Of a stretch of 60,089 nt of DNA, positions 1 through 60,089 are shown piece after piece. Source of the DNA: Acholeplasmatales bacterium. Lineage in GTDB: Bacteria > Bacillota_I > Bacilli_A > Acholeplasmatales > Anaeroplasmataceae. Where the stretch lies: the NCBI GenBank assembly GCA_017449215.1, contig JAFSJY010000069.1, forward strand, positions 1 through 60,089, read 5' to 3'. Positions within the stretch are counted from its first letter, which is position 1, and the number at the start of each line of letters is the position of its first letter. The translations under genes were made by a program, and so were the position numbers. A model generated the notes under the pieces. The model was not told the DNA's origin, ran no database searches, and worked only from the letters and a program-made list of their open reading frames with translations.

Positions 1-134
1 GCTTGCAGTATCCCTGACCTACGCTTAAACCTAGTCTCACGATTTCGGCTCCAAGGTCTCGGTACTAGATGAGATGCTAGCTCTTTCTAGGTCGGACTCC
101 CACCGACTATGTTAAGTGAACCGAACTGGCGCAC
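1..134 (-). mobile_element. Candidate group II intron, 5' end (runs off window)
   Basis: On the minus strand an RNA-like, GC-richer segment begins at 134 with GTGCGCCAG and continues with a GGTGGGAGTCC-type motif near 105-95 and several short helices. GUGYG at the 5' splice site and a following GGUGNGAGUCC-like motif are typical of bacterial group II intron domain I. The reverse transcriptase and domains V/VI would lie beyond position 1 and cannot be seen. The 5' exon is only 44 bases from the preceding HMA-domain gene's stop. A TATAAT-like hexamer lies about 15 bases upstream of 134, so an independently transcribed structured RNA is the main alternative. The call rests on recalled motif similarity, not on a covariance search. 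Confidence 0.5.
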
Positions 135-178
135 CCTCCATAGGTATATTATACTACATATAATAAAATTTAGGACAT

Positions 179-427
179 TTATTTCCAAAATGGACCAAAT
201 TTTTTGGCATCTTCCTTTTTTATTTTTGTTAGCTTATATCCTGTTGGATTTAAGATTTCATAGAATAAATCATCAGAAATATCCTTATCAGTTATAATTA
301 TTGTTTCATTTTTAGTATGAGATGATTTAATCTTTTTAGCATCAATTTTCTTTCTAATTGCGTCATTAACATGACTTTCACACATTGAGCATCTCATACC
401 TTCTATTTTTAAAATATATTTATTCAT
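179..427 (-). CDS. HMA-domain heavy-metal-binding protein (CopZ-like)
   Basis: This 82-residue cytoplasmic protein has the heavy-metal-associated fold signature GMRCSMC at residues 10-16, with paired cysteines C13 and C16 for binding a soft metal such as Cu(I) or Zn(II). After about residue 65 it carries a lysine-rich tail. It could be a metallochaperone or a buffer. The ATG has an AGGAG site in the 7-base gap from the ZIP transporter upstream, so the two are almost certainly co-transcribed from the promoter at 1257-1284. CopZ proteins usually pair with a P-type ATPase; pairing with a ZIP importer is less usual. The metal is not determined by sequence. Confidence 0.8.
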   Translation of the reverse strand: MNKYILKIEGMRCSMCESHVNDAIRKKIDAKKIKSSHTKNETIIITDKDISDDLFYEILNPTGYKLTKIKKEDAKKFGPFWK

Positions 428-434
428 ATAACTC

Positions 435-1211
435 CTATCCTAGTGCTATATCTAGCACCATCATTATAGTAAACCCAATAGCAAGTCCAATAGTTGCTAG
501 GTTAGAGTGTGGTCCCTCATTACTTTCAGGAATTAATTCCTCGACTACAACATAGATCATCGCACCTGCAGCGAATGCTAACGTAAATGGTAATATTGCA
601 GATACAAAGAATGTTAATAATATTGCAATTAAAGCAGCAATAGGCTCAACAACTCCAGATAAGAAACCATATAGGAATGCCTTAAATTTAGATAAGCCTT
701 CTTCCTTTAAAGGCATAGATATAATAGCACCCTCTGGGAAATTTTGTACTGCAATACCAATTGATAATGCAAGCATTGCCTCGTCACTAATTGATTGATT
801 AATAGCACCAGCTATTATGACGCCCACTGCTAGTCCTTCAGGAATGTTATGAATTGTAACAGCAAGCATCATCTTGAATCTTTTTGATAGCCTGTTAGAC
901 TTTAGTCCTTCTTCTTGCTTATCAATATGAATGTGGGGGACAATCATATCAATTATGAATAAGAAGCCCATTCCAACTAAAAAGCCTATAGCTGGGATAA
1001 GCCATGCTTTATAGTTATCATATGATTCTATTGCAGGTTGTAAAAGGCTCCATATTGAAGCTGCAATCATAACTCCTGAGGCAAAGCCCAATAGTACCTT
1101 TTGTAATCTAGGATTAATCTTATCCTTTAAAATAAATACCATTGCACTACCTAATGTTGTACCAATGAGTGGAATTATTAAACATAAAATAACAAACCAT
1201 GACATATCCAA
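435..1211 (-). CDS. ZIP family divalent metal transporter
   Basis: This is a 258-residue multi-pass membrane protein of the ZIP (SLC39/ZupT) family, which moves Zn2+, Fe2+ or Mn2+ into the cytoplasm. The two family-defining metal-site helices are visible: HNIPEG at 121-126 and QNFPEG at 156-161, as in ZupT-like proteins. A short histidine-containing loop (PHIHID, about 92-97) lies between helices 3 and 4, where ZIPs often bind metal. The length matches bacterial ZupT/GufA-type members. The start has an AGGAGG site, and the gene leads an operon with the HMA-domain gene. An 18-bp palindrome at its promoter suggests metal-dependent repression. Substrate is unknown. Confidence 0.88.
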   Translation of the reverse strand: MDMSWFVILCLIIPLIGTTLGSAMVFILKDKINPRLQKVLLGFASGVMIAASIWSLLQPAIESYDNYKAWLIPAIGFLVGMGFLFIIDMIVPHIHIDKQEEGLKSNRLSKRFKMMLAVTIHNIPEGLAVGVIIAGAINQSISDEAMLALSIGIAVQNFPEGAIISMPLKEEGLSKFKAFLYGFLSGVVEPIAALIAILLTFFVSAILPFTLAFAAGAMIYVVVEELIPESNEGPHSNLATIGLAIGFTIMMVLDIALG

Positions 1212-1231
1212 AACCTCCTATCATCAATTGT

Positions 1232-1284
1232 AGTTAGTTATAACTAACTCAACTATATTATATACTTGTTTTAGGTTTTGTCAA
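1232..1284 (-). promoter_or_regulatory. Promoter of the ZIP/HMA operon with 18-bp palindromic operator
   Basis: On the minus strand TTGACA (1279-1284) and TATAAT (1257-1262) are separated by 16 bases, a near-ideal housekeeping promoter. Just downstream, covering the predicted transcription start, is the perfect palindrome AGTTAGTTATAACTAACT (1232-1249). Its TTAG...CTAA half-sites resemble DtxR/MntR-family operators. A repressor bound there would block initiation. The promoter is seen directly; the identity of the repressor is inference. Confidence 0.75.
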
Positions 1285-1298
1285 CATCTTGGCTATCT

Positions 1299-2198
1299 TT
1301 AATTTATATACTTTTTTATTGCCTCTAGGAATGAAATACCATATGGACTTAAATTATGATTCTTTAATTTAATAATACCTATTTTCATATATTCATCCAT
1401 ATCTAAAGGCTTAGATATAATATTTTCTCCATTTAGCTTTTTATCAATTACACCACTTGATACAGTATAACCATTTAAACCAATTACTAAATTAAATAAG
1501 GTAGCTCTATCTCTTACCTTAATATTCTTTCTTCTATCTAATGTAGATAATATTTCTTCTGAAAAATAGAAAGAATTATATTGTCCCTGCTCAAATGATA
1601 AATAAGGATAATCACTTAATTCATCTAATGTAATCTTATCCTTTTTAGCTAAAGGATGAGAATTAGATATAAACACATGTGGCTTAGCAGTAAATAATAA
1701 ATCAAATGTTAAATCATTTTCCTTTAATATTTTAGTTATAACCTCTTCATTCTTAGATGATAAATATAAAATACCAATTTCACTTATTAATTGAGATACA
1801 TCAGTAATGATTTCATATGTTTGAGTTTCTCTTAATGTAAAATTATATGAATTAGCATTAAATTCATTTATTACATCAATAAATGCATTTACAGCAAATG
1901 AATAATGCTGGCACGATACTGAAAATACAGGCTTTCTTTCTTTATTATCTACAAACTTATTAGTTAATAGATCAGCTTGTTCTAACACCTGCCTTGCATA
2001 AGATAAGAATGTAATTCCATCAGGTGTTAATGTAACACCCTTATTATTTCTATTAAAAATATTAATATTCATTTCCTCTTCTAGATTCTTAATCGCATTA
2101 GTTAAGCTAGGCTGAGAAATAAATAATTTTTCTGATGCAGTTGTAATATTTCCCGTTTCAGAAACACATACTACATATCTTAATTGTTGTAATGTCAT
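1299..2198 (-). CDS. LysR family transcriptional regulator
   Basis: This is a LysR-type regulator of 299 residues, the usual length. The N-terminal winged helix-turn-helix spans about residues 1-60 (MTLQQLRYVV, then ITTASEKLFISQPSLTNAI), followed by a linker helix and a periplasmic-binding-protein-like effector domain of about 90-295. A start eight codons further upstream is possible, but the ATG at 2198 is preferred because GGAGG (2204-2208) lies six bases before it and the family normally begins MxLxQLRY. A 17-bp inverted repeat at 2241-2257 may be its own operator. No divergent metabolic target is adjacent, so the regulon and inducer are unknown. Confidence 0.9.
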   Translation of the reverse strand: MTLQQLRYVVCVSETGNITTASEKLFISQPSLTNAIKNLEEEMNINIFNRNNKGVTLTPDGITFLSYARQVLEQADLLTNKFVDNKERKPVFSVSCQHYSFAVNAFIDVINEFNANSYNFTLRETQTYEIITDVSQLISEIGILYLSSKNEEVITKILKENDLTFDLLFTAKPHVFISNSHPLAKKDKITLDELSDYPYLSFEQGQYNSFYFSEEILSTLDRRKNIKVRDRATLFNLVIGLNGYTVSSGVIDKKLNGENIISKPLDMDEYMKIGIIKLKNHNLSPYGISFLEAIKKYIN

Positions 2199-2240
2199 AT
2201 GAACCTCCGTTATAGATTTCACTATAATTTTATCATCTTT

Positions 2241-2257
2241 TATAGTTTGAAACTATA
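2241..2257. promoter_or_regulatory. 17-bp inverted repeat upstream of the LysR gene
   Basis: TATAGTTTGAAACTATA is a perfect 8+1+8 inverted repeat in the short gap between the HipA-like gene's stop and the LysR start. It has no following T run on the minus strand, so it does not look like a terminator. Position and symmetry (T-N11-A-type spacing can be drawn in it) fit an autoregulatory LysR site. Confidence 0.5.
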
Positions 2258-2263
2258 TTATTT

Positions 2264-3079
2264 TTATTTAAAATATATTGGATATTTTCTCATTTGTTCG
2301 TAAATTACACTTCTAACTCTTTCTCTAATTTCAATTGAATAGATTGAAGCTTCTTCACTATCTAATAATTTATCAACATCTTTCTTTGTGAAATTAAAAT
2401 AAAGATTCATTCCATATAATTTTTCAGATACTTCTGTCTGTTCCTCAAAATCATCAGAAAATGTTTTTGCCTTGACGCTATCAATAAGTTTATACATGTC
2501 TTCATTTAAAGGATAATCCATAGTTGTATCTGATAATAGTCCAGCTCCATTATCGAAAATAGGACATAAGGCAAATTCCTTTTTATCATTAATTAAAACT
2601 GCAATATTATGTGTATGCCTATCTTCATTTAAAAAGAAATTATCAATAGTTAAAAGCTTATTCATGTATTTACCAAAATCACTCAATCCTGTTATCTTTT
2701 CTACATTATCCACAATGAATTTAAGTCTTTCTGTTCTATCATGAATTGTCCAAATAGCATTATGTAAGCTTCTACCATAAAAATTTTGGAATAATCTCTC
2801 TAAAGTGATAATCTTCCATCCATCCTTTAAGAAATTATTACTACAAGCTCCATTATATTTTTGATTTTTATATTTAATTGCAATAGGACTATAAACAACA
2901 AATTCGTCACCATTTAAATCAGAAAACTTAAGTAAATTAGAAATCATATATTCAGCTAAACCTTCATATCCCATATAATCAGCCTTATACCAAATACCAT
3001 TATTCTCCCATTTTAATTGATTTCCTTTAGACGATTGTCTATCTTCTCTTTTTAAATCTTGTTCAAATAATTCAACCAT
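2264..3079 (-). CDS. HipA/CtkA-like Ser/Thr kinase domain protein
   Basis: This 271-residue protein has the kinase signatures of the HipA C-terminal/CtkA-like fold. It has NEDRHTHN at 151-158, with D153 as likely catalytic base and N158 as metal ligand. FDNG follows at 175-178 (DFG-equivalent), and K32 in WYKADYMG is a candidate ATP lysine. It lacks the separate N-terminal HipA subdomain, so it is shorter than E. coli HipA (about 440). It is encoded three bases after an HTH gene, with its GAGAGG ribosome site inside that gene, which argues for translational coupling. HipA-family kinases phosphorylate targets such as glutamyl-tRNA synthetase in toxin-antitoxin pairs; this one's target is unknown. 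Confidence 0.75.
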   Translation of the reverse strand: MVELFEQDLKREDRQSSKGNQLKWENNGIWYKADYMGYEGLAEYMISNLLKFSDLNGDEFVVYSPIAIKYKNQKYNGACSNNFLKDGWKIITLERLFQNFYGRSLHNAIWTIHDRTERLKFIVDNVEKITGLSDFGKYMNKLLTIDNFFLNEDRHTHNIAVLINDKKEFALCPIFDNGAGLLSDTTMDYPLNEDMYKLIDSVKAKTFSDDFEEQTEVSEKLYGMNLYFNFTKKDVDKLLDSEEASIYSIEIRERVRSVIYEQMRKYPIYFK

Positions 3080-3082
3080 ATT

Positions 3083-3631
3083 CTACCTCTCAATCTTAAT
3101 CCAAAAATCATCTTCTGCCATTCTACCTTCAGTCTTTTCTATAATTAAGAAAGGATCATAAAATGGTATATTTAAATCATTTAAGACTAATTTTAATTTA
3201 TCTCTTGTTTCAGGGAAACATCTACTTTTTAAGAATTCTTCAAAATCCTTATAAGTTGGATTCTCATTAACTCCAAAAGCACGATAGAGAAGGTTATTTG
3301 TGTAATTTTTAATTGCCACCTTTTGTTCCATCATATCAATATCTATGACAGTGCAAATCATTTGTTTACACATATAAAGCATTCTAATTGGATACTTTTT
3401 TTCTGGTATTATTAAAGAATTCACATATTCAGGATTATTTTCAATCATGTATAAAAGAAAAACGATTGGACCTGTTATTTTATCTTCAGTAGTTTCCCAT
3501 CTTTCTATAGTTCTTTTTGAAGTACCAACAAATTCAGAAAATTCCATTTGAGTCATTCCTAATATTTCTCTAACTTTTTTAATATCACTTGCAAGAACAT
3601 ATTCAGGAATTGCATAGCGTGTTTTCTTCAT
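3083..3631 (-). CDS. XRE-like helix-turn-helix protein, partner of the HipA-like kinase
   Basis: This 182-residue protein has an N-terminal helix-turn-helix at about residues 14-50 (LASDIKKVREILGMTQMEF, then TSKRTIERWE). A C-terminal domain of unknown type of about 120 residues follows. The start at ATG 3631 is chosen because an AGAGGTGG site precedes it; a longer reading frame upstream has no site and overlaps the repeat region. The protein is longer than a minimal HipB antitoxin (about 90), so the C-terminal part may hold the kinase or sense a ligand. Two direct repeats directly upstream are likely its operators. The function as antitoxin and autorepressor is inference from gene order. Confidence 0.75.
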   Translation of the reverse strand: MKKTRYAIPEYVLASDIKKVREILGMTQMEFSEFVGTSKRTIERWETTEDKITGPIVFLLYMIENNPEYVNSLIIPEKKYPIRMLYMCKQMICTVIDIDMMEQKVAIKNYTNNLLYRAFGVNENPTYKDFEEFLKSRCFPETRDKLKLVLNDLNIPFYDPFLIIEKTEGRMAEDDFWIKIER

Positions 3632-3657
3632 AAATACCACCTCTAAGATAGTAATAT

Positions 3658-3704
3658 CACATTTTTGTCGGTAAAACAATATTTTTTACCACATTTTTGT
3701 CGGT
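3658..3704 (-). promoter_or_regulatory. Paired 15-bp direct repeats upstream of the HTH/kinase module
   Basis: The 15-mer CACATTTTTGTCGGT occurs at 3658-3672 and again at 3690-3704, in the same orientation and exactly 32 bp apart (three helical turns). The pair lies 26 bp upstream of the HTH start codon. This suits two dimers of the HTH protein bound on one DNA face. Only a weak promoter can be drawn in the region. Confidence 0.6.
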
Positions 3705-3713
3705 TTTAGTTTT

Positions 3714-3743
3714 TAAAAAAGGCGAAGCACAATGTGCCTCGCC
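3714..3743 (-). terminator. Rho-independent terminator after the first LRR gene
   Basis: On the minus strand GGCGAGGCACA pairs with TGTGCTTCGCC (3721-3743), followed by a run of T (3720-3714). It lies 14 bases after the 1504-residue LRR protein's stop and ends the surface-protein operon. Confidence 0.85.
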
Positions 3744-3756
3744 AGCATAATAGCTA

Positions 3757-6700
3757 TTAACCTAGGTCAATAATTCCATCTTGACATGATACTTTTGTTA
3801 TGCCCGAATAATCATACCAGCTATCTGAGCTTGGTCTAATTAATTCAAAATCAGAAATACTACCACTATAATTTATTGTAGTTAATGCAGTACAGCCATA
3901 GAATGAGCTATCACCTAATGTTTCTTCTACACCATTGCCTATTTCAACATATTCTAATGATGTACAATAACAAAATGCGTAATTGCCAATTCTCTTAACG
4001 CTATTTGATATTTTTACACTTTCTAATGAATTACAATTATAAAATGCATCCTCACCAATAGCTGTTACAGAATTAGATATTACTATACTTTTAATGCTCT
4101 TATTAATAAATGCATCCTCATTTATTTCATATTCTGTAATGATTTCATTACTTATTGTTACTGAATCAGGCAATACTAATTCAGTAGAATCTCCTACATA
4201 ATCAATTAGGTATACCTTTTTATTACCACTATTATCTAAACTCATGAATACATATCCATTATCATCTATAAAGATAGATGATGGATCATCTTTTCCAATT
4301 ATAGCTTTTGCATAACATGCAACATATCCAAAATCATCACTACCTAATTCAAATGCTAAATTTGATAAATTACGTACCTCATATAATCCACTGCAATTAT
4401 AGAATGCATCATCACCAATTGCCGTAATATTTTCTGGTATTGTTATTTGATGCAAGTGTACACAATTCTCAAATGTATTATCATCTATCATAGTTAATGA
4501 AGTAGGGATATTAATATTTCTTAATGAGTTACATCCCATAAATGCTTTATATCCAATTTCTGTAATATCGTCTGATAGAATAACATTTTCAATATTAGTA
4601 CAATCTCTAAATGCCTCAAATCTAATTATATAGTTAGATGTTAATGTAATAGTTTTTAAGCTTGTAGGAACGCTACTATTTACACTATAGCCATATCCAT
4701 ATCCGCCAAATAAATCACCTAAACAGAAAGGAATTCTAGGTAATGTAATGCTTTCTAATGAATCATTTGAATAATTAAATATTGAGTTATAGTATTCAAT
4801 AGTATTAGGAATTATTACAGACTTTAAATTACTATACCCACTAAATGCACCATCCCAAATATATTTACAATCAGGGTGGAATGCATCAAATTCAGTTATA
4901 GAATTAGAATCTAACATATAGAAATAATAGTATGGATTAGATTTAGTACCAAAATATAAACCATTTCTATATTCTAGCTTTGGTAAATCATAAACAATAT
5001 ATCCTAATGAATTGATAGTATCAGGCAATATTACTATTTCAATCTTTCTACATCCAGATATAATTGACGAACCATCATAATCAGGTATGCTTGTAATTGT
5101 TGTGTCACCTAAATCTACTTCTTTCAAATTTAAGCATTTATAGAATGCCATAGCGCCAAGGTTTGTTAAACTTGATGGTGCTACAAATGATTTCAAATTT
5201 GTACTAGCAAATGCTTGATAGCCTACTGTTGTAAGACTACTTGGAATTGTAATATTTGATAATGATTTGCATCCATTAAATGCATTTGCTCCAATTACTT
5301 CGATATTTGAATCTAGATTTACCTTTTGTAAATTAATACAATTTTGGAATAGCCCAGATTGTATTTCAATGTTAGGAATTGTAGCCTTTATTAAAGACTT
5401 ACATTCAGAGAATGCATAATAGCCAACTGATGTAATATTATTAGATAACGCAATATCATTTAATCCAGTATTATAGAATGCGTATTCTCCTATTTCAGTA
5501 ACTGAAGATGGAATAACAACAGTATTTAATTTAACACAACCAGAGAATAATGAATCAGCTATATAAGTTACACCATTTGGAATACTAATGCTCTTTAAAT
5601 TTTTACATTCAGAGAACGCACCCTCACCAATAGATGTTACTGTAGATGGAATACTAAATGATTCAAAAGGTAATCCTGCAAATTGGTAAGCACCAATTGA
5701 TGTTATACCCTCGCTTAAGGATACACTTGTAATAGAGCTATATTTCTTATTTCCATATGTGATGTCTCCGTCATCATCTATTAAATAAGAATTATTACTT
5801 CTTACCATTGGGTTAGAATCAGAATCACTAAATTGAACATTAGTCCAATCATTAATATAACCATCATAATATAAATTATCTAAATACACATCTGTAAATG
5901 CCATAGGACCAATAGATTCTACTGATACAGGAATATTTATTTCCTTAATTGATTTTCTTCCATAGAATGCTTTTTCTGGAATAGTTTCAATATTTCCAGT
6001 TAAATATACTTTAGTTAGCTTATTAGGAAGATCAAGACTATCATAAGAACCATAATAATTTGGAACTCCAAAATAATAAGCCAATACATTACCTAATACA
6101 GGAATAGATAATGATGTTATATGCTCTAAATTATAAAATGCTAATCTAGCAATTTCAGTAACATTAGTAGGTATTACTAATTCATCACCACATTCAATTA
6201 CATCCATTAATATTACATCTGATCCACTCTCATATGTAATTAAATTATTATTTGTATGAATATTAGAATTAGATTCAGATGTTACTATATTTAAAGCATA
6301 ATAACCAACATAGCCATAATTTGTTTTTGTAATTGATAATGAGCTATGATTAATTACTTCTACTAATCTATAACAATTACTAAAAGCATATGTGCTTATT
6401 GTTGTAAGTGTTGAAGGTAAAGTCACTTGAATAAGTGAATAACAATTATAGAAGGCATATGAGTCTATTTTTTTGGCTTTAGGGAATGATACATCTTCTA
6501 AAGCATAACAATTATAGAAGGCACCATCACCAATTGTCTCGCATTCTGTTATAGTAGCCTTCTTTAAAGAGTTACAAGTATAGAATGCATTAGTACTTAA
6601 AGTTTTACATTTTGCTAAATTAACCTCTTCTAGTGAAAAGCATCCTCTAAATGCTTCTTTATTGATTACCTCAACATTTTCTAAATTAATAGTCTTTAAA

Positions 6701-8271
6701 TTATTACAATTATAGAATGCTTTTTCTTCAATAGTTACTACATTATTATTTAATATAACTTCATTTAGATTTCTAAAATCTCTATTAGCGTCCACACTAA
6801 ATAAATTCTTATCAATGATGATTTTATAATCATCAATTGTAGGAATTGTAATAGTATTTAAGGTAGTATCTCCAACATAGGCAATAATTCTAGCATAATC
6901 AATATTAGCTTCCTTCTCCTTTTTATAAATGAAATCACCAATTGTAAATATACATTTTTCTTCATCTAAGGATGTATGAATTATTTGAGCATTCTTAGCT
7001 ACATAGCCATGTGATGTACTACCTTTAGAAAGTGATAATGATGATAAATTATATATTTCATATAAATGCTTAATACCACTACTTGAATCTTCACTTCTAA
7101 ATGAATATTCACCTATTTCACTAACACATGAAGGTATTGTTAGCACACTAAAATCCTTATCATAAAATGCATATTGATATATCTTATAATTTTCATTCTT
7201 AGTAGGTAATACTATTTCATTACTACTTCCCTTATATCCAACTAAATAATTAATATTATCAAGCTTTGTAAATACAAATCCATCCTGATCAACATCATAA
7301 ATAGATTTATCATTTATTGAAGTATGCACTACCTTTGAATACATACCAAGTCTACCATATGAAGAATTAGTAGCTGGTAATGTAATATTATTATTTCCTA
7401 AATCATATACCTCCAATAGCTTATGACAATTATAGAAACAATTATTAACAAGTGTAACCTCTGAATTAATAACTATACTAAATATATTAGTACAATCATA
7501 GAAAGCATAGCTAGCAATTTTCTTTAATGTCTTAGGGAATGTTACCTTCTCAATATTTCTCTTATCAGTAAATGCATATTGATTTATTTCAGTTACACCC
7601 TCAGGTATAACTAAATCATTTATACTAGTATCTAAAAGACCATCAATATAACATTCATCTAAATTAGAATAAAATTCAAACGGAATAAATTCATCCTTCA
7701 TTTTAAATTTAGCTGTTATATCTAAATCCTTATCTACCTTAAATGAATAATCCTCGTTAGGTGAGATTAAATCATCACCAAGATACCAACCTTTAAATTC
7801 ATAACCAATGTAAGGTCTAGCTACTAAATAAGCAGTATCATTATATCTATTATAAGTACCACTACCTGCTATACCAGCGGCCTCTGAATCACTTGTAAGG
7901 CTTATAGTATATGATATTAATTCATAATAAATATCAATAGTTACGTCAGTATCATCTGTAATATTCTTTTGTTCAAAGGCTTTAACTCTAAAGCCTTCTG
8001 CATCCATTGGTTTAGCATTAGTTTTATCACCGATATTACCAACTAATGTTTCCTTATATTGAGGTTGTTCTATATATTCACCATTATCATTTTCAAAATA
8101 GTGATTAACCTTATATTCCTTTTTACCAGTATTATATAATTCTTGAGGAACCTCAATTTTATAATCTGAATTATCTTCTTCGCCTCTATATTTTTCATTT
8201 TTAGAATTTGTACAAGAAGATAATAAAACTGCTATTCCTAAGAGGAATAAAATATTTCTTAATTTTCTCAT
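3757..8271 (-). CDS. BspA-type leucine-rich-repeat surface lipoprotein (1504 aa)
   Basis: A lipoprotein signal peptide ends in LLSSC with Cys20 as lipidation site. An N-terminal segment of about 50-190 holds an InlB B-repeat-like domain (GYEFKGWYLGDD near 160). From about 200 to the end run dozens of BspA/LRR_5-type repeats with the pattern IPxSVxxIGxxAFxxCxxL, broken by spacer blocks with GYVAKYA-like sequence. There is no LPXTG or C-terminal membrane anchor, so attachment is by the lipid. BspA-type repeats are surface binding modules for matrix, mucus or other cells. The gene follows its FecR-domain partner by ten bases and repeats the arrangement at 11.2-20.8 kb. The specific ligand cannot be read from sequence. 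Confidence 0.9.
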   Translation of the reverse strand: MRKLRNILFLLGIAVLLSSCTNSKNEKYRGEEDNSDYKIEVPQELYNTGKKEYKVNHYFENDNGEYIEQPQYKETLVGNIGDKTNAKPMDAEGFRVKAFEQKNITDDTDVTIDIYYELISYTISLTSDSEAAGIAGSGTYNRYNDTAYLVARPYIGYEFKGWYLGDDLISPNEDYSFKVDKDLDITAKFKMKDEFIPFEFYSNLDECYIDGLLDTSINDLVIPEGVTEINQYAFTDKRNIEKVTFPKTLKKIASYAFYDCTNIFSIVINSEVTLVNNCFYNCHKLLEVYDLGNNNITLPATNSSYGRLGMYSKVVHTSINDKSIYDVDQDGFVFTKLDNINYLVGYKGSSNEIVLPTKNENYKIYQYAFYDKDFSVLTIPSCVSEIGEYSFRSEDSSSGIKHLYEIYNLSSLSLSKGSTSHGYVAKNAQIIHTSLDEEKCIFTIGDFIYKKEKEANIDYARIIAYVGDTTLNTITIPTIDDYKIIIDKNLFSVDANRDFRNLNEVILNNNVVTIEEKAFYNCNNLKTINLENVEVINKEAFRGCFSLEEVNLAKCKTLSTNAFYTCNSLKKATITECETIGDGAFYNCYALEDVSFPKAKKIDSYAFYNCYSLIQVTLPSTLTTISTYAFSNCYRLVEVINHSSLSITKTNYGYVGYYALNIVTSESNSNIHTNNNLITYESGSDVILMDVIECGDELVIPTNVTEIARLAFYNLEHITSLSIPVLGNVLAYYFGVPNYYGSYDSLDLPNKLTKVYLTGNIETIPEKAFYGRKSIKEINIPVSVESIGPMAFTDVYLDNLYYDGYINDWTNVQFSDSDSNPMVRSNNSYLIDDDGDITYGNKKYSSITSVSLSEGITSIGAYQFAGLPFESFSIPSTVTSIGEGAFSECKNLKSISIPNGVTYIADSLFSGCVKLNTVVIPSSVTEIGEYAFYNTGLNDIALSNNITSVGYYAFSECKSLIKATIPNIEIQSGLFQNCINLQKVNLDSNIEVIGANAFNGCKSLSNITIPSSLTTVGYQAFASTNLKSFVAPSSLTNLGAMAFYKCLNLKEVDLGDTTITSIPDYDGSSIISGCRKIEIVILPDTINSLGYIVYDLPKLEYRNGLYFGTKSNPYYYFYMLDSNSITEFDAFHPDCKYIWDGAFSGYSNLKSVIIPNTIEYYNSIFNYSNDSLESITLPRIPFCLGDLFGGYGYGYSVNSSVPTSLKTITLTSNYIIRFEAFRDCTNIENVILSDDITEIGYKAFMGCNSLRNINIPTSLTMIDDNTFENCVHLHQITIPENITAIGDDAFYNCSGLYEVRNLSNLAFELGSDDFGYVACYAKAIIGKDDPSSIFIDDNGYVFMSLDNSGNKKVYLIDYVGDSTELVLPDSVTISNEIITEYEINEDAFINKSIKSIVISNSVTAIGEDAFYNCNSLESVKISNSVKRIGNYAFCYCTSLEYVEIGNGVEETLGDSSFYGCTALTTINYSGSISDFELIRPSSDSWYDYSGITKVSCQDGIIDLG
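3800..7650 (-). repeat. LRR-coding tandem repeat array 1
   Basis: The LRR gene's DNA is a degenerate array with a unit of about 69 bp (23 codons). It is recognisable on the plus strand by recurring AGAATGCAT-like tracts that encode the conserved NAFY/DAFY turn. The repeats are diverged, so this looks like an old expansion rather than a recent slippage product. Confidence 0.7.
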
Positions 8272-8281
8272 TTCATTCCTC

Positions 8282-11131
8282 CTAGTTATAAATTGTTACA
8301 GTTTGAATAGAAACAATGTAATTTCCATATGGTGATAATAAACAATCACCAATCTTACCACTACCTGTATTTACTCTCATATTTGTAAGATTATATAAGC
8401 AATAAATATTATAAGTTCCAACATTTGTTAATGTAGGCTCATCACTAGCCCAATTATTACCATTATCTACTGAATATAATACTGAATAATTGAAGTCAGA
8501 ATCATCTTCAAATGAAGTCATTATTCTAGATGGATTATATCCTTCTGAGTCATATTCAAGATTTAAATCAATCGGATTAGTTATTGAACCACTAGTAGTT
8601 CCAGCATCACCAAATTTTGCATAAACAAATTCTACACTACCTTCAATTGTTTCATATCCAGTCTTACTAATCTTATAAGTAAAATTAGCACTACCAGCTA
8701 CCTTTTCTGACACCTCTACATTAACATCCTCTAATAGAGTATGAGAGATACTATCTAAATATGTAGCATTCTTTAATAGATTAGTATATATTGTATAAAC
8801 CTCATCTAATGATGTTATAGTTGTGCCATCAGAAGATTCAACCTCGTAGGTTAATCCTGTTGATTCTCCCTCTAAATATAATTCATTTCCATCATTTGAA
8901 ATAATACTAATAACTGGAGATATCATATCTAGATTACTAGACGTAATAGTACTTAAAGCGATAGTTACCTTACGGCTACCTTCTACTACAACAGTACTTC
9001 CAACCTTATAATAAACTGTATATTCTCCTACTTCAGTTAACACTAATTCTGAACTATAATTTACTCCATCAATTGAATATAATACATTTTCTGTAGTATC
9101 AACAAAATTCATTAATATACCATCTTCATCATATTTAAATGTATATTCATCAGATCTAATTAAATATTCTGGATAGCCTACTGGAACCTCAGTAGAGAAG
9201 ATTATTCTAACCTTCTTTTCTGATAACAATCTTTCAGAATCTGGGAATCTAGTAAATGTTATTTCCATGAACTCATCTTCAATGATAGATAATGTTCCAT
9301 TTGAATTATATTGATTAATAGAATCATCTAAATAATTCTTTGGATAATTAACTAATATAGAATTATCCTCAAGACCAAATCTTTCTAATAATGTAGCGAT
9401 ACTTACAATATTACTAGCAGCACTACCTGTAATATCATAAAAATAATCATTATCACCTAAATTAGAAACATTATTTAGATTTCCAAATTTAATCCCATTA
9501 CTTAGTCTATAATCATTAAAAGTGAATGTAAATTCATCAACTATATCATAATCATCAAATGTAAAAGTTGCTGTAAATGTATTGATACCATTCTTTAAAT
9601 CAATATAGCCATCCATTGTATGCTCATATTCAAAGCTAATATTATTTGGCTCAAATTCAGTAACAGGATTATTTCCTCCTATTTGGAATTCCATACTGTC
9701 AAATAATGTATTAGCCTTTATGCCATTATATTTATTAAATGTCATCATACCATTTAGCATTAATACATTATCATCAAATATATCACTTGATACATATGGT
9801 GTATTATATACTAATTTACGTGAATTAATATTAATATTAAATGTAGGTTCATCATAATAATCCTTAATATTATCTGGTAAGATTAATTTAATTTCATATG
9901 AATCAATATCACTTGATACTCTTCCATCATAAGAGAAACTAATATCATCTAAATATTGCTTATCCTCTTCTGCAATTCCACTTAATTCAATATAATCTTT
10001 TAAATTAATGCCACTTAATGATTCTTCTAATGTCATACCAGAAATAGGATATAAATTTAGTTCTGATTTTAAAGAAACAATTATATTCTTTTTATAAATA
10101 TTAATTACTTCAAAATCTTCCTTATTATCATATCCATCACATACAATCTTGTAATATACTCTATAAATACCTGGTTCTGTATATTCAAAATTATTTGTTT
10201 CAGAATATGTAGTCATATTCTCGCTTCTATAATATACCTTAGCATCCTTATTATCGACATTTACACTAATCTTATGAGGATTGCCATCATAATAATCAAA
10301 ATATCCTTGTGAAGAATATGTTAAAGATGAATAAGTAACCTTAGTTTCTTCACTTATAGTATCAATAACCTTTTTATAGTCTTCCTCTGTAGGAGTTGAA
10401 ACTGTAATTTCAACCTCATCTAATTTATCATTAGCGTCATTTTCATCCTGATATTTATTATCAATACCATCTAACCAATTATCTGTTATTTGATTAAATT
10501 CTTCCTTTTTAATGATCTTGTCTTTATTAATCTTAACTTCTATTTTCTTATTTGATATATCAGTTAATTTACCCTTAACTAATTCGTTATTAATCTTATC
10601 AAATACAAATAATTCAGTAACACCCTTAAACACAGAATAAATTTGATGAAGAACATTATTAATCTCTCTAACATGTAATCCAAATACAGTACCACGTACT
10701 GCCATTACTGAATTATTAGATGATAAAAAGAATTCTTCCTCTAGACCTAATTTATTTTGAATTTCAGCTAATACAATTCCTTTTTCTACAAAGATATTTG
10801 TTTTATAGCTATCTTTACCTTCAGATTTTATATTAATTGTTGTATTTTCACCTAGATAAACATATTTATCCTCATCAAATTTAATAACTAAAACAGAATC
10901 GGCACCTATATTTAGTGTATCACCATCATATAGATTCATTCCTTTAAAGCATTTTAATTCTTCTTTGTCATCTGATACAGTTGCACTACCTTCCATTCCA
11001 ACTATCTTAATAGATCTAGCTGAATCTAGTAATGAACCATTATTTTCTCTATCATCTCCACAAGATGTTAAAGATAATAATATCAAGACAAATGATAAGA
11101 TTGTTGTTACAAAAAAGATTAACTTTTTCAT
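8282..11131 (-). CDS. FecR-domain lipoprotein (949 aa), copy 1
   Basis: A lipobox LTSC with Cys24 follows a strong hydrophobic signal. Residues of about 40-190 form a FecR-like domain: a YDGDTL step, a FDEDKYVYLGENT strand, then the family hallmark SVMAVRGTVFG near 145. The rest (about 270-949) is a series of beta-rich Ig-like modules with repeated YSIDGVNY and VYYK motifs. It is a clear paralogue of the protein at 18096-20777, with near-identical stretches in the FecR region. FecR domains sense or bind surface signals in other bacteria; here the domain is outside the cell on a lipoprotein, with no anti-sigma segment. It starts with a good AGGAGG site downstream of a terminator, so it may have its own weak promoter or rely on read-through. 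Confidence 0.87.
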   Translation of the reverse strand: MKKLIFFVTTILSFVLILLSLTSCGDDRENNGSLLDSARSIKIVGMEGSATVSDDKEELKCFKGMNLYDGDTLNIGADSVLVIKFDEDKYVYLGENTTINIKSEGKDSYKTNIFVEKGIVLAEIQNKLGLEEEFFLSSNNSVMAVRGTVFGLHVREINNVLHQIYSVFKGVTELFVFDKINNELVKGKLTDISNKKIEVKINKDKIIKKEEFNQITDNWLDGIDNKYQDENDANDKLDEVEITVSTPTEEDYKKVIDTISEETKVTYSSLTYSSQGYFDYYDGNPHKISVNVDNKDAKVYYRSENMTTYSETNNFEYTEPGIYRVYYKIVCDGYDNKEDFEVINIYKKNIIVSLKSELNLYPISGMTLEESLSGINLKDYIELSGIAEEDKQYLDDISFSYDGRVSSDIDSYEIKLILPDNIKDYYDEPTFNININSRKLVYNTPYVSSDIFDDNVLMLNGMMTFNKYNGIKANTLFDSMEFQIGGNNPVTEFEPNNISFEYEHTMDGYIDLKNGINTFTATFTFDDYDIVDEFTFTFNDYRLSNGIKFGNLNNVSNLGDNDYFYDITGSAASNIVSIATLLERFGLEDNSILVNYPKNYLDDSINQYNSNGTLSIIEDEFMEITFTRFPDSERLLSEKKVRIIFSTEVPVGYPEYLIRSDEYTFKYDEDGILMNFVDTTENVLYSIDGVNYSSELVLTEVGEYTVYYKVGSTVVVEGSRKVTIALSTITSSNLDMISPVISIISNDGNELYLEGESTGLTYEVESSDGTTITSLDEVYTIYTNLLKNATYLDSISHTLLEDVNVEVSEKVAGSANFTYKISKTGYETIEGSVEFVYAKFGDAGTTSGSITNPIDLNLEYDSEGYNPSRIMTSFEDDSDFNYSVLYSVDNGNNWASDEPTLTNVGTYNIYCLYNLTNMRVNTGSGKIGDCLLSPYGNYIVSIQTVTIYN

Positions 11132-11167
11132 AATTTCCTCCTTTTTATTAGGATTTTATAATAAGCC

Positions 11168-11209
11168 AAAAATCCGACTACTCTATCATAGAATAATAAT
11201 CGGATTTTT
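11168..11209 (-). terminator. Terminator between the two FecR/LRR gene pairs
   Basis: AAAAATCCGA (11168-11177 on plus) pairs with TCGGATTTTT (11200-11209). The minus transcript ends in the T-rich arm; a T run also exists on the plus side, so it may work both ways. It divides the locus into cyclase-FecR-LRR and FecR-LRR units. Confidence 0.75.
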
Positions 11210-11216
11210 GATTTTT

Positions 11217-14200
11217 TTATTCAACGCCCCAAATTACTATTTCGCCATTAACATAATGCCAGTAATTATTTTCTGTATCAGTCGGAGCTTCTTCACTATA
11301 GAAATACTTTGTAGCATTCGATATAGCCGTATCATTACCACTTACATATAAACCATCAATTTTATAGAATTGTTCTTTTGTTCCTTCATAGAATATCTTT
11401 TCTAGAGTAACCTTATAGAATGTATATCCAGATTGATATCCAATATCAGTTACAGAAACTGGGATAACAATTGTCTTTAAAGATGAATTGTTACAGAAAG
11501 CATAACTACTTATAAAGTTACCCTTAGTAATGATTACAGTTGTTAAATAATCATTATGTGAGTAGTCTTTATAACTATATCCAAAATAATTATATGGATC
11601 TCCTACATAAGCAGCATATCTAGCTGGGCCCTTATATGTTTCTACTCTATAGCAATAATAGAATGGATGGAACTCATCATTTACTACTGTGTCAGCAATT
11701 TCTACATGGCTTAATGAGTAGCAATAGCCAAATGCATATCGACCTAATTTTTTTACTCCATCTAATATTTTTACTGATGTAATATTAGAATATGCAAAAG
11801 CATAACCATTTATTTTTAAATCAGTATATGTAACGCCATTATGTGTGAATGATCCAGGTATTACTAAATCAGTATCGTTTTTAGTATAGCCAATTACGCA
11901 TGATTCAGTGCCAATAGCAAATACATAACCACTTTCATCAAATACTAGAATTGAATCTTCTGTGTAATCTTCATGTATTTTTATTGCATAATACGCTACA
12001 TAACCATTACCAGTATATCCAGTACCTAAATCTAATGATGAAGCATTATAAATTTCAACTAAATGACAGCATTCATTAAATGCATCTGTACCAATAGCTG
12101 TTACACTTGCAGGAATCTTAATTGAATATATGTTCTTATTTTGATAGAACGCCTTTTCGGCAATTTCATATGAGTTGATAGTTGTTTCATTATAAGTAAA
12201 TGAATTAGGTAACTCTAAGCAATATAAATCACCAGTATAACCAATTAAATATCCTTTTTCTCCATCATATAAGAATCTATAACCATTAGCATCTGTAATA
12301 ATTGCTGAAGGATCATCTAATGATGTATGAACTGCCTTTGCATAGTATGCAACCTTACCATTATCTTCAGAACCAAGAGTTAATGTTGATGTAGATAAAT
12401 TATAAACTTCTACTAAAGCATAGCATCCATCAAATGCGTCAGTTCCTATTGATTCAAGTGCTGCTGGAAGTGTAATTGTACTAATTAATCTACAATTTTT
12501 AAATGCACTTCCCCCAATTGTTGTAACTCCATTTGGAATATTAATTGACTTTAATGAAGTACAACCACTAAAAGCAGATCCTCCAATTGATGTTACTGAT
12601 TCAGGAATTGTTATAATACTTAAGTTAGCATCATTTTCAAACATCTCATCACAGATGGCAGTTAAGTTTCCTTCAAATACTACTTCTTTAAGGTTTGGAC
12701 AATCAGATAAAATGTCATGATCCCCAGTGAAATCACCTTTAAATATAACTTTTTCTAATTTCTTATTATTGTTTATTGATAAGTAGCTTATAGATGTTAT
12801 TGAAGCAGGTATTGTAAGATTTACAAATCCACAAGACTGTAATGAATTAGATTCAATTGATGTTACATTATCTGGAATAGTTAAACTACTTAAAGATGAA
12901 CAACCAGAGAATAATCCACCAGAAATACTAGTTAAAGCTTCGCCTAATGTTACATCTTTAAGTGCTGTACAGTCAGCAAATACATAATAAATACGCTTAT
13001 CTATATCACATTCTATATCTAATGTAGTAAGCTTCTTACAGCATCTAAATGCTTCTTTACCAAAAGATGTAATAGTTGATGGTAAAGTAACACTTGTTAA
13101 TCCACTATTATAGAATGCACATTCACCGATTGATGTTACATTATCAAAATTAACAGTAGTTAAAGATTCACAATCCATAAATGCAAAATCAGGAATAGCT
13201 ACATTCTTTGTAAAATTAAGCGTTGCTAAAGATGTACAACCATAGAACGCACTAGTAACTTGCGCTCTTATAGTTGATTGAGTTGTAAATGAGAATGATC
13301 CACTAAAAGTAACTTCTTCTAGCTTTTTACTATTACGGAATGCATTTTCTTTTAAAGCAACGCCACTAGCTAAAGTGATTGACTCAAGACCAGTGTTCAT
13401 AAATGCCCATCTATCAATTTGTGCAATTTTTTCGAAATTTACAGTTTTTAGTTTAGAACAATTTTCATATGTGTATTCTGAAACTCTAGATCCACTACCT
13501 AAATAATATACAGATTCAAGATTAGTACAGCCTCTAAACGCATACTTGCCTGTATATGCATAAGTTGATGCTGAACCATAAACTCCCATATCATATTTGA
13601 TGTTTACTGATGTTAAATTTACGCAACCCTCAAATACACCACATATAGGATTTTCTGGATGGTAACTACTATAGCTATCATCTCCATTTTGTATTAATAA
13701 GTTATTTGGAAGTGTAAGAGTTGTAAGCTGTGTATTACTAAACGCACCCTTATATAGTTTAAGTTTTACTCCTGCAGTATTAGGCCAAGTAATAGTTTTT
13801 ATTCCTGAATTCATAAATGCATATGGATTAATTTGATCTACTGTATCAGGAATTGAAATACTCTCTAATGATGTACAGCCATAGAACATTCTTGTATTTA
13901 TACATACACTACCATTTGGAAGTACTACAGTTTCAAGTGATGTACAGCCATAGAAAGTACCTGTAGAATAATCATATTTAGTATAATAATTACTTGTTGA
14001 ATCTAATTTATATAAATTTGCGCTTACTAAATTAACACAATTCTTAAATGCATCATTTCCTAGATAATTCATTGATGTTGTTTTAACTTCAAATTCTCTT
14101 ATACCAGAATTTTCAAATGCACTAGCTTCTATTCTTGTAATTGTAGCAGGTAGAATAATATTAGCATTTTTACAATCTTTAAATGCACTTTCTCCTATTG

Positions 14201-17200
14201 TAGTGATATCTCCAGTTATTTCGATTTTTGTAATTGTAGAAATACCTTCAAATGCAGATGCAGGAATTGTTGTTCCACCATTAATTACAACAGTCTTTAA
14301 TTTGCTTGATACTTCAGAATTACTCTTACCAAAAATAGCTTGTCCAAACACATTTTCACTTACATAAGGTAACTCAATATATTGTAAATTTGTTAATCCA
14401 TATAAGCATCCATCGTAATCTGTACAAGTTGATGGAATAACTATTTTTCTTAGGTTAGTACATCTACTAAACGCACCAGCAAATACCTTCTCACAATCAG
14501 GATGAACTACACATTCAAAGATTTGTGGAGTTCTAGCTTTAATTAACCACTTATATGGATTTTCAGCAGTACCAAAATAAGATCCATTATCATATGTAGT
14601 AAGTACCATATTATCGCATTTTTCAAATGTTGTTGATGCAATACTATTTATACCTGTAGGGAATGTGATTGTTGTTAAATTTACACATCCACCAAATAAA
14701 TATTCATCAAATTTAGTTACACTTGTCTCTTTTAATAATATAGTTTCTAAATTTTCACAATTGTAGAATGCATATTTACCTAAGCTAGCTAAGCTCTTAG
14801 GTATATTAATATTGAATAATAATCTACAATTACTAAATGCTTTTTCGCCAATTGAAGTGATATCTCCATTAATAGTAACGCTAATTAAGTTTCTACATCC
14901 CTCAAATGTATTATTATTTATTTCTATAACACCATTAGGCAATACAATACTCTTAATTAATGTGTTAGCAAATACATATTCACCAATATAAGTAACTTCA
15001 CTTGGAATATTAATTTCTTTTAAATTTTTACAATTATAGAATGCATAATCATTAATTTCTTCTAAGCTACTAGGTAAAACAACTTTTTTCATATTGAAAT
15101 TAGCAAATTGATAATCTTCAATACATGTAACGCCTTCTGGAACAATAATTTCTTCTAATTCTTCATAATCATTACCATTTTTGAATAATACCTTTGAATC
15201 ACATACCATCATAGGATTAGATTCTTTATAATCAAATTCAATGTTGCACCAAATTTCTACGCTATCAACATATATATTCTTAATCTTTGTATCTCTAAAT
15301 GCACCATTGTCGATTTCAACACCGCCTTTGAAATATAGATTTTCTATATTTTCACATTCGTAGAATGCATTTTCTGGAACATAACTAATTCCTTCGCCAA
15401 AGATAATTGTTTTTAATGTTTCCGGAACAAATTCTTTATTATGAGTATATTCTTTATCATAATTACTTGTTGGATAAGGAACACCGAAGAAATATCCTAG
15501 GCAACAATTAGTAGTGTAAGTATTTCCATCTACATAAGTGTATTGCATTAAATTAAGCTCTAATTCTTCCATAGTACATCCACATAATGTACCTCTGTTA
15601 ACTGCAGCAACATCGCTAGGAATAACCACATTTTTAGCACTTCTATCGATTACACCAATGAAAGTTTTACCTTTCTTGCTGTCACTATATGTGTAGATAT
15701 TTCTTTCAGTATCTTCATTAATTATAGATACGTACGTTTGAGTACCATTAACTACATTCTTTGCATAATATGAAATAAGACTATAACTAGGTCCTGATGC
15801 TCCTGCAGTTAATGTAAATGCAGTTGATCTATTAACAACTTCAACTAGGTTAACACAGTATTGGAATGAATTTTCACCTATTTGACTAGATGAAGTAATT
15901 GTTTCAGGAATAGTTAATCTTATTAATCCATAACAATACTCAAATGCATTTTTGCCAATGCTTGTTACTTTAGGGAAATTTACATCTCTAAGCTTATAAC
16001 AATTAGAAAATGCCTTATACTCAATTTTTGTAGCATTAGCTAAATTTGCTTGATCTAAATTGTAGCAATTTTGGAATGCATATTGACCAACTGTTTCTAC
16101 TTTAGATAAATCAACTGTTCCAAGCTTATAACAGTAACAGAATGCTTCATCTCCAATGTATGTAACATTTGATAAATCAATTGACCCTAAAGATGAACAT
16201 TCATCGAATGCTCTAGCACCAACTGTTTCTATTTTTGAAGCTTCAACTGTTTTTAGCTTTTTACAGCCTCTAAATGCATCTTCATTAATAGTAGTTACAT
16301 TTTTCATTTTTACAGTTTCAAGGTTTTCACACCAAGCAAAAGCTTCACCACTAATAGTTGTTACATTCTTTAAATCAACACTCTTTAAATTACTGCATGA
16401 ATAGAATGCATCATATTCAATAGTTGTAACATAATTGTTTAGTGTAACAGTCTCAATATTATAATTTTGATAGAATAACTGATATCCTAAAACAATGCTA
16501 TAGTTCTCACCAAATGATGGAATAACTACGTCCTTACTACTACCAAGATAACTTTCTAATGTTACTATTTTTTCATCTTCATCAACTGAATAGATGAAAT
16601 CCTTCTTGTCGTCATCGACTTCTTGCTGATTTTCACCAGTAATAACTCTTGATGCGCTATAAGCTACGTAACCGTAATCGCTAGATCCTACTTCTATTGG
16701 TAAATTTGAATTATTATATACTACCTTTATGTAATAGCTATTATAAAATGCATCTTCTTCTATTGTTGAAACACCTTTACCAAGTGTAACTTGTAATAAA
16801 CTATAACAATATCCAAATGCATAATCTTCAATTATAGTAACGCTATCAGGAATAACTATTTCTTTAATTTTAGAATGATAGAATGCATATTCTCCTATTT
16901 CTCCAACATTATTTCCAAGTGTAACTTGTAATAAACTATAACAATCTCCAAATGCATAATCACCAATTCTTGTAACGCTATCAGAGATTACTACTTCTTT
17001 TAGACTATTGCAACCATAAAATGCACTATCACCAATTCCTAATACAGCATCAGAAATTACTACTGATTCAATTGGTAATCCTACATAAGTATTAGAATTT
17101 GAGAAAGCATAATTATCTATGTAATACTCTGGTATTTTAGATGTGGCACTAGGTAATACTACATTTTTATCATCGCCAACATACTTGTACAAATACCATT

Positions 17201-18083
17201 TATCGTATTCTTCATTATAGTAGAATACGAAATCTCCAACAGCTGTAAGATCAGATGGTCCTTCACTTATGTTTTTAATCCATAAATCATCTTCATCTAC
17301 ACCAAGTGCAGAAAATAAACCAGTTAGATTTGCAGTTTTATCAGGCACAAAGAATTCATATAAATCTGTATATTCGACAACGTCTTTGCCAATTTCCATG
17401 TCTACATTCTTTATAGTTAACGAATTCAATTTTGACTCTCTAAATGCATAATCACCAATTTTCTCTAATGATTCTGGTAAAGATACAATTACTACTTTTG
17501 AATTTTCAAATGCGTTATCAGCAATTTCTGTTACACCATCAGGTATAACTAAATCAATAGGATAGCCTTCCTTTAGACCTGTGACAATACATTCAGTTTC
17601 ATCTGATGTAAATTCTAAATATTTAAATTCATCCTTTAAGCTAAATCTAGCTTCTACACCATTTTCTCCTTCATTACACTTATATTGTAATTGAAGTGAT
17701 AATAATTTATCTCCTAGCCACCAGCCTTCAAAATCGTAGCCGATATTCACAGTTGCAGTTAAGAATCTTACGTTACCAATCATTTCTGATTGACCAGATC
17801 CAGCATTAGTTTCAACTAAATCTTCATCTCCAAGTGAGATTGCTGCATCTGATACGTCTAGTGTTCTTTCAACATCATCTGGATTTGGATTATCATTGTT
17901 ACTATCACCTTCAATAATAACACTAGGCAATTCAATTTTAGGTAGAGAATCGTCTACTTCTCCTCTAAAATGTTCTTTAGTTACCACGTTATCTGTTGTA
18001 GATGATTCATTTTGATTATTATCACATGCTACTAGAGTAATAGTGGCAAATAATGCTAAAACTGATAATATTTTCTTTTTCAT
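11217..18083 (-). CDS. Giant BspA-type leucine-rich-repeat surface lipoprotein (2288 aa)
   Basis: The signal peptide ends in LVAC with Cys20 as lipidation site. An acidic linker follows, then an InlB-like GYDFEGWWLGD block near 115. From about 155 to 2200 the protein is built of BspA/LRR_5 repeats (IPDGVTEIADNAFENSK and similar), with spacer segments like those in the shorter paralogue at 3757-8271. Such a stacked LRR solenoid would reach far from the cell surface. It lies 12 bases after the second FecR-domain gene and shares its transcript with the CHASE2 cyclase. There is no wall-sorting motif. A role in adhesion or recognition of host or dietary polymer is inferred from the family. Confidence 0.9.
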   Translation of the reverse strand: MKKKILSVLALFATITLVACDNNQNESSTTDNVVTKEHFRGEVDDSLPKIELPSVIIEGDSNNDNPNPDDVERTLDVSDAAISLGDEDLVETNAGSGQSEMIGNVRFLTATVNIGYDFEGWWLGDKLLSLQLQYKCNEGENGVEARFSLKDEFKYLEFTSDETECIVTGLKEGYPIDLVIPDGVTEIADNAFENSKVVIVSLPESLEKIGDYAFRESKLNSLTIKNVDMEIGKDVVEYTDLYEFFVPDKTANLTGLFSALGVDEDDLWIKNISEGPSDLTAVGDFVFYYNEEYDKWYLYKYVGDDKNVVLPSATSKIPEYYIDNYAFSNSNTYVGLPIESVVISDAVLGIGDSAFYGCNSLKEVVISDSVTRIGDYAFGDCYSLLQVTLGNNVGEIGEYAFYHSKIKEIVIPDSVTIIEDYAFGYCYSLLQVTLGKGVSTIEEDAFYNSYYIKVVYNNSNLPIEVGSSDYGYVAYSASRVITGENQQEVDDDKKDFIYSVDEDEKIVTLESYLGSSKDVVIPSFGENYSIVLGYQLFYQNYNIETVTLNNYVTTIEYDAFYSCSNLKSVDLKNVTTISGEAFAWCENLETVKMKNVTTINEDAFRGCKKLKTVEASKIETVGARAFDECSSLGSIDLSNVTYIGDEAFCYCYKLGTVDLSKVETVGQYAFQNCYNLDQANLANATKIEYKAFSNCYKLRDVNFPKVTSIGKNAFEYCYGLIRLTIPETITSSSQIGENSFQYCVNLVEVVNRSTAFTLTAGASGPSYSLISYYAKNVVNGTQTYVSIINEDTERNIYTYSDSKKGKTFIGVIDRSAKNVVIPSDVAAVNRGTLCGCTMEELELNLMQYTYVDGNTYTTNCCLGYFFGVPYPTSNYDKEYTHNKEFVPETLKTIIFGEGISYVPENAFYECENIENLYFKGGVEIDNGAFRDTKIKNIYVDSVEIWCNIEFDYKESNPMMVCDSKVLFKNGNDYEELEEIIVPEGVTCIEDYQFANFNMKKVVLPSSLEEINDYAFYNCKNLKEINIPSEVTYIGEYVFANTLIKSIVLPNGVIEINNNTFEGCRNLISVTINGDITSIGEKAFSNCRLLFNINIPKSLASLGKYAFYNCENLETILLKETSVTKFDEYLFGGCVNLTTITFPTGINSIASTTFEKCDNMVLTTYDNGSYFGTAENPYKWLIKARTPQIFECVVHPDCEKVFAGAFSRCTNLRKIVIPSTCTDYDGCLYGLTNLQYIELPYVSENVFGQAIFGKSNSEVSSKLKTVVINGGTTIPASAFEGISTITKIEITGDITTIGESAFKDCKNANIILPATITRIEASAFENSGIREFEVKTTSMNYLGNDAFKNCVNLVSANLYKLDSTSNYYTKYDYSTGTFYGCTSLETVVLPNGSVCINTRMFYGCTSLESISIPDTVDQINPYAFMNSGIKTITWPNTAGVKLKLYKGAFSNTQLTTLTLPNNLLIQNGDDSYSSYHPENPICGVFEGCVNLTSVNIKYDMGVYGSASTYAYTGKYAFRGCTNLESVYYLGSGSRVSEYTYENCSKLKTVNFEKIAQIDRWAFMNTGLESITLASGVALKENAFRNSKKLEEVTFSGSFSFTTQSTIRAQVTSAFYGCTSLATLNFTKNVAIPDFAFMDCESLTTVNFDNVTSIGECAFYNSGLTSVTLPSTITSFGKEAFRCCKKLTTLDIECDIDKRIYYVFADCTALKDVTLGEALTSISGGLFSGCSSLSSLTIPDNVTSIESNSLQSCGFVNLTIPASITSISYLSINNNKKLEKVIFKGDFTGDHDILSDCPNLKEVVFEGNLTAICDEMFENDANLSIITIPESVTSIGGSAFSGCTSLKSINIPNGVTTIGGSAFKNCRLISTITLPAALESIGTDAFDGCYALVEVYNLSTSTLTLGSEDNGKVAYYAKAVHTSLDDPSAIITDANGYRFLYDGEKGYLIGYTGDLYCLELPNSFTYNETTINSYEIAEKAFYQNKNIYSIKIPASVTAIGTDAFNECCHLVEIYNASSLDLGTGYTGNGYVAYYAIKIHEDYTEDSILVFDESGYVFAIGTESCVIGYTKNDTDLVIPGSFTHNGVTYTDLKINGYAFAYSNITSVKILDGVKKLGRYAFGYCYSLSHVEIADTVVNDEFHPFYYCYRVETYKGPARYAAYVGDPYNYFGYSYKDYSHNDYLTTVIITKGNFISSYAFCNNSSLKTIVIPVSVTDIGYQSGYTFYKVTLEKIFYEGTKEQFYKIDGLYVSGNDTAISNATKYFYSEEAPTDTENNYWHYVNGEIVIWGVE
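11300..17600 (-). repeat. LRR-coding tandem repeat array 2
   Basis: A degenerate array with a unit of about 69 bp covers most of the 2288-residue LRR gene, of the same kind as array 1. The two arrays share repeat consensus and spacer modules, so recombination between them is possible and would change repeat number. Confidence 0.7.
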
Positions 18084-18095
18084 GATTTACCCTCC

Positions 18096-20777
18096 TTACT
18101 CAGTAATTGTGATATGTTCAATATCAATAATGAAGTTTCCATTAGCTGCTAGGCTACTATGCTTTACATTTGAAACTGAACCATCAACTAATGTTGTTCC
18201 ATCGTTACCATTATCTACGAAGCAATATAATACATAAACATCATATTCTCCAGCGCTAGTAAGGGCTGGTGCTTTTTTAGTCCAAGTCTTTCCTTCATCT
18301 ATTGAATAATATGTTTCATAATTAATGAAATAATCTTCTAATGAACAGCTAATTCTAGATGGAATAGCTTGTGGAACATCATTTAAGCTTATTTCATAAT
18401 CATTTGGAAGTGTGACATTTACAAAATTTGCATCCATACTTCCATCCAATACAGTTATATCTGAAATTGTTCCAAGCTCTGAATTTTCAAATCTGACTGT
18501 TCCACTTAGTGTCTCATATCCATCTGCTTCTATTGTATAGTTGAAATTAGCACTATTTGCTTTTTTATTAGATACAGTTACAACTGCATCAATTGTTTCA
18601 CCTGAAATAGAATCATAGAATACAGAATTCTTAATTAAATTAGTATATACAGTATAAGCATCATCTAATGAAGTGATTGTTCCACCATTAGTTGATGTTA
18701 CATATCCTTCAAAATTAGAAGCTCCTGCTTCATCATATTTCCAGTAAATTTCATTGTTATCATTTGATAAAATATGTACTGGATTAGTTACAAACATCTT
18801 ATTATCAAATGTAATTACTCCCTCACCTGCAGTAACATCAATATATTCATAATTTGTTATGTTATATGCTTCGTTGCTTTCATTAACTATAACCTTATAA
18901 TATACCTTATGTGTACCAGCTTCGACATATAAATCGTCAACAAAGTTTGTACCATCAATTGAATATTTAACAGGGAAATCACTTGTAACAAAGTTCATTT
19001 TTACACCATTAGCATTTTTAGCTGGGTTATATGCATAACTTGTTTTACTAATGCTAAATGTTGCATATTCACCTTCTTCTGGCTTCTCTGCTTTAACAGT
19101 AACATAAATTGTTTCATCAAAGCCCTTAGTAGTTGCATTAGGGAATACTAAGAAGTTTAATTTTACATAACCATATGCAGCATCCTCTAATTCAATTGTT
19201 GTTCTTCCATCAAATTCTGCTGTATCATTTCCTTTAATATCATATGGATAATTAATTAGCATTGTTGTTAAGTCTAAAACATCTAGACCAAATGCGCTTA
19301 ATAAATCACTACCTTCAGATTCATAAGCTCCACCACCAACGCTTGTTACAAAGCTTGAAGCATCATTAATGTAGTAAACATTATTACTTAATTGTTCAAT
19401 CCCTGCATTTGATGCAGCAATTGCATATCCTGAATCTTCTCTTGTGTCACTGAATAAGAAATTAACGTCAACATTTAATGTAACTGTAGAAAATTCAAAT
19501 GTCACATTAAGTGTGTTTTTACCATCAACAAGTTCAATATAACCATCAGTTTTTTTGTTATAATTAATTGTTACATTAACAGTATCATCAACTAAAGTAT
19601 TATTAATATAGAATTCTCTATTTTCTAATATTGTATCTATTTTTACACCATTAAATCTATTGAAATCATTATCGCTTAAATTTGATATATCAAGTATAGA
19701 AGCCTTTGAGTTGTTATCATAATATATATGATCACTTTCTAATTTTACTGTAGGATTTGTAATATAGATTACTTCAAAATCCTCTTTTGTATCATATCCT
19801 TCACATTGGATTCTATAATATACTCTATATTGTCCTGGTGAATAGAATTCAAAAGTATTATCATCTTGATAATTTATTCCATCAAGTGAATATTTAACTG
19901 TAGCTCCATTTGTGATTGGAGTTACTTCAATCTTATGAGCATTTCCATCATATTCACCAAAGAAGCCTTTTGAAGTATATTCAATATCTGAATAAGTTAC
20001 ATCAGTTTCAACAATGTTAACTACTTGATCAAAGTCATCTTTTGTTGGTTTAGTTACTGTAATTTGAACCTCGTCTAATTTATTATTAGCATCATCTGGA
20101 TTATCAAATTCATTATTAACATCATTTAACCAATTAGATAAGATATCCTTAAAGTCATTATTAGGAATAACATGATCCTTAGGAACCTTAATTTCAATCT
20201 TCTTATTAGAAAGATCTGTTAGCTTACCCTTAATAATTTGACCATTAACCTTATCAAATACAACAAGCTCAGTAACACCTCTATATACTGCATATGTTTC
20301 AATATATTGGCTACCATCATCTCTAACTGTAACACCGAAGATTGTACCTCTAACTGCCATTACTGAGTTATTAGATGATAGGAAGAATTCCTCATCCTCT
20401 CCTAGCTTATTTTGGATTTCAGCAAGTACAACACCCATTTCAACAAATACATTTGTCTTAAATTTATCTTTTCCTTCTGATTTAATATTTACCTTAGAAT
20501 TTTCACCTAGATAAACATATTTATCCTCATCAAATTTAACAACGATTACTGAATCCTTGCCAACATTTAATGTATCACCATCATATAGATTCATACCCTT
20601 GAAGCAATCTACTGTTTCTGTATCATCAGTAACAGTAGCTGAGCCTTCAATTTGAACAATCTTAATATTTCTAGCTGAATCTAATAATCTTTCTCCATTA
20701 TTAGATCCTCCATCACTACATGATGCTAAAAATATACAAAATATAAAGCATATAATAAAACCAATAAACTTTTTCAT
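18096..20777 (-). CDS. FecR-domain lipoprotein (893 aa), copy 2
   Basis: The signal peptide ends in LASC with Cys20. The FecR-like domain spans about 35-190, with CFKGMNLYDGDTLN, KYVYLGENS and SVMAVRGTIFG almost identical to copy 1. Beta-sandwich Ig-like modules follow, with KYSIDGxNY and VYYK motifs near 290-330 and 620-660. The start ATG overlaps the stop of the CHASE2 cyclase gene by one base (TAATG), showing tight translational coupling. Because FecR domains and CHASE2 domains are both extracytoplasmic sensory modules, the lipoprotein may present a signal to the cyclase. That interaction is inference. Confidence 0.87.
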   Translation of the reverse strand: MKKFIGFIICFIFCIFLASCSDGGSNNGERLLDSARNIKIVQIEGSATVTDDTETVDCFKGMNLYDGDTLNVGKDSVIVVKFDEDKYVYLGENSKVNIKSEGKDKFKTNVFVEMGVVLAEIQNKLGEDEEFFLSSNNSVMAVRGTIFGVTVRDDGSQYIETYAVYRGVTELVVFDKVNGQIIKGKLTDLSNKKIEIKVPKDHVIPNNDFKDILSNWLNDVNNEFDNPDDANNKLDEVQITVTKPTKDDFDQVVNIVETDVTYSDIEYTSKGFFGEYDGNAHKIEVTPITNGATVKYSLDGINYQDDNTFEFYSPGQYRVYYRIQCEGYDTKEDFEVIYITNPTVKLESDHIYYDNNSKASILDISNLSDNDFNRFNGVKIDTILENREFYINNTLVDDTVNVTINYNKKTDGYIELVDGKNTLNVTFEFSTVTLNVDVNFLFSDTREDSGYAIAASNAGIEQLSNNVYYINDASSFVTSVGGGAYESEGSDLLSAFGLDVLDLTTMLINYPYDIKGNDTAEFDGRTTIELEDAAYGYVKLNFLVFPNATTKGFDETIYVTVKAEKPEEGEYATFSISKTSYAYNPAKNANGVKMNFVTSDFPVKYSIDGTNFVDDLYVEAGTHKVYYKVIVNESNEAYNITNYEYIDVTAGEGVITFDNKMFVTNPVHILSNDNNEIYWKYDEAGASNFEGYVTSTNGGTITSLDDAYTVYTNLIKNSVFYDSISGETIDAVVTVSNKKANSANFNYTIEADGYETLSGTVRFENSELGTISDITVLDGSMDANFVNVTLPNDYEISLNDVPQAIPSRISCSLEDYFINYETYYSIDEGKTWTKKAPALTSAGEYDVYVLYCFVDNGNDGTTLVDGSVSNVKHSSLAANGNFIIDIEHITITE

Positions 20778-22615
20778 TATGCCTTACCCTCCATACTTTC
20801 GTATCCTTCTATTTCAATAACCTCAAAGCACTTAATTGGCTCCTTCTTATTTTTAAACATCCTATCGCCAGCATCTATAACCTTAATTCTATTCTTTAGC
20901 ACATCATAAACATCCTTAGATATTAATACCTGGCTTCCACCAGCTGATGCTTCTATTCTAGATGCAGTATTTACTGTATCACCAATTGCTGTAAAGTCCA
21001 TTCTAGTCTTAGAACCGATATTTCCAATTACGGCATCACCATAATGAACACCAACACCAAATTCAAGCTTCTTATTATATTTTTCTAATACATAATCACA
21101 GATTGCTTTTCCTTCTTTAACAATACCAAAGGCTGCACATACTGCTTTAAAAATATAATCATCTAGATCTACTGGGGCATTAAATATTGCCATTACACAG
21201 TCACCAATAAATTTATCTACCATTCCACCAAATCTAAATACTTGATTAGTTGCCATTTCTAGATAACCATTTAGAATATCAACAACTTGCTCTGGATCTA
21301 GCTCCTCACTCATCTTTGTAAATCCTCTAATATCTACAAATAGACAAGCAACGTTTCTCTTTCTTCCACCTAAGCTCATAGCATCCTTTTGCTTATCAAC
21401 TAACGCTTCTGCGACATCAGGTGATATATATCTCTTAAATGTTCCAATAACCTCTCTCTTATGCTTATATTCGTTATAATAATGGTTAATAATGATTATT
21501 ACGAACGCAAGTATCAAAGTAAATATAGGTAATGATATGAAATAATATAATTTACATGAATGCATTATAATAGCTAAAATGAATTCTAATCCTATACCTA
21601 AGGCAAAGGCTCCTATTCCAATGTAGAATGCAAGTGACGCCATTAGGAATACAATTCCAAATATAACAATCGTATTTATTAAAATTAATCCAAACGTATT
21701 AATAGGTAAGTATAATTCATCATTTAATAAAGATTGAATTACATTACACTGAACCTCAATACCAAACATCTCACCAATTGGAGAATTATAAATATCATTT
21801 GAAAGACCAGTATCGACCGCACTAGCATATGAACCAAATAATACAATTGAGTTACTTCTGAATTTTTGTTTAAAATCATTATTGTTAGCTTCTTCTATTA
21901 AATCCTTCATAGAAATATAGTTAAAGCCAGACATTACATTCTTAACCTTACCATCACCACTATAATTTAATTCGGGTGCGGCATAATATTTAAAATAATA
22001 TGAAGTTTTCTTTTCGTAATTCTTTATTTCCTTATTTGTGTTATTAGCATAAATTGAATAAATAGAATATGCTAAGCTATCGTAGTTTTCTCCTCTTAAA
22101 TATGTTTTTCTTATTGCCTCATCATTATCAGTAATAGCATCTACATATCCGATAGACTTAGCACTATTATAGATTTCTTCTGATAATCCATATGGTGCCT
22201 CATCTCTACTCATACCGTTTACGCCTAATACAACATTTTGTCTTTTCATTGCATTAGCTAAATTAACATCTACAGTATCACATCCATATGCCTTATTAAA
22301 AATGACATCAAATCCTATTACAGATGGGATACAATCATTGTCAGCCCACATATTTAATATATCTGCGAAATATTGTCTATATTCAATTGGATTATATGCA
22401 TCATACTTCTCAATAGTATCATCATCTATTCCAACGATATATATTTCCTTTGCTCTTTCAGACTTATGCTGAAACATAGAATCCGATAAATCATTATCCA
22501 ATGAATTAAATGGATTCAATACTCCAGATAACGCAGATAATGTCAAAATAAATATTGCCACTATTCCCGCAAATATTAAATTTCTAACCCTAAATTTAAA
22601 AATTTTAGACTTCAT
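20777..22615 (-). CDS. CHASE2-domain class III adenylate/guanylate cyclase
   Basis: The protein has 612 residues if translation starts at ATG 22615. Order: a TM helix near 10-30, an extracytoplasmic CHASE2 domain of about 35-290 (KEIYIVGIDDDTIE, VIGFDVIFNK), three TM helices of about 300-380, and a class III cyclase domain of about 415-600. The metal aspartates are in LFVDIRGF and KFIGDCVMAIF. The lysine of VDKFIGD suggests ATP as substrate, and the transition-state Asn and Arg are in AIGDTVNTASR. All look intact, so it should make a cyclic nucleotide in response to an external cue. An upstream TTG start is rejected because the promoter -10 sits right before it. CHASE2 cyclases are common in Proteobacteria, Cyanobacteria and Spirochaetes and unusual in Bacilli. 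Confidence 0.9.
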   Translation of the reverse strand: MKSKIFKFRVRNLIFAGIVAIFILTLSALSGVLNPFNSLDNDLSDSMFQHKSERAKEIYIVGIDDDTIEKYDAYNPIEYRQYFADILNMWADNDCIPSVIGFDVIFNKAYGCDTVDVNLANAMKRQNVVLGVNGMSRDEAPYGLSEEIYNSAKSIGYVDAITDNDEAIRKTYLRGENYDSLAYSIYSIYANNTNKEIKNYEKKTSYYFKYYAAPELNYSGDGKVKNVMSGFNYISMKDLIEEANNNDFKQKFRSNSIVLFGSYASAVDTGLSNDIYNSPIGEMFGIEVQCNVIQSLLNDELYLPINTFGLILINTIVIFGIVFLMASLAFYIGIGAFALGIGLEFILAIIMHSCKLYYFISLPIFTLILAFVIIIINHYYNEYKHKREVIGTFKRYISPDVAEALVDKQKDAMSLGGRKRNVACLFVDIRGFTKMSEELDPEQVVDILNGYLEMATNQVFRFGGMVDKFIGDCVMAIFNAPVDLDDYIFKAVCAAFGIVKEGKAICDYVLEKYNKKLEFGVGVHYGDAVIGNIGSKTRMDFTAIGDTVNTASRIEASAGGSQVLISKDVYDVLKNRIKVIDAGDRMFKNKKEPIKCFEVIEIEGYESMEGKA

Positions 22616-22675
22616 ACCTTTTCCCCAATTAATACCATTTTTAAACGTTTTAGTAAAATCACACAAAATCAATTA

Positions 22676-22704
22676 ATTATATCATTTTTTTAAAATACAT
22701 TCAA
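22676..22704 (-). promoter_or_regulatory. Promoter of the cyclase-FecR-LRR operon
   Basis: On the minus strand TTGAAT (22699-22704) and TATAAT (22676-22681) are 17 bases apart. The start codon at 22615 gives a leader of about 55 bases. Confidence 0.7.
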
Positions 22705-22710
22705 TCGAAC

Positions 22711-22748
22711 AAAAAATGGTTATTAACGCATCTTGTTAACAACCATTT
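22711..22748 (-). terminator. Terminator of the alarmone/partner-switch operon
   Basis: On the minus strand AATGGTTGTTAAC pairs imperfectly with GTTAATAACCATT (22716-22747), followed by a short T run. It lies ten bases after the RCK_C protein's stop. Confidence 0.75.
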
Positions 22749-22756
22749 AAATTATG

Positions 22757-23749
22757 TTAATTTAAAAATACTCTTTTTATATTGTCATAGTTACCATATA
22801 CAACTACAGTATCATTTTCCTTTACAATACTATCCTTTGTTACAGTAATTGGCATTTCATCTCTTCTTAATGTTAGAATATTTAAATTATATTTAGTTTT
22901 AATTTCAGATTCAAATAATCTCTTATCCTTTAATATTTCAGGAAGATTATGGATTTCAACCTCAGCCATCGCATCATCACCATAATTATCAATTAGATTG
23001 ATGACATTTTCCTTGCTCTTTACAATTTCTTCTTCATCATATAATTCATCAATTTTATACGTGAATAAATCCTTAATAGTTTGCTTATTACCAAATACTA
23101 CTATTTCATCCTTATTTTGAATTACAGTATTCTTTGTAATTTCAATAGTTCTATTCTTTCTCTTTAAAATTAATAAATTTAAATTATATCTCTTTTTAAA
23201 ATCGGATTCAGCTAATGTCTTATTCTTTAAGAATTCAGGAATATTATTAATATATATTTCAACAATAGCGTTCTTATCATATGAATCTAGCATTGTTAAG
23301 GTATTAAGCTTTTGACTTCTAAAGAATAGCTTTCTACCACCAGCAGAAATTGATTTTTCAAAGAATTTAGCTATAAAAGGTAGCTTTAATATTATTATTA
23401 TTCCAACAGCTATACCTAAAATAATTAAGACGTTAAACATTTGTTCTTTAACTATTTCTGTTGTAGCTACACTACCAATAAAATTAATAATGAATGAAAT
23501 AATGATTACATTAAATACAATACCAGTAATCATACATATAGTTGCTAGTCTTCTTCTTGTTTTATTTGTAGTTACAATTTCTGCCTCACTTGTTGTATAG
23601 CCTGAGCATGTAATTAATGAAATTACTTGAAATTTTGCTTTTTCCTTAGTAAGACCAGTAATTCTAAATAAAATTGTAAATACCTCTATTGTATAAATAT
23701 ATAATACTATAGCAATAGATATAGCTAATATAGATGTAACCAAATCCAT
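22757..23749 (-). CDS. Membrane protein with two C-terminal RCK_C (TrkA_C) domains
   Basis: This 330-residue protein has an N-terminal TM helix of about 1-30 and two more near 70-95 and 105-125. Two RCK_C/TrkA_C domains follow at about 160-235 and 258-330. The two domains are internal repeats of each other (EIYINNIPEFLKNKTLAES versus EVEIHNLPEILKDKRLFES). RCK_C domains bind ligands such as c-di-AMP in potassium transport proteins, but no pore or RCK_N domain is present, so it may be a regulatory membrane protein. The ATG at 23749 is preferred over a TTG three codons earlier because AGGAAG lies nine bases before it. It is last in an operon with alarmone and anti-sigma genes. The ligand is unknown. 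Confidence 0.75.
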   Translation of the reverse strand: MDLVTSILAISIAIVLYIYTIEVFTILFRITGLTKEKAKFQVISLITCSGYTTSEAEIVTTNKTRRRLATICMITGIVFNVIIISFIINFIGSVATTEIVKEQMFNVLIILGIAVGIIIILKLPFIAKFFEKSISAGGRKLFFRSQKLNTLTMLDSYDKNAIVEIYINNIPEFLKNKTLAESDFKKRYNLNLLILKRKNRTIEITKNTVIQNKDEIVVFGNKQTIKDLFTYKIDELYDEEEIVKSKENVINLIDNYGDDAMAEVEIHNLPEILKDKRLFESEIKTKYNLNILTLRRDEMPITVTKDSIVKENDTVVVYGNYDNIKRVFLN

Positions 23750-23779
23750 AATAATCAACTTCCTTTTTTAAAAACAAAT

Positions 23780-25618
23780 TTATTTCTTATACTTAATTAA
23801 TGTTAATACATTTTGAGAATTAGTATATTCATAATGAACCTCGTCCATTATCTTTTTAACCATATAAATTCCAAGACCACCAATTTCTCTTTCATCACTT
23901 GATGCGGTAATATTAGGGTCTTTTCTTTCTAATGGATTAAATGGCTTGCCATTATCCTTAAATACAAATGTAACCTTATTATTAGCTCTAGATAATGTTA
24001 TTTCAACTGTTCCTTCATTATCATATGCATAATGAGCAACATTAACAAATATCTCTTCTAAAGCTGTATTAATCATAATAACATCTCTACTAGAAAAATC
24101 TAATTGATTTAATAATTTAGATGAATATTCAAATAGATTATCTAATTCCTTAACATCTGCCTTAAATATTCTACTTTCTGACATGATAGCATCAAAATCA
24201 TGATCATACATCATAATTGTAATATCATCAAACTGTTCAGTACAGCCAGCAAATTCATTAAGATTTTGTCTTAATCCTAATACAAAGTCCTTTGGTGCTT
24301 TAATATTATTATTTACATATTCTAATAATCTATCATCACCAAATAATTCATCATTAGGATTATGAGATTCAGTTACACCATCAGTATAAAGTAAGATTTT
24401 ATCTCCCTTATTAAGTTTAACTGTCTTCTCTTCATATTTAGCACTATCGAAGGCTCCTAAAATAATACCTGATTTTTCAGTAGTATATTCAGCTTTTCCG
24501 TTTAATATTAAAATAGCCTTATTATGACCAGCATTAGTATATTTTAATTCACCACTACTTAAATTAATAATACCAAGCCAGCATGTAACAAACATATTAG
24601 CATCATTATTTGTACATAATGCAACATTACATCTTTCCATAATTAATGCTGTATCTTTCTTAAATGTTTTAGTTAATGATTGAATTAATGTTTCAGTTTT
24701 CATCATATAAAGTGATGCAGGAATTCCCTTTCCTGAAACATCTCCAATAACTAATGCTAAATGTGAATCATCAATATAGAAATAATCGAAGAAATCTCCA
24801 CCAACCTCTTTAGCGGCATCCATAATACCATATACGTATTCACAGCTTTCCTTAGGCAATACGCTATTTTGAATTCTAGATGCTACATCAAGCTCTGATT
24901 TAATCTTTTCATTTTCTTTTACTTGTTCTGATTCGATGATTAATAATTTTTTACTTCTTTTAGATATAGCAAAGCTAATATTTACTATTAATATTAATAT
25001 GATTTCTCTAGGTAAATAATAATATATGAATACCTTTAATAATCTATTATCACCCTGTGATTGTAAATATTTAATCCATTCATACCTTTCAGCAGCTGTT
25101 GTATTTTCTACATTCACCTGCTTACCATTAATTGATATTAATTCTGTACCATTTAATAGTGCTGGATCCCATTCACCATAAAATAGTCCTAAATACATAG
25201 CAGAAACTAACATTATAGTAACCATAATAAATGTAAATAATAATGCCTTATGGTCAAAATAATGGTTTACTAATATGATTAATACTGCCCACATTAATAC
25301 ACCATGCTTAGGCAATATTACATTTAATACCATTACTACTATTGCATATTGGATAATTAAAAAATATTTAAACTTTGGCTTTTCAATTAACTTTGTTTTA
25401 ATATAGAAAACACAAGATGCTAGTACTGTTATTAGTATTGGAAAAAATATATTAATTAATAAGAAAATATGATCACTTACATTAAATAATTTAGTTAAAT
25501 AGCATATCCATACAATTAACATTGCTACGGCAGAGAAAAAACAACCTTTGGCAAGGCCTTTGTTGGCATCTATTTCATTTTTTAGATAGATTTCATTCGT
25601 TAATTCCCTGTTCTCCAT
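23780..25618 (-). CDS. PP2C (SpoIIE-type) phosphatase fused to HATPase anti-sigma kinase domain
   Basis: This is a 612-residue protein. Residues of about 20-230 hold several TM helices. An SpoIIE/PP2C-type phosphatase spans about 245-440 (AKEVGGDFFDYF, GDVSGKGIPASLYM, LLYTDGVTESHN). A HATPase_c_2 domain of the RsbW/SpoIIAB type lies at about 475-612 (EEIFVNVAHYAYD, FKDNGKPFNP, GGLGIYMVKKIMDE). The key PP2C aspartates and the ATP-lid glycines are present. In partner switching the phosphatase dephosphorylates the STAS protein and the kinase phosphorylates it; here both opposing activities sit in one chain. The STAS gene is in the same operon. GGAGA precedes the start, inside the previous gene's end. 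No cognate sigma factor is visible in the window. Confidence 0.9.
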   Translation of the reverse strand: MENRELTNEIYLKNEIDANKGLAKGCFFSAVAMLIVWICYLTKLFNVSDHIFLLINIFFPILITVLASCVFYIKTKLIEKPKFKYFLIIQYAIVVMVLNVILPKHGVLMWAVLIILVNHYFDHKALLFTFIMVTIMLVSAMYLGLFYGEWDPALLNGTELISINGKQVNVENTTAAERYEWIKYLQSQGDNRLLKVFIYYYLPREIILILIVNISFAISKRSKKLLIIESEQVKENEKIKSELDVASRIQNSVLPKESCEYVYGIMDAAKEVGGDFFDYFYIDDSHLALVIGDVSGKGIPASLYMMKTETLIQSLTKTFKKDTALIMERCNVALCTNNDANMFVTCWLGIINLSSGELKYTNAGHNKAILILNGKAEYTTEKSGIILGAFDSAKYEEKTVKLNKGDKILLYTDGVTESHNPNDELFGDDRLLEYVNNNIKAPKDFVLGLRQNLNEFAGCTEQFDDITIMMYDHDFDAIMSESRIFKADVKELDNLFEYSSKLLNQLDFSSRDVIMINTALEEIFVNVAHYAYDNEGTVEITLSRANNKVTFVFKDNGKPFNPLERKDPNITASSDEREIGGLGIYMVKKIMDEVHYEYTNSQNVLTLIKYKK

Positions 25619-25623
25619 ATAAA

Positions 25624-26190
25624 TTATTCTCCATTAAAAGTTTCAAATACTAAATACTTAAATTCCTTATATGCTCTTGTATCCTTTAATTCCTCGAAGC
25701 ATTCAAGTAAAGCATTGTATCTCCATTTATGAATATCCTTATCCTTAATTTTAAATCTATTCCAAAATTCTTCTCCATTTAATCTATAGTCATTATTAAT
25801 TGCTCTCATATTAGATAATTTATCAGAAAGAGCAATTATTTTAACGTCTATAGGTGCTTCCTTTAATTTATCAATAGCTAATTGCTTAGCCTCAACCCAT
25901 GATAATTTATCATAATTAGGTAAAAGGTTAATTGATTCAGCGGCTACTATATCCGCAATTCTTTTACCAAATTCTGATTTTATATCATCATATGTTACAT
26001 CAGTATCCTCAATTAAATCATGTAAGGCAGCCGCTGCCATTAATTCATGATCATCAGTTATACTAGCAACAATACTCATAGCCTCAAGTGGATGTAAGAT
26101 ATATGGAACATTTTTTCCTTTTCTAAATACATCTTTATGATGTAATACTGCATAATTAATCGCTTTATCAACTAAAGCTGTATTATTCAT
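25624..26190 (-). CDS. HD-domain alarmone hydrolase (MESH1/SpoT-HD type)
   Basis: This 188-residue stand-alone HD phosphohydrolase resembles the hydrolase half of Rel/SpoT. Metal-binding residues H18, H33, H57 and D58 are visible (PYILHPLEA, LHDLIEDT). E61/D62 match the ED pair of the Mn-dependent (p)ppGpp hydrolase, and ALSDKLSNMR matches the KLADKLxNLR motif. There is no synthetase, TGS or ACT domain. It would convert (p)ppGpp to GDP/GTP and pyrophosphate. It overlaps the preceding (p)ppGpp synthetase gene by eight bases, so the two antagonistic enzymes are made together. A GGTGA site lies within the upstream gene. Confidence 0.87.
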   Translation of the reverse strand: MNNTALVDKAINYAVLHHKDVFRKGKNVPYILHPLEAMSIVASITDDHELMAAAALHDLIEDTDVTYDDIKSEFGKRIADIVAAESINLLPNYDKLSWVEAKQLAIDKLKEAPIDVKIIALSDKLSNMRAINNDYRLNGEEFWNRFKIKDKDIHKWRYNALLECFEELKDTRAYKEFKYLVFETFNGE

Positions 26191-27277
26191 CTAAATCACC
26201 ACTTCTCAAAAGACCCATAGATTTACCAATATTAGTATATCTATTAGCTATTCTCTCATTAATCTTTCTTGGGCCATAAATTGCATCTAAGATAAGCTTA
26301 ATAATACTTACACCCATATCCTTAGATAGTGCATAAACAATACATAAGCTTAATGGACCTGTAACACTTGTAATGATATCAATATCCTTACCTGTAAATT
26401 GACGAATAGATAATTCATAAGCTAAGTCAGAATATTCCTTAACGAAATCATCTAATTCCTTTAATGTTGTAAATCCAAATGATTTATAAACCTTTAAGAA
26501 ATTAGCTAAGCTTACTTCCTCTATTTCCATATTTCCAATAGTAGCTATTCTCTTATTAATATCATCGAAGCCACCATTTTCTAGATATGCCTTATATGAA
26601 TCACCATTAAGTTCAATGTCATCAAGCTTACCATTCTTTACAACCTGCTTAACTCTTCTTCTATAATCCTCAATTGAGTTTCTCATATTACAGAATGCAT
26701 CATCCGCAAGTTCTAGCAATCCAGCTAATCTATTGAAATTTCTTAAATATTCTCTTGGAATTTCTACATCTGTCTTATAACCAGTATCATGCTGAATTGC
26801 AGCCCAAGCATGCTGTAATACACTTCTTAGTTGTATTTCAATTCTTAACTCATTAACGATAGGAAAATCTGGGTTATAATACATTTCCTTTGGTATTCTA
26901 CAAATGTAATGTAATGACATATATCCAAATTGATCTATCTTATGAGTTTTTCTTTTATCAATTGTATTATCCCAGTCAATATCAAAGCTACTTTCAACCT
27001 TAGCAGCAAATTTATCAACCTCATCCATATAGAAAGTAACTACACGAGCACCTACGATATCAGTAATATCTAATAGGTTTTGGTACTTGTAGCCCTTAAG
27101 CTCAAGCTTTCCTGCTAAAGATCCTTCATCCTTAATTCTTGCCTCAACTGAATTTACTACTACTCCAAATTCAGCAACGAATTCCTTTAGCTTATTTAAT
27201 ACAATCTCTCTAATAATATGAAAATTAGCATATTGCTCTCTATATTCGTTCAATATCATTTCTGAATGCTGATCCAT
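26183..27277 (-). CDS. Stand-alone (p)ppGpp synthetase (RelA/SpoT domain, small alarmone synthetase-like)
   Basis: This 364-residue protein has a RelA/SpoT synthetase domain at about 40-175. RIKDEGSLAGKL, DITDIVGARVV (D73), FGYMSLHYI and EIQLRSVLQHAWAAIQHD (E147) cover the ATP, GTP and Mg sites. The usual WxxxEH is WAAIQH here. It lacks the HD and regulatory domains of long RSH enzymes, and about 190 extra C-terminal residues of unknown fold make it longer than typical RelQ/RelP (about 210-260). It would transfer pyrophosphate from ATP to GDP/GTP. It has AAGGAG before its ATG and overlaps the hydrolase gene downstream; the STAS gene lies six bases upstream. Confidence 0.87.
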   Translation of the reverse strand: MDQHSEMILNEYREQYANFHIIREIVLNKLKEFVAEFGVVVNSVEARIKDEGSLAGKLELKGYKYQNLLDITDIVGARVVTFYMDEVDKFAAKVESSFDIDWDNTIDKRKTHKIDQFGYMSLHYICRIPKEMYYNPDFPIVNELRIEIQLRSVLQHAWAAIQHDTGYKTDVEIPREYLRNFNRLAGLLELADDAFCNMRNSIEDYRRRVKQVVKNGKLDDIELNGDSYKAYLENGGFDDINKRIATIGNMEIEEVSLANFLKVYKSFGFTTLKELDDFVKEYSDLAYELSIRQFTGKDIDIITSVTGPLSLCIVYALSKDMGVSIIKLILDAIYGPRKINERIANRYTNIGKSMGLLRSGDLDE

Positions 27278-27283
27278 AATTAT

Positions 27284-27586
27284 CTACTCCTTTATATTTA
27301 AGAAAGTTGAAAAACCAGTTATATCAAATACTTCCATAACCTCATCTGTTGGTTTTAATATGTATAAAGTACCCTTGCATTCAGTCATTTTTTTATGGAA
27401 TATTAATAAAACTCTTAAGCCAGCACTTGATACATATGTCAAATTCTCAAAATTTATATTTATTGTTTTAATGCCTTCTATTGAATTATCTAATGACTTT
27501 TCTAATTCAGGTGCAGTATTAGTATCTAATCTACCCTCTAATGTAACATTTAAAGTATCATTATTTCTTTCCTTGACAATGTTCAT
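27284..27586 (-). CDS. STAS-domain anti-sigma factor antagonist
   Basis: This 100-residue single STAS domain is of the SpoIIAA/RsbV type. The phosphorylatable serine is S54 in TYVSSAGLRVLL. The start ATG 27586 follows GGAGGG with eight bases spacing; a TTG five codons upstream overlaps that ribosome site and is rejected. It is first in an operon with two alarmone enzymes, the phosphatase/kinase fusion and the RCK_C protein. Its phosphorylation state would control release of a sigma factor or another partner elsewhere in the genome. A 22-bp palindrome lies just before its ribosome site. Confidence 0.9.
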   Translation of the reverse strand: MNIVKERNNDTLNVTLEGRLDTNTAPELEKSLDNSIEGIKTININFENLTYVSSAGLRVLLIFHKKMTECKGTLYILKPTDEVMEVFDITGFSTFLNIKE

Positions 27587-27600
27587 AATAAATCCCTCCA

Positions 27601-27622
27601 AATTGTAAATTAATTTACAATT
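27601..27622. promoter_or_regulatory. 22-bp perfect palindrome in the STAS operon leader
   Basis: Positions 27601-27622 form a perfect AT-rich palindrome with core TTGTAAATTAATTTACAA. It lies between the predicted transcription start and the GGAGGG site at about 27594-27599. It could be an operator for a dimeric regulator or, in RNA, a hairpin next to the ribosome site. Confidence 0.55.
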
Positions 27623-27634
27623 AATATATTAAGT

Positions 27635-27663
27635 ATTTTAGCATAAATAGTACTTTTAGTAAA
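27635..27663 (-). promoter_or_regulatory. Promoter of the STAS/alarmone operon
   Basis: On the minus strand TTTACT (27658-27663) and TAAAAT (27635-27640) are 17 bases apart, with an extended -10 (TGCTAAAAT). Transcription would start around 27628, just before the palindrome. Confidence 0.55.
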
Positions 27664-27686
27664 GAAAAAGGGGATTATTTATCCCC
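27664..27686 (-). terminator. Terminator overlapping the antiporter stop codon
   Basis: On the minus strand GGGGAT pairs with ATCCCC (27670-27686), followed by TTTTTC. The hairpin includes the end of the antiporter reading frame. Confidence 0.7.
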
Positions 27687-29147
27687 TTCACTATCCTGTT
27701 TTTCAGTATCTTTATTTCCGTAAAATTCCTCTACAGCTTCATTATATGCAGCCTCCTCAGGTGAGATCTCATTATCTTCAGCCATAGAGTCTAAATTTGT
27801 GCTTTCTGATATTTGATTTGTATCAGGAACCAATTCAACCTTAATTTCTGGTTCTTCCTTCTTGTATGAGCCAGATAAATATAATCCGAGCTTAGCGCAG
27901 CCTGGACCTACAAGCTCATATAATACTGATGATGCTAAAATTATTGTTTGAAGATGATCTCCAAGCTCTGGGTATCCCTGTTCTGCAAATATTCTAGCTC
28001 CCATATAGGCAAGGCCAATTGCTACACCAGCTTGTGGAATTAAGCCTAATCCTAAATAATTCTTAACCTTTTTATCTTGCTTTGTTACAGCACATCCTGC
28101 ATATGATCCACCATATTTACCTAAAATTCTAATAAAGAAATATACTAAAGCTGCGACAAATAATGGAACATATCCAATTAAGGTCATATCAGTAAATGCC
28201 TTTAAATTAAACTTCATACCACTCATTACGAAGAACAATAGCATTATTGGTGGTGAAAAATAATTTAATTGCTTAAATAGCTTTTCATCACCACTAATAT
28301 TAATATAAACAATACTCATTGCCATACATCCAAGCAATGGTGATTGTTCCATCAATGTACAAATGCCACAGAATCCAAATAATAATGCAATAGCAATAAT
28401 CAATCTATTATCCTTTGTTCTTGATTTTGGTAATAATAGCTTAAGTAAGAAACCAAATCCAGCACCAATTATTAAGCACGCTATATTTTTTAGGATAGGT
28501 AATCCAATAGATGCAAATGAAACACTAGAGCCATCACCCATTAAGGCAAGACATACAGATATAGCAACACTATATAAAATAAGTGATACAACATCATCAA
28601 AGGCTACTACTTCTAGTAATGTATTTACATATTCACCACTAGCCTTTGTTTGTCTTATAGTCATTATTGTAGATGCTGGTGCTGTAGCACTAGCAAGTGC
28701 GGCTAAAACTAATGAAAATGATATATCAATTCCTAAAGCAAATGCACAAATAATAAATACTAAAACAAATGCACATAATGATTCAAATAAAGTAATAATT
28801 AATACCTTAGGACCAGACTTTTTTAATTCGCCAATCTTAAAATATTCACCTGCACTAAAGGCAATAAATGCTAAAGCTATATCAGATAAAAAGTCCATTC
28901 CATTAACTACCTTATCAGGTATTATTCCACTTATTCCAGCAGGTATAACCTTCCAAATAGGAACTAATAATACACCAACAACGATATAGGCAGTAACATT
29001 AGGAAGCTTCAATCTTTTAGTAATTCTCGTCATTAAAAAGCCAAGCATTAATAATACTGCTATAGAAATAATAACCGCTGCGTTTTTAGAATCAATTCCC
29101 CATGATGAAATAATTTTTTCTATTAAAGAAACTTCTACATCAAGCAT
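27675..29147 (-). CDS. CPA2-family cation/proton antiporter
   Basis: This 490-residue integral membrane protein of the Na+/H+ exchanger (KefB/CPA2) type has about 12 TM helices from residue 20 to 420, beginning NAAVIISIAVLLMLGFLM. Its acidic cytoplasmic tail of about 60 residues lacks a TrkA_N/KTN domain. It would exchange protons for Na+ or K+. The start has GAGGTG. The next operon downstream encodes a membrane protein with two RCK_C domains, a module that elsewhere regulates such transporters, but it is separated by five genes and a terminator. Ion specificity is not decidable here. Confidence 0.87.
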   Translation of the reverse strand: MLDVEVSLIEKIISSWGIDSKNAAVIISIAVLLMLGFLMTRITKRLKLPNVTAYIVVGVLLVPIWKVIPAGISGIIPDKVVNGMDFLSDIALAFIAFSAGEYFKIGELKKSGPKVLIITLFESLCAFVLVFIICAFALGIDISFSLVLAALASATAPASTIMTIRQTKASGEYVNTLLEVVAFDDVVSLILYSVAISVCLALMGDGSSVSFASIGLPILKNIACLIIGAGFGFLLKLLLPKSRTKDNRLIIAIALLFGFCGICTLMEQSPLLGCMAMSIVYINISGDEKLFKQLNYFSPPIMLLFFVMSGMKFNLKAFTDMTLIGYVPLFVAALVYFFIRILGKYGGSYAGCAVTKQDKKVKNYLGLGLIPQAGVAIGLAYMGARIFAEQGYPELGDHLQTIILASSVLYELVGPGCAKLGLYLSGSYKKEEPEIKVELVPDTNQISESTNLDSMAEDNEISPEEAAYNEAVEEFYGNKDTEKQDSEGDK

Positions 29148-29363
29148 TATTAATCACCTCACTTCTAATACATTAATTTTAACACATTATGGACACAAAT
29201 TCCATTTTTGGTTTAAATGCAACCAATAAAATTTAAAAATAATAAAAAATTTATAACAAAATGTTAAAGTATAATTTTTAGTATTTTTTGAGAAAAATAT
29301 GGTCATAAATTGAGCAAAATACACTGTTAAAATAACATTATTAACAAATTTTTATAAAAAATT

Positions 29364-29388
29364 AAAAAAATGGCTTAACTAAAAGCCA
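29364..29388 (-). terminator. Minus-strand terminator near the structured RNA
   Basis: On the minus strand TGGCTT pairs with AAGCCA around a six-base loop (29371-29388), then seven T. It has no coding gene directly upstream, so it may end a minus-strand transcript of the structured element at 29455-29759. The stretch 29160-29364 is otherwise AT-rich spacer with no gene. Confidence 0.55.
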
Positions 29389-29419
29389 ATTCCGACTTGT
29401 ATCATTACAATTTTTATAC

Positions 29420-29447
29420 TTGTTTTCCATTTTTTATCATATATAAT
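29420..29447 (+). promoter_or_regulatory. Plus-strand promoter of the structured RNA
   Basis: TTGTTT (29420-29425) and TATAAT (29442-29447) are 16 bases apart. Transcription would begin around 29454, exactly at the closing helix of the RNA element. Confidence 0.6.
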
Positions 29448-29454
29448 AGCTATG

Positions 29455-29759
29455 GGAAGTATATAGAGCGGTGCTACTCCAAAGCACATGGAAGTAGGTG
29501 GTGCCTTATGGTTATTAAAGACTTTAGGCCTCCATTCTACTCTATGTTATGGAGGCCTAACAATCATGTTTTATTTGATTGGTGTGATACTAAATATTAT
29601 ATTTACTATTTCAGTAGCTATAATAAAGTATCACCAAAGAAAGAGAAAGTAATTTCTCAATTTAAATCAGATAATTATGAGAGAAAGAAAACACCGCGGC
29701 AACGGTGTTATCTCATAATTACCAAAAACTAATTAGGAGTAGCACTTCTATATGCTTCC
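29455..29759 (+). ncRNA. Undescribed structured RNA, about 305 nt
   Basis: The element is closed by a long-range helix: 29455-29480 pairs with 29736-29759 over about 22 bp with a small internal loop. Inside are a 12-bp stem (29524-29535 with 29549-29560), a stem of about 11 bp with a two-base bulge (29579-29591 with 29627-29637), GAGAAA/TTTCTC around a GTAA tetraloop (29643-29658), and an 11-bp stem (29672-29682 with 29711-29721) capped by ACACCG/CGGTGT (29691-29708). One closing-helix position is U-G on the plus strand but C-A on the minus strand, and the GTAA loop is GNRA only on plus, which favours plus. It matches none of tmRNA, RNase P, SRP or 6S as I remember them. A promoter faces inward on each side. 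Confidence 0.7.
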
Positions 29760-29769
29760 TTCTATCTAT

Positions 29770-29798
29770 ATTATAAGCAATATCTTTAAACATTGCAA
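29770..29798 (-). promoter_or_regulatory. Minus-strand promoter facing into the structured RNA
   Basis: On the minus strand TTGCAA (29793-29798) and TATAAT (29770-29775) are 17 bases apart, giving a start near 29763, four bases outside the closing helix. With the terminator at 29364-29388 this defines an alternative minus-strand RNA of about 400 nt. Confidence 0.5.
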
Positions 29799-29810
29799 CA
29801 TTAATTTTAC

Positions 29811-29834
29811 GAGTAGTAAAATACTCATTTTTTT
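29811..29834 (+). terminator. Weak plus-strand terminator after the structured RNA
   Basis: GAGTA (29811-29815) pairs with TACTC (29822-29826) around GTAAAA, followed by ATTTTTTT. The stem is only five base pairs. Confidence 0.35.
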
Positions 29835-29838
29835 ATTT

Positions 29839-31284
29839 CTATTTTGATTTTAGTTCTGTAAATTTCTTTACTAAATCCTTATCAAGCTTTCCTTCATTAG
29901 CCATATCATTTAATATGAATAATGCCTTATCATTTGGAATAGGCTTCTTATAAGGTCTATCAGTAGAAACTAATGATTCATAAATATCTGAAATAGTAAT
30001 CATTCTTACATACTTAGATAGCTTTTCTTCTGTATAATGATTTGGATATCCTGTACCATTTAAATATTCATGGTGTAAAGAGGCAATCTCTTTAACATGA
30101 GAATACTTTCTACCAAACTTAAGCTCATTTAATATTTCAGCTGTATAAACTACATGCTTCTCTATTTCTGATCTTTCTGCTTGAGTTAAAGTACCCTTTC
30201 TAATTAATGCGCTTTGAAGCTCATTATCCTCTAATAGCTTTAATGTACCAAATTCAGTCTCATAAGACTTATTCTTCATAACATCTACAAATGCTAAATC
30301 CTCATCACTTAAGAATGAAGATTTATCTAATTTAATGATGAAATCCTTAGCTTTTACGATTAAATTAATTTCATTATCATATTCTTCTTTTGAGTATTCA
30401 TTCTTTAAATATTTAATTTCAATATTAGATTTAATTAAATCATAACGCATGCACATCTTATCTAAGATACCATCAAATCTTGTTGCCTTATTTAAGATAT
30501 TTGAAGGAACAATAATCTTACCTACATCATGTAGCATAGCAGCCATGACAAGCTCATTCTTTTCATCCTTAGTGATAAGATCATAACTATTATCATTTAA
30601 ATAATCTACAAACTCAGAGCATATCTTAGCTACATTCATAGTATGGAATGCATTATAAGGTGTTCTAGATTCAATAGCCTTAACCATTGCCTTAACAAAT
30701 GAATCTAATAATTCCTTAGCATCCTCATATAGCTTCATATTATCTAATAAAACACCAGATAATGAAGATAATGAATAAATTATCTTTTGTACATCATATG
30801 AAAATGGAACAACCTTTTTAAATTGTACAGCGTTAATTAATTGCATTACACCAAGTACATTCTTCTCTCTATCAAGTAGTGGTAATACTAATACAGATTC
30901 AGTATGATATCCAGTTAATTCATCATATTTCATTGGACCAGACCAGTTATAATTCTTATCTGAATACACGTCCTCAACATTAATAATCTTTTTAGATTTA
31001 GCACACATTGCCGCTACGGCAGGTGCGTTAATATCTACAGGTGGTAAATTAATCTTTTTACCTACTCCACCCTCTTTAACATTTTGTGATTTTGTAATCA
31101 TAAAAAAGAATTCTAGCTTATTATCCTTTAATAGATATAAGGTACCACCATCACAATTAGAAATTGTCATACCAGTTTCTAGTATTTCCTCTAATAATTT
31201 ATAATAGTCGTCTTCCTTAGACATATTAGTAATAATACTTAAAATCTTTTCTAAATCTTTATTTAAAATCATCGAAGCCACCAT
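29839..31284 (-). CDS. GAF-domain HD-GYP cyclic-di-GMP phosphodiesterase
   Basis: This 481-residue soluble protein has a GAF sensor domain at about 15-185 and an HD-GYP domain at about 195-480. Motifs are H214 in FHTMNVAKI, HD at 252-253 (MLHDVGKIIVP) and HHEYLNGTGYP with an intact GYP. An insertion of about 60 residues lies between the HD pair and the GYP region. It would hydrolyse c-di-GMP under control of a small ligand or redox signal bound by GAF. The reading frame overlaps the end of the TIM-barrel gene by 26 bases. ATG 31284 has only a weak GAAAG; ATG 31272, four codons in, has GGTGG, so either is possible. Confidence 0.9.
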   Translation of the reverse strand: MVASMILNKDLEKILSIITNMSKEDDYYKLLEEILETGMTISNCDGGTLYLLKDNKLEFFFMITKSQNVKEGGVGKKINLPPVDINAPAVAAMCAKSKKIINVEDVYSDKNYNWSGPMKYDELTGYHTESVLVLPLLDREKNVLGVMQLINAVQFKKVVPFSYDVQKIIYSLSSLSGVLLDNMKLYEDAKELLDSFVKAMVKAIESRTPYNAFHTMNVAKICSEFVDYLNDNSYDLITKDEKNELVMAAMLHDVGKIIVPSNILNKATRFDGILDKMCMRYDLIKSNIEIKYLKNEYSKEEYDNEINLIVKAKDFIIKLDKSSFLSDEDLAFVDVMKNKSYETEFGTLKLLEDNELQSALIRKGTLTQAERSEIEKHVVYTAEILNELKFGRKYSHVKEIASLHHEYLNGTGYPNHYTEEKLSKYVRMITISDIYESLVSTDRPYKKPIPNDKALFILNDMANEGKLDKDLVKKFTELKSK

Positions 31285-32032
31285 CTTTCAAATAATTAAT
31301 TGAATTTAATGTTTTATCATAATCACTTATTTCTATAAGTATTGTTGTTTTATTATCTAGTTCCTTAATATATTTATAAGCTTCCTTATAATCTATTAAG
31401 CCTTTACCTATTTCCATATGAGAATCAATAACCTTATCATTGTCATTTATATGTAAATGCTTAATATAAGGCTTTAATGTATCAAACCATTCCTTTATTT
31501 CTATTTTAGAAATAGATGCGTGTGCTACATCTAAGCATACGCCAATTCGTGGGTGATTCATTTTATCCATTAAGCTTCTTAATAGATATGGATCTAAATC
31601 AAACATATTTTCTACATATATTTCTAAATCCTTAAATTCCTCTATTAATTCTAAATAGGCTTTAGCATTTAATTCTACCCATCTATTTCTATATGTATCA
31701 TCCTTCATCCAGGTAATGTAATTAGTATGGAAGATAACTCCCTTACAATTTAACTTAGATGCTATCTCTAAGGATTTTCTTACTCTTTCATAAGATATTC
31801 TTCTTATTTTCTCATCCTGAGAATCTAATACTATATCAAAGAATACACCATGTAATGTATCATTCTTTCTATTTAGCTTTTTATATTCATTTATTACATT
31901 ATTTAGCGCTACTTCATTATCTAAAAGATTTGGTATAAAGAATTCATTATATTCAAATCCTAAATCATATTTTTTAGACAATTCTAAATATTTATCTAAT
32001 TGATTAAGCTTTGGAATTATATGATATCTCAA
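31259..32032 (-). CDS. Sugar phosphate isomerase/epimerase-like TIM barrel protein
   Basis: This 257-residue protein is of the xylose isomerase-like/AP endonuclease 2 TIM barrel family. Likely metal ligands are in IYVENMFD, VCLDVAHASI, KHLHINDND and the terminal ILIEISDYD strands. This pattern of Glu, Asp, His and Glu is used by sugar epimerases. The start is TTG 32032, ten bases after AGGAG; an in-frame stop lies just upstream. It shares a transcript with the GAF/HD-GYP gene. Substrate is unknown, and endonuclease IV activity is unlikely because the extra zinc ligands are not obvious. Confidence 0.8.
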   Translation of the reverse strand: MRYHIIPKLNQLDKYLELSKKYDLGFEYNEFFIPNLLDNEVALNNVINEYKKLNRKNDTLHGVFFDIVLDSQDEKIRRISYERVRKSLEIASKLNCKGVIFHTNYITWMKDDTYRNRWVELNAKAYLELIEEFKDLEIYVENMFDLDPYLLRSLMDKMNHPRIGVCLDVAHASISKIEIKEWFDTLKPYIKHLHINDNDKVIDSHMEIGKGLIDYKEAYKYIKELDNKTTILIEISDYDKTLNSINYLKDGGFDDFK

Positions 32033-32086
32033 ATAAAATCAGCTCCTATCATTTAACCTAAAATAGAAAATCAAAACTCTTGTTTC

Positions 32087-32115
32087 ATTATAACAAGATA
32101 TGAACATTTTTTCAA
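32087..32115 (-). promoter_or_regulatory. Promoter of the epimerase/HD-GYP operon
   Basis: On the minus strand TTGAAA (32110-32115) and TATAAT (32087-32092) are 17 bases apart, with an extended TGTTATAAT. The divergent gene on the plus strand has an extended -10 (TGTTAAAAT, -10 at 32185-32190) but no clear -35. Confidence 0.7.
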
Positions 32116-32225
32116 TCATTTGGAATTTCATTCTTAATAATAAAATTAGTCAAAAAAAATTAACTAATAGTCCTTAATCTATGTTAAAATTAATATAGTT
32201 ATTTAAATTACTAGGAGATATTTTT

Positions 32226-34664
32226 ATGCCATATACAATTGACGAACTTCTACTTTTTGAAAACTTAACATATTTAGATGATATTCCACCATTTTCATCA
32301 GTTTTAGGCTTTGATAAGAAAACTGTAAAAGAATATATGGATAGCATCGATTTAGAGATAGTTACTCCAGAAAAGGATTATGGTTCTTTCATGATTGGTA
32401 CTGACTGGATTAATATGATTGAGGCTATAAAGAGAAAGCCAAATATGCTAGAGGCAACACTTGAAGAAACTCATCTAGATATGGCTTATGGTGGAGGATA
32501 TGGATTATCATTAGTCTTCTTAAATAAGAGAACTAAGGAGGCTGTAGTTGCCTTTCGTGGTACTGCCACTAATGAATGGACAGATGACTTTTTAGGTGCG
32601 AATTTTGTCGATACGTTACAACAAATTAACTGTCTTGAATGGTATAAGCTTGTTTATAATAAATTACATTTAGAGGAATATTATGTAACTGTTATAGGAC
32701 ATTCAAAGGGCGGTAATAAGGCTAAATATATATCAATATTAAATGATACTGTAGATAGATGCGTTGCCTTTGATGGACAAGGCTTCTCTGATAAATTCGT
32801 TGAACATTATAAAAAGAATATTGTTGAAAGAGAAAAGATTATTGAAAACCATAATATCGATTATGATTTCGTTAATATCCTAATGAATGATATTGGTAAA
32901 AGATTCTATTATCATGGATATAATTATGGAGCTGGAGGCTTTGCTGAAAGCCACTGTCCTAATACCTTCTTCGATTTTAGTGAGCCTGGCGTTTATGAGA
33001 TGAGAATAAATCCTAATGGACAAGCTCCTGAAATGCAGGTATTAAGTCAATTCATCAATAGTATGATTAGATCTGCATATAATGATGAGGATAGAACTAA
33101 AAATAATAAGCTAGTAGGTACATTAGTAGAAAAGGCATTTAGTATTGGTGCTAAGGAGGTATCTCCTGAGGAATTCATCAATATCCTATGTGATATGGTT
33201 GGTGATAGCCAATATTCAGATAATGCATCATATCTTTTAGCTTATGTAATTAAATATGCAAAGGAAAATAAGAAATTCCTAGAAGCTTTAAAGGGAATAA
33301 TGACATACTTCAATGCCGAAGGCTTCTGTAAGGTTATTGATATGATTGATGACTTAATCAATTCAAAGAAGCTTGGGGCTATCTTAGGTATTTCTAATTT
33401 CTTAATTGTTCATGTTAATAAAATAGTAGTTAATAAGATTCATTCAATAATTAAAAAGAAATATGATATTGATTTAACTAAGGAACAAATCCAAAGAGTA
33501 TTACAGGTTGTTTCTATGGTTAGAGCTACATTAAAGACATTAGAGATTAATTTTGATGGTTCTGATTTAACTGTAGAAAAGATTGAAACTGACGATAATA
33601 AGAAATTAATTGAAAATCTTAATATAGTAGTTTTAGCTGGTGGATTATCAGTAGAAAGAAATGTATCATTAAATACAGGCTATATGGTAGCTAATGAGCT
33701 TAAGAATGATGGACATAATGTAATTCTATTAGATTCATATATGGGATATAGCGATAAGGAATTAAATATCGAGGACGCATTCGCTGAACCTGATACATAT
33801 TCATTAGTTATTGATTCTATCCAGGATGAAACACCAGATTTATGGGCAGTAAAGAAAAGACGTGCTGATCAATCTGAAAGCTATTTTGGACCAAATGTAA
33901 TTCAAATTTGTAAGCAAGCTGACCTTGTATTTATTGCATTACATGGTACTAATGGTGAAAATGGTAAGGTACAAGCAATGCTAGAATTAATTGGGATTGA
34001 TTATACAGGACCAGATTCATTCTCTTCTTCTTTATCTTCTAATAAGAAGGTAGCTAAGGATATATTAATTAATAATAATATTAATGTTGCTAAATCATAT
34101 ACTTTAAAAAAGAATGAAGAAATTAAAGAACCAACAGATTTTGGATTTACATATCCTGTAATTGTTAAACCAAATAATGGTGGTATTTCTATTGGTATAT
34201 CACTTGCAAGTGATAAGAATGCTTTAATAAAGGCAATCAATAATGCATTTAAATGGGATAATGAGGCAATCATTGAAGAATATATTATTGGTAGAGAGTT
34301 CGCAGTAGGTATCCTAGATAAGAATGTATTACCAGTGCTTGAAATATTACCATTAATTTCAAAAGATAAAAAGATAGGCCTAAGCCTAGATGGTATTAAA
34401 GCTAAGAGATGCCCTGCAGGCATCAATGATGATTTAAAAAATGAATTACAAGCTTTAGCAGAAAAAGCATCTAAAGCTTTAGGATTAGAGTATTATTCAT
34501 TAACTAGCTTCATTCTAGATAATGATAATAATATTTATTGTTTAGGTAGTGAAGCACTACCTGAATTAAATCCACATTCTTATTTAGCATTTATGGCTAA
34601 TGAGGCTGGAATTAATTATAAGGATTTCTGTAATAAGATTATTGAAATGACAATAAATGAATAA
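32226..34664 (+). CDS. Mbeg1-like (DUF2974) lipase domain fused to D-Ala-D-Ala ligase-like ATP-grasp domain
   Basis: This is one uninterrupted 812-residue reading frame with AGGAG before the ATG. Residues of about 1-400 resemble Mbeg1-like/lipase_3 alpha/beta hydrolases, with VAFRGTATNEWTDD and the nucleophile elbow VIGHSKGG (S160). From about 460 to 810 it resembles D-alanine-D-alanine ligase: AGGLSVERNVSLNTG, a central IALHGTNGENG motif, PVIVKPNNGGISIG and EEYIIGREF. The Ddl motif that binds Mg2+ (ExNxxPG near the end) reads LGSEALPELNPHS here, so the usual Glu and Asn are changed and ligase activity is uncertain. Neither half has a signal peptide. I know no established protein with this fusion. 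A separate canonical Ddl may exist elsewhere. Confidence 0.85.
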   Translation: MPYTIDELLLFENLTYLDDIPPFSSVLGFDKKTVKEYMDSIDLEIVTPEKDYGSFMIGTDWINMIEAIKRKPNMLEATLEETHLDMAYGGGYGLSLVFLNKRTKEAVVAFRGTATNEWTDDFLGANFVDTLQQINCLEWYKLVYNKLHLEEYYVTVIGHSKGGNKAKYISILNDTVDRCVAFDGQGFSDKFVEHYKKNIVEREKIIENHNIDYDFVNILMNDIGKRFYYHGYNYGAGGFAESHCPNTFFDFSEPGVYEMRINPNGQAPEMQVLSQFINSMIRSAYNDEDRTKNNKLVGTLVEKAFSIGAKEVSPEEFINILCDMVGDSQYSDNASYLLAYVIKYAKENKKFLEALKGIMTYFNAEGFCKVIDMIDDLINSKKLGAILGISNFLIVHVNKIVVNKIHSIIKKKYDIDLTKEQIQRVLQVVSMVRATLKTLEINFDGSDLTVEKIETDDNKKLIENLNIVVLAGGLSVERNVSLNTGYMVANELKNDGHNVILLDSYMGYSDKELNIEDAFAEPDTYSLVIDSIQDETPDLWAVKKRRADQSESYFGPNVIQICKQADLVFIALHGTNGENGKVQAMLELIGIDYTGPDSFSSSLSSNKKVAKDILINNNINVAKSYTLKKNEEIKEPTDFGFTYPVIVKPNNGGISIGISLASDKNALIKAINNAFKWDNEAIIEEYIIGREFAVGILDKNVLPVLEILPLISKDKKIGLSLDGIKAKRCPAGINDDLKNELQALAEKASKALGLEYYSLTSFILDNDNNIYCLGSEALPELNPHSYLAFMANEAGINYKDFCNKIIEMTINE

Positions 34665-34675
34665 CAATTTGAAAA

Positions 34676-34706
34676 GCGGTAACTCGTATGAGTACCGCCT
34701 TTCTTT
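34676..34706 (+). terminator. Terminator of the lipase/Ddl-like fusion gene
   Basis: GCGGTA, bulge, CTC pairs with GAG, TACCGC (34676-34698), followed by CTTTCTTTT. Confidence 0.85.
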
Positions 34707-34718
34707 TATGTTATTCAT

Positions 34719-35483
34719 TTATTTATCGTCATTAAATATAGGCCATGAATATTGCATCATATATTCTCCTCTATATGCTCTTATAGCATCAGGATTATTG
34801 TTTTTATATTCATATGCATCACAGTCAACCTTACTAATATCTATGAAGCACTCATTATGTCTTTTAATAAATACATCATCAAGCCCTACACTCTTTAATG
34901 TTGCTGTTATATCAGATACAAGATTTCTAAAATATGATTTATGATCATCATCCTCCCATAAAACAGCATTTAGCTCATTAACATTAATTGCGGCACCCTC
35001 TCTATCAATTAGATATGCAAATAATTCTTTAGATTTACTTCTGGCGAATTTTAAAGGAACTCCATTATAAAATACTTCAAAATTACCAAAGCACTTAACC
35101 TGTAATTTTTTAGAGGGCTTTAATTCTACATCATATCTTAATCCTTCTAATTCATCTTTAACCTTCTTCTCATTTACTGGCTTAGTTACATAACCAGAGG
35201 CATGTAATTTATATGCATCAAGTGCGTAATTATCATATGCTGTAACAAAGATAACATTAATTTTAGGATTAATTTTTTTTAGTTTCTTTGCTAGTTGAAT
35301 GCCATTTATTTCAGGCATTTCAATATCCAAAAATGCTATATCAATTAAATTATTCTCATTTTCCTTAAAGGCTAAAACAGGATTCGTATATGACAATATT
35401 TCTGAATCAGGTAAAACCTTTTTAACTGTATTTAAAAGACGAATCAATTGTAATTTTTCATCATCAACCAAAAGTATCTTCAT
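34719..35483 (-). CDS. Response regulator with SARP-like winged-helix output
   Basis: This 254-residue protein has a receiver domain at about 1-120, with DDE at 7-9, phospho-acceptor D53 in FLDIEMPEING and the conserved Thr and Lys in VTAYD and VTKPV. The C-terminal part of about 125-250 (KLQVKCFGNFEVFYNGVPLK, SKSKELFAYLIDREG) matches an OmpR-like winged helix followed by a short BTAD-like segment, the SARP-type output known in two-component regulators of Firmicutes. It starts with an AGGAGGG site, eight bases after the histidine kinase gene. Its targets are unknown. Confidence 0.88.
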   Translation of the reverse strand: MKILLVDDEKLQLIRLLNTVKKVLPDSEILSYTNPVLAFKENENNLIDIAFLDIEMPEINGIQLAKKLKKINPKINVIFVTAYDNYALDAYKLHASGYVTKPVNEKKVKDELEGLRYDVELKPSKKLQVKCFGNFEVFYNGVPLKFARSKSKELFAYLIDREGAAINVNELNAVLWEDDDHKSYFRNLVSDITATLKSVGLDDVFIKRHNECFIDISKVDCDAYEYKNNNPDAIRAYRGEYMMQYSWPIFNDDK

Positions 35484-35491
35484 ATACCCTC

Positions 35492-36751
35492 CTACTTCTT
35501 TAATGTAATAGTGGCAATTGTGCCTTTGTTAATTACACTTTTAATGTCTAAGCTACCATTACACATATTTTTAATACGATATTTTATGTTATCAATACCA
35601 TAATGGTTTTCTTCCTTTTTAACATCATCATTATTAAATCCAACACCATTATCCTCTATTACAATAACATAAGAATCCTCTTCTTCGTATGTACTAATTT
35701 TTAATGTTCCACCTTCAACCTTTTTTAAAATACCATGCTTAATTGCATTTTCAACAATTGGCTGAATACTTAATACTGGCACATTAAAATCTGTTGTTTT
35801 TAAATCATAAATAATATTAATTCTATCATCAAATCTTAATTTCTCTAAAGATATATATGTTTCAATATGCTTTAGCTCATCCTCAAATGGAATTAATTTA
35901 ACATCTGTTAATGATGATAAGTTTCTTCTTAAATATTCTGTAAAATTATCTAATGCCTCTTGAGCCTTTTCAGGATCAATTGTAATTAATGTAGATATTG
36001 CAGATAAAGAATTATAAACAAAATGAGGCTGAATTTGAGATAGCATTATGTTAATCTGTGCATCCCTAATCTTTTCTTTTTGCATCGAGATTTGGAAATT
36101 CTTTTCAACTCCTATAAATACGAATAGTACCTCAATAGCTACTATAATAGATGCATATGCAATTGCATATCCCTTAAATACATTTTGTAATATTATCGCA
36201 ATAAAAGGTAATACACAATATAAAGCAAATGCTATTTTTTCTCTTGAATTTAGCTTTTTACTAGCAACTGCTGTAACAAATATAGCTGTAAACATAATAA
36301 ACTGATATCCTTGAGATATTATCATGGTATTACTTCTTAAATATACTCCGTTTTCTGCAGTGAAGAATATACCAGTAAATATATTTATAATATCTAATAT
36401 GCAAAAAATAGTAAACGAGCTTAAGTTAATGATATAAAATGTTTTACCAATCTTATTTGGTAATTCTGTATAATTCTTCATATATCTAAATAATAGTAAT
36501 AATTCAATATTATTCATTATATAAAATGAAGTGTAAAAAGCAATGATAAAACCATTGCTAGAATATGACATTCTAATAAATGTAAATGCCAAATATATAG
36601 AAAAATGAAGAATAGTGAAAATAAAAAAATCTAATAAACACATTTCATCTTTTCTTTTGTTCTTTTTTAAAATGATGCTTATGATATGTACTATAAACAT
36701 TAAGATACCAATAATACATACAGTAGCGTTAAAAATATAACTGTTTTCCAT
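35492..36751 (-). CDS. LytS-type sensor histidine kinase
   Basis: This 419-residue protein has about six TM helices in residues 5-215 with short loops and no large sensor domain. A His_kinase domain follows, with the H box QIQPHFVYNSLSA near 245, the N box QPIVENAIKHG and the G box EDNGVGFNND. It would phosphorylate the SARP-type regulator encoded right after it. The promoter at 36763-36791 places the transcript start about five bases before this ATG and no ribosome binding site is present, so the message may be leaderless. A membrane-embedded signal is likely by architecture. Confidence 0.88.
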   Translation of the reverse strand: MENSYIFNATVCIIGILMFIVHIISIILKKNKRKDEMCLLDFFIFTILHFSIYLAFTFIRMSYSSNGFIIAFYTSFYIMNNIELLLLFRYMKNYTELPNKIGKTFYIINLSSFTIFCILDIINIFTGIFFTAENGVYLRSNTMIISQGYQFIMFTAIFVTAVASKKLNSREKIAFALYCVLPFIAIILQNVFKGYAIAYASIIVAIEVLFVFIGVEKNFQISMQKEKIRDAQINIMLSQIQPHFVYNSLSAISTLITIDPEKAQEALDNFTEYLRRNLSSLTDVKLIPFEDELKHIETYISLEKLRFDDRINIIYDLKTTDFNVPVLSIQPIVENAIKHGILKKVEGGTLKISTYEEEDSYVIVIEDNGVGFNNDDVKKEENHYGIDNIKYRIKNMCNGSLDIKSVINKGTIATITLKK

Positions 36752-36762
36752 AGCTTTATTTT

Positions 36763-36791
36763 ATCATATTTTAAATTCACAAAATAGTCAA
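36763..36791 (-). promoter_or_regulatory. Promoter of the histidine kinase operon (possibly leaderless)
   Basis: On the minus strand TTGACT (36786-36791) and TATGAT (36763-36768) are 17 bases apart. The ATG at 36751 begins only about five bases after the expected start site. Confidence 0.6.
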
Positions 36792-36792
36792 A

Positions 36793-36820
36793 AAAAAGAA
36801 AAAATCATCTAAATAGATGA
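36793..36820 (-). terminator. Terminator after the second HD-GYP gene
   Basis: On the minus strand TCATCTATTTAGATGA folds as a hairpin (36805-36820), followed by TTTTTTC and a further T tract. Confidence 0.75.
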
Positions 36821-36822
36821 CT

Positions 36823-38040
36823 TTAACTTATTCTTTTTAGCAATTCTTCTCTTTCATCATTCATCTTATTATAAATCTTTTCAGCTTGATTCATTAATTG
36901 AATAGATGCCTTTAATATCTTATTTCTATTTTGCTTGAAGCATTCAACTACATCTATATCTAGTTTATCATTTTTAACATTATCCTCTAATATAGCTATA
37001 GTCTTATCAATACTCCAGGCTTCCTTATAGCTTCTTTTAGCTATTAATGCACTTATTACATCAGCTACCTGTAATATCTTTTGATCTAATGTTAGACATT
37101 TCCCAGGTACCTTATTAGGATAACCAGAACCATCTAATCTTTCATGATGACGATATGCTATTTCTATAATATCGTAATCCATTTTATTTTCTAATATCAT
37201 CTTAGTATATTCTACATGCTTCTTCATAATAGAATATTCTCTATCAGTTAATTTATCTGGCTTTTCTAATATTCTAAGTGGAATACATACCTTACCCAAA
37301 TCATGAGATAAACCTGCAACATAAATCTTACTACATCGCTTCTTATCGATTTTCATACATCTAGCAATCTTATAGGAAATAATCGCAGTTACCTTAGAAT
37401 GATAAAGAGTTTGAGAGCTATACATTTCGAATAATGATGATAGCATAGAAAAGAAATAAGTCTTTTCCTTTCTAGAAAACATCATTTTTGAAATGAATTT
37501 ATATACAACTGTTTTATAATGCATTGAATTTAATTCATAAAATAAATCAGTCTTTTTAACTAATCTATTTAAAGCAACAATATCTAAATATCCATACTTC
37601 TTATCTTCCTGCATTATCATTCTTAATGCTTCATCACTATCATTAGTAGATATTAAATATTGTGTGAATTTCTTAGCTATCTTTAATTTGTTATACCCCA
37701 TAATATTCTTAAGATTCTTTGAACCTAATATCTCAGGTAATAATAAGTCAGCATCATTTTTAATTGGTGAAAAATATTTTAAGAATAAATATGTTTCTAC
37801 AGTAGGATTAGATGCATTTTCGCCTTCATAATGCTTACCAACATTATTGAAGCATGAAATAAAAACTAAATGCTTCTTAGTTTTATAATCAACCTTAGAA
37901 AGCTTACATATCATATATGTTATATAAGCAAATTTAAGATTAAATTCCATTAATTTATCATCAATATTTTTCATAAAATCTATGGCAATACTCCATAGAT
38001 TTTTTGTTTCTACTACTTTTCTACAATTTGGCTCTAGCAT
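36823..38040 (-). CDS. HD-GYP domain phosphodiesterase
   Basis: This 405-residue soluble protein has about 190 N-terminal residues of unknown fold. An HD-GYP domain follows at about 205-370: HSKVTAIISYKIA, GLSHDLGKVCIP, KKHVEYTKMIL and HHERLDGSGYP, with the metal ligands and GYP intact. It should hydrolyse c-di-GMP. The gene starts ten bases after the ABC exporter stop and therefore probably belongs to the RiPP-like cassette transcript, which is an unusual partner. The N-terminal part may bind a signal or protein. The start has only a weak GGTAG site. Confidence 0.87.
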   Translation of the reverse strand: MLEPNCRKVVETKNLWSIAIDFMKNIDDKLMEFNLKFAYITYMICKLSKVDYKTKKHLVFISCFNNVGKHYEGENASNPTVETYLFLKYFSPIKNDADLLLPEILGSKNLKNIMGYNKLKIAKKFTQYLISTNDSDEALRMIMQEDKKYGYLDIVALNRLVKKTDLFYELNSMHYKTVVYKFISKMMFSRKEKTYFFSMLSSLFEMYSSQTLYHSKVTAIISYKIARCMKIDKKRCSKIYVAGLSHDLGKVCIPLRILEKPDKLTDREYSIMKKHVEYTKMILENKMDYDIIEIAYRHHERLDGSGYPNKVPGKCLTLDQKILQVADVISALIAKRSYKEAWSIDKTIAILEDNVKNDKLDIDVVECFKQNRNKILKASIQLMNQAEKIYNKMNDEREELLKRIS

Positions 38041-38050
38041 AATCTACCTA

Positions 38051-39646
38051 CTACCTACTAATCTTAATTTTCTTTTCTGATTCTATTTCACTATTTCTAT
38101 GTGTGATATAGATAATTGTTTTATTTAAAGATAATAAATTATCAATTATTATTCTTTCATTTTCCTTATCTAGGCTACTACTAAATTCATCTAGTAGCAT
38201 TATTGGTCTATCATATAATATCAATATCGCAATTAATACTCTTTGTATTTGACCATATGATAATCCACTATTATTAGATATTTTAATATTTAATGATGGA
38301 TCAATATTTATTAATTCATCATAAATATTCGCAAGCTTTAAAGCATTTATAATTTTATCCATATCCTTAACACCAGTTAGAATATAAATATTTTCTAGAA
38401 TAGTTGCTGAAAATAATATATTTTCCTGTTGTAGATATGAGAATAAGCTTCTTGATTTATATGTATCATATTCCTTATCATTTAATATAAATTTTAAAGA
38501 ACCAGCATTTGGCTTTAAATATCCCATTAGTAGCATTAAAAGAGTAGTCTTACCAATTCCAGATTCTCCTTCTATTTTTAGGATATCTCCCTTATTTATT
38601 TTTAAATTCATATTATTGATAATTACTTTATCATCATATTTAAATGTTAAATCCTTAATATCAATATATTCAAAATCATCTATTTCATTTGAATTATCAA
38701 TATTTTCTAGCTCAAATAATTTATTTAATCTATCCTCAGATATATTACCTAAATTATAATTATTAATTAATCCTGATAAATTAATAAATGGAGCTTCAAT
38801 GTTATTTATTAATTGAATAATTGCGATTAAAGCACCATATGTATACACATTCTTTGCGATAAAATAAGCACCAACAATAATACATGCAGAATAAATAGTA
38901 GTTATAAAAGCATAGATAGATGAATTAGCTGTATAGAAGATTAAATTTCTAGTCTTCTTTTCCTTTTTAGCATTAGCATTTAAGGCTTCATAATAATCAT
39001 TTGATCTATTAGATGCGTTATAAGATATTATTTGCTTATGATGATTAAATGATTCAATAAAGAAATTAGAAGCTATTGAATCTGCCTCTAATACCTTCTT
39101 ATGATGAGGCTTAATTATTTTAGAATAGAATCTAGCTCCTATTAATGCTAATAAACCTATTCCTAGTAATATTATCATCATTAGCTTATATTTAGATTCA
39201 TCTAATAAAAATAATAAAATTAATGATATTAGACATCTAGATATTTGTTTAACAAATTGAGGAATTACAACTAGACTTCTTTTAATTACATTTTTAATAT
39301 CCTGCTCATATAATATCTCAATATCTCCAGCCTTAAATTGATATAAGCTATTTAAGGATTTATTAGACATTGATTTATATAATTCATTTTTTAATTTAAA
39401 TTCTAAGCTTATTTGATAATGAGAATATAAAAAATTATCAAATACCCTAACAATTACAGCAAGTAATGTTAAAGAAGAAATTAATACAATATAAAAAATA
39501 AGCTTATCGTAAGTCTTATTATCTATAGTAGATAAAGCAATTGCCTCATCAATTAAATATTTAGTTAAAAAGGGAATTGCTAATACTATAGCTGTAAATA
39601 ATAATCCTATAGCTGATAGTATTATTGGGTACTTTTTGCTTATCAT
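38051..39646 (-). CDS. ABC transporter, fused permease-ATPase (peptide exporter-like)
   Basis: This 531-residue half-transporter has six TM helices in residues 1-300 and an ATPase domain of about 320-531. The ATPase has Walker A EGESGIGKTT, Q loop YLQQEN, signature LSYGQIQRV and Walker B IMLLDEFSSSLD. It lacks an N-terminal C39 peptidase, so a leader must be removed by another enzyme. The ATG overlaps the stop of the S24/S26 peptidase gene (ATGA), the one TGA stop found in the window. With PqqD and an HPr-kinase-like gene upstream it fits export of a modified peptide; a lipid or drug substrate is possible. Confidence 0.85.
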   Translation of the reverse strand: MISKKYPIILSAIGLLFTAIVLAIPFLTKYLIDEAIALSTIDNKTYDKLIFYIVLISSLTLLAVIVRVFDNFLYSHYQISLEFKLKNELYKSMSNKSLNSLYQFKAGDIEILYEQDIKNVIKRSLVVIPQFVKQISRCLISLILLFLLDESKYKLMMIILLGIGLLALIGARFYSKIIKPHHKKVLEADSIASNFFIESFNHHKQIISYNASNRSNDYYEALNANAKKEKKTRNLIFYTANSSIYAFITTIYSACIIVGAYFIAKNVYTYGALIAIIQLINNIEAPFINLSGLINNYNLGNISEDRLNKLFELENIDNSNEIDDFEYIDIKDLTFKYDDKVIINNMNLKINKGDILKIEGESGIGKTTLLMLLMGYLKPNAGSLKFILNDKEYDTYKSRSLFSYLQQENILFSATILENIYILTGVKDMDKIINALKLANIYDELINIDPSLNIKISNNSGLSYGQIQRVLIAILILYDRPIMLLDEFSSSLDKENERIIIDNLLSLNKTIIYITHRNSEIESEKKIKISR

Positions 39647-40056
39647 TTATATATGTGACTAAATATAAATCTTACATATTTATTTTTAACAATAAATTTA
39701 TAAAATTTATATCTTACTCCTTTTAAATTATATGTTTTATTATTATGCTTTTTATAGCAAATAACCTTACCAATTAATTGGTCTTTTCTTACCTCTTCTA
39801 ATTTTACCTGATGGTCTCCAACTATATATAAAATATCATTTTTTATTTTTCTTAATCGATGTAATACAAAAGCACCATCATCTCTTCTAAAAAATAATAT
39901 ATCTCCAACCTTATATGTATCTATCTTACATATAGTAACAACATCATCATTTTTTAATAATGGTCTCATTGAAGATCCTTTTACAGGAAATGAAAAAGTC
40001 TTATTTTCATTAAATGCTTCTAAAATTAGAGGATAAAACTTCTCTACCTTAATCAC
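39643..40056 (-). CDS. S24/S26 family signal-peptidase-like protein
   Basis: This 137-residue protein has the serine box FPVKGSSMRPLL at 23-34 and the second conserved box VGDILFF, then VLHRLRKI. In S24/S26 enzymes a lysine usually follows; here the His-Arg pair recalls the Ser-His type found in SipW and archaeal/eukaryotic signal peptidases. There is no N-terminal TM anchor, only a C-terminal basic, weakly hydrophobic segment. The start is GTG with GAGGAA six bases before it, overlapping the PqqD gene by eight bases. It may cleave the leader of a peptide made elsewhere; a LexA-like autoprotease is less likely since no DNA-binding domain exists. Confidence 0.75.
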   Translation of the reverse strand: MIKVEKFYPLILEAFNENKTFSFPVKGSSMRPLLKNDDVVTICKIDTYKVGDILFFRRDDGAFVLHRLRKIKNDILYIVGDHQVKLEEVRKDQLIGKVICYKKHNNKTYNLKGVRYKFYKFIVKNKYVRFIFSHIYK

Positions 40057-40315
40057 TATAGATTCCTCTAATCTCTAATTCTTTTATAAATTCATCTAAA
40101 TCATTAGATAAAACATCTCTAGGTGCGTTATATTCCTTGGCTAATAATTCTAATACCTCTTCCTTAGTATGATCCTTTAGATTATTAAAGATGAAAGCAC
40201 CAACCTCATTTGTATTAAATATTTTAGAAAAATTAACATTATTATTAGATACAGGTATTATCATATATTCATTACCTACCTGTTTTAACATAAAATTCTT
40301 ATTTAACAATTTCAT
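40049..40315 (-). CDS. PqqD family peptide-binding protein
   Basis: This 88-residue protein has the PqqD/RRE fold pattern: an N-terminal beta segment (KNFMLKQVGNEYMIIP), then NEVGAFIFNNL, helix EEVLELLAKEYN and a C-terminal helix DLDEFIKELEIRG. PqqD proteins bind leader peptides of RiPPs and present them to modifying enzymes. The start at 40315 overlaps the kinase gene by 17 bases. Stand-alone PqqD next to HPr-kinase-like and transporter genes occurs in lasso-peptide-like and other RiPP clusters. No radical SAM, cyclase or precursor gene is next to it here. Confidence 0.85.
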   Translation of the reverse strand: MKLLNKNFMLKQVGNEYMIIPVSNNNVNFSKIFNTNEVGAFIFNNLKDHTKEEVLELLAKEYNAPRDVLSNDLDEFIKELEIRGIYSD

Positions 40316-41117
40316 CAATCCTTTCTCTTATAGTACTAAAGGCCTCATATTCCATATTGCAGCCATAATATAATATTGGTAATTCTAATATTTTATCTAT
40401 TATTCTATTCCATTTATCCTTATTAGAATCATTAGGTACTACTATCTGTCCTAATAATAACTTAAAGGCTTGAGCCTTTGAAATATTCTTAATAATATTT
40501 TCTTTAGATTGAAATAAAAATATAATTACATCTAATGTTGAATTAATATTATTTTCAACAAAATGCTTACCACACCAAGGATTTGGTGTGATATATAATT
40601 TATCATTCTTTAATGTAATGATATTCTTATCATCATTAATAGGAATAGCATTACCATATTTTTGCCATAATCTTCTATGAGTAGATTTACCTGTTCCACT
40701 CTTAGCACTAAATGCTATACCAATATCATTGTATTTTATAGTTGATGAATGGAATAGGATAGAATCTGTATTGGAGCATACTATATCAAATATTGCATAT
40801 TGAGATAATAAATATTCATCATAAAAATTATTATTTTCATCATTATAAATATTTATTTTATTTCCATCATATTCAATATATGCATATACCTTTCCATTTA
40901 AATTCTTTTGTCTTTGAATAATTTTATTTCCAATTCTAAATTTGTCATAAAATTCAGTTTCCATAAATGGATTATTTAATTCTAAATCAAATTTATTAAA
41001 TGAAGAATTAATAAAAAATGAAGGCTTTTTATCAGTTTTATAATCACCTAATGTTTTAAATTCATTTTCATATATTAAATTAATTTCAATTACTAAATCT
41101 GAAATAGAAATTACCAT
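40299..41117 (-). CDS. HPr kinase-like ATP-binding protein (RiPP-associated)
   Basis: This 272-residue protein has a Walker A GIAFSAKSGTGKSTHRRLW near 130-150, as in HPr kinase/PEP carboxykinase folds. NDDKN near 165 is a likely metal/base site. The N-terminal 110 residues are beta-rich. It differs from true HprK, which has about 310 residues and a different N-domain. In RiPP clusters such kinases phosphorylate the precursor peptide, as known for lasso peptides of the paeninodin type. The ATG follows GGTGAG. It is followed with overlaps by PqqD, peptidase and exporter genes. Confidence 0.8.
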   Translation of the reverse strand: MVISISDLVIEINLIYENEFKTLGDYKTDKKPSFFINSSFNKFDLELNNPFMETEFYDKFRIGNKIIQRQKNLNGKVYAYIEYDGNKINIYNDENNNFYDEYLLSQYAIFDIVCSNTDSILFHSSTIKYNDIGIAFSAKSGTGKSTHRRLWQKYGNAIPINDDKNIITLKNDKLYITPNPWCGKHFVENNINSTLDVIIFLFQSKENIIKNISKAQAFKLLLGQIVVPNDSNKDKWNRIIDKILELPILYYGCNMEYEAFSTIRERIDEIVK

Positions 41118-41158
41118 AAAAGCTCACCATTATTATTCTATCATTTTTATTATGATTT

Positions 41159-42655
41159 TTACTTATTTTTTATTATTTCTTCTACTGCATTTTTAATATT
41201 ATTAGCTGTGTCACTCGCAACCATTGTAATATTAGAATTTTTAATGCTTGCTAGCTCACCAGCTCTACCATTAATATAGGCAGCTCCGGCAGCAGAAAGT
41301 AATAAATTATCAGGGTTAGAAGCTACTATTGCCGCGATGATTCCAGATAATACATCACCTGATCCCGCAGTAGCCATTCCACTTACTCCCTTATTTACTA
41401 CATATACTAAATTACCATCTGTAATTATTGTTGATGGACCCTTTAATAATAATATTACATTATTATCTTTAGCATATTTTAAGCTCAAATTAACAGGATC
41501 ATTTTTAATTTCATCAATACTATATCCACTTAATCTTTCAAATTCCTTTAAATGTGGAGTTAATATAATTTTAGCCTTTGAATTTAATAAGAAATTCTTA
41601 TCTAATTTAGATAATGCATTTAATCCATCGGCATCAATTATTAATGTCTTATCATAATTCTTTAATATATATTCTAATATTAGCTTAGTATCATCTGTAT
41701 TACCAATTCCCATACCAAAGGCTATAGACTTTACCTTCTTAATAAATGATGATATTTCTTCTTCATTAAATTTAATATATAATCCATCATCTGATAAAGG
41801 ATAGATTGTACTTTCTAATATATTAGGAATAATGATTTTAGCTAATGATTTAGGAGTTGCTAGCATGCATACGCCAGCCCCTGCTCTCATAGCTGAATTT
41901 GCCATTTCTGCAAGTCTTATCGCACCACTATATGGTATAGAGCCACCTATTAATCCAATATAACCATAGCTACCCTTATTGGAATTATTCTTTCTTTCCT
42001 TAAATAATTCTAATAAATCGTTACCTTCTATTAGATAATAAGGATTTATTAGGTTATTTATGCCTATTTTTAAGGTTTTAATATTATTTATGTAATCTTT
42101 ACCATCATTTAAATAAAAGCCAGTTTTAGGGGCTTCTATCGCAAATGTTACATCCGACTTTATGGCAAGTGAAGCTTGACCATTATCACCATTTAAGCCA
42201 CTATTAATATCTACTGAAATCTTATAAGCCTTAGAATTATTAATTTCATTAATTATTTCCTTATAAGGAGATAATACATCTCCCTTAAAGCCAGTACCAA
42301 ATATACAATCAACAATAATATCATATGAATTAAAGCTAATTTTAGATAAATCATTAATTATTACATTAGCCTTATCCTTAATTAAATCAAAATAATATTT
42401 ACCATCATTTGAATACTTATCCTTAATAACATAAATTGTAGGAACAATATTATTTTCTAATAAATAATTAGCAAGCACATAACCATCACCTGCGTTATTA
42501 CCACTACCACTAACAATTAATATATTTCCATACCAATTAAATGCTTTAAATATTTCGTGGCCAGCATTTTTCATTAATTCCTTTGATGGAGTACCATTTA
42601 AGATTGTATTCTCATCACTTTTTCTCATATTTTCATTAGATATTATTTTGATCAT
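41159..42655 (-). CDS. nnr: Bifunctional NAD(P)H-hydrate epimerase / ADP-dependent dehydratase
   Basis: This 498-residue fusion repairs hydrated NADH and NADPH. The N-terminal YjeF_N epimerase of about 1-205 has VSGSGNNAGDGYVLANYL and VDCIFGTGFKG. The C-terminal ribokinase-like dehydratase of about 220-498 has GSYGYIGLIGGS, LILTPHLKEFERL and the ADP site AGSGDVLSGIIAA. The length matches E. coli Nnr (about 515). The enzyme is a housekeeping function; its place directly before the RiPP-like cassette (41-base gap) is likely incidental co-transcription. No clear promoter lies between it and the terminator just upstream. Confidence 0.93.
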   Translation of the reverse strand: MIKIISNENMRKSDENTILNGTPSKELMKNAGHEIFKAFNWYGNILIVSGSGNNAGDGYVLANYLLENNIVPTIYVIKDKYSNDGKYYFDLIKDKANVIINDLSKISFNSYDIIVDCIFGTGFKGDVLSPYKEIINEINNSKAYKISVDINSGLNGDNGQASLAIKSDVTFAIEAPKTGFYLNDGKDYINNIKTLKIGINNLINPYYLIEGNDLLELFKERKNNSNKGSYGYIGLIGGSIPYSGAIRLAEMANSAMRAGAGVCMLATPKSLAKIIIPNILESTIYPLSDDGLYIKFNEEEISSFIKKVKSIAFGMGIGNTDDTKLILEYILKNYDKTLIIDADGLNALSKLDKNFLLNSKAKIILTPHLKEFERLSGYSIDEIKNDPVNLSLKYAKDNNVILLLKGPSTIITDGNLVYVVNKGVSGMATAGSGDVLSGIIAAIVASNPDNLLLSAAGAAYINGRAGELASIKNSNITMVASDTANNIKNAVEEIIKNK

Positions 42656-42673
42656 ATTAAGACCCCATTTCCT

Positions 42674-42707
42674 AAAAAATACCCCTCAAGCATAAACCTA
42701 AGGGGTA
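42674..42707 (-). terminator. Terminator after the GGDEF/EAL pair
   Basis: On the minus strand TACCCCT pairs with AGGGGTA (42680-42707) around a 14-base loop, followed by TTTTTT. Confidence 0.85.
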
Positions 42708-42716
42708 TAAATTATT

Positions 42717-44393
42717 TTAGACTAAATCGTCATCGTCTAAACCAACAGCTTCTTCCTCAGCTGGAGCTTCCTCTTGAACCTCCTCATAAACTACCTCTTC
42801 AGTAGTTTCTGATGCTTGAGTATTTCTTACTCTATTAGTTTGACCTGAATTTTCCTTCATTGTACGTGCTAAGAATTCCTCTGGAGATTCTTCCTTAGGA
42901 GCATCAGCAGTGAAATTATCATTGCCAATGAATGCTTCACTATCTTCAAGAGCTGAGATATCGTCAAGTAATACACGATATTGATGTCTATCGATATATT
43001 CAATGAACGCATCTGTAGCTAATGGCTTAGCGAAGAAATAACCTTGACCTAATGCAACATGCTGAGCCTTAACATATTTACCAACTTCAGCAGTTTCGAT
43101 ACCTTCGCAGACTAATGTTCTATTATTATCTACTGCGTATTTAACAAGGATTTGTAATAATTTTTCCTTCATGAAGTTATTTTCAATATCCTTTAAGAAG
43201 CTTCTACCAAGCTTAATAACGTCGATAGGAGACTTTTGAATAGCTTGAACTGATTGACCATCTAGCTCAAAGCCATCGACTGCAATCTTAAAGCCGTAGT
43301 CACGAAGCTTATAAATGTTAGTTCTAATAACTGCGATTTTTTCCATAACCATGAAGTCAGAAATTTCTAGCATATAATGTTCTGGCTTAGCATTGTTCTT
43401 TTGCATGATATCAATGAACTTATTAGCTAAGTTAGAATCTAGTAGCTGCTTAGTAGAAAGGTTAAGTGATAATCTACATGTTACTGTAGGGAACTTTTCA
43501 GCTAGAGTATTGTGCATACGAATCATTGTTTCAATACCCCATTCACCAACCCACTTGATATCTCCTGATTGTTCAAGGACTTTTAAGAATGTAGCTGGGG
43601 CTTGGACACCCTTAGTTGGGTGATTCCAACGCATTAGGGCCTCGGCTCCTGCCAATACCTTTTCATTTAAGTTAACAATTGGCTGATAGTAAAGAACGAA
43701 TTCCTTATTTAAGATAGCATGCTTAACCTCTTGGAAGTAAGCCATGTTGTCCTTTTCTTCTTCAACGATTGAAGCATAGAAGTTAGTGAACTTATTACCA
43801 CCATCACGCTTAGAAACGTAAGTAGTTAATAATAGGTTAGAATATAAGTCATCAAAGTTTTCGCCAGCCTGTGGATATGTTGTAACACCTACAGATGCTG
43901 TAATATTAATTGTTTCACCAGCTGTAACCTGATAAGGCTGATCAATTACTTCTGTAATTCTTTGAGCTAGCTTTTCAATTCTTTGAATATTATCCTCATC
44001 CTTAACAAATACTAAGAATTCATCGTTAACATATCTAGTGATTGATGCTTTATAAGGTAATACTCTAATAATTCTATTAGCAACCTCTTTTAACAATTGA
44101 TCACAAGCATCATGACCAAATACTTCATTTAAATCACCAAATCCATCAATATCAATATAAAAAAGTGTAAATGCACCAAATCTATCAATCTTCTTAATAT
44201 AACCCTTGATAGATTCCTCCATTGCTTTCTTAGTTACTGCATTTTCAACAATAATTTGGCTAGCTTCTCTTTCCTTTCTAATGTTTCTTCTAATTAGGAA
44301 GAAGCAACCAGCACTTAAACCTAATGTAACTAGTATTGCCACAAATGTAAGAACGATTGCTGGACCAGTTTCCATTTCAAGAATATTTATCAT
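42717..44393 (-). CDS. Degenerate GGDEF-EAL membrane protein
   Basis: This 558-residue protein has one TM helix at about 12-35. A GGDEF domain follows at about 70-215, with the active-site motif changed to RYVNDEF. The EAL domain at about 225-470 keeps EALMRW but the catalytic DDFGTGYSS loop reads DGFELDGQS and KID reads IKLG. An acidic, disordered tail lies at about 480-558. Both enzymatic sites look defective, so it is probably a c-di-GMP or GTP receptor, or a scaffold. It is encoded 14 bases after the second GGDEF/EAL gene. The GC content of this gene looks somewhat higher than its neighbours by eye. Confidence 0.85.
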   Translation of the reverse strand: MINILEMETGPAIVLTFVAILVTLGLSAGCFFLIRRNIRKEREASQIIVENAVTKKAMEESIKGYIKKIDRFGAFTLFYIDIDGFGDLNEVFGHDACDQLLKEVANRIIRVLPYKASITRYVNDEFLVFVKDEDNIQRIEKLAQRITEVIDQPYQVTAGETINITASVGVTTYPQAGENFDDLYSNLLLTTYVSKRDGGNKFTNFYASIVEEEKDNMAYFQEVKHAILNKEFVLYYQPIVNLNEKVLAGAEALMRWNHPTKGVQAPATFLKVLEQSGDIKWVGEWGIETMIRMHNTLAEKFPTVTCRLSLNLSTKQLLDSNLANKFIDIMQKNNAKPEHYMLEISDFMVMEKIAVIRTNIYKLRDYGFKIAVDGFELDGQSVQAIQKSPIDVIKLGRSFLKDIENNFMKEKLLQILVKYAVDNNRTLVCEGIETAEVGKYVKAQHVALGQGYFFAKPLATDAFIEYIDRHQYRVLLDDISALEDSEAFIGNDNFTADAPKEESPEEFLARTMKENSGQTNRVRNTQASETTEEVVYEEVQEEAPAEEEAVGLDDDDLV

Positions 44394-44407
44394 TTTACTG
44401 ATACCTC

Positions 44408-46969
44408 CTATCTCTTCTTAGAATTATATTGCTCAAGCATTTCAACTGCTTGATCATAAGGCATAGCTTTACCGTATAGGTAACCTTGTATAATTCTACA
44501 GCCAAATTTCTTAACCATATCGGCTTGTTCTTGGCTTTCAACACCTTCGCAAACTAAGCTTAGATCCAAATCCTTAGCTAGATTACAAATTGTTTTAACG
44601 ATATTTTCATTAAATTTATTAGTAACAATATATTTAGTGAATTCCTTATCAATCTTTAATGTATCTACAGGTAAATCCTTTAAATATAGCATTGAAGAAT
44701 AACCAGTACAGAAGTCATCAAGATGAATATGGAATCCTGCTTCTCTTAATAATCTAAGCTTTTCAGCTACTAACTTAAATGAACCCATCAATAATGTTTC
44801 AGTAATTTCAATAGCGATACTACCAACCTTTAATTGGTTCTTATTAAATTCATCAATTAATTGTTGTACGAAACCTACCTGTAATAATTGAACAGGTGAA
44901 ACATTTACTGAAATATGAATATTATATGGCTCAAGTTTCTTTGCAAGCTTAAATGATTCAGTAATAACGAATCTACCAATATCAAGCATGTGTCCACGCT
45001 TTTCAGCTAATTCAATGAAAATCTGAGGAGATTTATCACGATACTTAGGATTCATCCATCTAATTAATGCTTCGAATCCATCAACTCTATTATTTACAAT
45101 ATCAAATTGAGGCTGTAGCCACATTTGGAATTCCTTGTCGATTAAACCTGTTTCAATATCTCTTTCCATTTCGTCAGTAGCTAAGATGATATTATCCATA
45201 GCTGCTTCATAAACAACGTAATCCTTACTTGATAATTCACCCATGTTACGATAAGCTAAATCAAGCTTCTCTTGGATTACCTGGAATGAAATTTGATGAT
45301 CCTCATCCATATTTACATATGATGCATCAATTGCATCTCTCTTTAAATCATAAGCGATAATCTTTGAATTAATATAAATATTATTACTCTTAATTTGTAA
45401 TGGCTTCTTTAATGTTTCTAGGAACTCATCAACGTGTGGAGCAATTTCTGCCATATCTGTATTTGGATATACAACTATAAATTTAGATATATCCATATGA
45501 TAAATACTTAATTCAGGGAAATGAGTTCTTAATAACTTTAAGAATTCTACTAATACCTGATTATAAGTAGTTCTACCAAAGATTTGAATTAAATCATTAT
45601 ATTTATGAATATTAAATTCAACGAACGCAACATCCATACCAGATGTATCTTCTTTAATAATCTTTTCAAATTTGTTTGCTAGAATAAATCCATTTTCACA
45701 TAATGTAACTTCATTTCTACCTGACATCTTTTGAAGTCTTTGACTTTCATTATAGTCAAGAGTAATATCAGTACCCATTAAATAATAGCTTCTAGAAATT
45801 TCAAGTGGTGTTAATTGTAAATAAGCAACACGGTCTCTAATTTCATCAAGAGGAACTTCACAGATAAATGCCTTATTCTTCTTAATTGTATTAATAATAG
45901 GCTCATTAGTTTCTACATCTAAGAAATCCTTAATATTTACTTCTCTTGTAACACCATATAGCATTTTGAATGTCTTATTAGAGAAGATTAAATTACCACT
46001 TAAATCAACTCTTATAACAATAGCCTCAGTCTTTTGAAGTGCATGTCTATCAGCTCTTAAAAGCTTAGATGTTGTGAAGCATCCAAAAATCATAACACCT
46101 AGCATTAATAATGCGATAATAACACCAGATACATAGAAGATGATAGCCTGTTGATATACCCATTGAATTCCTAAGAATACATTTTCGATATCTAATACTG
46201 TAGCGAAACCTACATTTTCAAATTTACCATCACCATATAATGCAGAAATAACAAAAGTATTACCAGAAATAGTATAAGCACCATTTACATTACCATCAGT
46301 AGTAATTTGAGTCTTATAAGCATCACCAATATAGTCATTGATATAATTTTCTCTTTCCTTTATTGGGAAATTCTCCTGATCAATATTAGTATAAGTAATA
46401 TTTCCATCAGCAGTATTGAAAATCATAATATCATGAGTGATGAAGTTTAAGAATGAGCTTAATTTAATTCTAGTTAAAATATAGCCAGTTGTATTATAAG
46501 TTTCAATCTTATCCTTAAATACTGACTCATCATCAATTGGCTTTGCAAAGTAAATATAATAATCATAGTTTCTTGAATTTGAGCTTTGCTTTTCAATGTT
46601 ATATGCAGAAGCAATAACAAAGCCAGAATTCTCACCATTTAATGTTAAGCCATTAGCCCTTAATTTTGTTGAAATTGTATCGTTATCCTGTGTTGTAAAT
46701 AATTCAAACTTCTTACCTTCTGTACTCTCGGCACCAGTTTCATAAACTAATGAATCATTTTTATTTGATGTAAAAATATCAAAATAACTATCTACCTTAT
46801 TTTCAATTTCGTTTTTAACTTCTTCTACTGCCTCAAGACCTAAAATCTTCATAGAGTCTTGAACCTTACCACTACTGATAGACAAGTAGAAGCATATTGC
46901 TATACCGGCATATGAGAAAATTAAAATAATACATGCCAATATATGCCATCTAAGATCACGTACTCTCAA
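44408..46969 (-). CDS. Cache-like sensor, degenerate GGDEF, intact EAL phosphodiesterase
   Basis: The protein has 853 residues if it starts at TTG 46969; a GTG three codons upstream is almost on top of the AAGGAA site and is less likely. Order: TM helix of about 10-33, an extracytoplasmic Cache-like domain to about 275, a second TM of about 278-305, a PAS-like segment of about 315-400, a GGDEF domain of about 430-570 with the motif replaced by HMDISKF, and an EAL domain of about 595-850. The EAL residues are intact: FEALIRW, SVNVSP, EITET, DDFCTGYSS, LKIDKEF and CEGVE. It should be an active c-di-GMP phosphodiesterase controlled by an external signal. Confidence 0.9.
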   Translation of the reverse strand: MRVRDLRWHILACIILIFSYAGIAICFYLSISSGKVQDSMKILGLEAVEEVKNEIENKVDSYFDIFTSNKNDSLVYETGAESTEGKKFELFTTQDNDTISTKLRANGLTLNGENSGFVIASAYNIEKQSSNSRNYDYYIYFAKPIDDESVFKDKIETYNTTGYILTRIKLSSFLNFITHDIMIFNTADGNITYTNIDQENFPIKERENYINDYIGDAYKTQITTDGNVNGAYTISGNTFVISALYGDGKFENVGFATVLDIENVFLGIQWVYQQAIIFYVSGVIIALLMLGVMIFGCFTTSKLLRADRHALQKTEAIVIRVDLSGNLIFSNKTFKMLYGVTREVNIKDFLDVETNEPIINTIKKNKAFICEVPLDEIRDRVAYLQLTPLEISRSYYLMGTDITLDYNESQRLQKMSGRNEVTLCENGFILANKFEKIIKEDTSGMDVAFVEFNIHKYNDLIQIFGRTTYNQVLVEFLKLLRTHFPELSIYHMDISKFIVVYPNTDMAEIAPHVDEFLETLKKPLQIKSNNIYINSKIIAYDLKRDAIDASYVNMDEDHQISFQVIQEKLDLAYRNMGELSSKDYVVYEAAMDNIILATDEMERDIETGLIDKEFQMWLQPQFDIVNNRVDGFEALIRWMNPKYRDKSPQIFIELAEKRGHMLDIGRFVITESFKLAKKLEPYNIHISVNVSPVQLLQVGFVQQLIDEFNKNQLKVGSIAIEITETLLMGSFKLVAEKLRLLREAGFHIHLDDFCTGYSSMLYLKDLPVDTLKIDKEFTKYIVTNKFNENIVKTICNLAKDLDLSLVCEGVESQEQADMVKKFGCRIIQGYLYGKAMPYDQAVEMLEQYNSKKR

Positions 46970-47023
46970 AGGTAACACTTCCTTACATAAATAAAATAAA
47001 CGTAAATTCCTATAATATTATAT

Positions 47024-47052
47024 ATTATAAAATATTAATCTTGTTTAGTCAA
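47024..47052 (-). promoter_or_regulatory. Promoter of the GGDEF/EAL operon
   Basis: On the minus strand TTGACT (47047-47052) and TATAAT (47024-47029) are 17 bases apart. The leader to the start at 46969 is about 48 bases. Confidence 0.75.
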
Positions 47053-47083
47053 GAATCACACTTATCGGATTAAAGCTCAAAAA

Positions 47084-47115
47084 GTGTACACATTCTCTAT
47101 CATAATTGTACAATT
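47084..47115. promoter_or_regulatory. Two TGTACA palindromes in the divergent region
   Basis: GTGTACAC (47084-47091) and AATTGTACAATT (47104-47115) are perfect palindromes sharing the TGTACA core, with centres 22 bp apart. They lie upstream of the -35 of the GGDEF/EAL promoter and upstream of the plus-strand membrane protein gene, so they could serve either. Confidence 0.4.
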
Positions 47116-47227
47116 TATATGCGCTATTTACAAGATAAATGTAACTTAAAGTGGCTTAAATATGCGCTTTTATATTTTATTTTTTTATAATTTTTTATAT
47201 AATTTAATTATAGAGAGGTTTAGAAAA

Positions 47228-47803
47228 ATGTTTAAAAATAAAAATACCTTAAAGGGATTCTTATCAATCGCTACTTTTATAATAGCATTATTAATATTAG
47301 TATTTATGTCCGCTCCTGCTATCCATGTTGGAAAGGAAACATATACATGTCTAGATATAGTAAAGGGCTATGCCTATAGTGGAACAAAAGTAACTGGATT
47401 TTCATTTCTTAATTTAATTCCATATCTTCTTCTTGTAGTACTTTTAGTATTTGAATATTTAAAATATACAATAGCTATATTTGATAATAGAGCTACAAGA
47501 ATTTGTATGTCAGTTGGTTTTGTTATTATTGGTGTAATGTTTATATTAGCTAAATATATGATAAATAATCTAAATGAGGGTGCATTTAATAAATATCCTA
47601 AGGAAATAGCTTGGGGAACAATTATTCAAGTTATTGTAGCATTTATATGTGCTATTCTATGTGCAATTGACGCTATCGTTGAATTTGAACCTGAAATTGA
47701 AGAGGAATCAAATGAAGAAACAAAGAATGAAATAGAGGATTTAAAGGCAACATACATCGAGGAAATGAAAAAGGTAAATAACAAAAACGATGATGAGCAA
47801 TAA
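47228..47803 (+). CDS. Uncharacterised four-TM membrane protein
   Basis: This 191-residue protein has TM helices near 10-33, 62-88, 100-120 and 138-160. A strongly acidic and polar C-terminal tail of about 30 residues (EIEEESNEETKNEIEDLK) is probably cytoplasmic. The start at ATG 47228 follows GAGAGG; an earlier ATG at 47162 lacks a ribosome site. I do not recognise a family. It stands alone between a divergent promoter region and its own terminator. Its general layout resembles the small membrane proteins of the pectin operon to the right. Confidence 0.75.
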   Translation: MFKNKNTLKGFLSIATFIIALLILVFMSAPAIHVGKETYTCLDIVKGYAYSGTKVTGFSFLNLIPYLLLVVLLVFEYLKYTIAIFDNRATRICMSVGFVIIGVMFILAKYMINNLNEGAFNKYPKEIAWGTIIQVIVAFICAILCAIDAIVEFEPEIEEESNEETKNEIEDLKATYIEEMKKVNNKNDDEQ

Positions 47804-47810
47804 ATATTAT

Positions 47811-47841
47811 GAACTATGTTTAAAAGCATAGTTCTTTTTTT
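47811..47841 (+). terminator. Terminator of the four-TM protein gene
   Basis: GAACTATG (47811-47818) pairs with CATAGTTC (47827-47834), then seven T. Confidence 0.9.
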
Positions 47842-47845
47842 CGTT

Positions 47846-47872
47846 TAAAAAGACCGGCCATATAACCGGTCT
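47846..47872 (-). terminator. Terminator of the pectin operon
   Basis: On the minus strand AGACCGG pairs with CCGGTCT (47851-47872), followed by TTTTT. It lies five bases after the GH28 stop codon. Confidence 0.85.
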
Positions 47873-47877
47873 ATACA

Positions 47878-49425
47878 TTACTTATTAAATGAATTTACTT
47901 GATTTAATTCATATTGTTCATTATTTAATCCAGTAAATGTAACATTCTTAATATTAACATCATTTACGTAAGATAAAATAATACCTCTACCACTCATTGG
48001 CTCTAATCCATCCATCATTGCTGGCTTATCAGCAACTGGATTTTCTGCATACTTGAATGATACGTTATCAATTGTAATAGAGTTAATGGGTTGTTCTGGT
48101 AATCCGAAGAATGTACCAGCAGCTACGTTAACATCCTCACAATCAATATCCTTAAATACGAATTTTCCTAAATATGGTGTTCTATCATCAACTGGAAGCT
48201 TTTCTTTAGAATATACATATTCTGTATGTCCATCTGGATCACAATAATAGAACATATTAATTACAAGAGGTGTTAATACCTTTGTCATCTTAATATTTTC
48301 AAATGTGATACCATCAATGATAGCATCATTACCTCTACCTCTTCTTGTCTTAATTCTTAAACCTCTATCAGTTTGATTGAATAAGCATTGAGATACAGTA
48401 ATATTCTTAATACCTCCACTCATTTCTGAGCCTAAAACAATAGCACCATGTCCAAAGTTCATTGAGCAATTTCTAATATTGAAATATTCACTTGGCTTCT
48501 TATACTTTCTACCCATATAAATCTTTCCAGATTTAATAGCGATACAGTCATCACCAACAGAGAAGTAAACACCAATAATATCAACATTTTTGCAAGATTC
48601 TGGATCACATCCATCAGTATTAGGTGAATTCTTTGGATTAACGATTTTTAAATCAATAAACTTTAAATTCTCACTAAAATATGGATGTAAATTCCATGAT
48701 GGTGTATTTGTTACTGTTACACCCTGAAGTGTTACATTCTTACATTTATTTAAGAATACACCTCTAGGTCTCCAAGCAATTCTTCTTGTTCTAACATCAA
48801 CCCACCAATCAGAATTTTGAGCATTACCATCGATAACACCCTCACCAATGATATTGATGTTTTCAACATTAATACCTGTAATGATACTAGCGAAGCAATC
48901 AAGTGGATTACCTTCCCAAGAACCTAAATTATATTCATCCTTTTCGTCAGAAGTATAAGTCATACCTGGTAGTACAGGATAATGATTTCTATCAATATCA
49001 CCAACTAATCTAGCATATTTAGATATTTCGATAGTGATATTGCTTCTTAAGAATAAAGCAGATGTATAATAATCGCCTTCTGGAATATAAACACGACCAT
49101 TATCAGGACAAGCTAAAATGGCAGCCTGTAGGGCATTAGTATCATTTGTTTTACCATCACCCTTAGCACCAAATCTTCTAACATTTAAGCATACAGACTC
49201 AAATAATGTCTTTATAGTTGATTGTTCAGATACATCATTAGATTTAACGATAAATTCATATTCAGTATCTGGATTTAAATTAAACACTGATATTACGTTT
49301 AAATTTGATGATGTATATAATTCACCATTAACAAATAATTCATAATCATTTGTAGAAACGATATCAGTATTTTTCATTTCTAATGTCACACTTCTTGAAG
49401 TGATAACAATTGGTTTAAATTTCAT
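47878..49425 (-). CDS. GH28 polygalacturonase, cytoplasmic
   Basis: This 515-residue protein has an N-terminal fibronectin-type segment at about 8-70 and a GH28 right-handed beta-helix at about 80-500. Catalytic motifs are NTDGCDPES, GDDCIAIKSG, GHGAIVLGSE and RIKTRRG, giving the three family aspartates and the His and Arg-Lys substrate residues. There is no signal peptide, so it acts inside the cell, presumably releasing galacturonic acid from imported oligogalacturonides (exo-type). AGGAGG precedes the start. It is the last gene of the transporter operon and works with the pectinesterase at 58881-59813. Confidence 0.92.
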   Translation of the reverse strand: MKFKPIVITSRSVTLEMKNTDIVSTNDYELFVNGELYTSSNLNVISVFNLNPDTEYEFIVKSNDVSEQSTIKTLFESVCLNVRRFGAKGDGKTNDTNALQAAILACPDNGRVYIPEGDYYTSALFLRSNITIEISKYARLVGDIDRNHYPVLPGMTYTSDEKDEYNLGSWEGNPLDCFASIITGINVENINIIGEGVIDGNAQNSDWWVDVRTRRIAWRPRGVFLNKCKNVTLQGVTVTNTPSWNLHPYFSENLKFIDLKIVNPKNSPNTDGCDPESCKNVDIIGVYFSVGDDCIAIKSGKIYMGRKYKKPSEYFNIRNCSMNFGHGAIVLGSEMSGGIKNITVSQCLFNQTDRGLRIKTRRGRGNDAIIDGITFENIKMTKVLTPLVINMFYYCDPDGHTEYVYSKEKLPVDDRTPYLGKFVFKDIDCEDVNVAAGTFFGLPEQPINSITIDNVSFKYAENPVADKPAMMDGLEPMSGRGIILSYVNDVNIKNVTFTGLNNEQYELNQVNSFNK

Positions 49426-49435
49426 GGAATTCCTC

Positions 49436-50056
49436 CTACTCAGCCTGAGCCTCGATTAAGATAGGCTCATTGTTTTTCATTTGTTTATTATATTTAATTT
49501 TTTGATAGATATTAATTACAGTATTCTTTATAATAATTACTAACGTGTCTAAGATTACATAAAATAAAGCATATGAGAATGGCTCAATACCAGCACCACC
49601 TGTAGTACCAAATGGGTCGAAAATTAATCCCTTATAACCAAGATATGTAACAATAAAGAATAAAGCAAAGCCTAACAAGAAACAATATGCTAAATAGAAA
49701 ATAAATGCTGAAAAACCTTTTTGATTATAAACAACAAATCTTCTAGTATTATTTCTTCTACTATATAAAGCTCTAGCAAAAAGCTTTGTTACATAGTTTT
49801 GGAATAAAGCAGAGAATAATGCTATTAAAAGAATTATTGTGCCAGATACACTTAATATTTTTCTTGGATCATCATATACTTCAGTAAAATCAAATCCAAT
49901 ATCAGAACCACCAATTATTATAAAGAAAACGGCAGCCGCAGCTGCCCAATACTTGACAATGGTAATCAATATCCACGAAGGAATCTTTGCAATCTTAGAA
50001 CCAGGTTGTTCCTCGATTTCAATTTCCTCGTCAGTATTCGTCTTCTTTTTTTTCAT
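49436..50056 (-). CDS. Uncharacterised membrane protein of pectin operon (206 aa)
   Basis: This protein has a charged N-terminus (MKKKKTNTDEEIEIEE) and four predicted TM helices near 27-50, 65-88, 112-140 and 158-182, with basic loops between the second and third. I do not recognise a family. Its start codon overlaps the previous membrane protein's stop (TAATG), and the GH28 gene follows ten bases later. It is possibly part of a membrane complex with the other four small proteins of this operon. Confidence 0.75.
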   Translation of the reverse strand: MKKKKTNTDEEIEIEEQPGSKIAKIPSWILITIVKYWAAAAAVFFIIIGGSDIGFDFTEVYDDPRKILSVSGTIILLIALFSALFQNYVTKLFARALYSRRNNTRRFVVYNQKGFSAFIFYLAYCFLLGFALFFIVTYLGYKGLIFDPFGTTGGAGIEPFSYALFYVILDTLVIIIKNTVINIYQKIKYNKQMKNNEPILIEAQAE

Positions 50057-50772
50057 TATCTGTCTACCTTTTCATAAGTACGATCGTATTTAATGAAACC
50101 AAGTATAACACCTACTACTGATAATACGTCACAAACAACGATTGAAATAATAGATGCCATATAGCTTGCTGTGAATCCAGCTAGATTAGGAACTTCTTTT
50201 GCAATATACTTGTTGATTTCATCAACAGTACCTAACTTACTCGTTGCAGTTCCGACATAAATACCTGCGGTATCTCCAGCCGCTGCTATAGCTTCCTGAG
50301 ATTCATATGCAAATTGCTTGAAAATAATTACACAGTAAATATAATATGCAGATAATAGAATCATAATTCCTGTAAATATACATGAAATTACTACAGAACC
50401 AAGATTCTTCTTGCTTGACATTGATAATGCGTTAAACACATTAAGAATACCAAATAACATTATTAAGAATAATGAAATACCTGTAGCATCAAATGGCACT
50501 TGTGGAAGTGTGTATTCATCGAATGTAAAGTATTCTTCATTCCAGAATTGGAAAGAATAATCAATTGCATTTACCGTATCAGCATGAACTACTAAGAAGA
50601 AACCAATTAGTAATCCTGGAATAGCAACTAATAAAGCTGCTAATTTCATATTATTATATTTAAACCCGTCTATGAAAGAGCCAAACACACCCTTGAAGTA
50701 TCTACCAATACCCTTAAATACGGCACCAGCATTCTTCTTTTCGGGCATCTCCTCATATCTATTATTATCCAT
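50056..50772 (-). CDS. Uncharacterised membrane protein of pectin operon (238 aa)
   Basis: Four TM helices are predicted near 43-66, 98-118, 124-150 and 203-228. The first extracellular loop (about 67-97) is rich in aromatic and acidic residues, and a second loop of about 155-200 has an alanine-rich helix. The layout TM1, outer loop, TM2-TM3, outer loop, TM4 recurs in the proteins at 51901-52506 and 52499-53275, suggesting distant relation. No known family was recognised. AGGAGG precedes the ATG, 14 bases after the ATPase gene. Confidence 0.75.
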   Translation of the reverse strand: MDNNRYEEMPEKKNAGAVFKGIGRYFKGVFGSFIDGFKYNNMKLAALLVAIPGLLIGFFLVVHADTVNAIDYSFQFWNEEYFTFDEYTLPQVPFDATGISLFLIMLFGILNVFNALSMSSKKNLGSVVISCIFTGIMILLSAYYIYCVIIFKQFAYESQEAIAAAGDTAGIYVGTATSKLGTVDEINKYIAKEVPNLAGFTASYMASIISIVVCDVLSVVGVILGFIKYDRTYEKVDR

Positions 50773-50786
50773 AGAAAGATACCTCC

Positions 50787-51890
50787 TTATCTAATTCTCT
50801 TAGTTGTTTCAACATCAAAGAAATGTACCTTTTCCATATCAAAACAAGCATCTAATTCTGTATTTGTAATCTCACTTCTATTATAAACCTTAGAAATAAG
50901 ATTATCATCACCTAACTTACCATAAATTAGGTTATAAGCACCAAGATATTCAGCATAATCAACTGCGATATGAATATGAGAATCCTTGAACTTAGCAAGT
51001 GCAGCATCATCGATATAAATATATTCAGCACGACATGCAAACTTAACTGCCTTACCACGATAATTACCTAAAATTTCTGATTGATGTGCAGTTAATTTTA
51101 ACTTTGTTCCAGTTGACTCATGAATGAAATATTCAAGATCTTCATCAATAATACCATCCATGAAGTTCATAGGAGGTGTTCCGATGAAGCCAGCAACGAA
51201 TAAGTTTTCAGGATTATCAAACATTTCCTTTGGAGTAGCAATTTGTTGAACATAACCATCTTTCATAACAACAATTCTTGTTGCTAATGTTAATGCTTCA
51301 ATTTGGTCATGAGTTACATAAACGAATGTAGCATTTAATCTTTCATGTAACTGCATTAATTCCTTACGCATTGCACCACGAAGCTTTGCGTCTAGGTTAG
51401 ATAATGGTTCATCTAGTAAGAATACAACTGGGTCACGAACGATAGCACGACCTACTGCAACTCTTTGTCTTTGACCACCTGATAATTGTTTAGGCTTTCT
51501 ATTTAAATAAGGAACTAAACCTAAAACTTCAGCAGCCTTCATTACACGTGAGTGAATTTCTACTGGATCAACCTTTCTAATTGTTAATGAGAATGCCATA
51601 TTATGGTAAACAGTCATATGAGCATATAACGCATAGTTCTGGAATACCATCGCAATATCTCTATCTTTAGGGGCTATGTCATTAGCTCTCTTACCATTAA
51701 TGATAAGATCACCAGATGATACACCTTCAAGACCAGCAATCATACGTAAAGTAGTAGACTTACCACATCCAGAAGGACCAGCTAATACGATAAACTCACC
51801 TTTCTGAATTTCGATATTGAAGTCATATACGGCATGGAATCCGTTAGGATATACTTTGTTTACATTTTTTAAAATAACGTCTGCAGCCAT
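50787..51890 (-). CDS. msmX: MsmX/UgpC-type ABC transporter ATPase for oligosaccharides
   Basis: This 367-residue ATPase powers carbohydrate ABC importers. It has Walker A GPSGCGKST, Q loop VFQNYALY, signature LSGGQRQRVAVGRA, Walker B VFLLDEPLSNLDAKLR and the switch His in VTHDQIEA. The C-terminal regulatory TOBE-type beta domain spans about 235-367. In many Firmicutes one MsmX serves several importers from a separate locus; here it lies within the importer's own operon, though split from the permeases by the binding protein and two membrane proteins. AGGAGG precedes the ATG. Confidence 0.93.
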   Translation of the reverse strand: MAADVILKNVNKVYPNGFHAVYDFNIEIQKGEFIVLAGPSGCGKSTTLRMIAGLEGVSSGDLIINGKRANDIAPKDRDIAMVFQNYALYAHMTVYHNMAFSLTIRKVDPVEIHSRVMKAAEVLGLVPYLNRKPKQLSGGQRQRVAVGRAIVRDPVVFLLDEPLSNLDAKLRGAMRKELMQLHERLNATFVYVTHDQIEALTLATRIVVMKDGYVQQIATPKEMFDNPENLFVAGFIGTPPMNFMDGIIDEDLEYFIHESTGTKLKLTAHQSEILGNYRGKAVKFACRAEYIYIDDAALAKFKDSHIHIAVDYAEYLGAYNLIYGKLGDDNLISKVYNRSEITNTELDACFDMEKVHFFDVETTKRIR

Positions 51891-51900
51891 AATTTACCTC

Positions 51901-52506
51901 CTACTTCTTTTCAACTTTCAAACTATTTAAATAGTTGTTTAATTTATTAGATTTCATAACACCAAGTATACCAGCAGCGATAAAGAATGCAGCTGCAATT
52001 GACAAGAATACTATAGCAAGAATTCCTCTAAAGTTACCATTAGTTGATAACCAGTGAACTGAATTTGTATTAACATCAGTTATAGTACCACCGACATTTT
52101 TCTCAGCATAAGAACTCTTTTCGTCAACTGTAGATAAGCTTGCCCACTTGTTATAAGTAATGATGATTGTTAATGGTAACCAGAAAATTTGTAATACATC
52201 AACAACACCAAGACCAACTAAGAACATTGAACCATTTCTTGAATAAGTCTTTGTTCTTTCACAAGCTAAGAATCCTGATAATAAAATGAAGATATTTAAG
52301 AAAATACATAGTATTACTTGGAATGAAACAGCAGCCATACTATTTAAAACAATAAATGAAGCAAGTACGCTAAATACAAGACCACCTAAACCTAAATTAT
52401 AAGCTAACTTATTATTTCTATATCTCATCATCTCGACAGAGTTTTTGTCAAATTCAAGATCTGACATCTTACTCATTGTCTTGTTTTTTTCCATTTCATT
52501 AATCAT
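51901..52506 (-). CDS. Uncharacterised membrane protein of pectin operon (201 aa)
   Basis: The first 30 residues are polar and cytoplasmic, followed by four TM helices near 35-58, 60-82, 93-118 and 165-190. One extracellular loop of about 120-160 contains EKSSYAEKNVGG. I do not recognise a family. The start at ATG 52506 has GGTGG nine bases before it and overlaps the preceding gene by eight bases. It is possibly a transporter accessory subunit. Confidence 0.72.
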   Translation of the reverse strand: MINEMEKNKTMSKMSDLEFDKNSVEMMRYRNNKLAYNLGLGGLVFSVLASFIVLNSMAAVSFQVILCIFLNIFILLSGFLACERTKTYSRNGSMFLVGLGVVDVLQIFWLPLTIIITYNKWASLSTVDEKSSYAEKNVGGTITDVNTNSVHWLSTNGNFRGILAIVFLSIAAAFFIAAGILGVMKSNKLNNYLNSLKVEKK

Positions 52507-53275
52507 TTACAGTCACCACCTTCTCTAATTCTTTTCTTCTATCAGCAGTAGCGTTGAATTTTACAATTGATAAAATAAATAAGAATACTGAATAAATAAT
52601 AACTGCTACAAAAATAATATCATAAACAATGAAAGTTAATGAATCACAATCATATGCGTTCTTTAAATAATCTAATGATGCATTACTTGAAGCACTTGCA
52701 TACTGATATGCTTCTGAAGCATAAGATTGATTTTGCATTACTGATACAATATTATATAATTCACTATTTGAGTTAAAATCACTCATAACTGAAAATGACT
52801 TAATTAGTACTACTAAGCCAAACGCAACCATGAATAAAGTAAATGCAGCTGAAACTAATACATTACTCTTATAATATATTTTTCTACTATTGTTAGCAAA
52901 GATATATAAGAATGCAACACCAATTAAAGCAATAATTCCATACCATAAAATTAGATTATTTAGATCATTTAAATTATTTTGAAATTCATATACTTGAACT
53001 TTATAATATTTGTTAAAATCTTTTTCAAATATTTTGCCTTCGTTATCAACAAATCCAGAAGCTTGAACATCCTCGAATAAGTCAAATAGATAAGATTGAT
53101 CGTTACCTAAAGCCTTATTTTGGTCAGAACCAGATGCTTCCTCAATAGTTGTTGTAACATTAATATAAATATTAGAATATTGTGTTTTGAAAGGAAGCGC
53201 AGAAATTATTATTGCGCCTGCAATACATAACATTATTAGATGAAAAACCTTCATTTTAGAAATAAGTTTTTTCAC
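52499..53275 (-). CDS. Uncharacterised membrane protein of pectin operon (258 aa)
   Basis: Four TM helices lie near 10-29, 102-126, 137-160 and 212-240. There are two sizeable outer domains: about 30-100 (polar, with acidic and aromatic residues) and about 162-210 (Asn/Ser/Tyr-rich, with QNQSYASEAYQYASASSNAS). The start is GTG with GGAGG nine bases before it. The outer domains could contact the binding protein or the oligosaccharide. No family was recognised. It follows a stable hairpin after the binding-protein gene. Confidence 0.72.
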   Translation of the reverse strand: MKKLISKMKVFHLIMLCIAGAIIISALPFKTQYSNIYINVTTTIEEASGSDQNKALGNDQSYLFDLFEDVQASGFVDNEGKIFEKDFNKYYKVQVYEFQNNLNDLNNLILWYGIIALIGVAFLYIFANNSRKIYYKSNVLVSAAFTLFMVAFGLVVLIKSFSVMSDFNSNSELYNIVSVMQNQSYASEAYQYASASSNASLDYLKNAYDCDSLTFIVYDIIFVAVIIYSVFLFILSIVKFNATADRRKELEKVVTVND

Positions 53276-53308
53276 GGTATAAAACCTCCGATTTCTTAGG
53301 TATGCAAC

Positions 53309-53327
53309 CTAGAGGGAAACCCTCTAG
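53309..53327 (-). other. Intercistronic stem-loop after the binding-protein gene
   Basis: CTAGAGGG (53309-53316) pairs perfectly with CCCTCTAG (53320-53327) around three bases. No T run follows on the minus strand. Such hairpins after binding-protein genes usually protect the upstream message and give it higher level than the genes after it. It lies in the 89-base gap after the 831-residue lipoprotein. Confidence 0.65.
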
Positions 53328-53364
53328 ATTGAACACCAAAATTATAACTTTTTTAATTTTTTAA

Positions 53365-55860
53365 TTATGCTGTAGCCTTAGCATAAGAAGGAACATATGT
53401 TTCATCGCCAGTAATAGAACGAGCATATCCATATAAGCACTTCTTATTGAATACTTCTCTTTGCTCTAATACCTTAGCATATGTTGTACCAGTTGTACCT
53501 GTACCAGAATATACAGTAATACCACTTAAGTCATTGTTATGACCACGTGTTACAGCGTTAACCCAACCAACGTTAGTCTTAGCCTTATTAGCACCCCAGA
53601 ATCCTGATAATGCTTCCCATTCACTACCATCGTCAGTAGGAACCTTTGTAAATCCTGTAGGAACTGATGTAGCGAAGCAGTAAGCTGTATCACCTGCAGC
53701 AGTCTTCTTCTTAGTGATTGTAGCTAACTTTAATACAGTACCATCACCAACAACACCGTTGTTACCAACTGTGAAAGCATTTTGAATATTACTTACACCC
53801 ATTTGTGCATAAGCATTTGTAGCTTGAGCGTTAACACCCATTGGACGAATGTTACCAATACCATGAGTTGAACCTAAGTACTCACGTGAATAAGACCAGA
53901 AGTCCTTACCAGAGTTAATTAAAGATGCCTTTACTTGTGCAGAAATGATTGGATTTAATTCGCCTGAAGCATATAAATCGTCAGATACATATGCCTTAGT
54001 TGCATCATAAGTACCATCAACTGTATCACCCTTTGAAGTATCTGGCTTAGCCCAGTACTCAGTTGGACCATAGTTATTAACGATTTGTCCTAGAGGTGAG
54101 AACATAATATCCATTAATCTTAAAGCACCTGGAATATTATCAGCATTTACTGGAATAGCCCAAGAGTTAGTCTTTAATGCACGGTTAGATTCATAATATC
54201 TTAATAATGACTTACCAGTCTTATCAGCGATACCTTGAGTTGGAGTCCAACCATCCTTTTGACCATCAGCCCAATAAGTTAATGGAGCTAAGATAGCAGT
54301 AATACCAGTTTGAGAGAACTTGAAATTGCCTTCAGCATCCTTATCACCGAAACCATTCTTACGGTCCTCTTGCTTTGTACCAACACCATCAACCATATCG
54401 TTAGCAGCACCATTTGCAGCTGCATAGTCGAACATCATGAAACCATATTTAGCATCTTCAGTAATCTTCTTGAAATACTTATTTAACCAACCAGTTGATT
54501 GATCTGTTGAAGTACCTAATGCATAGAAATCCTTCATAATTAAGCCTTCATCATAAATTTGTGATAAGTAATCTAATGCATCATATGAAGCTTGAGTAGT
54601 TTCTAGTGCGTGGATCTTATTGTCACCACCAACATAGAAGTTACCTTGCTCGCCATCAACACCTTGAACACCCCAAATTTGAGTTAAGTCATAAATGTTT
54701 TCAACACGGTTGTTAGAACATGCTCTTGGGAAGAATACATTGATTTCATCATTAGCATCACCAGTAATCATACCAGGATTTGCCTTAACAACACGCATTA
54801 ATGCGATTAATTCATCTGGGTTATAAGCAGCAGAGTCTGATACGAATAAATCAGATGGATTTTCATAATAACCATGCTCGAATAAGTCAGAGTAAGCTTC
54901 TCTAATATAAGCAATAAATTGCTCAGCTAATGCTTGACCTGTACAACCATTTGCTAATAATTCATTTTGTTGAGCAACGATATTCTTAACTTGCTTAATC
55001 TTTACTGTATAAGCCTTACCTTCGAATAATACAGGAACTGAAGTTTCTGCATCTGGATAGTTGTTTGTCGCATCCATGAATGGCTTATAGAAACCACCTT
55101 GAACAACGTTAGCACTTGGATTAGAACCACCATTTGTAGTTGTAGTATCCCAACCAGAAGTTGAATCTAGAACCTTCTTAGTTAATGAAGTATCCATTAA
55201 TAACATTCTTTCGATGTCATCAACACCATCAAAATATGGAGTATAGTAAATATGACCATTAATAGTTAATGTCTTCTTTACTGCTGGATTATCCTTTAAG
55301 TATTGGCTGAAATAAGGCATCTGTGAAGCAGATGGATTCTCAGTATTGATGTAAGATTCAAGTGGTGTTAAGTAAGAGTAATCCTTTTGGAAACCATTAC
55401 CATTAGTTGCACCATAGAATAAGTCTACATTTCTTGAAGAGTCCGTTTGAGACATAATCTTACCACCAGTAGCAACTGCAGTCCAAACGTTCTTATCAGA
55501 AGTTTGAGTATAATCTGTAGCTTCCTTAATTGTAGTACCAGTATAAGATTGGAAAGCTCTCCAAGTTGGTAATAATGTTCCAGGGCCGATTGAAGCGCCT
55601 GTGATAGGGTCATTAACCGGACCCTTATTTTCTGCTCTAGTTACACCAGATGTACCAGAGTAGTTAATAAATACGTCAACTTCACCACCATTTGAATCAT
55701 AAGTAGGTGCTGTAGGAGCCTCTACATAGTGATGTGTTGAATTTAAACTTTTAGTTTGAGTTCTCTTAACAGTTTCTGTTCCAGAACCACAGCTAACAAG
55801 TCCAACAATTGCGGCACCAGCAACTAGTGCAGTACCAGTTAATAAAAACTTCTTTTTCAT
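53365..55860 (-). CDS. Large extracellular solute-binding lipoprotein (831 aa)
   Basis: The signal peptide ends in LVSC with Cys24. The mature protein resembles family 1 (LplA-type) carbohydrate-binding proteins, which pair with LplB/LplC permeases. It is much longer than usual (about 450-560) because of insertions. Trp-, Tyr- and Asn-rich segments (such as FMMFDYAAANGAAND near 475) suit sugar stacking. It is encoded between the second permease gene and the small membrane proteins, with AAAGGAG at its start. The ligand is likely pectin-derived oligogalacturonide, judging from the GH28 and CE8 genes at the two ends of the locus. Confidence 0.85.
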   Translation of the reverse strand: MKKKFLLTGTALVAGAAIVGLVSCGSGTETVKRTQTKSLNSTHHYVEAPTAPTYDSNGGEVDVFINYSGTSGVTRAENKGPVNDPITGASIGPGTLLPTWRAFQSYTGTTIKEATDYTQTSDKNVWTAVATGGKIMSQTDSSRNVDLFYGATNGNGFQKDYSYLTPLESYINTENPSASQMPYFSQYLKDNPAVKKTLTINGHIYYTPYFDGVDDIERMLLMDTSLTKKVLDSTSGWDTTTTNGGSNPSANVVQGGFYKPFMDATNNYPDAETSVPVLFEGKAYTVKIKQVKNIVAQQNELLANGCTGQALAEQFIAYIREAYSDLFEHGYYENPSDLFVSDSAAYNPDELIALMRVVKANPGMITGDANDEINVFFPRACSNNRVENIYDLTQIWGVQGVDGEQGNFYVGGDNKIHALETTQASYDALDYLSQIYDEGLIMKDFYALGTSTDQSTGWLNKYFKKITEDAKYGFMMFDYAAANGAANDMVDGVGTKQEDRKNGFGDKDAEGNFKFSQTGITAILAPLTYWADGQKDGWTPTQGIADKTGKSLLRYYESNRALKTNSWAIPVNADNIPGALRLMDIMFSPLGQIVNNYGPTEYWAKPDTSKGDTVDGTYDATKAYVSDDLYASGELNPIISAQVKASLINSGKDFWSYSREYLGSTHGIGNIRPMGVNAQATNAYAQMGVSNIQNAFTVGNNGVVGDGTVLKLATITKKKTAAGDTAYCFATSVPTGFTKVPTDDGSEWEALSGFWGANKAKTNVGWVNAVTRGHNNDLSGITVYSGTGTTGTTYAKVLEQREVFNKKCLYGYARSITGDETYVPSYAKATA

Positions 55861-55901
55861 TTTTTCTCCTTTTTTCCTTTTCTTTTTCTTTTTTTGTTTT
55901 T

Positions 55902-56762
55902 TTATTCTTTAACTCCACCAACGTTAACACCAGCTGCAAAGTACTTCTGTAGCTTAGGGTATACAACGATAACTGGAATTATTGAACACACAATAAATGC
56001 GTATCTTAATGAATATAAAGAATACGATAATGTAGCCGAACCTTCACTCATGTTCTTAATTGTGTTTTCCATGTATAGGTTAAGATAACATGTTAAAGGT
56101 TGATCACTTGGCTTTAACAACATTTGTCCCCAAATATAGCCGTTCCATCTTGCAACAGCATAGAACATAGCAACTGTTACGATTGATGATTTTGACATTG
56201 GTACATATACTCTTAATAATATTTGGAATTCAGTAGCACCATCTATTGTCGCTGCTTCTTCAATTTCTGTTGGAACACCACTAAAGTAGTTTCTTAATAG
56301 AATAATATTGAAAGCATTGAAACCTAACGCAATGATGAACATATATCTATTTGTTACACCAAATCTTAAGAAGTTTTGATATGTAGGAATCATACCAGCG
56401 TTAAACCACATTGTTAAGGTTAACATGAAGTTAAATCCACGACCAAATAGTAATCTCTTCTTAGATAATGCATAAGCACCAGTAATACCAACCAACATAG
56501 AAACTGCTGTACCATAAATTGTAATAAAGAATGCATTACAATATGATAACCAGAATGCCTTAGTTGTGAAAACCTCAGCATAAGCTGATAATTGGAATCC
56601 AAGAGGAATAATTGATACCTTAGCTTGGTCTACGTAGTCTCTTCCTGAAATAGAGTTCATTACAACGAAAATAAATGGATATAAGCACGCAAGTGCAAAT
56701 ATTGTTAATAGCACATATGATAGAATTTTAAATGTAATTTCTGTTTTATCAAGTCTTTTCAT
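55902..56762 (-). CDS. Carbohydrate ABC transporter permease (LplC/MalG type)
   Basis: This 286-residue inner-membrane permease has six TM helices and the EAA motif EEAATIDGATEFQILLRVYVPMSKS at about 180-205, which couples to the MsmX-type ATPase. Length and order match the second permease of LplABC-like importers. AGGAGG precedes the ATG; the gap to the first permease is ten bases. The binding-protein gene follows after a purine-rich 41-base gap. Confidence 0.92.
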   Translation of the reverse strand: MKRLDKTEITFKILSYVLLTIFALACLYPFIFVVMNSISGRDYVDQAKVSIIPLGFQLSAYAEVFTTKAFWLSYCNAFFITIYGTAVSMLVGITGAYALSKKRLLFGRGFNFMLTLTMWFNAGMIPTYQNFLRFGVTNRYMFIIALGFNAFNIILLRNYFSGVPTEIEEAATIDGATEFQILLRVYVPMSKSSIVTVAMFYAVARWNGYIWGQMLLKPSDQPLTCYLNLYMENTIKNMSEGSATLSYSLYSLRYAFIVCSIIPVIVVYPKLQKYFAAGVNVGGVKE

Positions 56763-56772
56763 ATGTTACCTC

Positions 56773-57819
56773 CTAGAATAATGATGTAGAAGATACACGT
56801 CTACTAATTGCATTCGCACCTAATACTAGGAACATTGCGATAATTGAGTTGAATAAGTCAGCAACGATACCAATTTGTGAATAAACGGCACCAGTATACA
56901 TATCTCCGGCTCTACCTGACATACGGTATACTAATGTTGAAACAACATCTGCTGTTTCCCATGCTGATTGTTTCTCACCAACTAATAACAATACCTTTTC
57001 ATAACCAATATTCAAAATATGACCAATTCTCATGATTAACATGATTGTTAATGTAGGGGCCATTCCAGGGAATGTTACATAACGAATTTGTTGCATCTTT
57101 GTGGCACCATCAATTCTTGCAGCTTCATAGCTTGTAGGTGAAATCGCAAGAATAGCAGCAAAGTATACGATAGAACCGTAACCAGCACCTTCCCAGACAC
57201 CAGAAATTTGATAAATAGGTCTGAAGAATTTACCATGGAATAGGATAGAATCCACATACGTAGAAGTTGCACCACTTGAAGTTGTATACTCAAGCATACC
57301 CATTGCTTCAACCATATGGTATAACCATCCACCAGCAGCTCCACCTTCTACACCTTCGCACCATAACTTAATGATTGTTGTAACAACTGTTACTGATACA
57401 AAGTGTGGTAAATATGCGCATACTTGAACGATACTTCTATACCATAAAACCTTAATTTCACTGAATAGTAAAGCTAAGATAATAGGAATAGGGAAACCAA
57501 CAATTAGACCATACATACTGTTAACGAATGTATTTCTAAATGATCTCCAGAAAATAGATGATTCAGCTCCAAAGAATATTCTGTTGAACCAATACAAACC
57601 ATTCCATAAATAGTTTGAAGTAGTACCATCGTCTCCCCACTTAAAACCTGTAAGGATACCTGCAACTGGTATATACTTAAAACAAATTAGGAAAACTAGC
57701 ATTGGGATCAATAAAACGTACAATCTCCAGTCCTTTGCAAGAGTTACACCAAGTCTTTTCCATTTGTTCTTTTCGACTAGGTCAACAACGTCTTGATTTG
57801 TCTCGACAGTTTTTTGCAT
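56773..57819 (-). CDS. Carbohydrate ABC transporter permease (LplB/UgpA type)
   Basis: This 348-residue permease has a soluble N-terminus of about 30 residues and six TM helices. The EAA loop is SYEAARIDGATKMQQIRYV near 240. An insertion of about 40 residues between helices 3 and 4 (about 155-205) is longer than in typical UgpA. ATG 57819 is chosen over the one four codons earlier because AAAGGA is too near the latter. It forms the importer channel with the downstream permease. Confidence 0.92.
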   Translation of the reverse strand: MQKTVETNQDVVDLVEKNKWKRLGVTLAKDWRLYVLLIPMLVFLICFKYIPVAGILTGFKWGDDGTTSNYLWNGLYWFNRIFFGAESSIFWRSFRNTFVNSMYGLIVGFPIPIILALLFSEIKVLWYRSIVQVCAYLPHFVSVTVVTTIIKLWCEGVEGGAAGGWLYHMVEAMGMLEYTTSSGATSTYVDSILFHGKFFRPIYQISGVWEGAGYGSIVYFAAILAISPTSYEAARIDGATKMQQIRYVTFPGMAPTLTIMLIMRIGHILNIGYEKVLLLVGEKQSAWETADVVSTLVYRMSGRAGDMYTGAVYSQIGIVADLFNSIIAMFLVLGANAISRRVSSTSLF

Positions 57820-57840
57820 TAAATACACCATCCTTTAAAA

Positions 57841-58656
57841 CTATTTTTTCTCCGAGTCAGTAACAGCTTCTTCATTGGATTCTTCTGTTTCCGATTCAGT
57901 TTTTTCAGCCGCTACTGAGTCAACACCTGATTTTCCATTCCCCAAATTTCTCAAGTATTCAGCTTCAGCATCAGCTAATTTTTTATCATCAACGAGTTTA
58001 TCAACGGCATTGTTGATAATTCCTTGTGATCTAAATATGAATGTTCCTATAAAACATACAGCTAACGCAAATAAGTTATAAATAAAGCCTTGTTCGATAT
58101 AATAACAATAATTAACAAATTCTTCGTTTATTTGCGTTACGATATCATCACCTTCAAAATGGCTAGTAGCAACTTTATATATTCCACCAAGCTCCCCCAT
58201 TCTAATTAAAGAACCAGAAGTTAGTAGTCTATATACTATAAAATGAACTGTACAATATAGAACATAATCGAAGATAATAAGCAAAATTACCTTCCAAGTC
58301 GTAGTTATTATGCTTTGAGTCCTATGCTTTCTATAAAACACAACATTAACGCCGATAGTTGCTAGTCCGCAAATTTCTGCAACAAATACTCGCCAATCAT
58401 AGGCATCGGCTAGATATTTGATTTCGCCTAGTGATCCACCAAGCCAAGTAGAAAGTGCTAGGAAGGGTATAATAATCAATCCCCATAGCTTCCATCTTGT
58501 CACAGCAAAGAAAACTATGAATAACGCAAACGCAACTGATGGCGTTCCACTTAGTATTGTGGAAGCAAATCTTTCGGTAAGACCTTCAAGCAATACGCCT
58601 AATACAGTTAGCAGAATTAAGTCCTGCACCATATAAACTTTAACGCTTTTTTTCAT
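57841..58656 (-). CDS. Uncharacterised membrane protein, first gene of the pectin operon (271 aa)
   Basis: About six TM helices lie in residues 8-215. A cytoplasmic helix of about 215-240 follows, with an acidic Glu/Ser-rich tail (TESETEESNEEAVTDSE). The first 120 residues, with compact paired helices, resemble an ECF substrate-binding (S) component in outline, but no clear family signature was found. It is the promoter-proximal gene; GAGGTAGG precedes its ATG, and the LplB-type permease follows 21 bases later. Its position suggests a role in sensing or transport of the same substrate. Confidence 0.72.
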   Translation of the reverse strand: MKKSVKVYMVQDLILLTVLGVLLEGLTERFASTILSGTPSVAFALFIVFFAVTRWKLWGLIIIPFLALSTWLGGSLGEIKYLADAYDWRVFVAEICGLATIGVNVVFYRKHRTQSIITTTWKVILLIIFDYVLYCTVHFIVYRLLTSGSLIRMGELGGIYKVATSHFEGDDIVTQINEEFVNYCYYIEQGFIYNLFALAVCFIGTFIFRSQGIINNAVDKLVDDKKLADAEAEYLRNLGNGKSGVDSVAAEKTESETEESNEEAVTDSEKK

Positions 58657-58722
58657 ACTACCTACCTCAAAATCAACTACGCATAATTCATGATTTTATG
58701 TCCTCACTAAAAACAAACGCAG

Positions 58723-58736
58723 TTATAGCGTTTTCA
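58723..58736 (-). promoter_or_regulatory. Candidate cre (CcpA) site in the pectin operon leader
   Basis: On the minus strand TGAAAACGCTATAA matches the Firmicute catabolite-response consensus TGNAANCGNWNNCA at all but one defined position. It lies about 8-21 bases after the predicted transcription start, where CcpA binding represses. Confidence 0.6.
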
Positions 58737-58750
58737 CAACTTGTACATAA

Positions 58751-58779
58751 ATTTTAACATTATCTCACATAATAGTCAA
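58751..58779 (-). promoter_or_regulatory. Promoter of the pectin transporter operon
   Basis: On the minus strand TTGACT (58774-58779) and TAAAAT (58751-58756) are 17 bases apart, with extended TGTTAAAAT. The transcript begins near 58744 with a leader of about 88 bases. Confidence 0.75.
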
Positions 58780-58796
58780 TATAAATTGTTATTTTT

Positions 58797-58815
58797 TTTG
58801 TGCAATTTGCACAAA
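58797..58815. promoter_or_regulatory. 19-bp palindrome between divergent pectin promoters
   Basis: TTTGTGCAATTTGCACAAA is a palindrome with seven paired bases on each side of a five-base centre. It lies 18 bp upstream of the transporter -35 and 16 bp before the tandem repeats of the pectinesterase promoter. It is a likely operator for a sugar-responsive LacI or GntR type regulator, which is not in the window. Confidence 0.6.
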
Positions 58816-58830
58816 TGAGAGTGCTCAAAA

Positions 58831-58863
58831 AAATGCACTAAAATGCACTAAATATGATATAAT
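58831..58863 (+). promoter_or_regulatory. Pectinesterase promoter with two tandem 10-bp repeats
   Basis: AAATGCACTA occurs twice in tandem (58831-58840 and 58841-58850), directly before TATAAT (58858-58863). No good -35 exists, so the repeats at one helical turn spacing look like activator sites, or they overlap the -35 as repressor sites. Confidence 0.55.
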
Positions 58864-58880
58864 TTTTATGGGTGATAAAT

Positions 58881-59813
58881 ATGAAATTTACAATCGATTC
58901 TAATGATTCAATCAATGAAACTTTAAAGAAAATGAAAAGCGGAGATACGTTATTTTTAAAAAACGGATTATATAACGAAAAAGTAGTTGTTTTAACTGAT
59001 AATATTAATATAATTGGTGAAACAATGGATGAGGTAGTAATATCAAATCATGATTGGTTTACTAAGATAATGCCAGATTATAACGAATGTAATACATTTA
59101 GAACATATACATTATTAATTGCTGGAAATAACGTAAATATATCTAATTTAACAATAGAAAACACATGTACTCCTTCTTCTAGATATGGACAAGCAGTTGC
59201 TTTATATGTAGAAGGTGATAACTTTAAAGCAACTGATGTAATATTAAAGGGTGCACAAGATACATTATTTACAGGACCACTTCCACCAGATTTAATAATA
59301 AGACATCAGGGATTCCTGCCTGATTTTCAATTAAGAGGTAATAAATCACGTCAAATATATGAGGATTGTCAGATATATGGTGATGTAGATTTCATATTTG
59401 GAACAGCACAAGCATTATTCATAAATTGTGACATAATATCTATTCCAACTAAAACAAGAAAAGAAAAGCTAGGATATATAAGTGCCCCAGCACACAATAA
59501 GGAAGATGAATACGGATACCTATTCTATAAATGCAATATGACATCTGATGATAACAATCAAGAGGTATACCTAGCAAGACCTTGGAGAGATTATGGAACA
59601 GCAGCATTTATAGATTGTACATATGGTAAGCATATATCTAAATTAGGTTTTAATAAATGGAATAATACTAATAGAGATAAGACAGCAAGATTCTATGAAT
59701 ATAATAAGGATATAAATATTAAAGATAGAGAGCCATGGGCTAAGCAATTAACTAAAGATGAAAAAGATAAATATGTTAATGAATTCCTTAAATTAGTAAA
59801 TTATAACAAATAA
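58881..59813 (+). CDS. CE8 pectinesterase, cytoplasmic
   Basis: This 310-residue right-handed beta-helix enzyme is of carbohydrate esterase family 8. Catalytic residues are visible: GAQDTLF (transition-state Gln and acid Asp), GDVDFIFG (nucleophile Asp) and ARPWRDYG (Arg and Trp). There is no signal peptide, so it demethylates imported methyl-oligogalacturonides, giving substrate for the GH28 enzyme. Start 58881 has GGTGAT five bases before it; a GTG at 58872 overlaps that site. It is transcribed divergently from the importer operon with its own terminator. Confidence 0.92.
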   Translation: MKFTIDSNDSINETLKKMKSGDTLFLKNGLYNEKVVVLTDNINIIGETMDEVVISNHDWFTKIMPDYNECNTFRTYTLLIAGNNVNISNLTIENTCTPSSRYGQAVALYVEGDNFKATDVILKGAQDTLFTGPLPPDLIIRHQGFLPDFQLRGNKSRQIYEDCQIYGDVDFIFGTAQALFINCDIISIPTKTRKEKLGYISAPAHNKEDEYGYLFYKCNMTSDDNNQEVYLARPWRDYGTAAFIDCTYGKHISKLGFNKWNNTNRDKTARFYEYNKDINIKDREPWAKQLTKDEKDKYVNEFLKLVNYNK

Positions 59814-59822
59814 TAATAAAAG

Positions 59823-59884
59823 GGGCTGTAAAAAAACCTAGGTTTTGAAAAATACTAGATTTTAGGGCATACAGCCCTTTTTTT
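59823..59884 (+). terminator. Terminator of the pectinesterase gene
   Basis: GGGCTGTA (59823-59830) pairs with TACAGCCC (59870-59877), then seven T. An inner CTAG-based pairing extends it. The complement also ends in TTTT, so it may stop minus-strand transcripts too. Confidence 0.85.
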
Positions 59885-59897
59885 CTTGTTACAAGAC

Positions 59898-59983
59898 AAA
59901 AAAACGCTCGGGGAATCGAACCCGGAGCCGCTTTTAAGGTATAATATCGTTGGACCACAATAAAATACATGGGATATTATACC
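59898..59983 (-). ncRNA. Structured element with tRNA T-arm-like hairpin
   Basis: On the minus strand an 11-bp stem (59938-59948 with 59973-59983) encloses 24 bases. It is followed by a hairpin whose loop region reads GGGTTCGATTCCC, exactly like a tRNA T arm, and then seven T. I could not close a cloverleaf: no matching acceptor strand or anticodon stem of proper size was found. It could be a decayed tRNA or tRNA-like RNA, or a terminator that resembles a T arm. Nothing else was found between 59984 and 60089. Confidence 0.35.
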
Positions 59984-60089
59984 ACTATGAAGACATTTTT
60001 TGTAGACTGCTACACTAGTAATGTTGAGCAATCACAAAAAATCGATAAGTTTTTGTCACTTTTATCTAAATCAGGCGTTTGTGATTTTA

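Follow-up and report, generated by a model that had tools for sequence, protein, structure and literature searches.

The locus at positions 3757 to 22615 of the window (the whole stretch of 60,089 nucleotides of Acholeplasmatales bacterium DNA that was analysed) probably encodes a Gram-positive form of cell-surface signalling through CHASE2 and FecR, with the full mechanism as proposed below. The sequence itself shows the domains, an active site that is intact, the structure of the operon, a gene order kept in relatives, and mosaic co-variation. To our knowledge, known inputs for CHASE2 and FecR domains have long been lacking in most bacteria. A conserved pair joined by translational coupling, whose outer module can be separated, would allow a ligand-binding part to be told apart from a cyclase-contacting part, and recurrent candidate receivers and degrading enzymes adjoin this cyclic-nucleotide system in Bacillota.

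Organization of the locus and its proteins

One CHASE2 cyclase and two FecR/LRR pairs, as claimed in an earlier sequence-only reading of the locus, were recovered as five intact open reading frames with the corresponding Pfam domains, all on the minus strand. The features considered here are the following:

3721..3743, minus strand: terminator-like hairpin of 10 pairs (7 G-C) with a T run, after LRR2, at the putative operon end
3757..8271, minus strand: LRR2, 1504-aa BspA-type LRR lipoprotein (Pfam)
8282..11131, minus strand: FecR2, second FecR lipoprotein, with a different tail type from FecR1 (Pfam)
11217..18083, minus strand: LRR1, 2288-aa BspA-type LRR lipoprotein that co-varies with the FecR1 tail (Pfam)
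18096..20777, minus strand: FecR1 lipoprotein, with a predicted PupR-like FecR domain (about aa 38-219) followed by an Ig-like and further extracellular tail (Pfam, model, 6ovk, lipobox)
20777..22615, minus strand: CHASE2 transmembrane class III cyclase with an adenylate-type active site (Pfam, residues, start and ribosome-binding site)
22676..22704, minus strand: promoter-like site TTGAAT-17-TATAAT with TG ahead of the -10, immediately upstream of the cyclase (a consensus match only, of a kind no more frequent than in shuffles)
22714..22748, minus strand: terminator-like hairpin of 14 pairs, closing the unit upstream of the cyclase
29839..31284, minus strand: GAF-HD-GYP protein, which may receive the cyclic nucleotide and/or act as a phosphodiesterase (Pfam, adjacency, PDB profile)
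31259..32032, minus strand: endonuclease-IV-like TIM barrel with a nine-ligand metal set, candidate phosphodiesterase (Pfam, conservation, EndoIV alignment, model and fold match)

The cyclase, FecR1, LRR1, FecR2, and LRR2 genes form an apparent single transcription unit, and a sequence scan found neither a terminator nor a strong promoter between the cyclase and the lipoprotein genes, in keeping with the operon structure assumed in the earlier reading. The overlap between the cyclase and FecR1 genes, previously described as one base, reads TAATG and is exactly one base long, by which FecR1 is predicted to be translationally coupled to the cyclase. The likely start of the cyclase is the ATG at 22615, directly preceded by GGGGAAAAGG, in preference to the TTG at 22672 to which the reading frame can be extended.

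The cyclase carries CHASE2 (8.6e-31, 107.9 bits) and Guanylate_cyc (1.6e-24, 87 bits) on one chain in Pfam, with membrane segments flanking CHASE2 (hydropathy at 24-56 and 320-400, in the numbering of the 631-aa reading frame), and its closest solved catalytic domain is that of Pseudomonas CyaB (3r5g, 1.1e-45). The metal, substrate, and transition-state residues D428, K468, D472, D540, N549, and R553 (numbered from the ATG at 22615) are intact, as had been claimed for the shared cyclase residues, and when 86 CHASE2 cyclases were aligned, no variation was seen at either metal Asp or at the Lys, Asn, and Arg positions, and 83 of the 86 retained the substrate Asp. A Lys/Asp substrate pair is the adenylate-type signature, so cAMP is predicted as the most likely product. 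The description of CHASE2 cyclases as unusual stands for Bacilli only, where CHASE2 was found in 4 of the 395 genomes of the class (FecR in 5 and both in 3), because Clostridia and some Paenibacillus frequently carry CHASE2.

All four non-cyclase proteins begin with a lipoprotein signal (LASC, LVAC, LTSC, and LSSC). The FecR domain (PF04773, cut-off 24 bits) scores 28.6 and 25.1 bits in the 893- and 949-aa proteins, and the two giant proteins contain 17 and 11 LRR_5 stretches in Pfam, which together with the lipobox gives LRR1 and LRR2 the features of BspA-type LRR lipoproteins. The FecR domain is predicted to have the fold of the PupR cell-surface-signalling domain: a model of aa 65-219 matched 6ovk with Z 12.1 (rmsd 3.6, 129 residues aligned), far above unrelated entries. 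This match comes from the model, as sequence searches with the whole FecR protein returned no solved relative, and the full FecR1 model (mean pLDDT 55) has little confidence in regions other than the FecR domain. A role of FecR as an anti-sigma factor was ruled out, since its N-terminus is a lipoprotein signal and not a cytoplasmic anti-sigma domain, and no sigma factor was present among the scanned neighbouring proteins. The two pairs share 72% identity in the FecR domain, 38% in the FecR tail, and 35% in the LRR protein; they are paralogous, as the sequence-only reading held, but the divergence of tails and LRR proteins rules out a recent tandem duplication.

Conservation of gene order and the mosaic cassette

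The search of relatives that had been suggested as a check recovered the cyclase-FecR-LRR order in eight (G001, G003, G005, G006, G008, G020, G024, and G144), one of which (G144) belongs to another family, and these relatives carry it at differing chromosomal sites. Among 55 genomes of the host family, the cyclase occurs in 11, FecR in 11, and both in 10 (Fisher 4e-9), such that FecR is found almost only together with the cyclase. Across Bacillota, 82 CHASE2-cyclase loci were compared, with FecR nearby in 53, a GAF-HD-GYP protein in 32, and an endonuclease-IV-like TIM barrel in 29; the linked neighbours lie on the same strand as the cyclase in 115 of 118 cases. These results point to a CHASE2-cyclase/FecR system that spans gut and soil Bacillota, including Lachnospiraceae, Oscillospiraceae, Paenibacillus, and some Bacilli.

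Comparison of the cassettes shows a mosaic, in which a constant cyclase and FecR domain are combined with a FecR tail and LRR protein that change jointly. In ten cassettes, a small and phylogenetically linked sample, FecR tail and LRR distances are correlated with r = 0.96 (Mantel p = 0.0002), or r = 0.81 once the two genomes nearest the window in tail and LRR (G024 and G144) are left out, while the FecR domain and FecR tail give r = 0.01, with the breakpoint inside FecR at a domain boundary. Identity across cassettes falls to about 35% in the distal parts, compared with 80-93% in the catalytic domains. In some Clostridia, FecR and LRR are fused in one protein (L150), and weaker LRR matches are present in L164. 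The co-variation of tail and LRR need not reflect binding and could also arise if the two are swapped together as a linked segment.

Chance assembly, with unrelated surface genes lying behind a cyclase, has nothing in its favour beyond the prior that neighbours may be accidental, and it is very improbable indeed, given that eight relatives keep the order at different sites and that 53 of the 82 loci have FecR close to the cyclase. It is unlikely, though far less so, that the diversity of LRR proteins and FecR tails mainly reflects the escape of surface antigens from immunity or phages, with distal exchange unrelated to signal specificity; the low identity of the distal parts relative to the catalytic domains and the breakpoints within FecR would fit such escape, which alone predicts neither so close a match between tail and LRR nor the FecR-LRR fusion in Clostridia.

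Candidate receivers and degrading enzymes

A CRP-like receptor, which had been proposed as something to look for in the same genome, was not found, with no match to PF00027 (CRP/CNB) in an assembly that is 98.67% complete and may thus have a small gap. In some relatives, CNB-domain proteins linked to CHASE2-cyclase loci retain the phosphate-binding cassette FGEMALLDNDKRSATV and are candidate receivers. In the window, the TIM barrel and GAF-HD-GYP genes have their own predicted transcription unit, apart from the cyclase. The GAF-HD-GYP protein is a candidate for reading and/or removing the cyclic nucleotide: the closest solved relatives of its GAF domain in a PDB profile search include the cGMP/cAMP-binding GAF domains of PDE5, cyaB2, PDE2A, and PDE10A, and almost all of the 33 sequences compared keep the HD-GYP motifs HDxGK and HHExxxGxGYP. 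The motif NKX(n)FX3DE of cNMP-binding GAF domains of the PDE/cyaB2 type is incomplete, with N and F retained, Lys replaced by Ala, and Asp not conserved. The TIM barrel, which perhaps reads and/or removes the messenger, could be aligned to EndoIV and MJ1311 and conserves H61, H102, E141, D168, H171, H194, D203, H205, and E234, a set (H,H,E,D,H,H,D,H,E) that we take to be the nine metal ligands of EndoIV. Foldseek with its model returned sugar epimerases and EndoIV alike, and the fold alone therefore gives no substrate.

Proposed mechanism and comparison with known systems

In the mechanism proposed here, for which we infer the direct contacts, product, signalling direction, ligand, and receiver, the giant LRR lipoprotein would bind something outside the cell and the FecR tail would dock onto its partner LRR lipoprotein. 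The membrane-held FecR domain would then relay this state to the extracellular CHASE2 domain, which would set the activity of the cytoplasmic cyclase and the production of, most likely, cAMP, a messenger that the GAF-HD-GYP protein, and perhaps also the EndoIV-like TIM barrel, may read and/or remove. The FecR tail and LRR protein would constitute an exchangeable specificity unit on a constant cyclase-FecR core, and the host genome would carry two different units on one cyclase. The Bacillota-wide linkage, the PupR fold without an anti-sigma part, and the mosaic cassette lend good support to the inference that signalling runs outside-in via surface lipoproteins to the cyclase. A tentative and rather doubtful extension is that the FecR tail and LRR protein form a polymorphic, horizontally exchanged receptor cassette that lets each strain within a genus detect its own outside partners (molecules of the host, of food, or of neighbouring cells) by way of a shared cyclic-nucleotide pathway, and that in the host genome, which lacks a detected CRP-type receptor, the GAF-HD-GYP protein links cAMP to another nucleotide messenger.

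Alternatively, the cyclase may sense through CHASE2 itself and the operon merely co-express surface adhesins, with the FecR and LRR lipoproteins as targets or structural products. Adhesins of the BspA-type LRR lipoprotein class are widespread. In Campylobacterota, the gene cluster of the cyclase includes a FecR-domain outer membrane protein, its role there not having been assayed (PMC9239204), and FecR could be an output and not a sensor, since the CHASE2 cyclases of Sinorhizobium meliloti did not require the FecR protein SMc02177 to perceive their signal (PMC5498481). This alternative is possible but rather unlikely, given that FecR is predicted to be translationally coupled to the cyclase, is found in the host family almost only with it, and has the predicted fold of a dedicated signal-relay domain; a constant FecR domain with a tail that changes with the LRR protein is also more in line with a relay than with an adhesin. 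A different output, partner switching through a SpoIIE phosphatase-HATPase fusion, a STAS protein, and (p)ppGpp enzymes acting downstream of the cyclase, appears improbable. The corresponding genes (22757-27601) lie directly upstream of the cyclase on the same strand, and three Clostridia loci (L128, L131, and L195) contain a run of CNB-PP2C, RsbW-like HATPase, STAS, and GGDEF proteins with a CHASE2 cyclase, but the phosphatase at this locus is without a CNB domain, and a terminator and a new promoter-like site separate these genes from the cyclase. In the relatives, they are absent beside the cassette and the phosphatase orthologue is on other contigs; the relatives and the terminator rule them out as a conserved link in the host lineage.

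For the preferred reading, signalling from surface lipoproteins to the cyclase, no Gram-positive CHASE2-cyclase/FecR system was found described in the open-access literature that was searched. CHASE2-FecR linkage is on record in Proteobacteria and Campylobacterota (PMC5192318, PMC9239204), a point overlooked by the first interpretation, which is partly supported and which also passed over the upstream TIM barrel and GAF-HD-GYP protein in the conserved set and the mosaic split of FecR. The FecR/PupR cell-surface signalling regulators share the FecR domain fold (6ovk, Z 12.1), but have a cytoplasmic anti-sigma domain and an adjoining sigma factor gene where the locus has a lipoprotein signal at the FecR start. 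The CyaD1/CyaD2/CyaK-NsrA-Clr pathway of Sinorhizobium meliloti resembles the locus in its CHASE2 cyclases, in an external protein signal received via a surface protein, and in a FecR-domain protein within the regulon (PMC13001267, PMC5498481), and differs in its β-barrel sensor NsrA and CRP-type receiver Clr. The Burkholderia BiofilmReg operon likewise encodes a FecR protein beside a CHASE2 sensor, although its CHASE2 domain belongs to a histidine kinase that has a response regulator, not to a cyclase, and the FecR protein carries LysM (PMC5192318). The Campylobacterota cluster of CHASE2 adenylate cyclase, FecR, phosphodiesterase, and TPR (PMC9239204) has in common with the locus the CHASE2 adenylate cyclase, an adjoining exported FecR-domain protein, a phosphodiesterase-type enzyme (present at the locus as candidates only), and a horizontally moved cluster. 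No TPR protein was detected among the scanned neighbours of the cyclase; in place of the outer membrane FecR protein and TPR protein of Campylobacterota, the locus has Gram-positive lipoproteins and giant LRR proteins, and it differs further in its GAF-HD-GYP and EndoIV-like enzymes and in the swappable tail-LRR unit.

Putative operon and active site of the cyclase

The locus described in the sequence-only reading is real: a CHASE2 class III cyclase (20777-22615), FecR1 (18096-20777), LRR1 (11217-18083), FecR2 (8282-11131), and LRR2 (3757-8271) follow one another on the minus strand, each confirmed by Pfam, and the window is one entire contig of a 2.05 Mb assembly (88 contigs, 98.67% complete). 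The coordinates were also right, with the ATG at 22615, preceded by a purine-rich ribosome site, as the likely cyclase start. The cyclase stop and FecR1 start have one base in common (TAATG), the intergenic gaps past FecR1 measure 12, 85, and 10 bases, and no good terminator separates the five genes. Three signals lie outside them:

22748-22714, minus strand, terminator-like hairpin of 14 pairs upstream of the cyclase (consensus match only)
22704-22676, minus strand, promoter-like site with an extended -10 upstream of the cyclase (consensus match only)
3743-3721, minus strand, strong terminator-like hairpin downstream of LRR2 (consensus match only)

The five genes are read as one putative operon, whose promoter and terminator support consists of such matches.

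The shared cyclase residues, said to be intact, are so: every catalytic residue is present, and 86 aligned CHASE2 cyclases show no variation at either metal Asp, the substrate Lys, the Asn, or the Arg, while 83 of them retain the substrate Asp. A Lys/Asp pair is the adenylate-type signature of class III cyclases. Pseudomonas CyaB is the closest solved structure to the catalytic domain, and the 98.67% complete assembly yielded no other class III cyclase. For residues 65-219 of the predicted FecR1 model, two structures stand far above the remaining matches: the PupR cell-surface-signalling domain (6ovk; Z 12.1, rmsd 3.6, 129 aligned) and a putative anti-sigma protein. An Ig-like domain follows at 265-339. 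FecR1 is a FecR-domain protein. Its assignment as a FecR anti-sigma regulator was rejected, as the N-terminus is a lipoprotein signal, or, in the relatives' genomes G001, G003, G005, G020, G022, and G024, what looks like a membrane anchor lacking a lipobox.

Distribution and mosaic structure of the cassette

Of the 27 genus genomes, 11 have a cyclase match, and the cyclase-FecR-LRR order is conserved on contigs of seven relatives (G001, G003, G005, G006, G008, G020, and G024) and in G144, from another family. In G025 and G018, a more divergent cyclase is accompanied by genes for an endonuclease-IV-like TIM barrel and a GAF-HD-GYP protein in place of that gene order. CHASE2 is rare in both the order (13/160 genomes) and the class (4/395). 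FecR is found in 11 of 55 family genomes, 10 in common with the cyclase (Fisher 4e-9, a P inflated by kinship), and in three of the four CHASE2 genomes of the class, where kinship likewise inflates the associated P. The flanking genes differ in each of the seven relatives, and this variation in chromosomal site suggests that the cassette was repeatedly selected or transferred.

Ten cassettes were compared part by part, giving identities of 80-93% for catalytic domains, 52-77% for CHASE2 regions, 55-78% for FecR domains, and 32 to 83% for FecR tails and LRR proteins. Tail and LRR identities vary together (r = 0.96, Mantel p = 0.0002), also when G024 and G144, the genomes nearest the window in these parts, are left out (r = 0.81, p = 0.0006), whereas the FecR domain does not follow its own tail (r = 0.01). 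For example, identity between the window and G003 falls from 77% (CHASE2) and 78% (FecR domain) to 39% (tail) and 35% (LRR), and between the window and G024 it is 63% for CHASE2 versus 83% for both tail and LRR. This switch comes at about residue 240-260 of FecR, after the FecR domain and before the Ig-like one. The simplest reading of these identities would be a cyclase-FecR core that stays constant and a tail-LRR unit that can be exchanged. FecR2/LRR2 of the window is a different type, to which none of the other sampled pairs is close. FecR and LRR form a single 1596-aa protein at L150, an Oscillospiraceae locus, and LRR matches are weaker at another locus, L164. Past the putative operon, at 2264-3679, an HTH regulator and a HipA_C-like gene, found after the G024 cassette as well (68 and 71% identical), are like a toxin-antitoxin pair travelling with the cassette.

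Cyclase neighbourhoods and candidate receivers

A profile scan of genome contigs supplied the best 80 further loci, mostly from Lachnospiraceae, Oscillospiraceae, and other Clostridia, also from Paenibacillus and one Erysipelotrichaceae; searches of the order and class added five more, and the cyclase was usable at 82 loci. In this set, built on the best 80, 53 loci have FecR within six genes of the cyclase, 32 have a GAF-HD-GYP protein there, and 29 have an AP_endonuc_2 TIM barrel; 68 have one or more of the three, and the orientation is shared in 115 of 118 cases. In G005, the TIM and GAF-HD-GYP genes continue straight into the cyclase gene, and G025 has cyclase, TIM, GAF-HD-GYP, and FecR-like genes that abut or overlap one another. 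The conserved gene set extends past the interval first described (3757-22615), since the window also holds both TIM and GAF-HD-GYP (29839-32032), in a predicted transcription unit separate from the cyclase. Other recurrent neighbours include exported NHL-repeat proteins, CNB domains fused to PP2C phosphatase, DUF2225, or a sodium/sulphate symporter (the last directly upstream of cyclase and FecR in Paenibacillus, L151:7331-14199), and metallo-beta-lactamase-fold proteins, alone or as GAF-GGDEF fusions. Such a fusion lies immediately 3' of the cyclase at L162:11789-13492 and recurs at several loci, suggesting cAMP/c-di-GMP cross-talk.

A CRP-like receptor was sought in the same genome; PF00027 had no match in the 98.67% complete assembly, and therefore no CRP-type receptor is detectable. 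The GAF-HD-GYP protein and TIM barrel are candidates to read and remove a cyclic-nucleotide messenger: the solved structures closest to the GAF include GAFs of PDE5, cyaB2, PDE2A, and PDE10A, its own NKFDE motif is incomplete, the HD-GYP motifs are complete, and the barrel (predicted model, pLDDT 94.7) retains nine EndoIV-type ligands. A stand-alone CNB protein with a phosphate-binding motif occurs in six cyclase-bearing relatives and in no genus genome without the cyclase (Fisher 0.0016). Its gene adjoins one for an RCK-domain channel-like membrane protein (L096:2039-3711, L097:8076-9736, L098:5777-7428, L099:7611-9256, and L100:464-2121). This pair, absent from the window and confined within the genus to cyclase-bearing genomes, is a possible split cyclic-nucleotide-gated channel. 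At 32226-34664, an Mbeg1-like domain is fused to a D-Ala-D-Ala-ligase-like ATP-grasp, and the relatives' homologue comes after the RCK and CNB genes.

Proposed outside-in signalling and partner-switching genes

The CHASE2-FecR linkage is already known, with CHASE2 on histidine kinases in Burkholderia (PMC5192318) and on adenylate cyclases in Campylobacterota (PMC9239204); the Gram-positive variant, the LRR partner, and the mosaic FecR were not found described in the open-access literature, where absence is not proof. In Sinorhizobium meliloti, NsrA mediates the response of CHASE2 cyclases to a plant protein (PMC13001267), and perception there did not require a FecR-domain protein (PMC5498481), a point against a sensor role for FecR. 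The locus had been read as an outside-in cyclic-nucleotide system; such signalling still explains the locus best and gains support here, but its contacts, product, ligand, and receiver are inferred.

At each of L128:1514-6705, L131:8777-13967, and L195:5583-11553, a single run of genes encodes a CNB-PP2C protein, a CHASE2 cyclase, an RsbW-like HATPase, STAS, and a GGDEF protein, making it a candidate pathway for partner switching under cAMP control. In the window, 23780-25618 encodes a membrane protein fusing a SpoIIE-type PP2C phosphatase to an RsbW-like HATPase, whose orthologues lie away from the cyclase in relatives. At 25624-27277, a SpoT-like hydrolase (HD_4) and a RelA/SpoT synthetase are encoded by separate genes that overlap by 8 bases, and the gene for a STAS protein (27284-27601) belongs to the same predicted unit.
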